Part shown: piece by piece, positions 1 to 64,000 of the stretch | Position numbering within the stretch: position 1 is the first letter of the stretch | How the letters are laid out: the number at the start of each line of letters is the position of its first letter | Origin: Ananas comosus | Taxonomy: Eukaryota; Streptophyta; Magnoliopsida; Poales; Bromeliaceae | DNA: 64,000 nucleotides | Direction: 5' to 3' | Assembly: GCF_001540865.1 (NCBI RefSeq) | Contig: NC_033641.1 | Location: forward strand, 2,881,666-2,945,665 | The notes under the pieces: model-generated | Databases searched by the model: none | What the model was told of the DNA's origin: nothing | What the model saw: only the letters and a program-made list of their open reading frames with translations | Program-made: the position numbers and the translations under genes

Positions 1-326
1 TTTTAAAACTTCGGACTCGAAATCGATCTTTAATCGAATGTCATCAAGGAATCGTCTTTTCGTCAAAGTCTAATCTCTAAAAATCACAATTAAAAAAAAA
101 ATTTTTTTTTAACAAAAATTGAACGAGGTTTAGTAATCAATCTATGTCCGTATGTCGTCAAAACTTTAAAAAAAACAAAATTTCTTTTCAGTACCATCTT
201 CAGTTAAAAACACGTCCCGTTAATATCCTCTTCTTACTACAGTTCGTAACCGTCCCGGACCCGTACAATCATGTTATCAGGTAAAAACCAACCGGGACCC
301 GATCATTAAACCCCTCTCTCTCTCTC

Positions 327-362
<36 letters not shown>

Positions 363-856
363 GGTTCGTGAAATAAGAGAACCTATGAAATTAGGTGAGG
401 TATTTTACTCCGTAAAAAAACTTCCCCACTCATGAGGGAGGAGAGGGAGGTTGGGTGTGGGAAGGGTTGAGTAGTAGTGATGACGGGGAAGGTAGAAGAG
501 GGACGTAACGAAAAGGAGAAAAGGAGGTTTTTAAGTTAGAACGAGTGAGGGTGGGTAACTCGACGTGACGGTGTCAGAGTTAAGTAAAGTAATTGAACAA
601 GTAAAGTTGAAGAGTGAAGAAGTGTAGTCTTCGGGTAAACCCATCATCTCCCCCTTTTTATTTTTTTTCTCTTCTTTTTTTTTTTTTTTGGTGAGGAAAT
701 GAATTTCTCTTAGACTGTGACTAGGACAGGACAAGGAAACCAGAGGAATTGTTTAAAGTTTTGGTTGTTATATCGCATAACACCCTCCTTCCTTTGTTGG
801 GTGGAGAAAAGAAAGGTAGTTTAGTGTGACGAAACACCGCTTAGGTCTTTTGTCTT

Positions 857-905
<49 letters not shown>

Positions 906-1040
906 AGAAGAAACTCCATTTTTGAGTTTAATTTATAAGGGTGAAACGGGGAACTGGGGTAAAACACTTCTCGAGACATCGTCTCCCCTTTCCCCCCACC
1001 TCCTTCGTAACCACTCGACGTACTCCCCGAATGACCTTGT

Positions 1041-1860
1041 TACTCTCTACCCTGAAGTGTCTTTTCGTTCCAAAAAAGACTATTAAAAGAATAATGTCAA
1101 AGAGGTTAAACAACAACATAAAAAGACTTCGACCCGACGAACCCAATAACTGTACCCAGAAACAAAGAGGGGACAAATCGAGAGTACCAGGTTCAGGGAT
1201 CATTCTTTTAACAAGTTGTAATCTTCGTTATTTCGAGTCCTGAAAGTACGTCTACTACGACAACGATCTCCACCCGAAGACTTTATTCGTGAAAGACAAA
1301 GAAGAACACGACCGAGTAGAAGATACTCGAGAAGGATAGAACGATGGAAGGGAGAGATTTTAACTAGTTCAGGACTCACATCATTGAAGAAAAAAGAGGA
1401 TAGTATAAACTTAATGACAAATTTAAAACGAGGTAAAACAAAAAAAGTAAAATTAACGAAGTGTGGTCGATTTATAATGTCTTCGTTTTTTCAAAAAAAA
1501 AATTTTTTTTTTTAAAAGGGGAACAAGTGACAAGTTTAATTATCCGGAAGACACAGTAACGACGTACGATCGGTGTCGGAAAAGGAAGAGAAAAAATACA
1601 GAAATTAAAGAGGAGGAAAAAAAAAAAACCGTCTCAAAAACTTTATACACAAGAAAAAGAGAAAAGTCCTCCCCTACTCCTTACCTCCTCGTCGAAGTGT
1701 CTCTCCCTCCCTCGGTGTCAGTTCTTTTCGTTTTGTCCAAAGTGTCACGGTACAGAGTTCGGAGAGAGTCGAAAAGGAAAGACAACGTAAGAAGAAAATA
1801 GGATTAAGGAGAGTAAACAGCCGAGATAAGCTTAAAAAGGACTTAAATGAAAAGAGCAGG

Positions 1861-1894
<34 letters not shown>

Positions 1895-4459
1895 TCAATC
1901 TAAGAGGTTCTCCTTAGTCCTGGCTCGAGCTGCTCCTTTCTATCTGGAGCTGCGCCGTCTTCGATGTCATTGAAACCTGATATCCATGAAGATTAGTGTT
2001 ATGCTCGTAGGCTTAAATTTAAGCTTGTAAATTTGACTAGTTAAAAGGAGCAGACGCTTAACATTACGAGCAATGGGCGGCGAGAGAAGCTCCCTCATCC
2101 TAGAAACAACGTTGCACCTTACAGCCGCCATTTAGCGGCGGTTCGGTATACTTGGAGCTTCTAACCGAGGTACGAAGCGGAGGACGTCTATAAATACAAA
2201 ACCCCATGAGGGGGGGGGGGAAGAAGTTTACTCAACTTATAGTAACTTTCAAAGTATAGACGTTGACCGGTTAAATAAGGAAAACCGGAGAATCCAAAGT
2301 CCTTTAACAGGGAGATTTACGACCTTTACAAGAACCCTGTCTTCTGTTGCCGGGTCGCTTCTTTACCCACCGAGATTAGTCTTTTTGTGAATTATTAGAA
2401 GGGCCTTGATCGTGATCATTAGCTATGGTTTGGGGGAGGGGATGCTGATGTGGTTAACACCTTTATTTGCTGCTAAAGCTTCCGAGCAATGTCTCCGTCT
2501 TCTCGAGGAGAAAGGAGGTAGCAGTGAGAAAGGTTAGGGAGTTATCAGCATCAAATTCTCACCTCCCTCTATATTACCGCGGAGTTGGTTCCGACCTTTC
2601 CGCAGTATCACACACACTAGCGCAATAAAAGCCATCGTCTAATTCACTAAAACCAGGATTAAAATCTCCCCAACCAAGGAGACTACTACTTTTATAACGA
2701 CCTCTAAGAGGGAGATGTAGGATGATGAGTGGTTAGAGTATGTCGATATCATTACGCAGTAGTTACCTCCTCTCTTCATCTAGTCGAGGTGTTAGTTCCA
2801 TATAATAATAATAAAAAATTCTAGTTAAATGAAACTGGTATCATTTAAAGTACAGAATACTAGGTGGGAGTTACGTAAACGATAATAAAAGTCTAAAAAA
2901 AAAAAAGAAGATTTACACAAATCATGTACGATCGATCGAAAACGGCGTCAGTAAAGACTCATCTTTTAAATACAAGAAAGACTCGTTCAGGTTTTGGATG
3001 GTAATAAATACCGTAATAATCTATGACAGAGCAACGTTCATTCGTCTACCAACCGTATAAAGATTACCACACCCACGCTTCTCTTTATTCCCTACTACAT
3101 TCCTTAGAGTTCCAGAGAACGCAACCCTCTCCCGAGTACCCGATAGAACCTTTGTTCCATTTATAAAGTCCCAAAGGCAATTAAAAAAGAGGCATACAAC
3201 TATACATACAACAAATTAAAATGATTGAAGTGGTCGCTCACAAGACTATCTATAATAGGAAAGAAGAAACTCACTTTTGCATCAAGAATTGTTAAAATAG
3301 TAACTCAAGAATAAACGCTTCTGTTAAGTCTTTAAACAAATTACTAATGTCCCGAGTTAAAGTTAGTCGTACAGCAACGTGGTTTGCTCGAAGACGAAGC
3401 AGACGTCGGTAAACTGCAGACCGGTCTTCCTTCCCCTACTTGAAGCTTCCTTAAGACTGCACTACCTTTAGGACTCTTTCTGAGCCAAGGGAAGTTAAGT
3501 ACCCGATACACTTCTCTTCAGAGGACCTTGCCAGGAACTCGTGCTCATCCTTAGAAAGCGAGTCGAATTCAGCTAATAAAGAAGTTACTACCGTAACTAA
3601 TCAACCAGTTTGAAAACTAAATAACATCAGCTTAGTATACCAAACCACTAAACTTGATGGCCTATCGAGAGAGCATAGCTAGACGGTTCCGAGACCAGCT
3701 CTACGCGTTAACCTTTCGGAACAACCTTTTTCTAGTCCATCAACTCGACAGGAAAATAACTTTTGATAAGACATTGTATATAAAAGTTTCACAACTTTGT
3801 AAAGTCCACCATATACATTATGAAGATGAAAGAGAAGGAACTGAAAAAAAGAAGATAGATCTTTTTACTCTGTCAAAACCGTCATTTGAAGAACACCGGT
3901 CATTCGACTGTCAACTGTCAAAAGGAGTACATTAAAAAAAAAAAGAAGGAAGACACCCAGATTTGGAAAGTAAAAAGTTTGTTCGTCGATTCCTATCTCG
4001 TTTCCACGCCGGCACAGAAGCACCCGACCTTACTTCCTTTTTATATAAAGGGAGGGTGTATATTTATAAGTTTGTTAAGTCTGTCTATGCGGCCCCTACT
4101 GTACTTATATTTTCTTTTCGCAGCTTGAGGACGAACCAACTTTGAAGTTTGAATTAGGTACAATTAAATAACAGCAAAGTCTAAGGTCAAATAGATTTAA
4201 ACATTCAGCTACCCCAAGAAAAAAACCGAACGCATCCACACTAGCGTAAAATACCATACCTTCCCCGGAGTTAGTTGAGAGAATGCAAGCACCTCTCAGT
4301 TCCAAAAGACTAGTATCTGGTCAAACATCGTAAAAATGTAGTCTCCAACTTAGCTAGTTGGTATCGGCTTATGTCTTGTACTCGATGAGATCGAGTGTTC
4401 ACCTATAACTTCTTGAAAAAGGTATGGGTGTTCCCATATGTCTCGAATTAAAGAAAACT
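1041..4459. CDS. Inositol polyphosphate 5-phosphatase (mirror-written, 11 exons)
   Basis: Read as complement with rising coordinates (M-). Exons: 1041-1070, 1180-1270, 1669-1737, 1897-1984, 2100-2204, 2295-2798, 3022-3157, 3352-3545, 3629-3737, 3988-4136, 4237-4459; total 1,698 nt, 565 aa, all introns GT-AG. It starts MRDGTSQKSK then LSWSKSLVRKLFNI, the N-terminus of plant At5PTase1/2-type enzymes. The phosphatase domain starts at IFVATWNVGGKSPP and carries ADIYVLGFQEIVPLNAG, the catalytic FGDLNYRIALSYRS, PAWCDRILWYGRG and SDHRPVCSIF. It ends GYTELNFF. A serine-rich insert lies in exon 6, as is usual in plant homologues. These enzymes remove the 5-phosphate from Ins(1,4,5)P3 and related (phospho)inositides in cytosol or at membranes and damp Ca2+ and ABA signalling. 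Known members usually have WLGDLNYR; Phe replaces Leu here. The paralogue number cannot be fixed. Confidence 0.93.
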
Positions 4460-7400
4460 TTACGAGGCGTATCTGCAGGCCAAAGAAGTTTTGTTAACTA
4501 CTTTGAAACGTCAAAAAGTGAAGTAGTATGTCTCCATATCAGTTAAGTGAAAGACGTTATTAAAGTATTATTGGACGTCGTTTAAAGGGTATAACAGAAA
4601 CTAGAGATCTTGTAACGTTTCGTTTTCCGATTTACTTAGTCGTTGAATAAAACATACGCCACTCGCTACACGCGTCCAAGAATAGCTCGTACGTTAAATA
4701 ACATTCACACCATATTGTATACCCTCGCTTTTCGGCCAAGCTTGTTGAAGAGAAGAAAGTCTACCGTCGACTGAAGGATGGTTAGCCGACACAACTACTT
4801 AGACCTTCCTCTCGAAGTTCAGAAAACGAACAATTGGATGAAAGTGGCCTTCTTTTTCCACCTCCTACCTAGTGATGATAAACTAGATTAAACCCAAAAG
4901 AGACACAACGACGAAATGGACGTGTCCGTTCAGTTACCAAAAAAAAAAAAAAAAGAGAAAAGTTTTACCTGAGTACAAAAATAAAGTTGGTATTTTGACA
5001 AGAAAACAGCCATGGGAGAAACATGTAAATTGCAGGCAATAAAAGCAGTAGATCGTCTCAAACTTCTTCTTCTTCTTATCGGGTAGGGAAAGCCGGTCGT
5101 TAATATATTCCAACGAAAGTAAAAGAAAAAAAAGAAAGAAAGGAGATCAAATATTACGACTAAATGCATTTCCTCTCGAGATTGAGAAAGCTACCGTAGA
5201 AACGTCCAGTAAAATATGAGCTGTTTTAATCAAACGTCTTATGAGGTCACTTTCTCGCTTAAGTGTAAAACAGTGATTGATGTAATAAGGTCCGAACAAA
5301 ATTGATCACATTTCGTAGTCTCTAAATTGTTTGTGCTTCGCTGTGCATAGTCGCTGAACTGATATTCAAAACCGTTGAGAAGTTAACCTTGTTCTAGAGG
5401 ACCCTCTACGAACGTTTGTTTAGCAGTCTATGGGGTCGACCTATAAGAAATATGCTAAGAAACAAGTCTAACAACCCTTAAAACATAAAACACCACCTTT
5501 TTTTCTAGGTGGTCATTTCACATATCAACGAAAGTTAAAGATATTCAAAACTTTAAAACTAACTTCCGGGTGTAACTATAAGTAGGTAACTCCATCTTAT
5601 TCATATCCGATTATTATACAACAAGATCCCGCACATATCGATAAGTTGAGCTTTTCTTTACGAGATGATAAATGAGACGTCTATGGTTACTACAAGGTCC
5701 TGTGAACAACAAACCTAGACCAAAAATGATGAACTTCAACTCCTTGTGTAGATAAAGGAATAGACCTCAATGTTATCCACGGTATATAACCACTTGATAT
5801 AATGACACTTACAAAAATGACCACGACACATTACAAAAAAGATTTGTTTTCCACTTATACAGGAACCATCTACAAGTAACACTTCTTTGACGACGAAGTC
5901 AATGAAACTGGTTGGTTTAATGAGGGGAGTTTTACCCGTATTTTCTAAGTATATACAATATGGCCAACTCCTATCATGGCATTAAGGTGAACAAACGTTA
6001 GTTTCCTACCTACTACTCTTAGAGTTATTAGGTTTATCCTGAACCTCCTCTTAAACTGGCTGAACTTCCACGTGGAGTTACGTAGAAACCTGGAAATTCT
6101 CTTTGTTTCTTTTTCTTTTCTTTTCTTTTTTCCCCTCTCTTACTAAACTGGGGGACTACTCTTCCCTAAGAATTCTCTCCGTATTATCCTCAGGGAAGTA
6201 TCAGGTATTAAGGTAAGTACCGTTCTTCGACACTCGGTTTTCACCGTACCACTTGATTCTTAGACCAGAGTGTAGTTGGTGTCCTTGGCTCTGGCGATTA
6301 CTACTCCTACATCTCTTAGAGCTCTAGTTGTAACGTGCGAACAAGCAGAAGCGTTTAAACTTCCTCGAAAAGATAAGATTCTTCGTGATAGTTTGGATTT
6401 GTCTAAGGTTAAACTTCAAAATTAATGAAGACGACATCAATCTTCAATGACCACTTGAAACACTTTTTTTTACGAGTACGAAGAGGCTCGTTATAGATGG
6501 GTTTGTTATAACAACATCTTCGGGGAAACCTTTGTTCGTACGAAATATGTTAGACCAGAAGAAGAAAGAAAAAAAAAAAAGCTCCGGACCGACGGAATGA
6601 AACATGGGATCAAGTTGAAAAATAACTTACTTCGTCATCGTTATCGTTCGATGAGAAAAGAGTTTTTTTTTTTTTTTCTTTTTCTTTTCTTCTTCGAGAA
6701 AACTGACGTTAATTACTTAACGATACTCCTACCATTTCTCACAGACAAGAAAATGAACTGTAAGTGTATCTAATTATATAAGACAAGTATATAAGAGTCG
6801 ACATGGAGTTTAAGAACCCAAGTTTTATTTGAGAATAGAAGAAATTATTTACTAATAATCCCAACCTTACCAGAGTTTTGAGTTAGGAGTACTTTGGTCT
6901 AATATGTGTTGCCGGGTCAAAAGGAACAAAATCCTTTTTTTTTTTTCCCGAGCTACGGTAAATGGTTCGGTCAATCTAAAAGTACAACCTATGATCACAT
7001 CACTGGGCGCGCTACGCCGCCCATCTATATAATATTAGTAAATTTTAAATAAGATATTCAATAAAACATCTCTCATCTTGTGTAAATGAAATTTTTACAA
7101 TCATTATAAGTATTACGTTTAAGTATATTTTACAATAAATACTGTTAGTATAATTTTGTTTTTCTTGTTAACGTGTTTTCTCCCGGTCTATTTTATAGCT
7201 TTCAATTCTATACATCATAGGCTTTGTTTGGTATCTTAACTTCTGTTGTCGTTTAATATAATCTACCATTTTATTTAATCCTGATATTTTTGAAATACTC
7301 TTCGATATAAAAAGATATACCCTATGTATCGTTTTCGGTTATTCCGACAAAACTGTGATTCGACTCGTTTTTAATTACGAAGGTACGAACGTTTTTATCT

Positions 7401-8370
7401 CATATCGTTCGCGTTACTCTAAGGACGTTTTTTGAACTTAAACATCTTCGAAATTGTCAACTGGTTTCGTTTCTAATCCATTAAACTTGGTAAGACAGAG
7501 TATGAAACATTATTTTCTAGCAACGGCGTTTCAACCGGGTCCACACGACGTTTACTGCTACATAAAATACTTCACCTGACAGGATGCACCGCTCCCAACG
7601 CAGTTTATCCTTCTGTTTTAATGTGCTTTCTCTGGAGTGGTAGGATTTGACTCGTGATTTAATAGTTTGTTTTAATTTGGATTTTATAACTGCGTTTAAT
7701 CCAAATTAAAATCACTTTTAACCCCTAAACTCTCAGTAAGCTACCTTAACTCGCTAAACTTCCTCTTCCTACGGGTAACGACCCCGTTTTTCCGGTTCGA
7801 AGCGTCGTCTCGAACGGCACCGTTTTAACAGGTATCTTTATTGACCCTCGTTCTTCACCGTCCTTCTCGTACATTCTTTAGAGTTCACATTGTGTGTACG
7901 TGATTAAAAATTCTTTAATCTTATGCTTTTTCCGTTTAGAATTTTTCATAGTTTTGTAGTCTTTTATCATTCGTTCGAAACATGATAGATAATAATAAGT
8001 TTGATACTCGTTCACCGCCTCTTTTTTTAAGATTGAGTATTTTTTCCTTTCTTTTCTTCTAACGTTTTATGATAACTATTTTTCGAAACTTTCGTTTCTA
8101 TCCATTACTTGTCTTTGTATACAATTTATTATCTTTCATCTATCTACGTCTGTTGTAATCATTCGTTTTTAATATTTTTTATGAACATAGTTTATATATT
8201 CTTATTGTTATTGTTATTATTATTATTATCGGAAAAGTATCTTCCTCTTGCAATAAGTGACCATTCGCTGTCATTCGTGTTAGGGATGATTTCGTTTTGC
8301 ATTAAACTAACTAACAAATTCGTTGCTTTAACGCAAGTCCATCGGTTCCTCGTATTTTAAAAAATTTTTT
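4460..8370. other. Mirror-written intergenic DNA
   Basis: This mostly AT-rich stretch downstream of the 5-phosphatase holds its 3' UTR and intergenic sequence. Short open stretches (for example M- 5,858-5,980 and M- 7,742-7,890, about 40-50 codons) look coding-like in composition but have no recognisable domain and no clear splice context. Homopolymer A/T runs lie at 4,939-4,954 and 6,663-6,679. No gene can be supported. Confidence 0.4.
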
Positions 8371-8928
8371 AATGCACGAGTCTTTTATCAAGCTGACATT
8401 TATAGACTAATTTGGTCTGTTACTATTCTATTATAGAGTAAACATGTTTAATTTGTCCTCCCTTCCAGAATGGGAAGACGATTTAACCTATTCACTTAAA
8501 TCTACAAGGAGTAATTCACTTTACCCGTTTCCTCCGTAGGTTGTGTATTAGGGTCCTCAGACTGAGTAAGACGTAATGTGTCAACGGTATAAGTAGTTTA
8601 GTGATGAGCGGGAACGCGCGTGTAAAGGTCCGTGTTTATAAAACGGTTGATTGTCTAACCCTTCTATACTGACCATCGTGTATGGATAAGTTTTAACAAC
8701 GCTACAACAATGAACACGCTTCTTTTCCTAGGTATAAGAGGACATAGACGTCATTGTCGTCACATTTTAAAGTACCTTTCGTTGTTTATCTAGACTCTCT
8801 TTCTATAAGTAATAGAAAAACTGACATCTCTCACTAAAAGAGTTATGTGTGGAACTTGTTAAGTTCTAAACTACACTAGACCTATTCTTCAACAAGCAAA
8901 AGTAGTTCTTCCACGGTACAGCGTGACA
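8371..8928. CDS. Last exons of an unidentified plant gene (mirror-written)
   Basis: Read with falling coordinates (M+). Three consecutive GT-AG exons and a terminal exon keep one frame: 8928-8852 (SATWHLLDENEQLLIQ then ITSNLELFK), 8746-8685 (IQENMDPFLRTSNN then IATILNR), 8569-8473 (MSQTPGIMCWMPPLPIS then LNEEHLNSL), and a short last exon 8394-8371 ending YFLST and TAA. The phases agree at every junction and the composition is protein-like. A possible upstream exon at about 9,399-9,370 (KFAKLLK before a GT donor) does not join in phase, so the 5' part is unresolved. I do not recognise the family; the helical, charged C-terminus suggests a soluble protein. Partial model. Confidence 0.5.
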
Positions 8929-9613
8929 GATTTTGTCCTTGACAAATACCTTCGTGTTTTTTAGCAGATTGACTATAATTAATCAATGTGTTTTGATGTA
9001 TCAAATCATGTATAGACAATCTTTCGTAATATAACATTATAATCGTATCGAGTTATGTTTAATTCGAATTTTCTACATTAACATCCCATATTCTTGGTGA
9101 AGTGAAATCTCCCCTGACTTTACGAGTATACCAGTGGTTTTATATTCTAATTTATGATAGCATAGGAGAGTAGTTTGATTAATAATAGTATAGGTTCAAA
9201 GTCAAAACCACTTCGTAATCGGCCTCATGGGTTTATTTTCATTTTTTTGTCTTTGATATTGTGATACTTAATAGGTTCAAACTATAAATTTCCCTTTCAG
9301 TAGTATCTTCTCCAAGATTGCCTCCTTAACTTCGTAATTTTTTTTTTCTTTGTGGTTGTAGAGAAAATTATCTCGTCCTATTTTGAAATGGAATTCGTTG
9401 AACCGTTTGAAATTACATCTAAAAACCGTAAGATTAAAACAGACTGAAACAAAACTAAAATAGTATTGGACTAAGACGGCAGCAGATCCAACATCCTTCT
9501 AAGTTCTTAACACTAGGGACTGATTGTCTAAAATTTTTAAATTTAATTGTATTGATGGTCATTCTAGATGTTAGGTTTTATTTAATGTTTATATCGTAAC
9601 GAGTGTGCTTCGC

Positions 9614-9861
9614 AGGACGATAGCGGAACCGTAAAGCAGCTTGTCCCACGCTCGCGATCCCTCTCCTATAGTAAATTCAGGGTTGTATGTGTTTTATTTA
9701 CTTTTTACACGTAGTATATACGAAGAAAGAGATTTTCGTGTGTAAGCCGTAAAGCAGGTTGTCCCGCGTTCACGATCCCTCTCCAATAATAAATTTAGTG
9801 TTGTATGTGTCTTATTCACCCTTTACACGTAGTATATACGAAGAAAGAGATTTTCGTGTCT
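9614..9861. repeat. Tandem duplication of about 130 bp (mirror-written)
   Basis: Two adjacent copies, starting near 9,628 and 9,747, share blocks such as gtaaagcag-ttgtccc-cg, ctctcc and acacgtagtatatacgaag followed by aaagagattttcgtgt. In M+ each copy carries a segment reading roughly ARTLFDEMP, a phrase typical of PPR proteins, but stops follow at once. It is most likely a repeat or gene scrap next to the GC-rich region; no gene can be supported. Confidence 0.6.
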
Positions 9862-9886
9862 AGATTTATGGACTGAACTTCATTGT

Positions 9887-10330
9887 TTATGAATAAACAT
9901 CTTGAGGCGAATAATCCGGCGCCCCCGAACGCTCGAGGAGGCTCGCTCTAGTCCTTCTCCAGCCTCTCTGTATTCTCTGCCCTAGCCCCTCTCTCTCTAG
10001 ACGTCCTCGACGTCTAGATCTTCCCCCGCCGCGCGCTCCCCGCGCTCGCCCGCGGCCCGCGCCCAGCGTGCGTGTACCGTCGCACCCGTCCGGGCGGGCG
10101 TGGCGCCTAGACGTCCTGGAGGCGCGGGACGCCCCGCTGTCCCGTTCCTCCGTCCCTATCGCGAGCACGGGCGACGACGGCGGGCGGGCGACGCGAGCGG
10201 GTGCAACCTTTTTTTTTTTATCACCCGAGTGCTATATATGAGAATATGACATTTTTAATTGTTTTAGCGGGTGTTTAAATTGGAAAGTTTAGGGTATAAG
10301 CCTATTTTAGTAGTTTATTAAGCGTTTGTT
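9887..10330. other. GC-rich stretch upstream of the RPL4 copy
   Basis: About 300 bases of very GC-rich sequence (9,960-10,205) end at a poly-T run at 10,210. It contains the direct repeat tctagacgtcctcgacgtct. In all four readings it gives low-complexity Arg/Ala/Gly/Pro translations. It probably belongs to the transposon-like or promoter sequence flanking the RPL4 copy. No function is assigned. Confidence 0.35.
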
Positions 10331-10494
10331 TTTATAGCCTCCTTAATCCTCGGGCATCTAGAGTCGTGTCGATTGCCGCACCTCGTTAAGCATGGAGCAG
10401 GAGTAAGAAGACGTGAGGGCACTGAAGCTCGCGGAGCTGTAGCTTGGTTAGCTAGGCTCCCGAACAGGACTACTCGAAGACTAGGCGAATAGGC

Positions 10495-11155
10495 TACAGC
10501 TAGAGCCGCCGTAGAGGAAGGGAGAGGAACAGCAGCAGCAGCAGCAACGCCACCGCGAGGAGGCGGAGGGAGAAGGAGGAGCGGAGAGGCGAGGCGTGGG
10601 TTGCGTTTAGGAGATACTGGGGGACGTTCCCTCGGCGCGAGGCACAGCAGGCGAGCCTCGAGCGTTGGGAGGGCAACGAGAGAAAGAGCTCTCTCTTCCA
10701 CCCGCTCCGTCGCGAGCTCGACGCCAGCCGCGGAGGGCTGTGGCGGGCGCGACAGCAGGTGGCCCGGGAGCAGTGGTTGGCGCTCTTGTCCGCCGCGGCG
10801 TGCTGGAGATGGGACTGGGCGTGGCTCCACGCGCCGCCGCCATCCTTCGGGATCGGGGTTTTCTTCTACCCCGCTCGGGCGGAGCCGAGGGTCGCGTGGG
10901 GCGAGGCCGGGGCCGCCGCCGTAGCAGAAGCCGGGGTTCGGGGCGCTGACCAGGCAGTTCTAGTCGGCATTCCTCTTCGCGGAGCGTTAGAGGTGGCGGG
11001 AGCGGTCGCGGCGGCGGCTGCGGGAGCAGCACCTCCTAAAGTTCCTGGTCAAGCGGCCGTCAGGGTTCTGGTTCCTGAAGCAGCGTCGATACGCGGCTAC
11101 CCCCGAGCTGGGGTTCGTCTTCCTGCCTCCTCCCTAGCTTCTCCTCCGCCCCATC
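10495..11155. pseudogene. RPL4: Chloroplast 50S ribosomal protein L4 copy, intronless and disrupted (mirror-written)
   Basis: Read as complement with rising coordinates (M-). ATG at 10,495 starts a Ser-rich plastid transit peptide (MSISAASPSLSLSSSS). The uL4 body follows: ELATLPLLSF, APPDTARAVVHRALVTN, STLTRTEVRGGGRKP, RARLGSQRTPLRP, IVFGPKPRDWSVKISRKEK, LAISTALASAAADAL, KTKDFVAAMRRWGLDPK. There are three defects. A TAG (10,852-10,854) replaces the Tyr expected after RKP. One extra C near 10,907-10,912 shifts the frame after RTPLRP. Homology stops after GLDPK (11,116), so roughly the last 60 residues are missing; a short tail runs to TAG at 11,153. L4 binds 23S rRNA in the plastid large subunit. 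The lack of introns and the GC-rich tandem repeat just after the break suggest a retrocopy or transposon-captured fragment, but sequencing error could explain the stop and shift. Confidence 0.88.
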
Positions 11156-11280
11156 TCTAGCTTCGCCGTCATCCGCCCCTCGCTAGCTTCGCCGCCCTCA
11201 TCCCCTCCCTGGCTTCGCCGCCCCTCACCCCTTCCCTAGCTTCTCCGCCCATCACCCTCTCCCTAGCTTCCCGCTTCCCT
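11130..11280. repeat. GC-rich degenerate tandem repeat
   Basis: A degenerate unit of roughly 30-40 bp built around cctagcttcgccgcc-ctcaccccttccct is repeated about four times immediately after the point where RPL4 homology ends. It marks the truncation border of the captured or retroposed copy. Confidence 0.6.
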
Positions 11281-11856
11281 TTTAATTTACCTTTACCCTT
11301 CGTCTCATCCTTTTCTATAAACAAACCCCTACTTAATTAATCATTTCACAGAATCCTACTGTCTATCCCGGGTGTTTCCAATTAATTCGATTATGACAGT
11401 ACACCTGTTTTATTGTGCCTGAAAGTAATCCCAATATCTATAATGTATAGTTTCCAATATGTCGTATTATAAGTATTTATTTTGCACGTGTCTCTTTTTC
11501 TTTTTGTTTTTATATCGAGAATGATTCGATAACATAAGAGTAGTTCTATAGATCAAATGTGCACTACATTCCTAGATTTAGGGTCAATCATGAAGTTTAA
11601 AGTTTTGCGTTGATATAGACCTATTATGTAAGTATTAATTCCTATGTATTAGAAAGCAGAGTCTTATATGTTTTGGGTCTGGACTTAAAGAATTTTAAGT
11701 CTATGTTTTTAGACCTTATATGTCCCTTGGTGAAAGTGGGGGTCTACGTATGTAATCTGGTGTTCAAGGTCCCTTCTGGGACTAAGAAGTATGGTAGTTT
11801 TTGGGCTCAAACATAAAAAGGGTTAGAAGTTATAAATTTCCTATCAGTTATACGAA

Positions 11857-14214
11857 AGTACAGTTTGGTTAGGTAGCGAATTTTCGGTTTCGACGAAGAG
11901 AGGAGGAGTGAACGCGAAGACAAACCTGAAATCCTCGGAAGGGAAACATATTCCAGGACACTATGAACTCGGTTTCACTAGATATGAATATGAACAGTTA
12001 TTTGTAGAAAGGAAAGAGGTAGTATAGATATTGAAGGTACCGGGATTCCTTTTTAGGTGGAGAGTGTTTCGTTATGTTGTTACTTAGGTCGTCGAGGACT
12101 AGTTTAAAGTAACTCGACCTCGAGCGTTCGTGGAAGTAAAGCGGGGTGTTTAGCCAATGAAGGTGTATGAAAGGAGGATATCGTCGTATTCGCCAATGAT
12201 CTCTCACCTTTCAGACTCGGCAACCTGACACCGGGTTTCGGGAGTAGGACAAGTCTCGAAAAACTCGTAGTAAGTAATCGGAGAAGAACGTTTTCTTTAC
12301 ATAGTGCAACAAGGTCAGTACTTGTGGTGTTAGATGTGAAAATAACAGGAACTAAAGGAGGTTTTCGAAACGGTAATCTGTCCAGAGTCGCGGTAGTGGC
12401 GGGGGCAGTTGGTTCAAGAGCTTGAGGGCTATTGGACTAGATCCATTTAACCTAAGAGAGTAGAGAAATTTATCTACCTCCCGCGGCGAGCTTAGTAAAA
12501 CTACATGAAAACTAACTTAGTTTCGGAGCATCGTCGAACTTAGTTCGACCTACGGTCGAACCGCTCGAAGGAAGTTTTCACGAAAATAGAGAAGTACTGC
12601 CAAGAGGAACGTTATCCGAAAATTCTCACTTCTTATTTGTCTCCTCGGTTGAGATTAAGGTCTCTTAGAGTAGAGTAGGTTGTCCAGCACACGAACGAGA
12701 TTGTTGGGATCTCTTTACGTACGTAAATAGTGAACTTGTTGTCAGCTCGAGAGTTATCTCTGCCCTCTTAGAAGGAATGAGCGAGAGTGATCTTTACGAC
12801 GATTAAGCGACTAGGACAGCGGAAGATTTTTTCGCGAGTGTTCAAACCGTATGTAAAAGAGTCAACCTACCTCTTAAGGTACTAGCCTGAATTGGTTAAG
12901 TTGGACAGGGACGTTGAATAGACTATCATCACTTTCATTAAGGAAACGGAGTCGAAGCTCGAAACTTTTCAAGGACAGGAATCGTTTGTTTTGTATGCAA
13001 CCCCGACCCGACAAACTTTTATTCGCGACTAGGAGGCTTCGGTTTAAAAGTATAAGTCTCAAGAGTGTTCCTTTTATCGAAAAGGGACAAAGTTGACGAA
13101 GGTTGTGTCGAAAACGGCGAAGATCCCTGGCGAAACGAAGTAATCGAAAAGAATCGTACAGGTCCTGGTATAAACGTCGTCTTAGATTCAGGGGTTTGAA
13201 GTTTACCGTTCTTTCGTACGTAAGTATCTTGACGACTTTGAGGTTTAGTGATTCTGGTTGTCGGAGTAGTTGTACGGAGAAGTCAAAGACCTCGAGTAGA
13301 GATACGGGCAAGAAGAGTATATATGTCCGGTATTATTATTCATTCGAACGTAATCCGAAGTGTGGATGAGATCCGTAATCAAGTTCTTCGACGAGTCGAA
13401 AAGAACATCAGAGCTTATTTTCGTTTCGCCAGTTTTGATGCAGTTTCTGTTTCCTCAAACCAAAGTAACTATTATCGCCGGACAATGAGAAAAAGGAACC
13501 TAGTTGGGACAACAGAAATTTATCCATTGGTTAGAGGTATTATTCGAGGCGTCGTTCTTTTCGTGGTCAAAAACAAACTCTGTATGCGGGGTGATAACGT
13601 CTGGTACGACGATACCCTCCTTTGTGAAGGTATACATGATTAAAAGAGTAATGCAACCTTCGTTCTTGCCCGTCAAGCGTGGCACTTTCTTACATTCTCT
13701 CCATGTTTTCTCCGAGGAAAAGATTATTAAGTACAAAAAAGAGAAGTTTCCGATCGAGGTGATGTGACATACGAAAAGACTCGGTCACCTGTAGCGTCGA
13801 GAGTCGTTTCGGCCACTATTCGAATCAATCATGACTAAAAGATCCTTCGGGTAGGTATACATACACAAAGAGTATTCGAAAGGTGCGTAGTAGCTTAGAG
13901 AAAAGCAGTTAACGTAAGAGGTTGAGATCTCGATCAGCTCTCCCCAACGCTCGAACCTGGTTGTGGCCAAGCTGGCAGCATCTCTTCTCACGAGGCTTTC
14001 AACCCTACCAAAAACTAGACTACGAGTACTGACAGTGTGGTAACGACCTTTTAGCTGGTTTTCTATCGGTCTATTCGAGCACTAAGAATATTCGATTGCC
14101 GGCTATTGGTCTTACTGAATAGTGGCACGCTACGAAAGGCTGTCTACTCCTATTATGATCACGTCTCTACCGTGCGCTTCTCATGTGCCATACCTCAAAA
14201 GACTCTGCTTCGTA
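11857..14214. CDS. P-class PPR protein, At1g03100-like, mitochondrial (mirror-written, intronless)
   Basis: Read with falling coordinates (M+). One uninterrupted frame of 2,358 nt encodes 785 aa. It begins MLRLRKLHTVYSSRAISAL, a basic, hydroxylated presequence typical of mitochondrial import. Helical PPR units follow, such as FDDAWKAYEKHIHMDGLPRK, SLGLLEQAHDLLDEMRFSG, VYSSLLKAYCKENRHEEI and HDWNNVIHFFCKKRLMNDA. The C-terminus (MFIDKYKYRSLWLKYHRT, KAPKVQTEAQVRRREAALAF, KRWIGLT) matches the conserved tail of the plant At1g03100/At4g17616 group. There is no DYW or SMR domain. P-class PPR proteins bind organellar RNA and act in its stability, splicing or translation; the target is unknown. The 785-codon open frame in mirrored reading is by itself very strong proof of the reversal. 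Confidence 0.94.
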
Positions 14215-14700
14215 ATACTTTAGTGTGGCCTCGTGGGTAGTCAAATCTTGCAAAGTGCTTCGGTGGTTAAGACGGTCCTTTCGTTTTTTACATTTATCTT
14301 CTCTCTCTTGTACTTGTTTTAATTAGATAAATAAACCGTAATGTTTTCATCTTATTTCCGTTTCTTATTAGTGTATATAATTGATGCTTTAGCCTATTTG
14401 ACGTAGTCTTTTCTTTAATCTATTATCAGGTAACGGATAACTAGTTTTTAACCAGAAAGGACGTGGGAAAATCACATCAAAAACGTCAAATGACTCCGTA
14501 AAGGAGTTTGTCCATTGCGCGCATAGCGTGGTTATTTGCGGTTTACTTAGTTTTGGGTGAAAAAGCGAACGGAGCACGTGAAGTTGATGAACAAGGGTTG
14601 AGATTTAGGTTTTGAGGGTGAATGTTGGTGGTTTTACCACTACTCTAATCATGGTTTTCTCTTCTTCTTTGCATCTTCTTGTTCATGCGTACTGGTATTG

Positions 14701-14733
<33 letters not shown>

Positions 14734-15775
14734 ATTAGGTAATAATTAATTTTATTTATATGCCTTTTTTTTTTTTTTTTGTCTCCGTGGAAAATGAGAG
14801 TCCCCGCAGCCTATCCAAACACCAACAAACTTGAGCGAGTTTCTCCAGCGGAGCGTGCCAGCCTCCCTCTCTCTGTCTCTCTCTCTTCCACGCGGGCCGC
14901 GAAGGTTTCCACTCGGTCAAATCTTCCGGCCCGGGTTTATGGCCGGGCTGGGCCGGGTTTAAATCTTACCCGGGTTATACTGGATTTGCTCTTTTTTTTT
15001 TCCGGCCTCTACCTAACCCAACCCAGCTTAAACAAGTACTGGCCCGATATTGGAAACTACGTTTCATGATCAACTCCTCAGTCAAATTACGACAACAAAA
15101 ATAAAATATTGCTTTATAAAAAAATTGGATGTACTTGACTTTCCCTTTATTTATTAGATATATATACGCGGAAACTATCTCCGTCTACTTTGTACAACTT
15201 AGAATAAGTTAAGTTTTTTAGATAGACAATGTTTAGTTGTCTTTTATCTTGTATATATATGCAAGACTAGAGTACTGGAATTATTTTTGGTTATACTTTA
15301 ATCCTAATAATGCCTTTGAACTTCTCATAGATGCCCATGCATGTAACAATAGCACACAGATACGTCCGTATACTAGATGCAACATAGAGTATTGTCTTAT
15401 TCAACCAGCTAGAAGCCACCTTCTATTCATTATTATTGTTGTGTTCCCCCCCTCACAATATTTATTTTTGTTTGCTTATTGGCGTTGTATATATACTGGT
15501 AGATTAATTGTACAATGGTAGGTTAATTTTGCATCTTTTGTTGTTTTAAACTAGTAGATAGATAGATATTCAATTTCGTTGCACTATTACTAGTTCGTTG
15601 TTTGTTATTGCCTATTTACGTATTGTTCTAGAAATTTCTAACTAGATTAATTTGTGCGGGGGAGCACGGATATTTTACGGAGGTGGGAAGTAAGTGCAGT
15701 AGTAGTGATGGTGTATGTAAAGGCGAGTAAGTAAGGAAGAGGAAAAGGAGTTAGGTGATGGAAGAAAAGAGCCTT
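14215..15775. other. Mirror-written intergenic DNA between the PPR and xylogen-like genes
   Basis: Both gene 5' ends face this stretch: the PPR gene is read leftward and the xylogen-like gene rightward, so it should hold a divergent promoter region. It contains a (GTA)n microsatellite (about 14,698-14,733), a poly-T run near 14,766 and a GC-rich segment (14,880-15,030) which in M+ reads as repeated gggccgggtcgggccgg motifs common in plant promoters and transposons. No gene can be supported. Confidence 0.45.
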
Positions 15776-16343
15776 TACCGCCGCTTTTACCACCAGGAGG
15801 AGCAGAAGCACGAGCGCCGCTAGCGCCCGACCCCGGACAATAGCCACGTCCGCCTGAGGTCGACAAACTTGAGCGAGAACTCGTACTGCAGCACGTAGTC
15901 GATGCAATCGCTGCTTTCGAGCCTCCAAAGTGGCGACACGACGGGGTCGTAGTCGCGGCACGAGCGGAGCGTCGGCGAGACGGAGACGATGTAGGATTTG
16001 CCGCTCCAGCCGTTCGAGGACCCGTTCGGGTAGCTGCTCAGGGCGCGGGAGCCGGAGGGGCCGGAGACGTTTGAGTGGTGTGGAGGGTATTCGCTCACGT
16101 TGTCATACACAACAGAAAGAGAATTAAAGGAGGAGAGATAGTTGCTGCTATTGATATATATATATAATTAAGGAAAAGAAAATGAAAACAAATAAATAAA
16201 TAAATAATCTAGTACTCTAAAATAAATAAACTACTTATAACGTCGATACGGAGATGGTGGATAAATGGGCCCTCCAGGGGGTTGTACCGGTCCATGCAGG
16301 GAATAGCTATTGTCTACTCATTCTAATAATCTTTAGTATAGCC

Positions 16344-16382
<39 letters not shown>

Positions 16383-16741
16383 CTCTTATATACTAATTAA
16401 TTTCAAAAAAAAAAAAAGGACCAACAATAAGTGGCCGTCGCGGTCGCGGTCGCGGTCGCGGCTGTGACCGTTGTGGTCGCGGTTGTGGCCGTTGTGGTCA
16501 TGCCTGTGGTCGTTGTGGTCGCGGCTGTGGCCGTTGTGGTCGTGGCTGCGGTCGTTGTGGTCGTGGTCGTGGCCGTTGTGGTCGTGGTTGCGGCCGTTGT
16601 GGTCGCGGTTGCGGCCGTTGTGGTCGCGGTTGCGGCCGTTGTGGTCGCGGTTGCGTCCGTTGTGGTCGCGGTTACGGCCGTTGTGGCCGTGGCCGTGGCC
16701 ATGGTCCTGGCCACGGCGGCGGTAGTACACATACGGTGATC
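15776..16741. CDS. Xylogen-like / LTPG-type lipid transfer protein (mirror-written, 3 exons)
   Basis: Read as complement with rising coordinates (M-). Exons: 15776-16103, 16245-16292, 16440-16741, all GT-AG. The signal peptide MAAKMVVLLVFVLAAIAGWG is followed by an eight-cysteine nsLTP domain (SSCLNSLLSMTSCISYVS, SPLCCPSISAVL, QPLCLCYILNGE, GLPGLCKLTTPPISECN). Exon 2 encodes TMPLPPIYPGGPPTWP, a hallmark of this family. Exon 3 is a Pro/Ala/Thr-rich, arabinogalactan-type tract (repeats of PATPAPT) and ends PPPSCVCH at TAG. Family members are secreted, often GPI-anchored proteoglycans at the cell surface; xylogen promotes tracheary element differentiation. No hydrophobic GPI signal is seen here, so either a fourth exon is missed (a GT lies inside the last codons) or the copy lacks it. 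Confidence 0.9.
16440..16710. repeat. 21-bp coding minisatellite
   Basis: The unit as printed is gttgcggccgttgtggtcgcg with point variants, about 12 units. In the mirrored complement each unit encodes PATPAPT, so the repeat is the O-glycosylation-type tract of the xylogen-like protein. As printed it creates long spurious ORFs in four frames (His/Asp/Asn/Arg, Ala/Thr, Val/Ala and Leu/Trp rich) that are not genes. Confidence 0.9.
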
Positions 16742-18696
16742 TATATCTTACCAATCGATATCTAGCTATATCTTTATAAAATCGGTAACAAATCCCCTTA
16801 AGAAAATATACGTTACTTGACGTAGAAGACGTCTATCGATGTAACACAAGATCTAGAATCAAAGACAATCAACCAAATATAACATCAATCGAACATATCT
16901 AACGTATCGTAGTTGTTTTTCAAGCAAAAACAAAAACCTCCATTTAAAGCAACGCCTATCAAGAAAACTACGTAACCAGGAAGATATATAAGAACCGTAT
17001 CAAACTACTACGTTATAATTTAGAACTACGTTGATATATAGGTTATTGATGCACCTCTCCTTTATTCAAAAAAACTCTCTATCCATCGTGCGATGGGCGA
17101 AGCAAATAAAGTAAATCTTTATTTAAATCGACTTTTACACTTAGTTGATCCTAAGTTTGAACCCAGAGCCTATGATTGGTGGTTCGGGAAACGGTGAACG
17201 AGATCCCTGCCCACCACCTCTCCTTATTCAATTTGCTTGTTAGAGAGAGAGAGAGAGAACTGAGCCTCTCTAGCTTAGTCTAGGTTTCGAGGTTGAAAAC
17301 CGGGTATCAAACCCGACACCGGACAAAGAGGGGTAGAGGTCCGGGTTTAACCGGGTAGGGCTAAGCAGAGATCGTAAAGAACCAGGAAAGAGTCCGGGCC
17401 GGGGAATTATCGAGGTCTCTCCAAACCTCGGTAAACAGGTTCCTGTGTACAGTTTCCTGTATTTTTTCTCAATTTATTGGTTTAACTAATCTTAATCAGA
17501 TTAACTTCCAATATTAAATCAATTCTATGTTATACGTCTAGAATAACTTTTGTCTCTTAAAATTTAATATCAATTTTACGGTAAATGTTTAGGATAATAA
17601 CCTTTGTCTCTTGATATATTGATGCACGAAAGCGTTTAGATGACGTATATACAGATGGTAAGTTTTAAGTGGGTGCTTTTGCTTCTACCAGTTAGGAAGG
17701 GTGTTCTATTAAATATCTCTAATTGAATGTCTCAATAGGTTTTTAGTAGGCACTATTGCTTCTACTAGTTGGGAAGGGTGTTCTATCAAATATCTCTTAC
17801 TGAATGTCCATTGTGTGTTTTTAAGTTTGTACTATAGAGGAATGCTTTATCTTTATAAAAACGGGATTGAAGAAACATGAGACAGTTAGAAAATACTCTA
17901 AAAATATTTCCACCGTTCTCAGAGTCTCTTTTCGACACCATTTGGAATAGGTTAACTACCTCTTTAAAATACTATCTACTATATTTCCCGGGGCGTATAA
18001 GTGAAAGTAGTTGTTTGAAGGTTTAAATGTTGACGTGATGGGAAAAGGAAAAAAAAAAAAGTAAAATACTACTACATACTTTTCGAATCAGGAAAGTAAC
18101 TTCATGGGTAGTTAATTATATAAGAAATAATAGTGCATTCGTTTTTTTTACTTGGAACGTTATTTGTTATTTATTTATTATGAGGTCAAGTTTTGACGTT
18201 TGAAGTTGTCTCTCGTAGTTCTTATCGTCTCTTAAATCCAATTTTCCTGGACTAGTGGTATTTACACTCGTAAACTCATGGTTTGTCTCTTTACGGTGAT
18301 TTTTTCATCTTCCTAAGGACCCCAAGTAAGTATATGGTGAGTCGCTTTTTTTTTTTTTTTTTAACATGTTCTTTGTGATTATTTCTCGTCGGATTTTTTG
18401 GTTAGGGAGGGGGGAGAAGAGAGGCCCCCTCTTTTTCTTTTTTCATTTTTTATCTTTCTCCCAGTGAAGTGTTAGAAAGGGGGGTAACCTTCGTAAGTTC
18501 GTTATCATTACTTTTGGATGTCGGTTTTCTGTTGTTGCCTTAGTAAAGATACGTACTTGGGTGGGATACCGGGTTATTTTAAATGTGTAATGTTTCCTTT
18601 TATTTATCGAGAAAGTTGGGTAGTTACTTCCTAAGAATTAGAAAAGCTAGGAAGCTATCTTCTCCTACACTACGGCTTCTTCCGATTATTTGTGAA
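16742..18696. other. Mirror-written intergenic DNA
   Basis: This AT-rich stretch lies between two convergent genes (xylogen-like read rightward, FLZ read leftward), so it should contain both 3' UTRs. It includes the repeat at 17,063-17,230, a GA run near 17,245-17,258, and two copies of a block of about 80 bp around 17,680 and 17,758 sharing gggaagggtgttctat and aaatatctct. No gene is seen. Confidence 0.45.
17063..17230. repeat. Interspersed repeat, mirror-written copy 1
   Basis: Read right to left it gives caagtttgaatcctagttga, ttcacattttcagctaaatt and taaatgaaataaacgaagc. The same words, as a proper reverse complement, occur at 55,384-55,515. Copies of one family therefore sit in this window in normal and in mirrored polarity. 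Confidence 0.9.
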
Positions 18697-20384
18697 AATC
18701 TCTCCTAGCCTCTCTAGATCGCTTGTGAAGAGGAGGCAGGGGAGCAGCTTGTTGTAGAGGACCATGGACGTGAGCGCCGATGTTTTGCGAGAAAGCGGGG
18801 ACTTTTTCCCTCTCCTCTGTTATAAAGTCGACATTGCAAGCTGCACTTCTTAGTTTTCCTAATAAAAGCTGGTAGAATAATATGTATTTCTCAACGTTTC
18901 AATGTTAATGCGTAAGGACGTAGAAAGAGAATATTCTTTTAAAACCATTGATTTTGTTCTTTCTTCCTGTTCTTATTTTCATCTATATTCCGAATGTTCC
19001 AAGAGTTAATACTTCTCTTGTTACGGAGACTGATACCCAGCCGGTGTTACGTACCAATCCTTTCCTCTCGGGGTGTCACATTTATACAGTTCACCTGGGG
19101 GTTTCTCGATATCGTACTGGGTGTAGATAAATAAAAGAAATACGTTTAACGTACCAGGTTTACTTTACTCGTACCGAATTTGTCCAGTTAAGTAAATTGG
19201 TGATCTTGTAAAAAAAATAATAATAAAAAAAAAAAAAGTGAGATCGTTAATTGTTCTTCGTCCGAGTTGTATAATAATGGTCTATTTTTAATTTCTTTGG
19301 AAAAAATTAACGTATATAGTCGTTTTGTTTTTATTGGTTATATCGGTTATAATATGAACTCCCTTTCTTCTCGCGGAGACTAGTCCAACAAAAAAAACAG
19401 TTTTCTTTGTTCGGTTCGAAAACTACTATATTATTAAGCATCGTGCTTAAAAACGCCAATTAATGGTTCTAATTCTGGTTTAATTTCCGGTCGTTGTTTG
19501 GACATGTACTTCTATAGGAAGGGGACAGGCTCTGAGAAGAACGTTCGTACCGTTTTCGAGTTTTTTGGCAGGCTTGGCAAGAAGTCTCCTAGCTGCCCTA
19601 GCTGTCTCTGAGGTAGCAAGAGGAAAGAGCTTCCTTGCTTAGGCAGCAACGTAAAGTGGTGCTACGTCAATAGCTTCTACACTCACCAGGAGCCTAAGCC
19701 GGGCGCACACTACTGTGTTCACATCAGGAGGCTTTCGAGGTAGAGAGAGCCGCTCTCTCTGGGGTGTTTTACGGCGCCTCAAAGCTGTATTTATCTCGAG
19801 TGACCTCAAGATGAATGACCCCTCATGTCGCGTTCAACGCTCGAAAATAAGAACTGTGGTTTAAGATACCCCCTTCCTCCGCCGCCCCTGTAGCCGACGC
19901 AACCTCCCTAAACTTAGGACTCACCACTAGGTTTGTCATGGTAGGATGAGAGAACAAAGTCAAAGAATAGTTGGAAGAGTAGCAACTCTCGTAGCTGCTC
20001 CGGCTCAGGCTGTCCGCAACCGAGGGGTAACAAGCTTCTCTCCAAAAACCAGAGCAAGCGTCGTCTCCCTCGTCATCTGGTTAAGCCGAAGGAGAGCCTC
20101 TTCTTCCCCAAGAAATGCCACCAGCTCTTCCCTAACCGAAGACTTTGTCTCCACCTTAAGTACCTACACCCTCTCAACCCCATTCAGAAACATCTCTTAC
20201 CATCCTTCTCGGAACCCCTTCACTTTTTGCTTCCCCTTCACCCTAAAAACCGCCGCCGCCGCCGCCGCTGTCACCTCAATTATCACCCTCTACACTCCCA
20301 CCACAATAACAATAACGATAACGATAATAATAGTCAGCTTTCTGAGACAAACGACGATTGACTAGATCTGGAAAAGGAGCCGTA
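18697..20384. CDS. FCS-like zinc finger (FLZ) protein (mirror-written, 2 exons)
   Basis: Read with falling coordinates (M+). Exon 1 is 20384-19501 and exon 2 is 18799-18697, with a GT-AG intron of 701 nt; 987 nt, 328 aa. It starts MPRKRSRSVSSKQSLST; a low-complexity N-terminal half (Asn, Ser, Ala and Pro runs) follows. The FLZ domain (formerly DUF581) is introduced by PREMELSEDYTCVITRGPNP. It continues with TTHIFDNCIV, FLSFCHACKKSLGQGKDIFM and YRGERAFCSRECRYQEML, giving the Cys-x2-Cys and Phe-Cys-Ser/Cys zinc ligands. The intron lies inside the zinc finger after IFMYR, as in plant relatives. FLZ proteins are plant-specific adaptors that bind SnRK1 kinase subunits in energy and stress signalling. 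A CT-rich possible leader exon may lie near 21,200-21,350 in the same reading. Confidence 0.94.
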
Positions 20385-22763
20385 TTAGAGAACCTTAAAA
20401 CTAGAGTCTTTGTACCTTTTAACTGTGTGACGTACAGTTCGCTTTTTCTTCTAATTTTATGAGTTGTTAAAACTTTTTCTCCTCTCATTTTTTCTAACTA
20501 CCTTTCCTTTCCTTTTTTATATATATATACTGTTCATGATCGTTGAGTTTACCACCATTTCTCAACTCCCCCATTTCTTGAATGGTTTCAACTTACGTCC
20601 CTCCTATACAAGAAATGACTATAGAAAGAGAGAGTCGTTCAATTACCCGACGAAGACTAACGAAAACGAGTGTGTAATGTCGATGAAGCAATGTGACGAA
20701 TTGGTCTTAGAATATCGTCATTCTTCGTCGCATTCGTTATGATCTAGTGATCTTTTGTGGTGCTCAAGGAAATTGATTTCATTTTGGTTGACGGTGTGGG
20801 TGGCTTTTGGTTTGGTCTCTAGTTTGTTTTTCTTGTTATACATGGAATTTTAAAGGGGACAATAATCAGAGTTGATTAGCTATCATTCTGTTTTAGTGTT
20901 TGTTGGGGCTTTTGTGTTTTTAGTGCCATTTTTAAACTAGAAACTGTGTTTGTCCTGGTCCTAGTTATTTTGATTGGTCCTGAACGACAAATTCTACGAA
21001 GAGACAATCAGGGCAAAGTGTTTTTGTTACTTGTGGTGTTTAGGGGAGGTCTACTATAGTTTTGGGTTTAGTGTCTTAGTTTTGGGGGTTTGTTGGGTAA
21101 CTTGTTTTGTCCTGATCTTTTTGTTGTGTTTGAGGCCCTCCGGGTTTAGTGTTTTTGGTCCTCTTCCAGTGATGTTTTGGTATTTTTAGCGAGGAAAGAC
21201 TCATGAGGAGAGGGAGAGAGCCTCTTGGACGCTCCTCGATTACGTCGCGGCTTCGCGTCTCTTTCTTCTAAATTTCTCTCTCAGCTAATGATGCGGTACT
21301 ACTTCATCTCTCTCTCTATCTCTCTCTCTCTCTCTCTCTCTTCTCCTTCTTCTCACCGCTCTCTCCCCGGGCAAAAACCTGCAAAGGAGGTTTTGGCGAT
21401 AGAAAAGGGAGTAGAGGGCTATGACGATTCAAGCTGCATCGCCAAAAGCCTCAAGCCAGTGGCGGAGCACGCCAGTGGGAGGGTGTTTATAGACGACTAA
21501 GCGGCACTTAATTTAAAAAATCACCCAAGAACAAGGCCTTTACGCCTCCAATAGTAATGCCCCGCCACTAGCATAGCGACCCTTACTCCCAGCGATGTTG
21601 CTGTGCAATACCAATTGCACCGCCAGCGATGCCACAACCCACAAGGCAAGCCCAGGCAGCATGTATCGTATCGCCGAGGTGAGCTCACTCGAACAGAGTC
21701 ACGTATATTTACTCCCTATTTACGTGGAATTACTGTTTTATCAGTAAAATTAAAATTGTAATAAAATTATTTTTATAACAAAATTTAATCAGCAAATCCG
21801 TGTAGCACAAACAAAATAAAATAAAAACTTATTTTAAAATAGATATATTTTTCCACGTACTTACTTATCATTTAATGAGAATCTTAAAAAACTAGGTTCT
21901 ATAATCAAACTGTTGTTTTATACTTTTTAAATTTTATTAAAAAAAATGAAGATTTTATAGAAATTTGTTTATGTTTAATAATAAACAGTAGATCGGCTTA
22001 TGGTCATTTTTTTTTTTAGTTAGAGTTTGTATAGTTTACTGTATTTGAATCATAAAATATTTTTATTTTTTTTTTGGTTTGCTCTGGTAGAATATATCAT
22101 CGACAAGTTTTAAAGATAATCCTATACTAATTAGTATAATAAATGTTTTAAGTCTAATGTTTTAAAATGCACGCCATAGAGATGGTGAGCGGGTTCGTAA
22201 CAGAATATATGCTCGACGTTTCGGGCTTAGCTGAACCGAGCCGAGCCCAAGCCGAGCCGAATCTGCTCAGTGTGTGCGATGAAGTGCCTGAAAAGACGTT
22301 ACGGCATGCCGGGGTGGTTTGACGTCAAAAAATGCCGTGACTTAAGGGGTATAATGGGGGGTGTAGAAGCTTATAGATGTGGGGACACGGTGAGGCTTCG
22401 CTGGCCAGTTTTAGGTGACGCGGTGGTGGCCGCTACCGGAAAAGCATCAAAAGCGAAGAAAGCCACAATTTACAAAGACTATCTATGCAAGTAATAGGAG
22501 AATCGAAAATAGGCGGGGGAAAAAAGGGGGAAGAAAAAGAAAGGGAAGGCTGAGAGCTACGTTTAAACAGCAAATCACTGTAAAGGCCATAATGGGATGC
22601 AAAATACGCCTGGGTGGGCGCGTGCATATCCCATTTTGTCCGTAGAACACGGTGCGCATACGTTCTTCGGCACCGGGTGTGACATGTGCACACTCGCCCA
22701 GGTTGACCCGGGGTAGAGTGTCTAGAAAGCGACTGGCATGCTATTTGATTTTACCCTTAAATG

Positions 22764-22812
<49 letters not shown>

Positions 22813-25800
22813 TTGGTTGAAACTTAATTATTTATTTTTAGACAATTTAGTTTTGGTACCGGGTTATACTCAGGATGTTTTAATTGTGTTTAGAAAATTT
22901 TTTTAACTACAAAAACAGAGTTTATAAAGTAGACATCCTTGCAGTTTTCGCTCCGGGGGAGACGCGAAACCTATTTTGTTATTTTTAATACAAAAAGTAT
23001 GTTCGTTTTTACTCATTGTGCTAGTTTCGATAATTTTCTTTTCTTTTCCATAATGTTGGATTTAATTGCACGTACTATATTTCTACAGAATAGACTGTTA
23101 CTGCAGTATACTATATTAATTGTTTATTAAATTAAAATATCTTGGTTCAATATTTAACGGTATAGGTTCACACACACACACACACACACAAACCTGTTTA
23201 AATGGTAGGACAGGGATTTTAAACTTGCTCCCTTTGACCCCTTTTGCGAAGCCCTAGTAGTGCGTATAAAGGGAGTATATATGAGATAATAATAATAATA
23301 AAATTCAGGACGTAAGTCCCCTCCCCTTTACGATCGATAGGATCTCTGTCTCGAAATTTTCACCACGATTAATCTTTTATTAATATCCTAATATTATTAC
23401 GTTGGATCGTAACCGGAATGACTCGTTCGCCCAATCTACACGTCAGGGAAAAAGATTTATTTTTTTTTTCGCGTCAGCACGCCTATGCTCCCCTACCATA
23501 ACTTAACTTACGTGGAGATACGATGTGAATAACGCATACAATGTAGTTGGATACATACTTGGTACCACTGTATTTTAATCCCCCCTTTTCGTTTCGTATT
23601 TCTTTTACTTATTCTTCTCGATACTACGTGAGGGGAAAAACACCACACCCATGACACCACTTCATCTAAAACCAACGACCCTACTACGGTGTACTAAACT
23701 CAACTCTATCCGTTGTTTCACATCCAGTACGTATCCCATAATGAGGTGTCAACCCAATACTACATCCGTACCGCGATTTTTTCGCACTGACTCCGAGTAC
23801 GAACCTGGCCTCGTACGATACTTGTTAGTTTATCGTGGATAAAGGAAAGTTTTCCTTTTTTCTTAGTTTATCGTGGATAAAGGAAGTTTTCCTTTTTTCT
23901 TAGTTTATCGTGGATAAAGGAAGTTTTCCCTTTTCTTTATATATCGTGTACATTTCACACTAACTCCTTTTCTTTTTTTCTTTTCTTTGTGGTAGTGTTG
24001 TAAAAAAAAAAAGACCTCATGAAGAAGTCCTTTTTTTTTTGTACTTCATTATGTAAATAATTTCCTAAATTACTAATGTATTTATAATTTTTTTTCAGTA
24101 TCGGTTAACAACGGATACACTGTTCTCTTTATTTTATTTAAAAGTTAATCTCTTTTTCTTCATATATTGGTTTTAAAGTTTGTTTATTTGTCCATTTTTA
24201 GGAAAAATTTCCTAAAATGTACTTTATGGGGTGTTTTTAATCGGTCGTACAAATGTATACATGACTATAAGTGTAGAAAAGTAAAAGCGTTGAATAAATA
24301 GGGAGATGTACTTCTCTTTACGTATTTTACGTCGTATAGGTCAGTTGATAGATCGTGTAGAGTTTAAAATTATGGGTGATTCATTATATATATATATAAT
24401 AAAAACTGATTAAGATATCTATTATCATAAGGTCGGATTAAGATATATATATATATATATATATATAATAAAAACTCTTAACTTTTTTAGTTCGACTCAT
24501 GTTATAGATTATGTACTTTCAGGATTGAGGTGGGGACAAGATCTATATTATATACTAAGGTAAGATAACTTATTGTTCGGTCCTTGTATTATGTCAACTT
24601 CCATTTAATTGTCTTGTTTGAACATGTGGTCGGCAATAATACAGGTTAGTTGTGTAAAAGGATAAATTAAATCGACCTCGTTCACCCAAACCGTGAACGG
24701 AGAGGACTACAATACGTAGAGGTTTACGTAAATTAAGGATTAATTGGAGAAGTATTTTATCTTCTTAGCTTTGGTGTTATTTTTCTTTTCTTTTAGAGCT
24801 TTGGTGAAAACCACTAATGTTTGGGTCTTATTCTATCCCTATCTCTGGTGTGTCACACTGTTGTATATTACTTTTTCTAGGGGGAAAGTTAAACACAGAA
24901 AAGGGAAGGATCGAGGTCGTCAATGATCCGTCCGATTAACACTACTACCTGGGTAGGTTCCAGGTACGTTTCTAACTAACGTACGGTACCGGTACAGTGA
25001 TGTATTCTACCCCGAAGTACTTATCAATTACCCAGGATTTAGTACACCCGTACTTTTTCTTCTGGTGATCATCTCGTTTAGGTAACCGAAAGAACACGAT
25101 CCCCTCTTAAAAAACCGGGGTAAAGTATTTTCAGGTCGTGATTATAGAACAGTTACTGCATACAGAGCCATAAACGTCTTAATAAACATGTTTAATGGAA
25201 CATAGATTAAGAAGAAACCTGGTGTCACTGAGTCTAAATACCGAGAGAGGCCAAAGAACGAGAAGGACTCGCGCATTAGAAAACGAAAAAAAGAAAGGAG
25301 ACCTAATTTCCTTTCGTTTAAATCCGTGTAATCATCTTACAATACTTGTTAATACACTTTATTCTCTCTACATTATTGATTATGAGTACGTTTAGTTTAA
25401 CGGATGAGTTTGACAGAGACATGTAGTCAAAGTGTCTGTGTCTTCTTTTTCTCTCTCTCTCTTCTACTTCGATACATAAGCTTACTATAAATTGTTGGTG
25501 TTAGTCCGGGAACCTGTACTCAAATTGTTTCATAGAGTTCGTAGAAGGCACTTAAATAGGTAGTTATGTCTTTATTTTCCGGTTCCTCACCACTTATTGT
25601 ATTCTATTTATACGGCATATATCTTAGATAGTCGTGTGTTCATATAATATGGATGCTGAACAAATATATGTACGTTTTTCTCTTAATAAAATCCATTGAC
25701 ATTACTCCCATCTCGGGTCGTAATATATCTGTAACTGTACCGCTAGCAGAAATTACACCAATTCACGTGATGTTGGGGTACGTGTGTTAGTTTTGAGAAA

Positions 25801-28800
25801 ATGTCACAAAATGTTTCTGACAAAACGGTTTTAAAGACACACGTTTTATCCTAAAAGGGGGGTGAGTGTGAAATCTCAAATCTGGGCCGGTCCGAGAACA
25901 GCTTTCTTTCTGTTTCTCCGTAGATTGAAAGAGCGTGAGAGGATTTTACGTCAGGTACGAGTGTACGATGTTATCAGTCACGTAATCATGAGGTGTCATT
26001 AAAAATGGGAGAAGAACACTCGTTACTACGGATCTCTTGACTTAAATCATCTCGGGGTAGAGGAGTTCTCCTTTGTAGGTTTTCCTAGGATAACGATAGT
26101 TTAAAAAAAGTGAATTGTGGGATGTCTCTGAATGTGACAGAAACTCTTATCAAAACCCATCAACTACTTACCTTGGTACGGGGAGAAACAGAAATCATTA
26201 GTGTAGTTAAAGGAAATGTTTTTCATCCAGTAGTGGTGGTACCACGGGGGAACAGGAATACTTCGATTTTGATAGAAGGGGGTCGTTGAAGTACATTCTT
26301 CGGGAAGAAGTTACGGATGTAGATTTCGTTAGTACAGATTATTCGAGGGGAGAATTGAAATAGGATTAAGTTAGTTCCGGGGGGAAAACTACGAACCTGT
26401 AGTGTGGAAAGTGGAATTACCTTTATTACCCTACCCGATTACCTCATCCAAAAAGGTGTCGTGGTGAGAACAGGGGTAAACGATTACGGTCCACAGCTGG
26501 CGACTAACCGAGTTGGGGGGAAGGTTTACCCGGGGTAACGTACTGGAGTCCCAATGTTACCCCGGTTCTGTTGACGGGGGTACCTACACAGGAACGTTCA
26601 CCACCCCCTCACAAACCTCACGGTTAAACCTATCCGCAGTTGTAGTACGTACATTGAAACTAACCCGGTTTACGAATCCATATAGTAGTATTTACCGGGT
26701 GAGTGACCTGTGACGGATCCGAAAGCTCTCTCTCTCTCTCTCCCTCTCCCGAGTATTTCATACACTAATAGGGGGGATTACAGTACATAATGGATCATCC
26801 GTTTCCAACATATTCCTACCCTTAACCACCTCAAGAGAGAATTCTCTTAAATGGTAGGATCTGATTAATAACCACGAACTTGTATTTTCTTTCTCTTCTA
26901 TTGTGAACAAGGGACGTAATCCCTACGGTTTATTCCTGGTGTATTTCATTTAAATTCTGCGTCATTCTGTAAATTATAAGAAAAAAAACCCCCTCTTTAT
27001 CCTCTTTACGTTGTAAGGTTAGAACGTTGTCGAATTTGTTTTCATCGATGACCTACCATCAAAAAAAGGGGGGGAGATCAGTCATCAACGGAGATCCTAT
27101 TAGTGCAATTTTCAAAGGGAAAAAAAAATTACGAGACTCCTATTAGTCCAATCGTCACAAGATAAAGTTTATCTTATCGTCTATTGAGAAAGTTCTCAAG
27201 TCGTCGTGGATCACCAGATGACCGAAAGGTAAAAGTTCACAATCCATTTAACATGGGCTCTGTTTAATTTTGTTGATTAACATGGAATGATGAACTGATT
27301 AGTTATCCAACTCAATTCCAAGTTGACAAGGTTGATAGTATACATAAATGACTATTCCTTGTATCGTAGTTTAAACTCGAGCAAAATTTTTTTGATAAGA
27401 CGTCGTCTCTTTTGGAGACAAAAGGATATAAAATAACGGACCTAAAACGACAAATCGTAATAATTATTAATCTCGAACCTAGTTTACTACTATAATTTAA
27501 TATAATCCTACAAATGCGGTGTTATAAGTGGTTGAAGAATTCAAATCTACCCTTTCCCCAAAACTAACCGGTGTTGTCTCCGATTGGAGTTCGACACTCT
27601 AATACTGTCAATAATCGAATATAATTAGTTTCAAGGTCTTGCTACGAATTCTAATCAATTAATAAATTAGAAGTCTCAATCGAATTGGTCCAGGTTAATC
27701 CAACGTTTAAATCCGTATTTTTGAATTAGTTAGATGTCTTTTTCTACCGTATAACTTCATCTCTTGCGTGTGTTTAAGTGTTTTGGTTGTTTTCGTATCG
27801 AGAGTGTTAACTACCGCTGTGTCGTAATTCCTGTTAAACCTTTCTCCTGGTTTCTTCCCTATTTCTGTTATGAGTCCCAATCTAGAATATGAAGATCTAC
27901 AACTTAAGATTGAAGGTGAGTATGGATATTAAGATCTTTTTCCCTAAACCCGAACCTTATTCAAGAGAAAATGGTAAGAGCGGGACTCTAATATATTTCT
28001 ACCACTAGTAACGTTGCTACGTGATCGATATGCGTCCGTAGAAAGACACTCATCCCAGTGGTAGGTAAATAATATAGTTCGTTACGTAAATGAAAATTCA
28101 CGTATCGTTTAGATCTTCGTGAGCTACTAGTGCTTTCTTTCCCTTTAGGTGGTGAACTATTCTACCATTTTGTCTTTCTGTTTATAATTTGGTTCTATTA
28201 CTCGGCCGCAGAATTTAACTCGTGAATGCTTACAAAATCCACTCTGAACTTAAACAGATTCACTAACTCTGTTTCGATGGTTACCTAAATTAAACAGTAG
28301 ATCCTCGTTTCAGATGGTTCCTCCGTAAATAAATTAATTAGTAGACCTTACAATGTATTTTATGATCATCCACTATGTTGTAATTCTTATAATTCTAGAT
28401 AGGTTAGAAGTCTTTTTAAATTTATGAAGGGGTGGGCGGAAAGTTACCACTCCACCCTTTCTACTTTGGTTTCTCCATCTTGACGATTTAAGTTACGTTG
28501 TGTAGAACTATCTGACTAGCACGTATTAACCTGTATATGACTTTGTAACAGAGATTGGTTTTAAAGAAACTGCTGCCCTGAACATTGATTAAGGAAGCTA
28601 CTAAACATCGTTAACACCACTATGTATGTGTTCTAAAACAGGTGGAACGTAAACAGTTGGAGTTCTAAATATTAAAATTATGTTAAACGAACCCACTGTT
28701 CTTCCCGTATTGAGTTTTAAAAGGTGTTAATACAGTTTATACTTTTACTTTCGATTCTATTATTAATAGTCCAGTTTGACTCAATAAGATCTTAAAGTCT

Positions 28801-31800
28801 TCGACGATAAGTTCACTTGAGGTCCCCGAGTGAGATGGAGGTAAAATAAGGATTAATCCGAGTAATTTATTGTAGTGTATATAGGGACGTTAACAACATT
28901 AGTAAGGTTATTGGCTTCTTGTGCCAGCCCGCATATACGGGGATAGCAGATCATATGAGTACCAAATATTTACCAATGTTTTGTTTCTCGATATTGAACT
29001 TAAGACAATCATAAAACTAAATTTTGTTCACTAAATTTTGAAGAAATATACGAGTATACAAAATTTTGAAGTTAAACCAGAAACCTGAAACACCCGTCGG
29101 GTGACAGTTACCCGGAACGGACCCTCGGGTTCGAAACCAGAGAAAAGTACACCACAAATCAGGGTGTAACCTTTCTCTGGGAGTGAACGAGACCAAATAT
29201 AAGATGAAATAAGAGTAACAATAATGAACCCTTCACTACTCTCACCTCGAGAGCAGATTTATGTGCGTGCGCGCGTGCCGTGCTCGTGCTCAGCGCGGCC
29301 CGGCCCGCCGCCGCGCGCACTTGGGCCAAGTAAAATAAAAACAATGTGAAAAGAAAATAATAAAATAAAAACCGGAATGGACCTAATCCAGGTCTAAACC
29401 AGGTCAGCTTCCCAGCGTGGAGCCCTGAGTTGGTCGGGGTTGCCAGATGGAGCCCTTCCACCAGAAGGGCAACCTTGGGAAGAAAACGAGAGGATAAATG
29501 ATCCCACTCACCGACCCAATCCTGTCATCACTATATGTCTTTGGGATCGGACTCGAATAGTGGAAAAGAGAGGAGAGGAAGAAGAAGTGACAAAACGACC
29601 TAGAGATTTTTCGACACTGCCAAGCAAGAACGCGGTGGGACTTCGGTACGGCTGCCTCACCTGCTTCCAGCAACATAGCGATCCTCACTAACGGCCGCGG
29701 AGCATGCACCTCCCCGTTAGAACGAAGATCCTGTCACGTTAGCGTGCGGAGCTGAGTGTCCGAGGTAGATTAGGAAATAAGAGATATCAAAAATAAATAA
29801 AGCAAGAATTAGTTGCAAAGATTTTGTCACCTATTCAACAAAAGTTTGTTTTAACAAATATGTTTATAAACTGATTTCTAAAGCTTTCTCTTGATTAAAA
29901 AAGGTTGTTTAAGGTGTCTGCGAGCCACACTCAGAACTGGTATACCTTTGGATATACTGGTTGGCAATGATCAGAGACACGATTGTTATGGACCTCTGAT
30001 AGGAAGCTTACATGTTAAAACTCCCGAAAAGTAGAATAGTTTTTTGAGATAGGCTTTTGTGTAACTTCCTGCAATATTACGTCTAAAGTTTTTATTCATC
30101 TTCTCTACGAATGTCTTAATGCGTGTTGGTCCAGTATAAGTCATTTATACGCCTATTTGAAAAGGGACTTCGAGCATCCAAGCATTGAGAAAAGGTAGTA
30201 TTTTTGGACGCCTCTTTTGGCTGCTTTTAATTTTTTAATAAACAAACCAACTTGGTTCGGAGAGGGTCGTAATCATATTGCGTAACCACGATTCTAATGG
30301 TGTTGTAAAAAGAGCGTTCCTTTTTTTTTTTGTTTTTCTTATCATGTTTATAATTGTGTCAACAGATGTTGTGACCGTTATATGAATTACTCAAAGTTGT
30401 ATTTATTTTGACGAGGACATCGTAGGCTTCTCGCCTTCTCCTCAATGTTTTGGGTTGGACTCTTGTAATCTAGCTTAATAGTTGTCCCGCTTTTAACTCT
30501 CAAAAAACCGGTTCGGCTACTTCCCCTTACGCAAAGAAAAGGAACGAGTTCTGTTTTAATAAAATATATGTAGTGTCTTGTTTAGTACGAGATGTTAATA
30601 TACTTATCCACTTAACCAACTATACCTTCGTCGTTGAGAGCAACATTACTCTCATTTAAGCTGTTTTACGTAAGTTTAAAAGCGTAAAGATGACAAAAGT
30701 CCAATTTTTTCAATGAAAATCTTGTTTTGATTGTAACCTCGTATTTTTAACTGCTGTTTTTTGTTTGTTTAAGCGAACGCGCAATTCTTTCCGATTAAAA
30801 ATGTAGCCTAATTTTTGAGCCTCGAGGGTTAGATGTCGTCTTTTTATTAAAGGAACTTCAAAAGATGGAGTTGCTTTGGAGGCGGCGCGAGTTAAAGGCT
30901 TTAATTCTCGCTTTTTTAGCGATCCTAAAGTTAATTAATAAAGAAGCGCGCTCCTCCTCCGTGGGCTCCGGCTTTTTAATCCCAAGTGCTCTCAAACAAC
31001 CCGGGTAAAGATAACGGGTTCTCTAGCCCCAGGCACACCGGGTTAAAGACTTAGATCTTGGTACCCGGCTGGGTTGAACCCGCTTATACCCGGCAGGGAT
31101 CCGGGTTTCCCGTTACTCTCTCTGCTTAACCCGGATTCGTTTGGATCTGGCTCGTCTCGGGTTGACGCGGAGCGAATAATTGATTACCGTGCTGAAAATT
31201 TCGTACTCGCACGACACAGGTGGGGGTGTTGTTTAAAAAATTACGTATTATTGAGGCGCTCCAAAGTTACATTGTTTAAATTGAGTACCTTGAGTCTAAT
31301 GAAAAATTCGCTTGATGATGAAGGGACCTCCTGGTTAAAACACCTCGATCGAGCGAGAATTATTAGTACTACTCTTCGACGTCGTATATATTAAGAGTGT
31401 GCTTTCGAAATTATTATTAATATATTATAAAAAGTCAAAGATAGTCACAAAAATACTGTACTTTCCCTTATATAATATATACATTGCGTATATTCTTCCC
31501 CTCCCTGATCCCTCTCTTTATATTTACGTTTAACACTCCTTCAACGCCAAAGTCGGAAAGTCCATCCTGTTTCCGTACACCCACGTAGTACGTACACCCC
31601 ATCATGAGTTAATTATTAGTATACATGGAGAAGTCTTAGATTGGATTAAGAAGACTAGTCCCTCCCCTTGGGCGGTTGACGTGGGTACACTCTTTAGTAA
31701 CTAGAGTGACTGTTACAAGATCTCTCCAATTATTAGGTTAAAGATGATGATTTAAGAAAAAAGAAAAAAAATTTTTTTTTGTAAGGATGAAACCTTAGTA

Positions 31801-31985
31801 CGCTTTTTATAAGTTTTTTAAATCCCGATTTAATGTCTTTTTTAGAGACGTTTATAAGCGAAAAAATGAAAAAAAAGTGGTGAAAGTTTTTAAATGTAAA
31901 ACAGCAAAATTTTAAAATATTTATAAAAATCTTTTTATGCCCACAATTACTTTTTCCGCTGTCGTAACGGGAATGAATAAGATAT

Positions 31986-32027
<42 letters not shown>

Positions 32028-33605
32028 AAATTTTTTATAAAAACCATATTTAATATTTTTTTTTATCCATCTTATCACTACTTATGACTGCCTCCCCCGG
32101 ATTGATTTACGTTGTTTAACTTTATAACTACCCAATTTTATGTTCAAAGATTTTCAATCCTTATTTTTCACTTTTTTTTATTTATAAAATGTTCTTCCAA
32201 AAGATATTAAATCGGTTTTTAAATACAGGAGAAGATCGAATAATCCATTAATCAAGACCCAGGTTTAATTATTACGAGATTGAGTCCTCTGGATCGTTAC
32301 CGTACCCGGAACTCCTAATATCTTCTTCTCACAGTTGAAGATGTGTTTCATTGTATAGAGAGTATATATTTATTTAGTTTAGATTTTTTAAAGAGATTAA
32401 AAGAAAATAGAACATTAAAGGTTTAAGATCGCTCTAGGGTTAGTAAGTGTTAAGGCACACAAGTGTTAAAGTTAAGTTTGTAAATCCTGGGGGGTGTTAA
32501 TTATCGTTCTACATTAGTATCGATGATTAATTATGAATGATCGAGAATTGAATGAGACGAAGGTATAAAGTGTTCAACTTGTATATTCATACTTCGAAAA
32601 TACTTCAATCCAATTGTGTGATACTATTATTAATTATTCGTTTGTGTTGCCCGCAACTAGGCAACTACCGTGCCATCCCAGCTTAAGCTCTCGAGAAATC
32701 TGGTAATATTTTTAAAACCAACTACGCTTTCTTTATATTAATCAATCAAAAAACTGAACAATTTTCTCAACTTTACGTCGCATCCTCAACCATGAGGATG
32801 TACTTACTAATTCCCGGCCCTTTACGATTACTACCTCGTAGTAGAGTAAAAATATCACCAACCGATACAGGATAAGTTAAACAAATAGCTAGGTGAATAA
32901 CTTCTTCTTGTTTGTTTAATCCACCAATCATTAATCATGGGCTAGCTCCAATCCTTGTTCGAGAAGCGTTTAGTGCCCAGTTGTACCCGTGCTCGTCCTG
33001 GCTTGGTTGGGCTAGTGCGGCTTACAGCTTGGCACTCACGGGTTTTAGGTTCGATCGCAGCGGGATCTTGTACCGATCCGTCTTCGTTTGTTGCTCTAGC
33101 TAAACAATTATAATATATTTTCAGGGTTTGGTCTACGCTCGCTCCGATCAGGTTAAAATTCTGGGTTTATACATATATCTCAAGTATTATGCTTCGTTAT
33201 TTTAAGCACTTTTTAATTCATCGCTCTAGTGTTCTTATATCCCACATTAATTAATTCAAAATCTTATACGTACATTATTATTATAATATATATTTTTTAC
33301 CTGTACGTACGTACCAACATTAATTTGATATTAAAAGTGTCAACTATGCATGCAACATAACCGGTGTGAAAGACTTTTTTTTAATTCTTTTGCGTGATCG
33401 TAGACGAGTATTTAATTCCAACACGAATTCGATCGATTAATTCGGTTTCTATATTATGCATGAAATTATTGTCGTTATTATTAATTGATAGTTAAAATTT
33501 GTGTTTGTGTTGAGGGGATCCCTTTCGGTTTCGTTTACTGTTAAACCCTTAGGGTAAGGGATATTTGGTTGACGGGGTTTAGGACAAGTAGAGTGGGTTG
33601 TAGTA

Positions 33606-33637
<32 letters not shown>

Positions 33638-33923
33638 TTTTACGTACTTTTCCGGTTGGTATATATAGATATATATATATATATATATATATATATCTAT
33701 ATCATATATTAGGGTGTTGGTTGTCACAGAGTATGGGAGGTGGGAATGTTATGTATATATTATATATGTGGGGTGCAGGGGTGGGATGGGGTGGGGGATA
33801 TAGTACCTCGTTTAAGTCCAACCAAATGGAATTTTCCGGGAGGGTTTTGGTAAAGTGTGTAACTACAAGTGGTGGTGGTGATCATGCTAATTAATCCATC
33901 GTTGTCATGCATGATGAAGTGCA
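20385..33923. other. Long mirror-written repeat-rich intergenic stretch
   Basis: I see no gene that can be supported in these 13.5 kb. Contents include a CT microsatellite near 21,309-21,341 (possible FLZ leader region); (TTA)n at about 22,767-22,813; (CA)n at 23,169-23,191; three tandem copies of about 38 bp around tttatcgtggataaagg (about 23,826-23,940); and (TA)n at about 24,441-24,465, 31,986-32,024 and 33,657-33,697. At 29,220-29,735 a GC-rich block in M- reading resembles an LTR leader, with gaaaccctagcctg followed by CT-rich sequence. GGGCCCA-like elements occur near 31,000 in M+ reading. One M+ stretch at 28,680-28,440 stays open for about 80 codons but has no recognisable motif. Confidence 0.45.
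23826..23940. repeat. Three tandem copies of a 38-bp unit
   Basis: The unit tttatcgtggataaagg plus gttttccttttttctta is repeated three times with one-base length differences. It lies in the mirror-written block; no function is evident. Confidence 0.7.
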
Positions 33924-34298
33924 TACTAGTACCTCTATCTCAGCCGTTTCACACTCACAACACCCGACTCTCTCCTAACGTGGGTCCTCATGTATTTTCT
34001 TCACTTCCTACCGAAGCCTCCCTTTACCGAGACGCCCGAGACGAGGCTCCGGCAGTCCCTGCTCCAGGCTCTCGCCTCCTTCTTTCCCTTATAGCCGCCG
34101 GAGCTGCTCCGCCACGTACGGGTATACAGGAAGACGCCTTTCTACTAGTTCAGCTTGGGGCGCCAGGCCCACCGGCTGCCTTACTTCGTTTACGAATCCG
34201 CTTCCAGCCCCCTGAGTGACTCAAGTAGAAGATTCTCCAAGCCCTCTAGCCGCTCGAGCAGCGTCTAACTCCTCCCAAGAAGTCAGAGATAGATAACT
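33924..34298. CDS. DUF1677 family protein (mirror-written, single exon)
   Basis: Read as complement with rising coordinates (M-). ATG at 33,924, in-frame stop upstream at 33,894, TGA at 34,296-34,298; 124 aa. It has the DUF1677 pattern in order: AKCECCGLREDCTQEYI, FGGKWLCGLCSEAVRDE, LDEAVHAHMSFC and SNPAVRVADGMKQML, followed by a Ser/Arg-rich tail. The paired CxxC and CGLC motifs suggest a small zinc-binding domain. The family is plant-specific and largely uncharacterised, so no reaction can be assigned. An alternative Met two codons downstream (MEIESAK) may be the true start. Length is normal and no defect is seen. Confidence 0.92.
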
Positions 34299-36981
34299 TG
34301 ATTAATTGGTCCTCGTACGTCATCATTAGTCATTAGTCATTAGTCTTTAGTCAACGACGTTATTAGAATCGAAAGATCGATCTCGGATCTCCGAAACGAA
34401 ATATAGATAGAAAGTAAAAAGGACAATTAAAGGAAAGCCATAGAACTATGTATACGATCAATGTAACATGTCTCCTAAACTAGCTAGGGACGTTGAAAAC
34501 CATGATCAAGATATCCGTAACGATCTTGATTCGATTCGTGAACGATAGACAAATACGAAGCAAAAGAAAAAAACCCAATATAAGCCTCGTCCCCTTTTTT
34601 TTTTTCCTTTTTTTTCTCTAGGAACAAAGTTTTAAAACGAAATAAAATAAAAGGAACGAATGGTTCGACAAAATCGGAGACTTTTCATCGACAAAACCTC
34701 TCCGTCGTTCATATATAAGCCAATTAGCATTTAAGTAATCTAGATTAGAACAATAAGATAAGGACGTTAACCGCCGGCTCTACTATCGAACACCTCGATT
34801 TAGTTCTTGTAAATAGAATAAGAATAGTCTGTTCGATGTCCTTAAATAGTTAACACTAACTTGCAAGTAGATAGTTAAGGATTTGCCACGAAACCGGAGT
34901 GATGTCTCTGCAGTATACGTGTCTGTTATTTTGTGTCAATCCAGCTTAGGCCAAGGTGTCTAAATAATAACTTACATTGAATAAGAACTTAATAATATTT
35001 ATTTTCAAATAAGGACTGGGAAAAAAGGACAAAAAGACTACCAACAAAGAACTGATTTTAGGTATCACGATTCTTAACACATCATCACCACCTTCTTGTT
35101 ATTACGAGGACCTTCCTTGGTTGGTAACCCTCTTAAACCATCAGTATACTCGAGGTTAGGTTTACCTCTTCCTTAGACCCCGAAGTAAGTCGTGACGATC
35201 TCCCTATGTAATATCTAACCAACCAATGGTAAGTTCTGTTGAAAACAGATGCTCTTAGAAGAAAATTTTCCTTTTTTTTTTTTTTTTTTTTTAGACAGAA
35301 AAGTCATTTCACTCAAGAATATATATTATTTCTAAGACTTCGGTATAATAGAGTATGCCGGACTTGTTCATTACCAAGTATTTGACTAGACCCGGAGCTA
35401 ACCTTTGGTACGGGTTGAAAAACCTACACTCGGTTAATTCGGGCTAGAGTCCAACCAAGCAGCCCGATAGATCAGATCACAGAGTAAATGTCGGGATTGT
35501 TTTATGTTCGGGAGCTTGAGACGTAAAGAGCAAACCTTAGTAAAGTTCAACAAGCTTGCTTACGAACATAAGATTACCGAATTCAACTAAACAGCTATTA
35601 ATTTTGCTATTATTTATGTTGAGACCGAACGTGCTATGTCTCCTAACCAAATTTCAACCCTAAGCCGTACGTTCGTACTTGACTTGTCACCTACCGACAC
35701 TTGTAATAGACCATGACACCTCACGACCTAACGAGATGACGGTGTACCCAACGAACTGGGTGTCACGCATGTATATGATTGTGACCCGAGTCTGTTATTA
35801 CTAGGGTACCCGGTACCGGGTAAATTTAAATAGTTATAACTTTTATCTATAAATGTCATTTTGTTTAGAAGTCTTTTCTCCTTAGTACCTCTAGAAAACG
35901 ATTAATACTTCTTGCTGACGTATACCACTGATTTAGTTCCGATTTAATGTGGTGAGTCCTTGAGTTTAATACTCGCTACACTTTAAAACCGGGAGTTTAA
36001 GATTATAAAAATATTAAAAATTGAGTTTTGAGGGATACAACATCGTTAATTTAACATATTGAGTTAAATTGATTGATTTATAACTGATGGTAGTTAGTTA
36101 ATATTGTAATGTTGTAGTGAAAATATTGTTATTTTGTAGTTATAGTATAATTAATTGCTTAACTCGAGGATACGAAAATTTTCATGGTTAAATAACCATG
36201 AATATTTAAAAATCGGTAACCTAATTCTTTATACGCCAATACTACAACACTCGGGAGATCCTAACTCACCCACCAATCAACTTATCATATTAGATTACCA
36301 ACTTTTATTAAGTTTCTCATCTAGATTGCTATTTTCTGAATATTCGTGGTTCACGAACCACGAAAATGTTCGTGGTATCGATTTGAGAATTAATTGAATG
36401 TAATATATTAAATTAACATTATTAAATTTTTTTTTTAACTCAATTTTTTAATAATTCATTATTTTTAAATCCCTGGTTTATAGTCTAGGGAGTATTAAAC
36501 TCAAACTATCCCATTAAATGAGTATTAACTGACATGTTCTAGAAAATAATATTTATTCTATTATTCTTTCTCATACTGGCTATTCTTGTAAAATATCACT
36601 ACTACGTTTCTCTCCGTCTGGACATCGTTTGTTCTTAGACGAAACGGCTGGTTGAATTTTCTGCTTTTTCCTGTCGTTATTTTTCTCGTTGTCCACCGTA
36701 TTAAAAGCATGTGTCAAACTCGCTCTGCCAATGGTTGAGTCGGTACGGCCCTCCTTAAGATGTGATAGTGTTATATATAGTAGTGATTGTTTGATTAATG
36801 AAAAGAAGAAAAGTTTATTTTTATATTATTTTTATAAAAAAATATTAGTACTCGCTCTGCCAATGGTTGAGCCGTGGCTTTCTTAAGATGTGATAGTGTG
36901 AATGTGATTTTAAAAAGGTACTGCCCTCTGTTTTGTGTCCTCACGCTCATTGGCCAAACCGGTACAAAACATGGCGATTTT

Positions 36982-37081
36982 AAAGAATCATTTTCTTTAT
37001 ATAAGCTTTATAGAAGCAGACCCTCTTCTCCAAAGAATCATTTTCTTTATATAAGCTTTATAGAAGCAGACCCTCTTCTCC
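36982..37081. repeat. Perfect 50-bp tandem duplication
   Basis: Two adjacent identical copies of a 50-base unit start aaagaatcattttctttata. As printed it resembles a TATA box with start region, but the block is mirror-written, so this promoter-like look is not meaningful. Confidence 0.85.
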
Positions 37082-37431
37082 AGATTTTCTGATTTTCTAT
37101 TGTAGCTCGTATGTTTATCCTCAGTTGTACTGGGTTGATTAGTAGATAGATTCTTGTGTTGTCGGGGTGTTGATGTCTTTTTTCTTTTTGCTTAAGGGTG
37201 GCCAGGACGTCGCCTGTTTCTAAAAAAATTTTTTGGCGTCGTATTATTAGAGTGGAAGATTTGTATTTATTCGATGAAAGTTAATAACTTATCTTCATGT
37301 ATATTATTTAATATGTTTACTTTTTGAGAAGTACTTTAGGTTTTTTGTTTTTTGTTTAACGGTGGAGAGTATGTCGTCCCTTCCGCCCTTTTTTTTTTTC
37401 GTCGTATTTAGAGTGGTACATTTGTTTTTAT

Positions 37432-37600
37432 TCGAGAAAAAAAAAAAAAAAAAAAACTCTCTCTCTATCCATTGTGCGATAGGCGAAGCAAATAAAATAA
37501 ATCTTTATTTGAATCGATTTTTACACTTAGTTGATCCTAAGCTTGAACCCAGAGCTCATAGTTGGTGGTTTGGTGGTTCGGGAAACAGTGAACGAGATCT
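37432..37600. repeat. Interspersed repeat, mirror-written copy 2
   Basis: Read right to left it gives gagacccaagttcgaatcct, agttgattcacatttttagc, taagtttatttctaaataaa and ataaacgaagcggatagcg, ending in a CT run. The family copy at 55,374-55,515 shows the same words in normal polarity. Confidence 0.9.
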
Positions 37601-39546
37601 CCGCCAGCCATCGATGAAAGTTAATAACTTATCTTCTTGTACATTAGTTAGTAAACTGAATTTCTTTATACGTTCGTTTTCTATGGGTTCTCATGCTTAG
37701 TGTACTTTCTACCCGGTAGATTTCGTTAAACAGTTTTAACAGTTTAATATTTTTTATCTTACGGTCAGTGAAAATAAGTTCCTTAAATTGTGGTCTTAAT
37801 ATAGCCGAGTTCTAGTTTTATAGTCGTTAAGGCGTAAAGGTTTGTTGAATTATGTTTTAAGATTCTTCCAACTATACGGCTATGAGTTTGGTTTCATGGT
37901 GCTTTCTTCTTTTCTTTATAGTCTATAGATTATGAAACTTTTGTGGTACTGCAAGTTAAGTCAATTTTGTACTTTAAGCTGATTTTGTGTCTGTATGATC
38001 TTACGAATGTAGATTCCTCTTTATTTTATCATTTACTTGTCTCGGTAAGTTCAGGCGAATATAAGAAAAAATACCCGGCGATCGATTTTTCCTTCTCTGT
38101 CGAAATATTGTCCTCGTAGTACTCAGATTTGGAATGTATGTCTGTTCGACTTTGTAGACTCCGATGCTTCATCAGTCTCTTGATTTGGGTGGGTACTGTC
38201 TTCGAGAAGTGATAACTTTCGAGACGTCTTCTAGTGAGACGACCCCTTTAAGAGGCAAGTCGTTTTCATTCATCGACGGGACAAAGTGGTTCTTTTTTCC
38301 TTTTTTTTTTCTTTCCACAGTTGTACTCGACTTAAATGTTAAGACTCTTGAGGCGTTTCTGGTTTTCTGCTTTAGTTCTTCCGGTTCCACTTCGTGTCAT
38401 CATGGAGTGGAAACAAGTGTCGAAGGCGACGAAGCAAAGAATACGTGACGTGTTAACTACCGTGTGGAGGGTTGCCTTATTTGATGTCCTGAACCAACTG
38501 CTTGAACTCGTTTCCATGTACATTGATATCGTTCTGTGGGATTCTACACTGATAGTGTATGTATTGCCATTGATAATGAACTGTGGGATTATATACTAAT
38601 AGTTTACGTTATTTCTCTGTTGGTTTAAATCGTATCTGTGGCCTTTCTACTATGTGATCCTACCCTTGTTTGCTTTTTTTGTTTTTGTCTCGTTTATTTT
38701 ACCTTTTTTCTCCATATTCTCCTCTTTCTGTCATTCGGGTGGTTTGAAGAGGGAAAGTTTTTTTGGTCTTCTTCGTCACTCCGTTTGAGCCGTGAGAACG
38801 TATCGTGGCACCGTTCAGTCTTTCTAATAGATTTCTTAAATCACCGACTACTCCTTCTATGCTTCTAAGATTTGTCTTTCCTTTCTAAGATTTCCTACGA
38901 TGAAGATGTTCTCCTTCGATTGGATTTGACGGTGTGTCTGGACTACGAAGTTGTTCTACTTGCTTGTTGTGTAACAATGCGTCAATTCTTTATACTCGAT
39001 GTCTTCTGTTCCATGTCTCTGATGGATATCTTCCCTGGTACGTTAAATTAGGCTTCACTTCTCGAAATTGTTTGGTGGCGTGACTGTTGGCTCTCTATTT
39101 TGATTCTGCGTCTGTGCTTCCGATATGACTTCATGGGGGAATAAATCTGTCGTGATTCTCTTGACTCCACTAAACTTGATTGTGAATTATGAGTTGATCA
39201 GGAGGGTAAGAGGTGGTGAAAAGGGGAGTTTAGGAGGAAAGGGTAACTCTTCTTGGAGCGAAATTTATGTATTTATGTAGAGATGTTTCGAGGTACGACG
39301 TTGTTGATCACCAAGGTGAGGATGAAGGTTGAAACGCTCGAGGAAGGACGTATCTCTTTTGAGTGAAGTGATTATTGGTTGGAGTACTGGGGGTTTGAAG
39401 GGGCGGAGGCCGCTGTTTCGATAAGACTACGTACGTGCTGGGTATGATGGTGGTTCAATAAGTGATGGGCGATATGTTGGAATTGTTGGTTTGTTTGTTC
39501 GTAGTAATGGTGTTTGATAAATGTTTCGGGTGTAGGAGGTGGTAGG

Positions 39547-40107
39547 AGTCAGTAGTCGCTATAGGTTTACCTCTTAGGAGGAGTCTAAGAGTCACCGTCA
39601 TCGTCACAAGTCTTTCTTTAGTAACGGGCTGAGGGGTCACCCCCTTCTCCCTCGACTGAACCGCCGTCCAAACGAAAGTAGCAGTATGACGCCGGCACCC
39701 TCAAGCTCGCTGTGCGATGCAAAACCCGCTTCTCACTTGAACCCGTAGCCGTCTCTTGAGCCGCCTCCGCTCAACCTCATTCAACCGGGTCGGGTGTCGA
39801 GTCTCAATCTCTTTAGTAGTAATTCCAATCGATGAGACCCTCTTTGGTTTCCGAAACTCTATCTATACCCAAACGAAGCAGATGAAACGAAACCCCCGAG
39901 GCTCATCTTCTTTCCTCTAAACCCGAGGAACCCGAGTCTATTTCGCGCCCCTCCTCTACGCTCTTTTGGGCGCGGTCTGAGTTTCCTAGCCGTTAACTAA
40001 GGAAACTTCGGCAAACGTCCCCTGCTTCGTTTCGCTAGCCTCTAGACGCTGAAAGAGAACAACACCATTACCGAGGCCACTACGCGTTGTTGGTGTTCCC
40101 AGAGGTA
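39547..40107. CDS. Small PNRC-like proline/serine-rich protein (mirror-written, single exon)
   Basis: Read with falling coordinates (M+). ATG at 40,107, TGA at 39,549-39,547; 561 nt, 186 aa, uninterrupted. It starts METLVVVAHHRSHYHNKRK, then GFKGINCRSFESGAGFL, a Pro/Ser/Lys-rich centre, SELWAGPTYSNSPPPSSLPM and PKFTLRPKRSVSLELP, and ends TATENLRRILHLDIADD. The SPPPSSLP-x-PKF core matches the PNRC-type motif of short plant proteins annotated as nuclear receptor coactivator-like; in animals this motif contacts mRNA decapping factors. The plant role is not established and the family name is my best recognition. Start and stop are clear; a 3' UTR intron is possible. Confidence 0.85.
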
Positions 40108-41934
40108 GCAGGATAAGGTTTAGGAAGGTGTTTTCTCATTTGAAAAGCTAGATTATAGCAGTCGAACGCGACTTCGCGTCATTTTGGATCTCTTTGCTTC
40201 TTTGTTGTTTATCTAGTTGTGTCCCTTGTGGGTATTTTTCGAGGCTTGGTAGCCTTCGTATGATGTTGTTGCGTAGCTCATACCTTTTTACGTGCCTAGA
40301 CTTCGACATGGAGCGCTTTAGCGCAAAGGGCTCAGGTCTAGGCCTCAAATGCGCGATTCGATTCTTGACTCTTGTTTTAGCCATGTGAGGATTCGAATAG
40401 AAGGAGCAAACTAGTGGTTTAAAAGCGTTTTTTTTTTCGATGTCTTGTTGTCTAGTTCGTGGTTTTGACAATTTACCGGGGTTTTCGGTGCCTTTTAGTG
40501 TTTTTGTGTCTATTTAGCTGAGTGGCTAGTAGCTTTCTTTCTTCTTTACGAGCTATTGTGTGACTCTAGGCGATGGCGGTGTTGTTGAAGTTTGGCTCGG
40601 CTCTAAGGGTATAGATATCGATTTTAGAAGCTTTTTCGTTGGTTTTTGATGCCTTTTTCGTGGATGTGCTAGCCATTTGCCTCTCGGCAGCTAGCTCTTC
40701 TGCTAGTTTTCCCCTATTCCTCACCGAATCTCCATAACGCGCCTCTTTTACCCATGCCTCTTCGCTTCCTAAACTTGAGGAGCAGAAGAAGGAGGAGCTC
40801 CCTCGAAACATGATGGTTGTTGCCTGAACTTGGGTGAGTATTGACTTAAATTTATAAGCGTCCTGGCCACGTGCGTAGGGTGGGAAAATCTGGCTTCCCC
40901 GTATTCGCGATGATAGCATGCTTGCGGGCATACGTAGAGCAGCACGCCCTGTAAGTGTTGGCATGTATAGCGGGGGCGCTTGTTATTAGGTGCCGTTCAC
41001 ACTCTAGGCGTATCTTTAAAAAAATACTCTAGCACTCTTGTTTACGCGTCTCTTGTGCATCACTTACCCGGTTGTTAACGAGTTATAAATGTTCCTACGG
41101 TGAATCAGTGTTGGTGAGGCCAGGGATAGACTTACCGTAATAGCAACATAACCAGTTCTTAATAAAATCACCTGACCCATCTATAAACCTGCGAGTGCAT
41201 GCGTGACGTGGCACCCTATAGTTTAGAGTTGGCATCTTTAGTTTAACAAGAGGGGCTCGCTTAGTGTCCTACGACAGTGCACAGTTGCTAGACCTGGCGG
41301 ACTAACTCATAATGTGACATATACCAGTAAAAAGGCGGCATCTAGACTTGCTCATCAATTTGACCTACTCCAGTATAGTGCGCATATATCATATATGGAT
41401 CAATTCTTTACAAAGAATACTGTTATAAAAAAATTGATTAGAGGATTTGCCGATTTGGGTCACTATTTATTCGAGTAACTTATACCGGCGGTGTTTTTAG
41501 TTTTAACTACTTAAACTAGATATGGACGATTTTATTTAAAGTATTATAGTAAAAAACAAGACATTTTCCTAACGAAATTAATTCAACAAATTTTTTGAGT
41601 TTTCGTAACTCTACGAAAAGATCTTCATCTTAGTGACTCAATTTTACCCAAAATATTAAACCTTGTCTTTTTGTGTTTCAAAAGTTTATATATATATATA
41701 TTTCAGGGCGACCCTATGATAGCTATCATAGTTCCTAAACCATGATAGCTCAAAAAGTGACAATTTAAATTAAGAAATTAATAAAAATGGGCAATCTAAT
41801 ATAATAAGTTGGTTAGTGAGTGAGTTGAGATTTCCCGGGTGTAGTAAGATTGGTGTATAAAAAGTTAAGTTCCCAATTTTTTAATTATCGTAGTTATTAA
41901 ATCACGATAACTATCATAAGTTCGGCTCAGATCA

Positions 41935-41970
<36 letters not shown>

Positions 41971-43320
41971 GTACTTTTCTTTTCAATTGTGAAGTCCCAG
42001 TAAGAATTTACCTGAACTTCAACTACTATAACCAATCTATTATCATACCGTTTTCATCAAAGGGTTTGGAAAAAGAGTGACACCCGAGGTAGCTAGATTT
42101 TTTATATAGTCGTTTCACCCCTGCACTACAACCTGGTTTACTTTCTTCCCAACATCTTTCGTTTCACCCCTGCACTACAACCCACACAATAAAATACAGA
42201 AAAAAAAGGGGTCATATAATATTAGACTAAATCGTAACAAAACACTAAGAACTAATTTGTTGTACTCACGTCCGATAACGTACAACGTTCGTGGTTCAGG
42301 ACGAGGCTGGAAAATGATAAACTTTTTACCCGGACTTTCTACTCAGGTCCTGGTCGGCACTATCTTGTTAGTTGATTGAAGTTAATAATCTCCCCTTTTG
42401 AAGTTTGTGGGGGGATACTAAATCGGAAAACTTTGAGATGATAGGATATTAAACTTTTCAACGTATTTTATAGCTGGCATAAATCGTATTGACCGATTAT
42501 TGAACTACCAACTATAGTTCTAGGAGTTGACGTTTTGGATTAGTCAGCCTAAATAAAAAAATTTTTTTACTTGCTTTGCCTAACCAAATAACTATAGGAT
42601 AGTTAATCAAATAACTATCTTGTAAAACAAAACTCTGAAATGTATTTCATTTCGTTTTACCAATAAAAAGAGAATTTCGAAGTTGACGATATTTATTTAG
42701 AAATATTATTAAATATAAATTATTATAATCACTGAATTATTAAAAATAAGTCGGTTCCATGCGTTAGTAATAAGTATGTTGGGAAATTTACTACCAACAC
42801 CCAAGCCTTTAGGTGATGAATTTTGGAAAAAAATGTGTTAAACTAGTTGTTTGGTGAGCTAACTTGAATTAGTAACTCTGGCTCTTATTTTGACGGCGTA
42901 CGAAAAGGAGAAGGAAGCATGAAGAGTTAATAGGTATGCGTACTATTCTATACGTACTACTCTTTGTGCGTAACGTACCTTGTTTATTTACACGTAGGAA
43001 ATTTAGTAGTATGATCATGATGTCATGATATAAAAAGGAATGAAAGGATGTTTACCGACATGTGCTTCGTGGGTTTGGCGTTTTTATTACCGTAATAACC
43101 TAGTTTACAATCAATAGCTATGAAGTCAATCAACTACTATTGTGACATAATTTCCGTGTCTTTACGTAAAGGACTAACAAAATGTACTTATTATAAACAG
43201 GACCTATTGTATCTCGTTACTCTACGTATAGGTTCTGTTCCCTCGTCATTCTGTGACGTACATGTAAACTATAGAACGAGACGTTTTAATGTTCAATGGA
43301 AGAATTTATGAACATAAGTA
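40108..43320. other. Mirror-written intergenic DNA
   Basis: GC-moderate sequence at 40,140-41,300 is followed by AT-rich sequence. A (TA)n run lies at 41,937-41,967, and a 22-bp word gtttcacccctgcactacaac is repeated at about 42,110 and 42,160. As printed, the minus strand holds a 132-codon ORF (40,566-40,964), but the mirrored polarity of both flanks argues against it. No gene is supported. Confidence 0.4.
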
Positions 43321-45420
43321 AGTGGTTTTAAGAGGTGTTCTCGTTCGGGGTAGAAACTTGGCTACTTTCGCCGAAGATAGAGAGTTTTGTTAGAGAGAAA
43401 GCATATAGAAACTGCGGCTGAAGTACTTACTCACCGTTAGAAGCGTTTGGGAATCTAAGAAACGATAAGATTACTGTCTTGGGGCGCGGCTTAACTAGTC
43501 GGGTTTTCTTTCTCGATTAAAGAGTGACACGTATTCTTGCCGGGGGGAGAAGAGAAGAAGGAGGTTTAGTTGGTTACGCGAGGGGTGTAAACCTCTCATT
43601 GGGTAAAAAGGATTAAGAAGCTGATGGAGCAAATTAAAATTTATCTAAAGGAGTAAAGATCCTACTCTATGTAGGGGGTAGTTTTTGAGTACGTGAAAAG
43701 GTAAGTCGAGGTAGGTCGATGTGGGAAAGAGGAAATTCTGGGGGGATCTAAAGTAGACGAAGGAGTGAAGGGATTGTAGTAGGGTGGATGGTCGAAATCG
43801 TATCTCTAAGCTCTCTTCGTGTATTCGGGGTAGTACTGCACCCAGCTCAAGGTTTTCGGAAAAACGTCGGTTAAGTGGCTAGAGCTGAAGAGGTACCTGG
43901 GATGTCCGGGGATTATCTCTGGGGGTCTGTTGCTGTAAACCAGCTTCTCCGTAGCTGAGATATTCAACTTCACGAAGAAGATCTTCGGCTCGAGCTGGCT
44001 CCTCTAGGTGGTATGTGGGTTTTACGAGTATGAAACCGAGTTATAACACGAGAACTCGGTAGCTAGACTTATGGTTAGATGGGAGAAGCTGGTTCGGACG
44101 TACCGACGTTCGTATCTCGTTTGGTCATTTACATTGTGATAATCCGAGTTGGGGAAGCTGAAAGTACGCTAGCTTGTCCCGATTACGACTAGAGGGTAGG
44201 GGTACGTATCGGTTCGGACACTAGTATGAGCAGGTTCATTAGTGTAAGGAAGCTCCGTAAAGCAACTTATAGAAAACACGTACTCGGTTCGAGGGCGTAA
44301 ATCTCTTGTACAGCTAGTCTCGTAACGGGTGTCTGTTCTGTCATGCTTTGGGTAAGAATAACTGTATTTATACTTAGGTAAACCGAACTAGTTCTCGTGG
44401 GTTTAATCGTGTTCGACTATGCTGTGAGTTATATCACTAAAGTAGACCGAATTCTGGTCTAAGAACGTAGTATAACTTGTTAAAATCCCGAAGTGACCCG
44501 GCTAGCGAAAGGCGCATTGGGCTATAGTATCGTGAGGTTCTCTGTTCCAGGAACAAACCGTAAACTAGTTTATACCTGGCGCGTTAGAGGTACACCGGTT
44601 CGAACCGTATGGGCTTTTGGTACCGTCAACTACGTTGATTCAAGAAACCTGTGTAGGGTAGTTTGTTAAAGACCCGATAAAGGTACCTGGGTGTTAACCT
44701 CATGTGACACTATTCGCGTGAGACTTCCACACACAGCTAACTCCCTAGCCTAACATCTTATATTGTCACTTCGCTGAAAGGCTTGTAGTTTAAAAACCGA
44801 GCAGGTGTGCGGCTCTCCTGCCACCGCTCCTATTGGACTAGCCCATGATAAGGCCTCGAAGAGTAGAGATGTTTGTCGTTGTCCCGGAGTCTCATCGCCG
44901 GCGAGACTGTTATGGACGGCCAAACTTAATCTATCGAAGCACCTTTAAAACATCGTTCTGTAACCTTCTATGATCAACGTATTAAACAGAATTGTCTTCG
45001 TTTTTTCTCTCGGACACTTTCTAAATAAAACAAAAAGATCTATATTTTTAACAAGGCTTTCATTTGTACTATATTTTACCTATCCGAATTCCGATTCCAT
45101 CATATAATGGGTAGTTCGTATTGAGGGGTGCGCTGCTCTAGAGCGACGCCGTAAGATAGCTTGTGGGGAGCGCGCAGGCGCTGCGCGGGCTCTCGCCGCA
45201 CCCGCGGGTGGTCGCGCCAGACTTGCTTCCCCAGCCTCAGCTCGGGGTTGGAGCGTCGCTCGGGCACCCGGAGCGCGCGCCGCAGTAGCGGCCAGGCCCG
45301 ACGCCGGGCCTCTTGGCGCCCCTCCCACTTGGCTAGCCCCTGCTCCGGCCGAGCGGACTTGGCCCGCATCCGCGCCTCCCGGGTCGCGCCGAGCCGCCGC
45401 GCCTCGCGACGCGCCTCCTG
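43321..45420. CDS. PLS-class PPR-DYW RNA editing factor, 5' end lost at junction (mirror-written)
   Basis: Read with falling coordinates (M+). Exon 1 is 45420-45110 (5' incomplete), a GT-AG intron spans 45109-44915, and exon 2 is 44914-43321; 634 residues are visible. Exon 1 is very GC-rich (AEPRWALRAYARFRRAGLVP, LAARLGLDSDPF). PPR units include NALIDMFSKCGSLAHAQKIF, NVITWTSMITGLAMHGDG and VTFTGLLYACSHAGLVEEGR. E/E+ motifs follow (WGSLLGACRVHGEVEIGE, LKEKGCSWMELNGKVHEFL), then the DYW deaminase with HSEKLALSFG (zinc and Glu active site) and CEDCHSFM, ending CSCGEFW instead of CSCGDYW. Such proteins carry out C-to-U editing of plastid or mitochondrial RNA. No ATG or targeting peptide is present because the reading runs into the mirror junction. 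Confidence 0.95.
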
Positions 45421-45427
45421 CGCCATC

Positions 45428-45533
45428 TAAACTCTAATATTTCATTCGTGTTACCCCTTCCGTCAGTTTTTAGTTAACAGAGTTTGATGGAAAACTGACG
45501 GAAGGGGTAACATAAATGAAATATTAGAGTTTA
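45428..45533. repeat. Hairpin (inverted repeat) at the mirror junction
   Basis: Arms of about 44 bp (45,428-45,471 and 45,489-45,533) starting taaactctaatatttcatt are near-perfect reverse complements around an 18-bp loop. The element begins within a few bases of the last mirrored codon of the PPR gene. An inverted repeat stays one when mirrored, so it cannot date the junction by itself. The words ttaccccccgaacttttggc on the minus strand just to the right look like normally written plant MITE sequence. Confidence 0.75.
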
Positions 45534-45658
45534 GGGCGCTAGATGTCCATTTTAGGAGTTCGGGGGGTAAAGTAAAACTCCGCCAAAAGTTCGGGGGGTA
45601 ACAATGTAATTTACCATATATATATATAGAAAGAGAGAGAGAGAGAGAGAGTGAGTCC

Positions 45659-45951
45659 GGCTACTTTCTTATTAATAGGATTGGGACCATTGTCCTATCA
45701 AATGGTTTTGAATGATCGACACTCCAAATTGATAATCGGCACTGTTGAAATTGATCTACACTATAAGAAATATTTAAAACCGAATTTTGTAATTTTTGAA
45801 AATCATTATTTTTGAAATTGATCTACACTATAAGAAATATTTCAAATACTCTAGATCAACTTCAATGGTTCCGATCATCGATTCGGAATCTCTATCATCA
45901 AGAACAATTTGATAGAACAAGTGCTACTATCTTATTAATAGGATAGTAGCC
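45659..45951. mobile_element. MITE with inverted ends, about 0.3 kb
   Basis: The left end ggctactttcttattaatag and the right end, reverse complement ggctactatcctattaataa, form terminal inverted repeats flanked by TA-rich and GA-rich sequence. Internal words (gatcgac, atcggc-ctgt, aaatactctagatcaa, tcgattcg) recur in the element at 57.3-57.8 kb in the same polarity. This shows that this side of the junction is normally written. No ORF; a non-autonomous DNA transposon is likely. Confidence 0.7.
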
Positions 45952-46511
45952 CTAGCCTATATATATATATATAGTTGAGCTGGAATACTATTGGTAACAA
46001 ACGAATTCCATTGCCAACCATTTGTTTTCGATTATGGAGCCACGAAATCGACGATCGGTACCATTGAATATGATTTATACCACTTGAAGTGTTTAGAAAT
46101 CAAATTTTATACATTTCTGATATTGTTCTCTTATCCATCGAGTAGACACAAAAATGAACGGCTTAAAATAAATATTTTTTACAAAATAATGATAGGAGTC
46201 GTGTAATCAAGATCAAGAGTACAGATCTTATTTTAAATAGTTTAAAAAAAAAAATTAACAAAAATTTAATTGATTTGGATATCTTTACACCGTTAAACGA
46301 GAAAACATCTCATATCGACCATTAAAATTACATATTTTGAAACCCTTTGATCATTTGGTAAATGATGTTAAAAAGATTTGAAATTTGTTATCTAAACACT
46401 TCAAGTGGTATAGATCATGTTCAACGGCGCCGATCGTTGATTTGGTGGCTCTATCATAAAAAATAAATAGGTGGCAACGGAGCCCGTTTGCTACTAATAG
46501 CACTCCAACTC

Positions 46512-46607
<96 letters not shown>

Positions 46608-46856
46608 TTATGCTACTATACTACCGGCAGTACCAAACACTTGGTACTTTCGAGTTTTCGGTCGTTGGATGAATGGATGTGTGTTTATAATGAGAGTGGC
46701 CTTCTAGGGTCGAGTGGGTGGTTGGTTGAATAGTATAATCTGATGGAGAAAAATAATTAAAAGGTAGATCTAACGACAGAAAGCTCGATAGTACCAAGAG
46801 CTTGGTATTATCGATAGTATAGCGGCTGGACTCCCCTCTCTCACTCTCTCTCTCTC

Positions 46857-46891
<35 letters not shown>

Positions 46892-47985
46892 TCTGACTAC
46901 TATACTCTTATGAGTACGATCACCTTCATACTAATAAATTATTTTCAATGATAAAACTTCCGAATCGACGATCCAGACTGTTAAACATTCACTACAACAG
47001 AATTAGGTTATAGGGACACATGTTTGGGCACTTGTGTAAGTGTCATATTTATGCCAAAACTTAAAAAAAAACTACTAATGCCTAAATATAAAGTCTAATC
47101 TAATAAAAAATAAAAGGGTACTCTACTCAACCCACCTCACCCAGCCCACTCGGCCTGATTACACACAGAAAAGAAAAATAAAAGAAAAAGGAAAGAAAAA
47201 TCGATTACCATTTCCCCTTCTCCTCTCACTCAATCGATGAAATTCTAGAACGAAGATCCCTTCTCACTGTCCGTCAACTCCACACGCAGCCAAAGGTAAG
47301 TTCCGGTGTTGCTAGATGCTTAAATAAATGTTGTAAATTAGCAAGCAACCTAGATATAGCGCACACATCTATAACTGTCACCTATAGTATCCTAGCGCCG
47401 CCACATATAGCAACATTTTTTAAAAGTGTCGATAATGTTAGCCAGACACTTCTATTTGAACTAACCGACATTTAAAAGTATCTATAGAACTCGTTTTGTA
47501 TTATGATTTGCTAGAGCATTTAACACTTCTAGAAATCAAATTTAATAATTTTTCGATATCATTTTACCTTCCGATCAAGGAAACTCGACCTAAATTGACA
47601 AAATTTTCAAAAACGCCAGAATATGAACTTGCCTATGTTTTAATGGTGTAAAGATATCAGAGTAAATAGTAGAATTTTTGACAGAAAAATTCTATTATTC
47701 CACTGGTGTAAAATCAAAACTCCGGATCTAAATTGAATGATCCATATCCGTTTTTAGATGTCGTGTCGATTTTACCTGTTCATTTATACCTTGCGTGATG
47801 GACAGTTAAATGATTTCGAAAAATTACAAAATTTACTTTTTAAGACAAGTTTCAAATATTCTAGATCAATTTAACATGTGGATCGTCGATTCGGAACCCC
47901 AACATCAAAAAACAGATAGGAGAACTTGTTAGTACGAAAGACTCTCATACTGCATAAAGTAGTAACAGTAGCCCTACTCGACTAT

Positions 47986-48028
<43 letters not shown>

Positions 48029-48068
48029 AGAGAGAGAGAGAGCAGAGAGAGAGAGAAAGAAGAGAGAG
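45952..48068. other. Nested MITE remnants and microsatellites
   Basis: More copies or fragments of the same element family occur, with words such as cacttcaagtggtatagatca and ttctagatcaatttaacatg. A long CT then TA microsatellite lies at 46,514-46,604, and TA/GA runs lie at 46,857-46,891 and 47,981-48,068. A segment at 47,130-47,300 carries CT-rich leader-like sequence before aaaggtaagt but no coding exon I can identify. Confidence 0.5.
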
Positions 48069-51000
48069 GTAACGACTGAGATTTTTGACGTGCAACTAAA
48101 CTCTCTGTGGGGCTATGTGTAATGTGTGTATTTAATTACATAAACTCGTCAAATTTGGCGAAATGAAGGCTAAATGATAAAGATACGCCACTTTTAAGTT
48201 TTCGAAAAAGTCTTAAGTGAAATATTAACTTCCGGTTTTCCGAAAGTAGGCCACGGAGTAAGTTGGCTTTGGTGCGTACGACTCCGTCATAGCCATCCAA
48301 TAGCTCATTTCGAAGGATTCAGCTACTTCTGGAACTACTACGCTGACCGGATTTTGATTTGATGCAACAGAATCGAGAAAATCCGAAAATACGTGTTTAT
48401 ATGTATTATAATGTTATTTCCTTCTATTGAAAGACAGTTTTGTGATTTGTCGTGAATCCGCGTGTCGAATCGTCGGTGAAACAAGATCGTACTTTGTTGT
48501 CTCCCGAAGTGCTGATCCGCACTGGTATAATGCCCCCCCGCCGTTTCCGAAATTCTACGGACGGGTATCTACGAGATCGCAGTTGATACGAGGAGAGTGG
48601 AATGATCAAAGTAATTTCGCAAAAGTAGCTGACATTTTAGTACCAGAAATCGCGCTGAGATCGACGTGGAGTATGACGCCAGTTTGCATGTGCCTGGCAG
48701 GGGCTGACCTTAAATCATTTTGAGTGGAGGGGTTTCATGCAAAAGTCCACGTTGTATAATTATAGTGGTAGTTAAGGGTTTGGGCAGCAAAACCCTAGAT
48801 CTACGCCGACCTTGCCTCCAGCTGTCCCTAAACTCAGCTTCAGCAAGTCCCTGCCCACGCCGTGCTTGCATCCCGGCGCCGCAGCCGCCGCCGTCGCCGA
48901 AATGATTTCCAAGCTCCACCTTCTCTTCCTCCCTCCACCTGCGATGATGTACCCCAGCACCACCCTGAGCCGGCCATGGCCTCGGATGACGGTGAAGAAA
49001 CAAGCCGACCGGAATCAGCGCTCCCCCCGCCTGGCAGCCGTCACCGCCGACCCCCACCGTCGGCCGTGCGCCGCTGAAGCCGCCGTAGCCCCTGCGGCCT
49101 CCAGGGACACCAACCAGCGCCTAAGCCTGGGTGGCTCGGTGTGTGAGCCAGCCAGACCCGCTCACAGACGGCCCGCGGAGCCTGCCGACTCGTCGCGACC
49201 ACTGGCAACCCACCCTCCCACTGGCCACCCTGGAGCCCGCCGCCTGCGCAGGTGCCCTGCCGCGATGCGTTGGTGCGTACGGGACGAGCGCGGCCGCCTT
49301 CGACTTCCAGGCATCGCCTGGCCGCGCCCGCCGACAGCTCGGCACCATCACACCTCGGGCCGTCGTCCGACTGTCCCGAGACCTGCCCGGCCACCGCAGT
49401 CGCAGCCGGCCGACTGATGAAGGCACCAACGCGCATAGGCGTGGCAGGCGTCGTACGCCGCCGCCGCACCCGGCCGGCCCTGCGTCCGCCCTGACTGGAG
49501 TGCCTCGGAGCCCCCCGCCTTCTGGGCTCCAATCCCCGGCCGGCGGACTCGCCCGCCGGAGATCGCGGCTGGCGCCAACCTAGTCTCGCCCCCTGCACTT
49601 AAGTGTCCAAGTTTATGTTCCGAGCACTGTTTTTTTCGAGTTTCGGTCCTCTTCCGTGATACGCGATTAGCCTCCTGAACTTGGAGTGAGCATCGATGAT
49701 CTAGGGTTCGTGCTGAACATTCCGGCTCAACCTCCGACAACATGGATGGGCAATTGCGCGCACTATGCTCCTGGTTAGTGAATATAGTCGCGATCTCGCG
49801 CAGTGGCCTGCAGTTTATTAGCCCTTCGCGTCGCCGGTGGCGACCACATCGCCGATTTGTGCTCCGATGGTGAGCACGGTTCCGCGAACGCTGAAATATA
49901 TACAGGTCGGGTGGCGACGGTCTGAAGTCCCAGCGACGCCTCGTATCGCAAGATCGGGCCTTTAAATACTGGCGAAAATCCGCATAAAATGATAGATTTT
50001 AAGGCTTCACCGGATGTGTTTCTTTCTTGCAATATAACATGCGCTCGGTCGCTGTGGAAGCGTGTAAACGCTGACGAACCGTCATGGACTGATTGTCCAA
50101 TGCCTAGACCCTTGCGAAGATCGATTAAAGGCTATTTCCGTGCGTTATTTTCGCGAAATCCGCCAACGAACGGTTTAGAGTACGATTCGTTCGGAATTAT
50201 CCGACGGTCTCTCGTGAACTTTTCGTAGTCCGAGCCCTTTGTTGCTGGTACACTTGCGTCATTCTTTCGAAGTTCTGGAAAGACGTAAGCGAGGTAGGTT
50301 CCAATGTCGAAATAGACACTTCCGGAACTCCCGAATCGAAACGATTATCCGACAGATAATTGTTTCGCGACACGTAGAGTTGATGCTGCCCAGTGATGCA
50401 TGATTACCTATGTTAGTGCAGCAGGTGTACTCATAGCTCGAGACGGGTATGTTCCGGGAAACCAGTCGTGGCTCCCCGGCGAAGTCCCCGTGCGATTACA
50501 GACTTCCGGCGTAGTACGGCGATCGTTAGAAAACGCGATCTCCATGGGTTTGGCTTGTAGGTTGTGAATTTAGTGGTTATTGTGGTAGACACTAAACCGT
50601 GGAACTTCCTAGGTCCGGTATGACGTCCTTTTTGCAGTTCAGAAGACAGGCGGCAGCCATTTGACAGGTGGTATGTCGATCCGAAGTCGTACAGTGGATT
50701 CACGCTCGGTGATATATTCTTCTATCCTGTTCTTACTATCTATTTCGTATAAGTATTGACTTGCACCCCGTTTGTTTCTATCATAGCTCTACCAATTTCA
50801 TGGCAGTAATCATGTGAGGAATTAGAGTAGTTTATCCTATTGATATGGTGACCCTGATTGTTCGTTCCGTACTTCGTTCGATGACCTACTGTATTGGTGC
50901 TTTTATCATATATCTATTGACCATGGTTGTCGGTTTTGCACTATGTATTGGTTGCATATTTCTTGACTTCGGTCGTTCGAGTGACCCTTTGAGGTCGGTT

Positions 51001-52519
51001 GTACCTGAGGGATAGGATTGTCGCTGGTGCTCGACCACCTTCTGTGACTAGATATCGCAATACACCTGTACATGTCGGTCGGTTCTTGGTCGTAACACTT
51101 TAGTTACATCGAGCAGTATCTCATACTATCTTTATTCCACCTGCTAAGTTGTCTATGTGTAATAATCCTGTATAAGGGTGTAAGTAATGCATTTGTATAT
51201 ACTATATCTGTGACCCTCTGGTTGGTCGGTTCCTCCTATTTGCATCGTGCCAGCTTTTGGTCTAGATCGTGTACTATTCCGTAGCATGACACTATTCTCA
51301 GGTCGATTTCACAGTTGTACATTGATGGACCTACATGGTCGGTATGCCCAAGGGGCACGTGATTTGTCGCTGATTTGCACGTTGGCGTATGACATTCCGC
51401 ATGATCGCCACAGCTCGAGTGCATTATCACCAGTACACACAGCCGGGTTGATCACCCGCCCGCCGCAGGAGGTTCTTTTTCCGGACCCAAAGTCGTGCAT
51501 CGACCCGTGATGCCCAGCGTGATTCTCATTTGTGCTAGGTTACATCCCAGGTGTGAGCAGATAGGCTTTTGCCTGAGGTCCTCTTGACGCAGACACGGCG
51601 TTTAAGATTGGGTACCGTTTGGAACTCTCTCGTCCGGTTGACGCATATAGCTAACGTAGTGGTTGTTCACTTAGTACATCTAGTCTTCTCTTTACAGTTG
51701 CTTGTCACTATACTGTTGATATCCTAGTATGCTTGCAGTTGTACATCACATAGCCGGGAGTTGTGGTCTTTCCATATATATATACATCGTTGTTCATTAT
51801 GTTCTAACTGTATATTTTACTTACCCATACTGTTCGGTTATCTCTTCCATGATCGGTGAGTAGTCCCTCGCCTTCTTCGGCTTGCGGTACCCCCACCACT
51901 GGGTGAGACTGTTCACAGTTCTCAGCCTCCCCCACCATTTTCCAGGTCGCGTGGGAGCGATGAGTATTGGTAGAACGTGAGGCTACGGGTGGGTAGCGTG
52001 GTTGATAGTGCTTCTCGACTCAGGTTACTTTCGATTAGATTATTATCTGTATTTGCTGTTTGATATATAGTTAGTTGGTTATGTGGTTCAGTAATTATTT
52101 ACATTGAAAAAAGGCGTTGGATTTATGTTTTTTTTAAAATAAAAGGTTCTAACCCGCCTCGGATAGCGTTTTAAAAGAATAAGGTTTCTGTGTAGGAAAC
52201 AGTTTTCAAAAGATTTTTGTGATTTCTGTTAAAGCCTTGCAATGTAAAACTGTGATGTATGTGAAGTGTATGAATTGTAATAAGTAGTCTTTATATTCAT
52301 ATCTGTTTGTGGTTGTTATCCTGGTTGTACTTGTATTGGTCGAACGCCGTGCAAATACAAGGGAGACTCTGTCGTTGTTGAAACAGTGGATTCCCTGTAT
52401 TTGGTGGCGGTAACTGGCATAACTCTGTGGGTCAGTTTTTCAAAAAAAAAAAAAAAAAAAAACTCAGTACTGCTTTTCCGCTTTGTTTTAAACTGAAAAG
52501 GGACCCCGGGGCGTGACAG
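48069..52519 (+). mobile_element. Probable solo LTR of a long-LTR (Ty3-type) retrotransposon
   Basis: The segment starts gtaacgactgagatttttga and ends ccccggggcgtgaca, ends typical of plant Ty3 LTRs (TGTAACGAC ... GTNACA). Both flanks are GA repeat, so it appears to have inserted into one (TA)n(GA)n tract. Inside is a TATA-like gttgtataattatag (about 48,751), then gcaaaaccctagatc and a GC-rich transcribed-looking region (48,800-49,580), as in LTR promoter/R regions. There is no gag, pol or integrase frame, and no second LTR in the window. The GC-rich part gives long but low-complexity ORFs in both strands that I do not take as genes. The first base expected (T of TG) is not seen, so the left boundary is approximate. 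Confidence 0.55.
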
Positions 52520-52700
52520 AGAGAGAGAGAGAGAGAGAGAAAGGGCACGACTATTGTGCTCTAAGGAGCATGAAGGCCTCCGTGCTCCAAATCAGGTTTC
52601 GACGATAGAATTTTCGAATCGACGATCAGTTCCATTAGACTTGATCTAACGTATTTGAAGTTTCTAGAAAATAATTTTTGCTGTTTTTCAATATCATTTA
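52520..52700. mobile_element. Fragment of the MITE family on the right of the LTR
   Basis: A GA run is followed by gtgctccaaatcaggtttcg and tcgaatcgacgatcagttcc, the left end of the element type also seen complete at 57.3-57.8 kb. A matching right end lies left of the LTR (47,800-47,960), so the LTR probably split one element. Confidence 0.55.
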
Positions 52701-53353
52701 AGCCCCAGTAAGTAATTTTTCTAAAATAATTTAATAAAAACTAAAATTTTAAATTTTAAAAATTTAAAATATAATCTTACAATTTAGTATTTAGCACTTA
52801 GTATTTTAAAATTAAGTTTTAAAAATTTAAAATTTAAAATCTACATTTAAATTTTATAATTTAAATATAAATTTTGAATTTTAAATGTTGAAATTTGAAA
52901 TTTAAAATTAAAAATTTTAGATAATTGCAAATTTGAAATTTAAAATTTTAAAATCTAAAGTTTGAAGTTTTAAATTTAAAATAAATTTAAAATTTTGATA
53001 TTTGAAATTTTCGCATTCAAAATTTAGATTTTAAAATATAAATTTAAAATTTTGCTATTTAAAATTTAATTTTAAAATTTTAAAAATATCAATTTTGAAT
53101 TTAAAATATAAATCTAAATTTAAATTTAAAATCAAAAGTAAAATTAAATTTAAAATTTGAAACTTTTAGCCCAAAGTGGAAAATCGGATTTCAAGAAGCA
53201 GATTTTAGTTATATTTGATTTTCTGCCAATAAAATTAGGAATCTTATTCTAAAATTCAGAATCAAGTTTTACAAAAAAATGTTAGCTCTATTAAGAAAAA
53301 AAATTATTTTTGGCTCTAAAATTACTATTTAAACGTTACGCCAAACGCTCCCT
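52701..53353. mobile_element. AT-rich non-autonomous element, copy 1
   Basis: About 650 bp dominated by aatttaaaattt words end in gccaaacgctccctag. It aligns by eye, in the same orientation, with 54,818-55,373: shared blocks are atcagatttcaa-aagcagatt, ctaaaattactattt and caaacgct. No ORF. It is probably an hAT-type MITE. Confidence 0.5.
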
Positions 53354-54817
53354 AGAAGTGCCACCCAGTGACCGGTCCAAATTCACTTTGCCACAAAATA
53401 TTATTATAGCATAGCCAAATTTACAATCGAACAGAGAAATTTATTAAGCCTGATCAACGCTGGCCACAAATTTTAACCAAACTAAATTAATCTCATTTCT
53501 GAAAAGTAAGATAACACTTTATTAATAGCGCTGCTCATTATTATTGGGCGTTCAATTTGCCGTCTTTAAATGGAACTTACGATCGATCATTTTCTGCGAA
53601 CCCGTCCCATCAACAACCCTAAATTTCAACACGCGAGAACTTTTACTACAATAAGATCAATGATAGCACAAATAATTCGAGCATGAAATGTTCGCTAGAT
53701 ACGCACCAAAGTTCGGAGTTGAATATGTATAGAACTAAAGAAGCAAGAGTGAGATCATCACTTCAAATGAGCTTATACGTAAAGCACTTTTTCCTCATGG
53801 TTAATATATAAAGAAACATATCTTTCAATATGATCTTGAGAAGCTACCCCTATCGCATTTACAAGTGCTTTAATTTTGAGGCCACTAAAGGCGATGCAAC
53901 TAATTACTGTGGACTAGATAGAGCTCGCTGTCCCTCTCAACAACCATTTGGTTTCATTGTGGGAGGTGAGTACACAAACCACAAAGGTGCAATTAAGGAG
54001 AGAAGTAATCTTCTTGATCTACAAACTTAGACATTAATTAGTTTCGTTAAAATATATGGAACGTACGAGGCCACTTAAACATTATTTCAGCGAATAAAAC
54101 TGTACTAAACAGCAACTACTAATTGCTAACAGAGCCATTAAATTTACTATAATTTGTATCTAAACCAATTAATTATATATAAGGGGCAATTGATTATATA
54201 TCCCTGAAAGGTTTTCGACTTTCCGATTTACCCCTCTTAGAAGGCTAATACTGAAAATGCTTTTTTTACGTTCTAACCTATTTCTAATAAACCCCTACAG
54301 TTAAAATCTGTTAATGAACTCTATTATTTCTATGAAATTACTACTTTGCTTTTTCAAATATACCTTTATACCATCACTGACTTTTTTTATTTGCCCTTAC
54401 GTTAAGAGCACAAAAAATATTTTGCTTTTTTATTTTTTTAAATATATCATTCTATCATCACTAATATTTCTTATTTACCCTTAAGTTAAGGGCAAAAGTT
54501 GTATTTTAATTTTTTCTAACTATGGTAGATATTTAACTCACGTTTAACCCAAGTTAACTAAATGGGTGGTAACTGTATGGATATTTTGGAATAACGGAGG
54601 AACATAATAGGGGTATATATCGAAAAAAAAAAAAAAGTGGGGGTAAATGAGATATTTTTAAGTTTTGAGAACTATATAAGCAATTATCCCATATATATAT
54701 AACATCAAATATGGATTTTAAAATATGTATTTTAAAATTTAAACCAAGTTTTTGGCCCACTTCTTGAAAAGCTGTATAGTGAGATACAACTGGAGGAAGA
54801 ACACACAACTTGAGTTA
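53354..54817. other. Intergenic DNA
   Basis: Moderately AT-rich sequence without a supported gene. A 66-codon plus-strand ORF (53,830-54,030) contains several Cys and Gly residues but matches no domain I know. A T-rich tract lies at 54,260-54,480. Confidence 0.4.
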
Positions 54818-55373
54818 AGGCCGCTTTTGGCATAATTGCAATTTAAAAAATATTTTTAAATTTTAAATAAATTTTAATTTGATTTTTAAAATTTGAAATT
54901 TTAAATTTGAAAAATTAAACATATAAATTTAAATTTTATAATTTAATTAAATTTAAATTCTAAAATTTAAATTTTAAATTTTCTTAAATTAAAATTTAAA
55001 ATTTAAAATTAAAAAGGTAAAATTTAAAAAATATAAAATTTGAGATTGTGAATTAAATTTTGAAATAATATCTAAATTTAAATTTTAAACGTTGCAAATT
55101 TAAAATCCATTAATAAATTATCAATTTAAATTAAATATAAAATTAAACTTTGAATCAAAAATTAAAATAAAATTTAAAGTTTGAGTACAAAATTAGAAAT
55201 CAGATTTCAAAAAGCAGATTTCGTTACTTCTATTTGGGGCTAACAAAATCATAAAACTGATTTTACAAATCAGAATAAATTTAGAAATAAAGTTGTCAAA
55301 CGCTCTATTCAGCTAAAAATTATTTTTATAGCCCCAAAATTATTTTTTAAAAGTTAAACAAACACCCCCTAAG
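54818..55373. mobile_element. AT-rich non-autonomous element, copy 2
   Basis: It begins aggccgcttttggcataatt and ends aaacaaacaccccctaag; its interior is almost pure A/T words. It is related to 52,701-53,353. The ends resemble hAT-type MITEs (aggcc-gttt ... aaac-ccct), but target-site duplication was not resolved. Confidence 0.5.
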
Positions 55374-55515
55374 TTTTTTTTTTTCTTTTTTGAGAGAGAT
55401 AGGTAGCCACCTATCCTTTCGTTTATTTCATTTTAAAAATAAACTTAGCTGGAAATGTGAATCAACCAGAATCAAACTGGATCTGATACCAACCACAAAG
55501 TCCTTCCACTTGCTC
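55374..55515 (-). repeat. Interspersed repeat in normal polarity
   Basis: As reverse complement it reads tttgattctggttgattcac, atttccagctaagtttattt and aatgaaataaacgaaaggat, then a CT run. The same words appear reversed but not complemented at 17,063-17,230 and 37,432-37,600. It is the internal standard that proves the mirror effect. Confidence 0.9.
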
Positions 55516-57316
55516 TACGGACAGTCGTAACATTTACCTAAGTTGATTCCATATTTTTGCTTTCTTGAGGTGATCAATTGGTGTTACAATTACTTTTTGT
55601 TGCTTGAATCTTATCTTTCAACTTTTAACTCTCTAGTGATTGACAAGGATAGATCAACTACTAGAATTCAAAGTCAATTTTTCCATTGGTCGAGAAAAAA
55701 AATATAAAAAGCAAAAACATAGGAGATAACAAGCTAGCCCGAGTGGAGGTAGGCCAAATCTATATATGCAAGTGGCCAACCTTAATAAAAATAAATAAAT
55801 AATAAAATCTAATGATGAGCTGTAAAGGATCTAATCCAATGAGCATCATCATTACTTCATTAGGTTATAGAATGTTCTCGTCAAAAAATAACATTTATCA
55901 TTACATTTGGGAAGAAGAAAGAGGAACAATATAAAGGTTCAAACTTCTTACGAAGTTTCAATTAATTGAGCCCGTGATCTCTAAAATTGTTGCGATTAAA
56001 TTCTCAACCTTTTACGCATGTTAATTTCAATCATTTTCTGATATATTAATTACTTGTTGCAATTAATAGTTAACGCTCTTAAAATTACCTATGTTTCAAT
56101 TGTGCCTGACCTTTCTCAATCAGTTCAATCAATATTCGTCTTATAAAAACCTCTGGCAACAGGATTTGCAACTCTATGTCTCTAAAACACTAACTTGATG
56201 GACCAAGTCTAAAAAGAAGTTCTAATACTTATACCCCTATTCTCTTAGTAGTTTAGGGTATAAGCAAGAACTAGCTATTTACAGGGATATGTACAAATAT
56301 GGGATAGAAAATAGAGCATTGGATGAAAAATTATGTGTTCCGTAAATAAGAAAAAATATTAGGTAGTTTTATATAGAAAAATGAAGGTTGGTGAGATAAA
56401 ACCGAGAACTACTATCTCGATAAAAAATTAGCGTTTGGGTATAAAAAGGGATAAGGGCCTATTCTATTCCTATCCCTAACCAAACGCTGCCTATAGATAA
56501 GTACACTTAGGTGCCACATGACAATATACTGAACTTAGTATAGTGCACTAAAGTTCGACCGAATTGGTAAAGTGGGGTTAGCAATCATGATAAGATTATC
56601 TAGATAGAATCACATGGAGTTAAAACAAATTTGGATCAAATCCGAGCTTTAATGAGTTGAAATATAGTATTTCAGACTTTCTGGGCCGCCAAAAGTATGT
56701 CGTGTGCAAAATCTTTCGATCGTATAGGCCCGTTCTAGCAGATGTCTTATGTTAATTATTCGATGTCTGAATTACCCTGCGAGCAAGATTTTAAGTGCCC
56801 GTCGCACGGGCCGTATCCATCGTGCCGTACCGTACCAACAGAAGTTACCGCCACACAGAGATCCGTACAAAACCTCTATTCTTTAATTATAAGTATTTCC
56901 TCAATAAAGTTCAAAGGATTTGATAAAAAGATATATATAAATAGTTAGAATATTTTTGTTGCTAAAGAAAATAAATATTATCTATATTATGTGTCGGCAC
57001 AGAATATTTTTTTGACCGGCACGCATCGGCCACGGCTGCGGCACGCACCATGCCGTACCGTGCCGGCAAATTTCCGGCACGATCCGCCACGACACTTAAA
57101 TTCTTGCCTGCGGTGTCCGAAACTTTTCATATTATTCTTGTGGTGCCTGATTCCCTTCGGACAGTCACTAGAAACGAAGGGTTTGCTCGGAGTCGTTAAT
57201 TAGTGCTAATAACTTAGTAACAAACATATCATTCTAAATATAATATATATATATATATATATACTATATATATATATATATATAATATATATATAAGTGG
57301 CTGGTAATTTCTGTAA
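55516..57316. other. Intergenic DNA
   Basis: AT-rich sequence without a supported gene. Near 56,990-57,105 it carries a GC-rich gtgtcggcac / gtgccggcaaatttccggca segment related to the repeat at the end of the window. A (TA)n palindromic tract lies at 57,240-57,294. Confidence 0.4.
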
Positions 57317-57815
57317 GCATCGAGCTCCGTGCTTCTAAGTGTTTTCGATGTTCGACTTTCGAATCGACGATCGGCTCCGTAGAGTTGATCTAGGTATTTG
57401 AAGTACCTAGAAAATAAATTTTATGATTTTCGATTATCATTTGCCTACGTGATCGTAGGCTCAAAATTAATAATTTTAACGGCTGTGGTGAGCCGTTTGC
57501 AAGTTTAAACGGTGTAGAAATATCCAAATCACATGAATTTTGATAGAAAATCTTTATACCATATAAAACAAGATCAAAACTTTGATCTAAAAATTTAATG
57601 TCATACATCATATTTTGTAAGATTTTTTATTTTCAGCCGTTGATTTTGACACTTCGATCACTAGGCAAATGATATCGAAAATTACAAAATTTATTTTCTA
57701 GATATTTCAAATACTCTAGATCAAGTCTAACGGAGCTGATCGTCGATTCGAAAGTCCGAACATCGAAAACAACTTGGAAGCATGAAGCGCTCCGTACTTT
57801 CAGAAGCATACCAGA
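57317..57815. mobile_element. Fold-back / MITE element, about 0.5 kb
   Basis: Imperfect terminal inverted repeats of about 115 bp: the left arm contains gttttcgatgttcgactttc, gaatcgacgatcggctccg and gttgatctaggtatttgaag. The right arm has the reverse complement (cttgatctagagtatttgaa, gaatcgacgatcagctccg). The centre has no coding capacity. Fragments of the family occur at 45.6-48 kb and 52.5-52.7 kb. Confidence 0.75.
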
Positions 57816-58726
57816 CGCACTCTATTATATTTAACTATATAAAAGCGTATAGGATCGATAATGACAGACGGAATCTAAAAGGAATAAAATAATATTTCCT
57901 ATATTACTACAAACAGGTTATTATTAATTTATTAAAAAAATCTCAAATAAGAATAAACGGTTACATAATTATTAAAAATATAGAATGATAGACTAAAAAA
58001 AAATAAAAAATTGTCAACTTATGATCAATTGTTAAAAAAAAAACTTAAATAAGAACGAACGGTTATGATTAATCTATCAAAAAAATAGTCATATCCATCT
58101 ATAAATTAATTCAACGAACGATATAATCAATTTGTTAAAAATATTTTAAATAAAAAAGAATGATTATATCATTTGTTAAAAATAACATTCCTTATGCATC
58201 TATTTTATTATATTAAATTTCAGTTTACAATCGCGAATTAAACTTAATTTTTGATTACCAAATTTGATTAATGTTAAAAAATTAGTTATATAACTGATCA
58301 AAATTGAATTTTAAATTTTAAAATAAATATCAATTAATTTTGATGTTTTTAGTTTAAAACCCAATACTCAAATTTTAGATTCATCATCAATTAAAATATA
58401 TAAAAAATATTAATGTATATAAAAAAACTATAAAATATTACATAATATTTCTAATAAAAATCATAATCATAAATTATAAATATAATTTTTATTGCAAACT
58501 CTAAATTAAAATAATTGTTACGTGGCATTTGCACGTACACTCAACTAGTGTGTGTGTGTGTGTGTATATATATATAAATATTACAACTTCAAATGGCCAA
58601 AATAAGACTTGCGAAGCTTACTCAACCTGCAAAGTGGTTCATTCCCCACTACTATTTAGAGTTTCCCGCTCTCACCAAAACCCCCGACAAAGGAAGTTTG
58701 GAGAGGATTTATTCAGAAAGTTGACA
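57816..58726. other. AT-rich intergenic DNA
   Basis: The stretch is A-rich with short degenerate repeats of aaataagaacgaacggtta and ttgttaaaaa type (57,950-58,170). A (GT)n run lies at 58,548-58,565. No gene is seen. Confidence 0.4.
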
Positions 58727-58826
58727 NNNNNNNNNNNNNNNNNNNNNNNNNNNNNNNNNNNNNNNNNNNNNNNNNNNNNNNNNNNNNNNNNNNNNNNNNN
58801 NNNNNNNNNNNNNNNNNNNNNNNNNN
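58727..58826. other. Assembly gap of 100 N
   Basis: Exactly 100 consecutive N, the conventional size for a gap of unknown length between contigs. ORFs spanning it are meaningless. Confidence 0.98.
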
Positions 58827-59083
58827 ATATATACATATATGTATATATGTATATACATATATGTATGTACATATATGTATATACATACATACACATATAT
58901 GTATATACATACATACACATATATGTATATACATACATGTATGTATGTATATACATATATGTGTATGTATGTACATACATGTATGTATATACATACATGT
59001 ATGTATATACATACATGTATGTATATACATACATGTATGTGTATGTATATACATACATATATGTATATACATATACATATATA
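58827..59083. repeat. TATG/CATA microsatellite
   Basis: About 257 bp of interleaved tatg, tacata and atgt units run from the gap to a single N at 59,084. They create Tyr/Met/Ile/His repeat ORFs in every frame, which are rejected. Confidence 0.95.
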
Positions 59084-59084
59084 N

Positions 59085-60780
59085 CGCACATGATTTAAAA
59101 CATAGGTTATAGTTCGTACAAGACAGAAAACATGTTAAATTTTCGCCTGGTTGTTTGCTTGCATAGTTTTCCAGAAAGTAGGAATTCAAACTGTGTCATA
59201 ACGTCAATTGCACCAATTAAAATTTGCCATCAGTCAACGACACTTTTTAGATAGGCGCTTCTTTACAATTATAGATTTCTTTTCAACAGCCATGGATTCA
59301 AAACATATAGCTAATTCTTGACAAGCTGTGATACACGGTTTCAACAATTACATATACATCTGAAAATTATCCTTTCTGTAATAATCCACAATGGATTAAA
59401 ACAATGAGATAAGAAGAACTTGAGGAGAGGAAGAGAGTTTGGGGAAGGAGGAAGAGAGAAAGAAGAAGGAGAAGAAGAAGAGGAGGAGAAATTGCGGGAG
59501 ATCAGGGAGTATTCTATTCACCAATCTATTTTCCGATTCATCTTTACAGCTATTTATATAGTCTCTACAATTCTTAGGCCCAGCTGTGAGGTGGTCTCCA
59601 GGTTGAGATGGGGCATCCACGCCTGTCTCTCCTCCTCTGTTATTCATACTTGGCCAATCACTCTTTATCTCTTATTCCTTACGGTTTTCAAACACTACCA
59701 TAATTTCAAAAAAGTGGATCTTCCTGTTTCTAATTGGGAAAATGAAACATGAATTGAAATGGATGAAGATGACTATGTGGGAGAAAATTTACTTTTACCT
59801 ATTAACTTATTTTTACCTACTATCTCCATTACATCTTAAATTTGATATACAATCAATCATTTCAAACCTATATATATATATATATACATATATGTATATA
59901 TGTATGTATATACATATATGTATATATGTATATATACATATATACATATATGTATATACATACATATATACATATATGTATATATATATATATATAGGTT
60001 TGAAATGATTGATTGTATATCAAATTTAAGATGTAATGGAGATAGTAGGTAAAAATAAGTTAATAGGTAAAAGTAAATTTTCTCCCACATAGTCATCTTC
60101 ATCCATTTCAATTCATGTTTCATTTTCCCAATTAGAAACAGGAAGATCCACTTTTTTGAAATTATGGTAGTGTTTGAAAACCGTAAGGAATAAGAGATAA
60201 AGAGTGATTGGCCAAGTATGAATAACAGAGGAGGAGAGACAGGCGTGGATGCCCCATCTCAACCTGGAGACCACCTCACAGCTGGGCCTAAGAATTGTAG
60301 AGACTATATAAATAGCTGTAAAGATGAATCGGAAAATAGATTGGTGAATAGAATACTCCCTGATCTCCCGCAATTTCTCCTCCTCTTCTTCTTCTCCTTC
60401 TTCTTTCTCTCTTCCTCCTTCCCCAAACTCTCTTCCTCTCCTCAAGTTCTTCTTATCTCATTGTTTTAATCCATTGTGGATTATTACAGAAAGGATAATT
60501 TTCAGATGTATATGTAATTGTTGAAACCGTGTATCACAGCTTGTCAAGAATTAGCTATATGTTTTGAATCCATGGCTGTTGAAAAGAAATCTATAATTGT
60601 AAAGAAGCGCCTATCTAAAAAGTGTCGTTGACTGATGGCAAATTTTAATTGGTGCAATTGACGTTATGACACAGTTTGAATTCCTACTTTCTGGAAAACT
60701 ATGCAAGCAAACAACCAGGCGAAAATTTAACATGTTTTCTGTCTTGTACGAACTATAACCTATGTTTTAAATCATGTGCG
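59085..60780. repeat. Perfect 1.7-kb palindrome (two 848-bp arms)
   Basis: The arms 59,085-59,932 and 59,933-60,780 are reverse complements about a centre at 59,932.5. Identical ORFs lie symmetrically (59,420-59,752 with 60,113-60,445; 59,742-60,008 with 59,857-60,123). The left arm starts cgcacatgatttaaaacata just after the lone N; the right arm ends ttttaaatcatgtgcg and runs without a break into DHDPS. The centre is a TA/TATG microsatellite. The right arm holds a TATA-like ctatataaatagc (about 60,303) followed by CT-rich leader-like sequence, which could be a solo LTR or promoter. Absence of any visible mismatch and position beside the gap favour an assembly fold-back artefact over a natural fold-back element. 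Confidence 0.9.
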
Positions 60781-60798
60781 ACAATTTGTGTTATCCAG

Positions 60799-62313
60799 GA
60801 TCAGAAGATGGAGGTCTCCTGAAGCAGCTGTTACTCTCAATCATCATCTTCCTATGCGCAGTCTTGAAGTTAAAAACAGGTTTGTTTTGCACTAATGGAA
60901 ATATGAACAATTATGTTGATATTCTCATGGTTTTTCTATCTTTTGTGTCTTTTGTGATTTGGGTGTCATTTTTAAGGTGACATGGGGACGGTAATTGCGA
61001 TCGTATAGTGGTAAGTGCTCTTTTATTGACAGAACTGAAGAAGAAAATGCTTATAAATTCGACAACACTTTCTTTTACCAATAAATGTGGCCATCTCTTC
61101 ACGTACGCCGCATAGAGTAGAGTCAGTGCAGCTGACGTCCTCTTAATTTACGTGTGCCACTATTAAAATTGGGAGAAGTTCCCTATCATGTACCCAATAA
61201 AGAGCAGCAATTTATTATTCATTTAGGTTCCTCGACGACGTTACTTGTATTTAAATCTTGTGATTCTATTTTTAGTAGTTATTTATTCTTACCGATGTCA
61301 ATAAAGCAATTGATGCTTCCTTGTCCACCCTGTTGTTTCACCTATTCTTCTGCTTATAAAGTTTCTTTTCCATTTGATGCTGCAGAACGTCAGCGAGCGA
61401 GATCCAATGCCTTAGACTAATTACAGCAATTAAAACCCCTTATTTGCCGGATGGGAGATTCGACCTAGAAGCATATGATTCCTTAGTGCATATGCAGATC
61501 CTCAATGGTGTTGAAGGGGTCATAGTTGGAGGGACCACAGGAGAAGGTCACCTCATGAGCTGGGACGAACATGTAATGCTCATTGCTCACACTGTCAATT
61601 GCTTTGGTTCGTCGATCAAAGTAATCGGAAATACCGGAAGCAACTCAACCGGAGAGGCCGTCCATGCAACTGAGCAGGGCTTTGCTGTGGGTATGCATGC
61701 GGCTCTTCACATAAATCCTTACTATGGGAAGACATCCATGCAAGGGCTAATTTCCCATTTTGAGACCGTACTTTCGATGGGCCCGACGATCATATACAAC
61801 GTGCCATCTCGAACCGGACAGGACATTCCTCCTCAAGTTATTCACGAGATTTCTCATGACGCTAACATGGCTGGTGTTAAAGAATGCGTGGGAAATGACA
61901 GGGTGAAAGATCATGCGGATAAAGGGATTGTGATATGGAGCGGAAATGACAACGAGTGCCATGATGCTAGATGGGGATATGGGGCTACCGGGGTTATTTC
62001 TGTTACTAGTAATCTTGTGCCAGGTTTATTTCACAAGCTGATGTTCGACGGGAAGAATCCTTTGCTCAATGAGAAGCTGATGCCTTTGATCGATTGGTTG
62101 TTCTGCGAGCCAAACCCCATCGGCCTGAATACTGCTCTCGCCCAGCTCGGGGTTATAAGGCCAGTTTTCAGGTTGCCTTATGTTCCTCTTCCTCTTGCTA
62201 AGAGAGTCGAATTCGTCAAAATCGTTCAGTCCATCGGTCGGGAGTTTTTTGTGGGAGACAAAGATGTTCAGGTTCTTGATGATGACGACTTTTTATTAGT
62301 TGGTAGGTATTAG
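60799..62313 (+). CDS. DHDPS: 4-hydroxy-tetrahydrodipicolinate synthase, plastid (5' exon missing)
   Basis: Two exons are visible: 60,799-60,879 ([20 protein letters not shown] then LEVKN) with donor GT at 60,880, and 61,386-62,313 after acceptor AG at 61,384-61,385; together 335 residues in one frame. The second exon opens [20 protein letters not shown], so the ATG in PDGRF at 61,444 region is internal, not the start. Key motifs: [19 protein letters not shown] (TTGE substrate loop), [16 protein letters not shown] (catalytic Tyr), [10 protein letters not shown] (Schiff-base Lys), [14 protein letters not shown] and [17 protein letters not shown] near the C-terminus. The enzyme condenses pyruvate with aspartate semialdehyde, the first committed and lysine-inhibited step of lysine synthesis in plastids. 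The transit-peptide exon is not visible; the palindrome begins 18 bp upstream and may have displaced it. Confidence 0.95.
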
Positions 62314-62784
62314 TGGAGCTGCAGTCTGCTAGCTGTTTTAATTGCTGCCTCCAAACTATTATCATCTTTTTGTAACTTAATATTACTTTGATTAGCATGT
62401 TTTATTCCTCCCGATATAAAATGAACCAAGAGTGAGACTAGCAATATTCCTGGTGTTATGCGGGGTTCTTCTTTGTATTTTCTTTCGAACCGAAGAAGCG
62501 TTATAAGAGATTGTTGCTTTTCAATATATTAGATGGTTATTTTGTTGCACTTGTATTTCACTGTACGCGTTAAAAGGTTGGTGATTATTTGTTCAGCCAC
62601 CATCTAAATTTGATTCTTCTTTCCTTCTTTTTTTTTTTTTTTTTTCTTTTTTTTAATTCGCCAGTGTTTCGTGCGCTTAGACAACTATATGACTAGATTA
62701 AGCTTTGATCCCTGATTTTCGAGCTCTTAAATACAATGTTATTAAATTAATTTATTTACATCGTGTGTTAATTTTCTTGTTTCA
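62314..62784 (+). other. DHDPS 3' UTR and flank
   Basis: This is the sequence after TAG. Several aataaa-like and T-rich motifs occur, with a poly-T tract at 62,627-62,655. No second gene is seen. Confidence 0.5.
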
Positions 62785-63352
62785 TGTGAAATCCCAAGTT
62801 AGTCCTATATATAAAATATAATATGGTCGAAATTTTTAATCCGACTATAGTATTTTGAGCGATGGTTAAGCTTAAGAGATTAAGAGAGTTAAGCATGCTA
62901 AGGTTAGAGTAATCTTAGGATGGGTGATCTCCTGGGAAGTGTGGGGCGTCACAGTTGGTATCAGAGTCAAGTACCATTTGGAAGTGTGAAATGAGTCTCA
63001 ACTGAGCCAAGTTATACAACAAGAAAAGCGAGGCTCTTATGCTAATGACTATTGGGATAGAATGAGGTCGGTTAAGGCAAGCTTTCATGCTAATGACTAT
63101 TGGGATAGAGTGAGGTCGGTTAAGGCAAGCGAGACGAGTTTTACATCGTCTGCTAGTTGTAAGTCTGAGCCTGACGAGGACGTCAGAGCTTAAAGGGGGG
63201 AGAATGTGAGACCCCAAGTTAGTCCTATATATAAGATATAATAGGACTGAAATTCTTAATCCTATTATAGCATTTTGGGTGGTGGCTAGGCCCAAAAGGT
63301 TACAATAGTTAAGTGTGCTAGGATTAAAGTAGGATTAGGATGGATGACCCCT
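62785..63352 (+). mobile_element. Cassandra-type TRIM retrotransposon (3' LTR truncated)
   Basis: The 5' LTR (62,785-62,953, 169 bp) begins tgtgaaatcccaagttagtc and ends gtggggcgtcaca. It contains a 5S-rRNA-like segment (62,889-62,937): gttaagcatgctaaggttag, then aggatgggtgatctcctggg, close to the A/C-box part of plant 5S rRNA. A Met-tRNA primer site tggtatcagag follows at 62,956. The internal region is 251 bp, non-coding, and includes a duplicated block of about 49 bp (63,038 and 63,087). A polypurine tract aaaggggggagaa precedes the 3' LTR, which starts tgtgagaccccaag at 63,205 and stops at about 63,352 within the 5S-like part. These are the defining features of Cassandra elements. The element cannot encode proteins and depends on other retrotransposons for mobility. 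Confidence 0.85.
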
Positions 63353-64000
63353 GAGAATAGGGGTGTAATGTGGGTCGTGCCGGGCCGGCACGACCCACAT
63401 TTTTCGGGCAAAATCGGGCTAGGGTCAGGCCCGGCCCGGCCTGGATTTAATCTCGGGCCGGGCCGTGCCGGGCCAAATTTTTCTATCCTCTAACCCGGCA
63501 CGACCCTTTGGCCCAGAAGGCACGGGCCGTGCCGGGCCGGGCCGTGCATCGGGCCGGCCTACAAAGTATTTATTTTTTAAAATTTTTTAAAAAATTTAGT
63601 ATGAAATTTAAAAATATAAACAATAAATATTTTTATTTAAATTAATATTTTGATTAAAATATTAAAAAATTATAAAAATAATTATACTAGGAGTAAATAT
63701 TTTTTTTTTTAAAAAAATAAATTATGTATTATTTATTTTTTAAAAAAAGAAAAAGTTATAGACTTTTGGTCCAATGGACAAATAGTCTTTGGTCCATTGG
63801 ACAAAAGTCCTCCTCCCAAGGTCTGCCTTGGGAGGGAGAGCTCCTGGGAGGAGGGAGCCCTCCTCCCCAGGAGCTGAGAACCCATGGCCCAAGGCAATTG
63901 GGCCATGGGATGCGGGGCGGCTAGCCCCCGTGGCACGGCCCAAGCGGGCCGTGCCGTGCGGGCCGCCCCACCTACCCTCGGCTGGCACAGCCAGGCCCGC
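63353..64000. repeat. GC-rich interspersed repeat
   Basis: It starts with a near-perfect 35-bp palindrome (63,367-63,401) around gtgggtcgtgccggg, followed by many gggccgggccgtgc words, an A/T-rich middle (63,560-63,750) and again GC-rich sequence to the window end. This organisation is typical of non-autonomous plant DNA transposons; it has truncated the Cassandra 3' LTR. The ORFs here are low-complexity and are not genes. Confidence 0.5.

Follow-up and report, generated by a model that had tools for sequence, protein, structure and literature searches.

The window analysed here, a stretch of 64,000 nucleotides, raises the question of why the genes in its first 45 kb make sense only when the letters are read backwards, and how such a block came to be joined to its neighbour. 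We find that bases 1 to ~45,425 are normal pineapple-like plant nuclear DNA whose letters stand in reverse order but uncomplemented ("mirrored" below, as opposed to "printed"). An earlier note on this DNA had claimed such a reversal, and mirrored genes, repeats and, for the most part, k-mers agree with it; a refutation test set beforehand, in which the string was reversed without complementing, returned plant protein matches. The left end of the reversed block lies at or beyond the start of the window.

1 to 45,425, no strand assigned: block with its base order reversed but not complemented, by directional k-mer score, mirrored genes and mirrored repeats

Coding capacity and compositional direction of the block

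The open reading frame (ORF) listing of the mirrored block holds 45 ORFs of at least 100 aa, among them frames of 793, 571, 317, 293, 266 and 240 aa, while the longest printed ORF has 218 aa. When the mirrored block was randomised 60 times under a first-order Markov model, the longest ORF reached 229 aa at most and 149 aa on average, and the 218-aa ORF of the printed block exceeds the maximum of 185 reached in its own 60 randomisations. A first Pfam scan matched seven of nine mirrored ORFs, these nine having been chosen by eye from the 45. Among ORFs of at least 150 aa, a Pfam family was assigned to 5 of 15 in mirrored order versus 0 of 4 in printed order, the latter taken from both strands, and two mirrored ORFs shorter than 150 aa also carry a family. 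No family was detected in 10 of the 15 mirrored ORFs, nine of them, of 150-293 aa, covered by a second scan, nor in any of the four printed ORFs of the right-hand part that were included in the same scan as the printed block ORFs.

Homology searches gave the same direction. The mirrored block was matched by 240 of 360 fetched proteins, the other 120 being homologues of an enzyme encoded in the right-hand part, and none of the 360 was listed against the printed block at 1e-5 (tblastn, both strands); since the 240 had been fetched with mirrored queries, they are evidence of polarity and biased as a sample.

Directional k-mer models built from one side only point, for the most part, to the mirror polarity. 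Trained on the right part only, the score fell below zero in 42 of 45 1-kb windows within the block (k=4; 41 of 45 for k=5); trained on the mirrored block only, it rose above zero in 13 of 18 windows between 46,001 and 64,000 (k=4). A two-sided model that leaves out the 4 kb around each window gave negative scores to 85 of 90 500-bp windows in 1-45,000 and positive scores to 30 of 37 in 45,501-64,000. The split is not entirely clean: parts of the block show no definite direction, with five of its 90 windows scoring positive, and seven of the 37 right-hand windows score as mirrored. An Rfam scan, run on the printed window, returned nothing that reached the gathering thresholds, which left no RNA genes to mark polarity.

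Mirrored genes

Pfam identifies eight genes or parts of genes in mirrored order, and pineapple homologues confirm two of these as well; the exact earlier tally of six complete and three partial genes was not reproduced.

11,857 to 14,214, no strand assigned: mirrored intronless PPR gene, At1g03100-like, 785 codons plus stop, read right to left
43,321 to 45,425, no strand assigned: mirrored PPR-DYW gene, read from 45,425 down to 43,321
2,057 to 4,459, no strand assigned: mirrored inositol polyphosphate 5-phosphatase, 7 exons, 486 codons modelled, left to right in complement letters
10,817 to 11,152, no strand assigned: mirrored ORF with ribosomal protein L4 match (PF00573, 8.7e-16)
15,653 to 16,213, no strand assigned: mirrored lipid-transfer protein (LTP) ORF (PF14368, 8.4e-14)
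19,485 to 20,435, no strand assigned: mirrored FLZ zinc-finger ORF (PF04570, 2.6e-09)
33,897 to 34,295, no strand assigned: mirrored DUF1677 ORF (PF07911, 2.5e-35)
39,550 to 40,347, no strand assigned: mirrored ORF with PNRC motif (PF15365, 9.6e-08)

The two PPR genes carry the strongest identities. The 785-codon intronless frame reported previously is present, with its ATG at 14,214 and its last codon at 11,860; the 793-aa mirrored frame contains the whole of the PPR protein P0121 of Ananas comosus, identical at 723 of 723 residues, whereas the best match of P0121 to the printed letters has an E value of 0.36. Pfam assigns PPR and TPR_At1g68980 to this gene. In the PPR-DYW gene, the 571-aa frame together with the exon upstream of it reproduces residues 103-664 of A0A6V7QSY8 from Ananas comosus var. 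bracteatus without a difference, over 562 consecutive residues. This identity spans an intron (45,109-44,915) that starts with GT and ends with AG in mirrored letters, and codons 1 to 102 of the public protein are missing at the polarity switch. Within the aligned stretches, then, these two left-hand genes show 100% identity to proteins from different sources, var. bracteatus for the one and A. comosus for the other.

At its other end, the PPR-DYW mirrored frame closes with CSCGEFW and a stop. A0A6V7QSY8 departs from this reading beyond residue 664 and, stopping at residue 672, lacks a DYW domain, suggesting that the public gene differs slightly in frame; at 43,321-43,542, the window frame stays open to its end where the public protein diverges.

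The exon chain of the 5-phosphatase, joined in frame, matches PF22669 (1.2e-74) and OCRL (4cmn_A, 5.1e-56). An 11-exon protein of 565 codons had been proposed in this block; the part downstream of its N-terminal exons was modelled, and seven exons with 486 codons could be joined in mirrored letters. Only GT-AG candidates were considered for the six introns, with the family sequence as a guide if more than one was suitable, so that their GT-AG ends do not count as independent evidence. The printed letters give CA and TC at the same places.

Near the mirrored lipid-transfer ORF lies a tandem repeat (16,398-16,791) whose mirrored frames are simple Ala/Gly/Val or Thr/Asn/Ser repeats.

The polarity switch

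45,419 to 45,426, no strand assigned: polarity switch with no N at the join, at the end of the A0A6V7QSY8 match and inside the PPR-DYW gene
45,427 to 45,534, + strand: hairpin repeat just after the switch (self inverted repeat 45,420-45,539, 82% over 122)

The mirrored codons match A0A6V7QSY8 from residue 103 (position 45,423), two more bases (45,425-45,424) fit codon 102, and the mismatch begins there; the block end at 45,425 given previously is therefore correct to about six bases. Because five-base pairing extends the hairpin to 45,420, the exact point of the switch is uncertain within 45,419-45,426. N runs in the window are confined to 58,727-58,826 and 59,084. In all, 54 inverted-repeat pairs are listed for the window, many of them overlapping low-complexity pairs and many just to the right of the switch. 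A target-site duplication around the hairpin, sought by eye between base 1 of the mirrored block and base 45,426, gave no match, a weak test.

Repeats and genes of the right-hand part

In a blastn comparison of the block with the right-hand part at E 1e-3, the mirrored block gave four matches (E 2.3e-32 to 3.2e-24) and the printed block none; the whole-window version of this search added one weaker cross-match (4.5e-05).

41,703 to 41,967, no strand assigned: mirrored repeat copy, in opposite polarity at 46,572-46,832 (71.7% over 265 bp, 2.3e-32, only after mirroring)
17,068 to 17,209, no strand assigned: mirrored repeat copy, in opposite polarity at 55,387-55,522 (82.5% over 143 bp, 1.2e-29, only after mirroring)
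60,797 to 60,880 and 61,384 to 62,310, + strand: exons of dihydrodipicolinate synthase, normal polarity (PF00701, 2.9e-89)

The second of these repeats has an additional mirrored copy at 37,439-37,570. As the matches appear only after mirroring, the two parts have repeat families in common but in opposite polarity, with the copies at 46.6-46.8 kb and 55.4-55.5 kb standing opposite to the block; common families are what pieces of one genome should show. The dihydrodipicolinate synthase of the right-hand part stands in normal polarity, its long exon being identical to Ananas comosus P0241 at 303 of 309 residues; a search of the window for residues 1-30 of the pineapple enzyme found no match.

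Between the switch and this gene the direction is less uniform. The dinucleotides of 45,426-49,950 are neutral in polarity, and a Pfam scan of 45,426-50,527 in five of its six printed frames produced a single match, below threshold (E 0.005). By k-mers, 50,001-52,000 leans towards mirrored, with a strongly negative score at 50,001-51,000, within a region of mostly normal polarity; it may be another mirrored piece or else an unusual repeat. For 49,951-52,100, the six printed frames gave a single chance-level Pfam match (E 0.34) and three of the six mirrored frames gave none.

Just upstream of the exon at 60,797, positions 59,085-60,780 form a perfect palindrome of 1,696 bases, beside the single N and near the 100-N gap. 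It is likely a fold-back assembly error.

Origin of the mirrored block

The block has mirror polarity, there are pineapple matches on both sides, and the switch takes place within a few bases with no N at the join. Its gene content is ordinary plant DNA and its polarity is an artefact. A plant genome affected by an assembly or file error, as the earlier note had it, fits the tests run. The most likely origin, which we hold with good though not full confidence, is that a contig was flipped by plain string reversal during chromosome assembly, because, to our knowledge, no process reverses DNA without complementing: inversion, palindrome formation and replication all act through antiparallel strands. 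We infer the assembly step at which the error arose. An opposite-strand contig being oriented for joining would have had its letters reversed with the base swap omitted, and the mirrored string would then have been abutted to a contig starting at the hairpin repeat. The hairpin would account for a contig end at that place; it does not explain the change of polarity, since a hairpin can cause only a reverse-complement flip. Known contig orientation errors in scaffolding are alike in that a contig-sized block lies in the wrong sense at a join, but the usual result is a reverse complement whose genes can be read on the other strand, whereas the block in the window is unreadable on both. A reverse-only string operation gives exactly the letter pattern seen here, and reversal without the complement step does occur in scripting languages or sequence tools. 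In the block, genes are readable in reversed base order only, a sharp switch cuts through a gene (the A0A6V7QSY8 match starts at residue 103), and repeats are common to both sides only after mirroring (four versus none at E 1e-3).

A point against reversal during assembly is that the var. bracteatus protein set contains one mirrored gene in correct polarity, so the window would come from a different assembly or haplotype copy, or from a copy that has been altered. The main rival is that the mirror block arose after deposition, for instance through format conversion or an edit of the window, and that the public record is correct. The content of the window cannot separate an error at deposition from a later one, and two of the mirrored genes have public proteins of correct polarity. 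The switch, however, lies within a few bases of the hairpin edge, a natural place for a contig end. This argument is weak, as many of the 54 inverted-repeat pairs lie just to the right of the switch; the lack of a target-site duplication around the hairpin, judged by eye, also speaks weakly against a later change. As the hairpin argument proved weaker than first judged, we slightly lowered our confidence in string reversal during assembly and slightly raised that in later editing, which we nevertheless regard as unlikely, though plausible.

Explanations that place the reversal in the plant fare far worse. The hairpin at the switch would suit a genuine chromosomal inversion or palindrome, but real inversions are reverse complements and readable on the other strand, and the letter order already refutes an inversion: the block is not the reverse complement of a normal locus, none of its four printed ORFs of at least 150 aa on either strand has a Pfam family, and tblastn with the fetched proteins listed no printed match at 1e-5. 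We therefore consider this reading extremely improbable. Mirror-order DNA really present in the plant, for instance through parallel-strand copying, has in its favour the letters themselves and nothing else; polymerases copy antiparallel strands, and pineapple has known proteins that equal the mirrored readings exactly. We regard it as practically inconceivable.

Implications

Among the titles and abstract openings that were screened, none reported a reverse-only string fault in a plant assembly, and the available portions of PMC8824783, PMC8774480 and PMC7194464 do not mention a mirror fault. The available portion of PMC8824783 gives 186,700 gap bases, a multiple of 100, for the CB5 assembly and a BUSCO score of 92.6%, below those of GL1, F153 and MD2. 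The 100-N gap in the window fits an assembly such as CB5, without identifying the source. It is also conceivable, if rather doubtful, that the fault is genome-wide in a released pineapple assembly, with every contig that needed flipping mirrored and its genes hidden from annotation and homology search.

The value of the finding is as a warning on data quality. A reversed-only sequence keeps its length and base composition and would pass format checks, and the genes in it vanish silently from annotation, from gene counts and from comparisons. Should the public record contain the fault, 45 kb and at least eight genes would be invisible there, and apparent gene absence in that accession would be false. 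A per-contig comparison of k-mers with their mirror images would detect such blocks.
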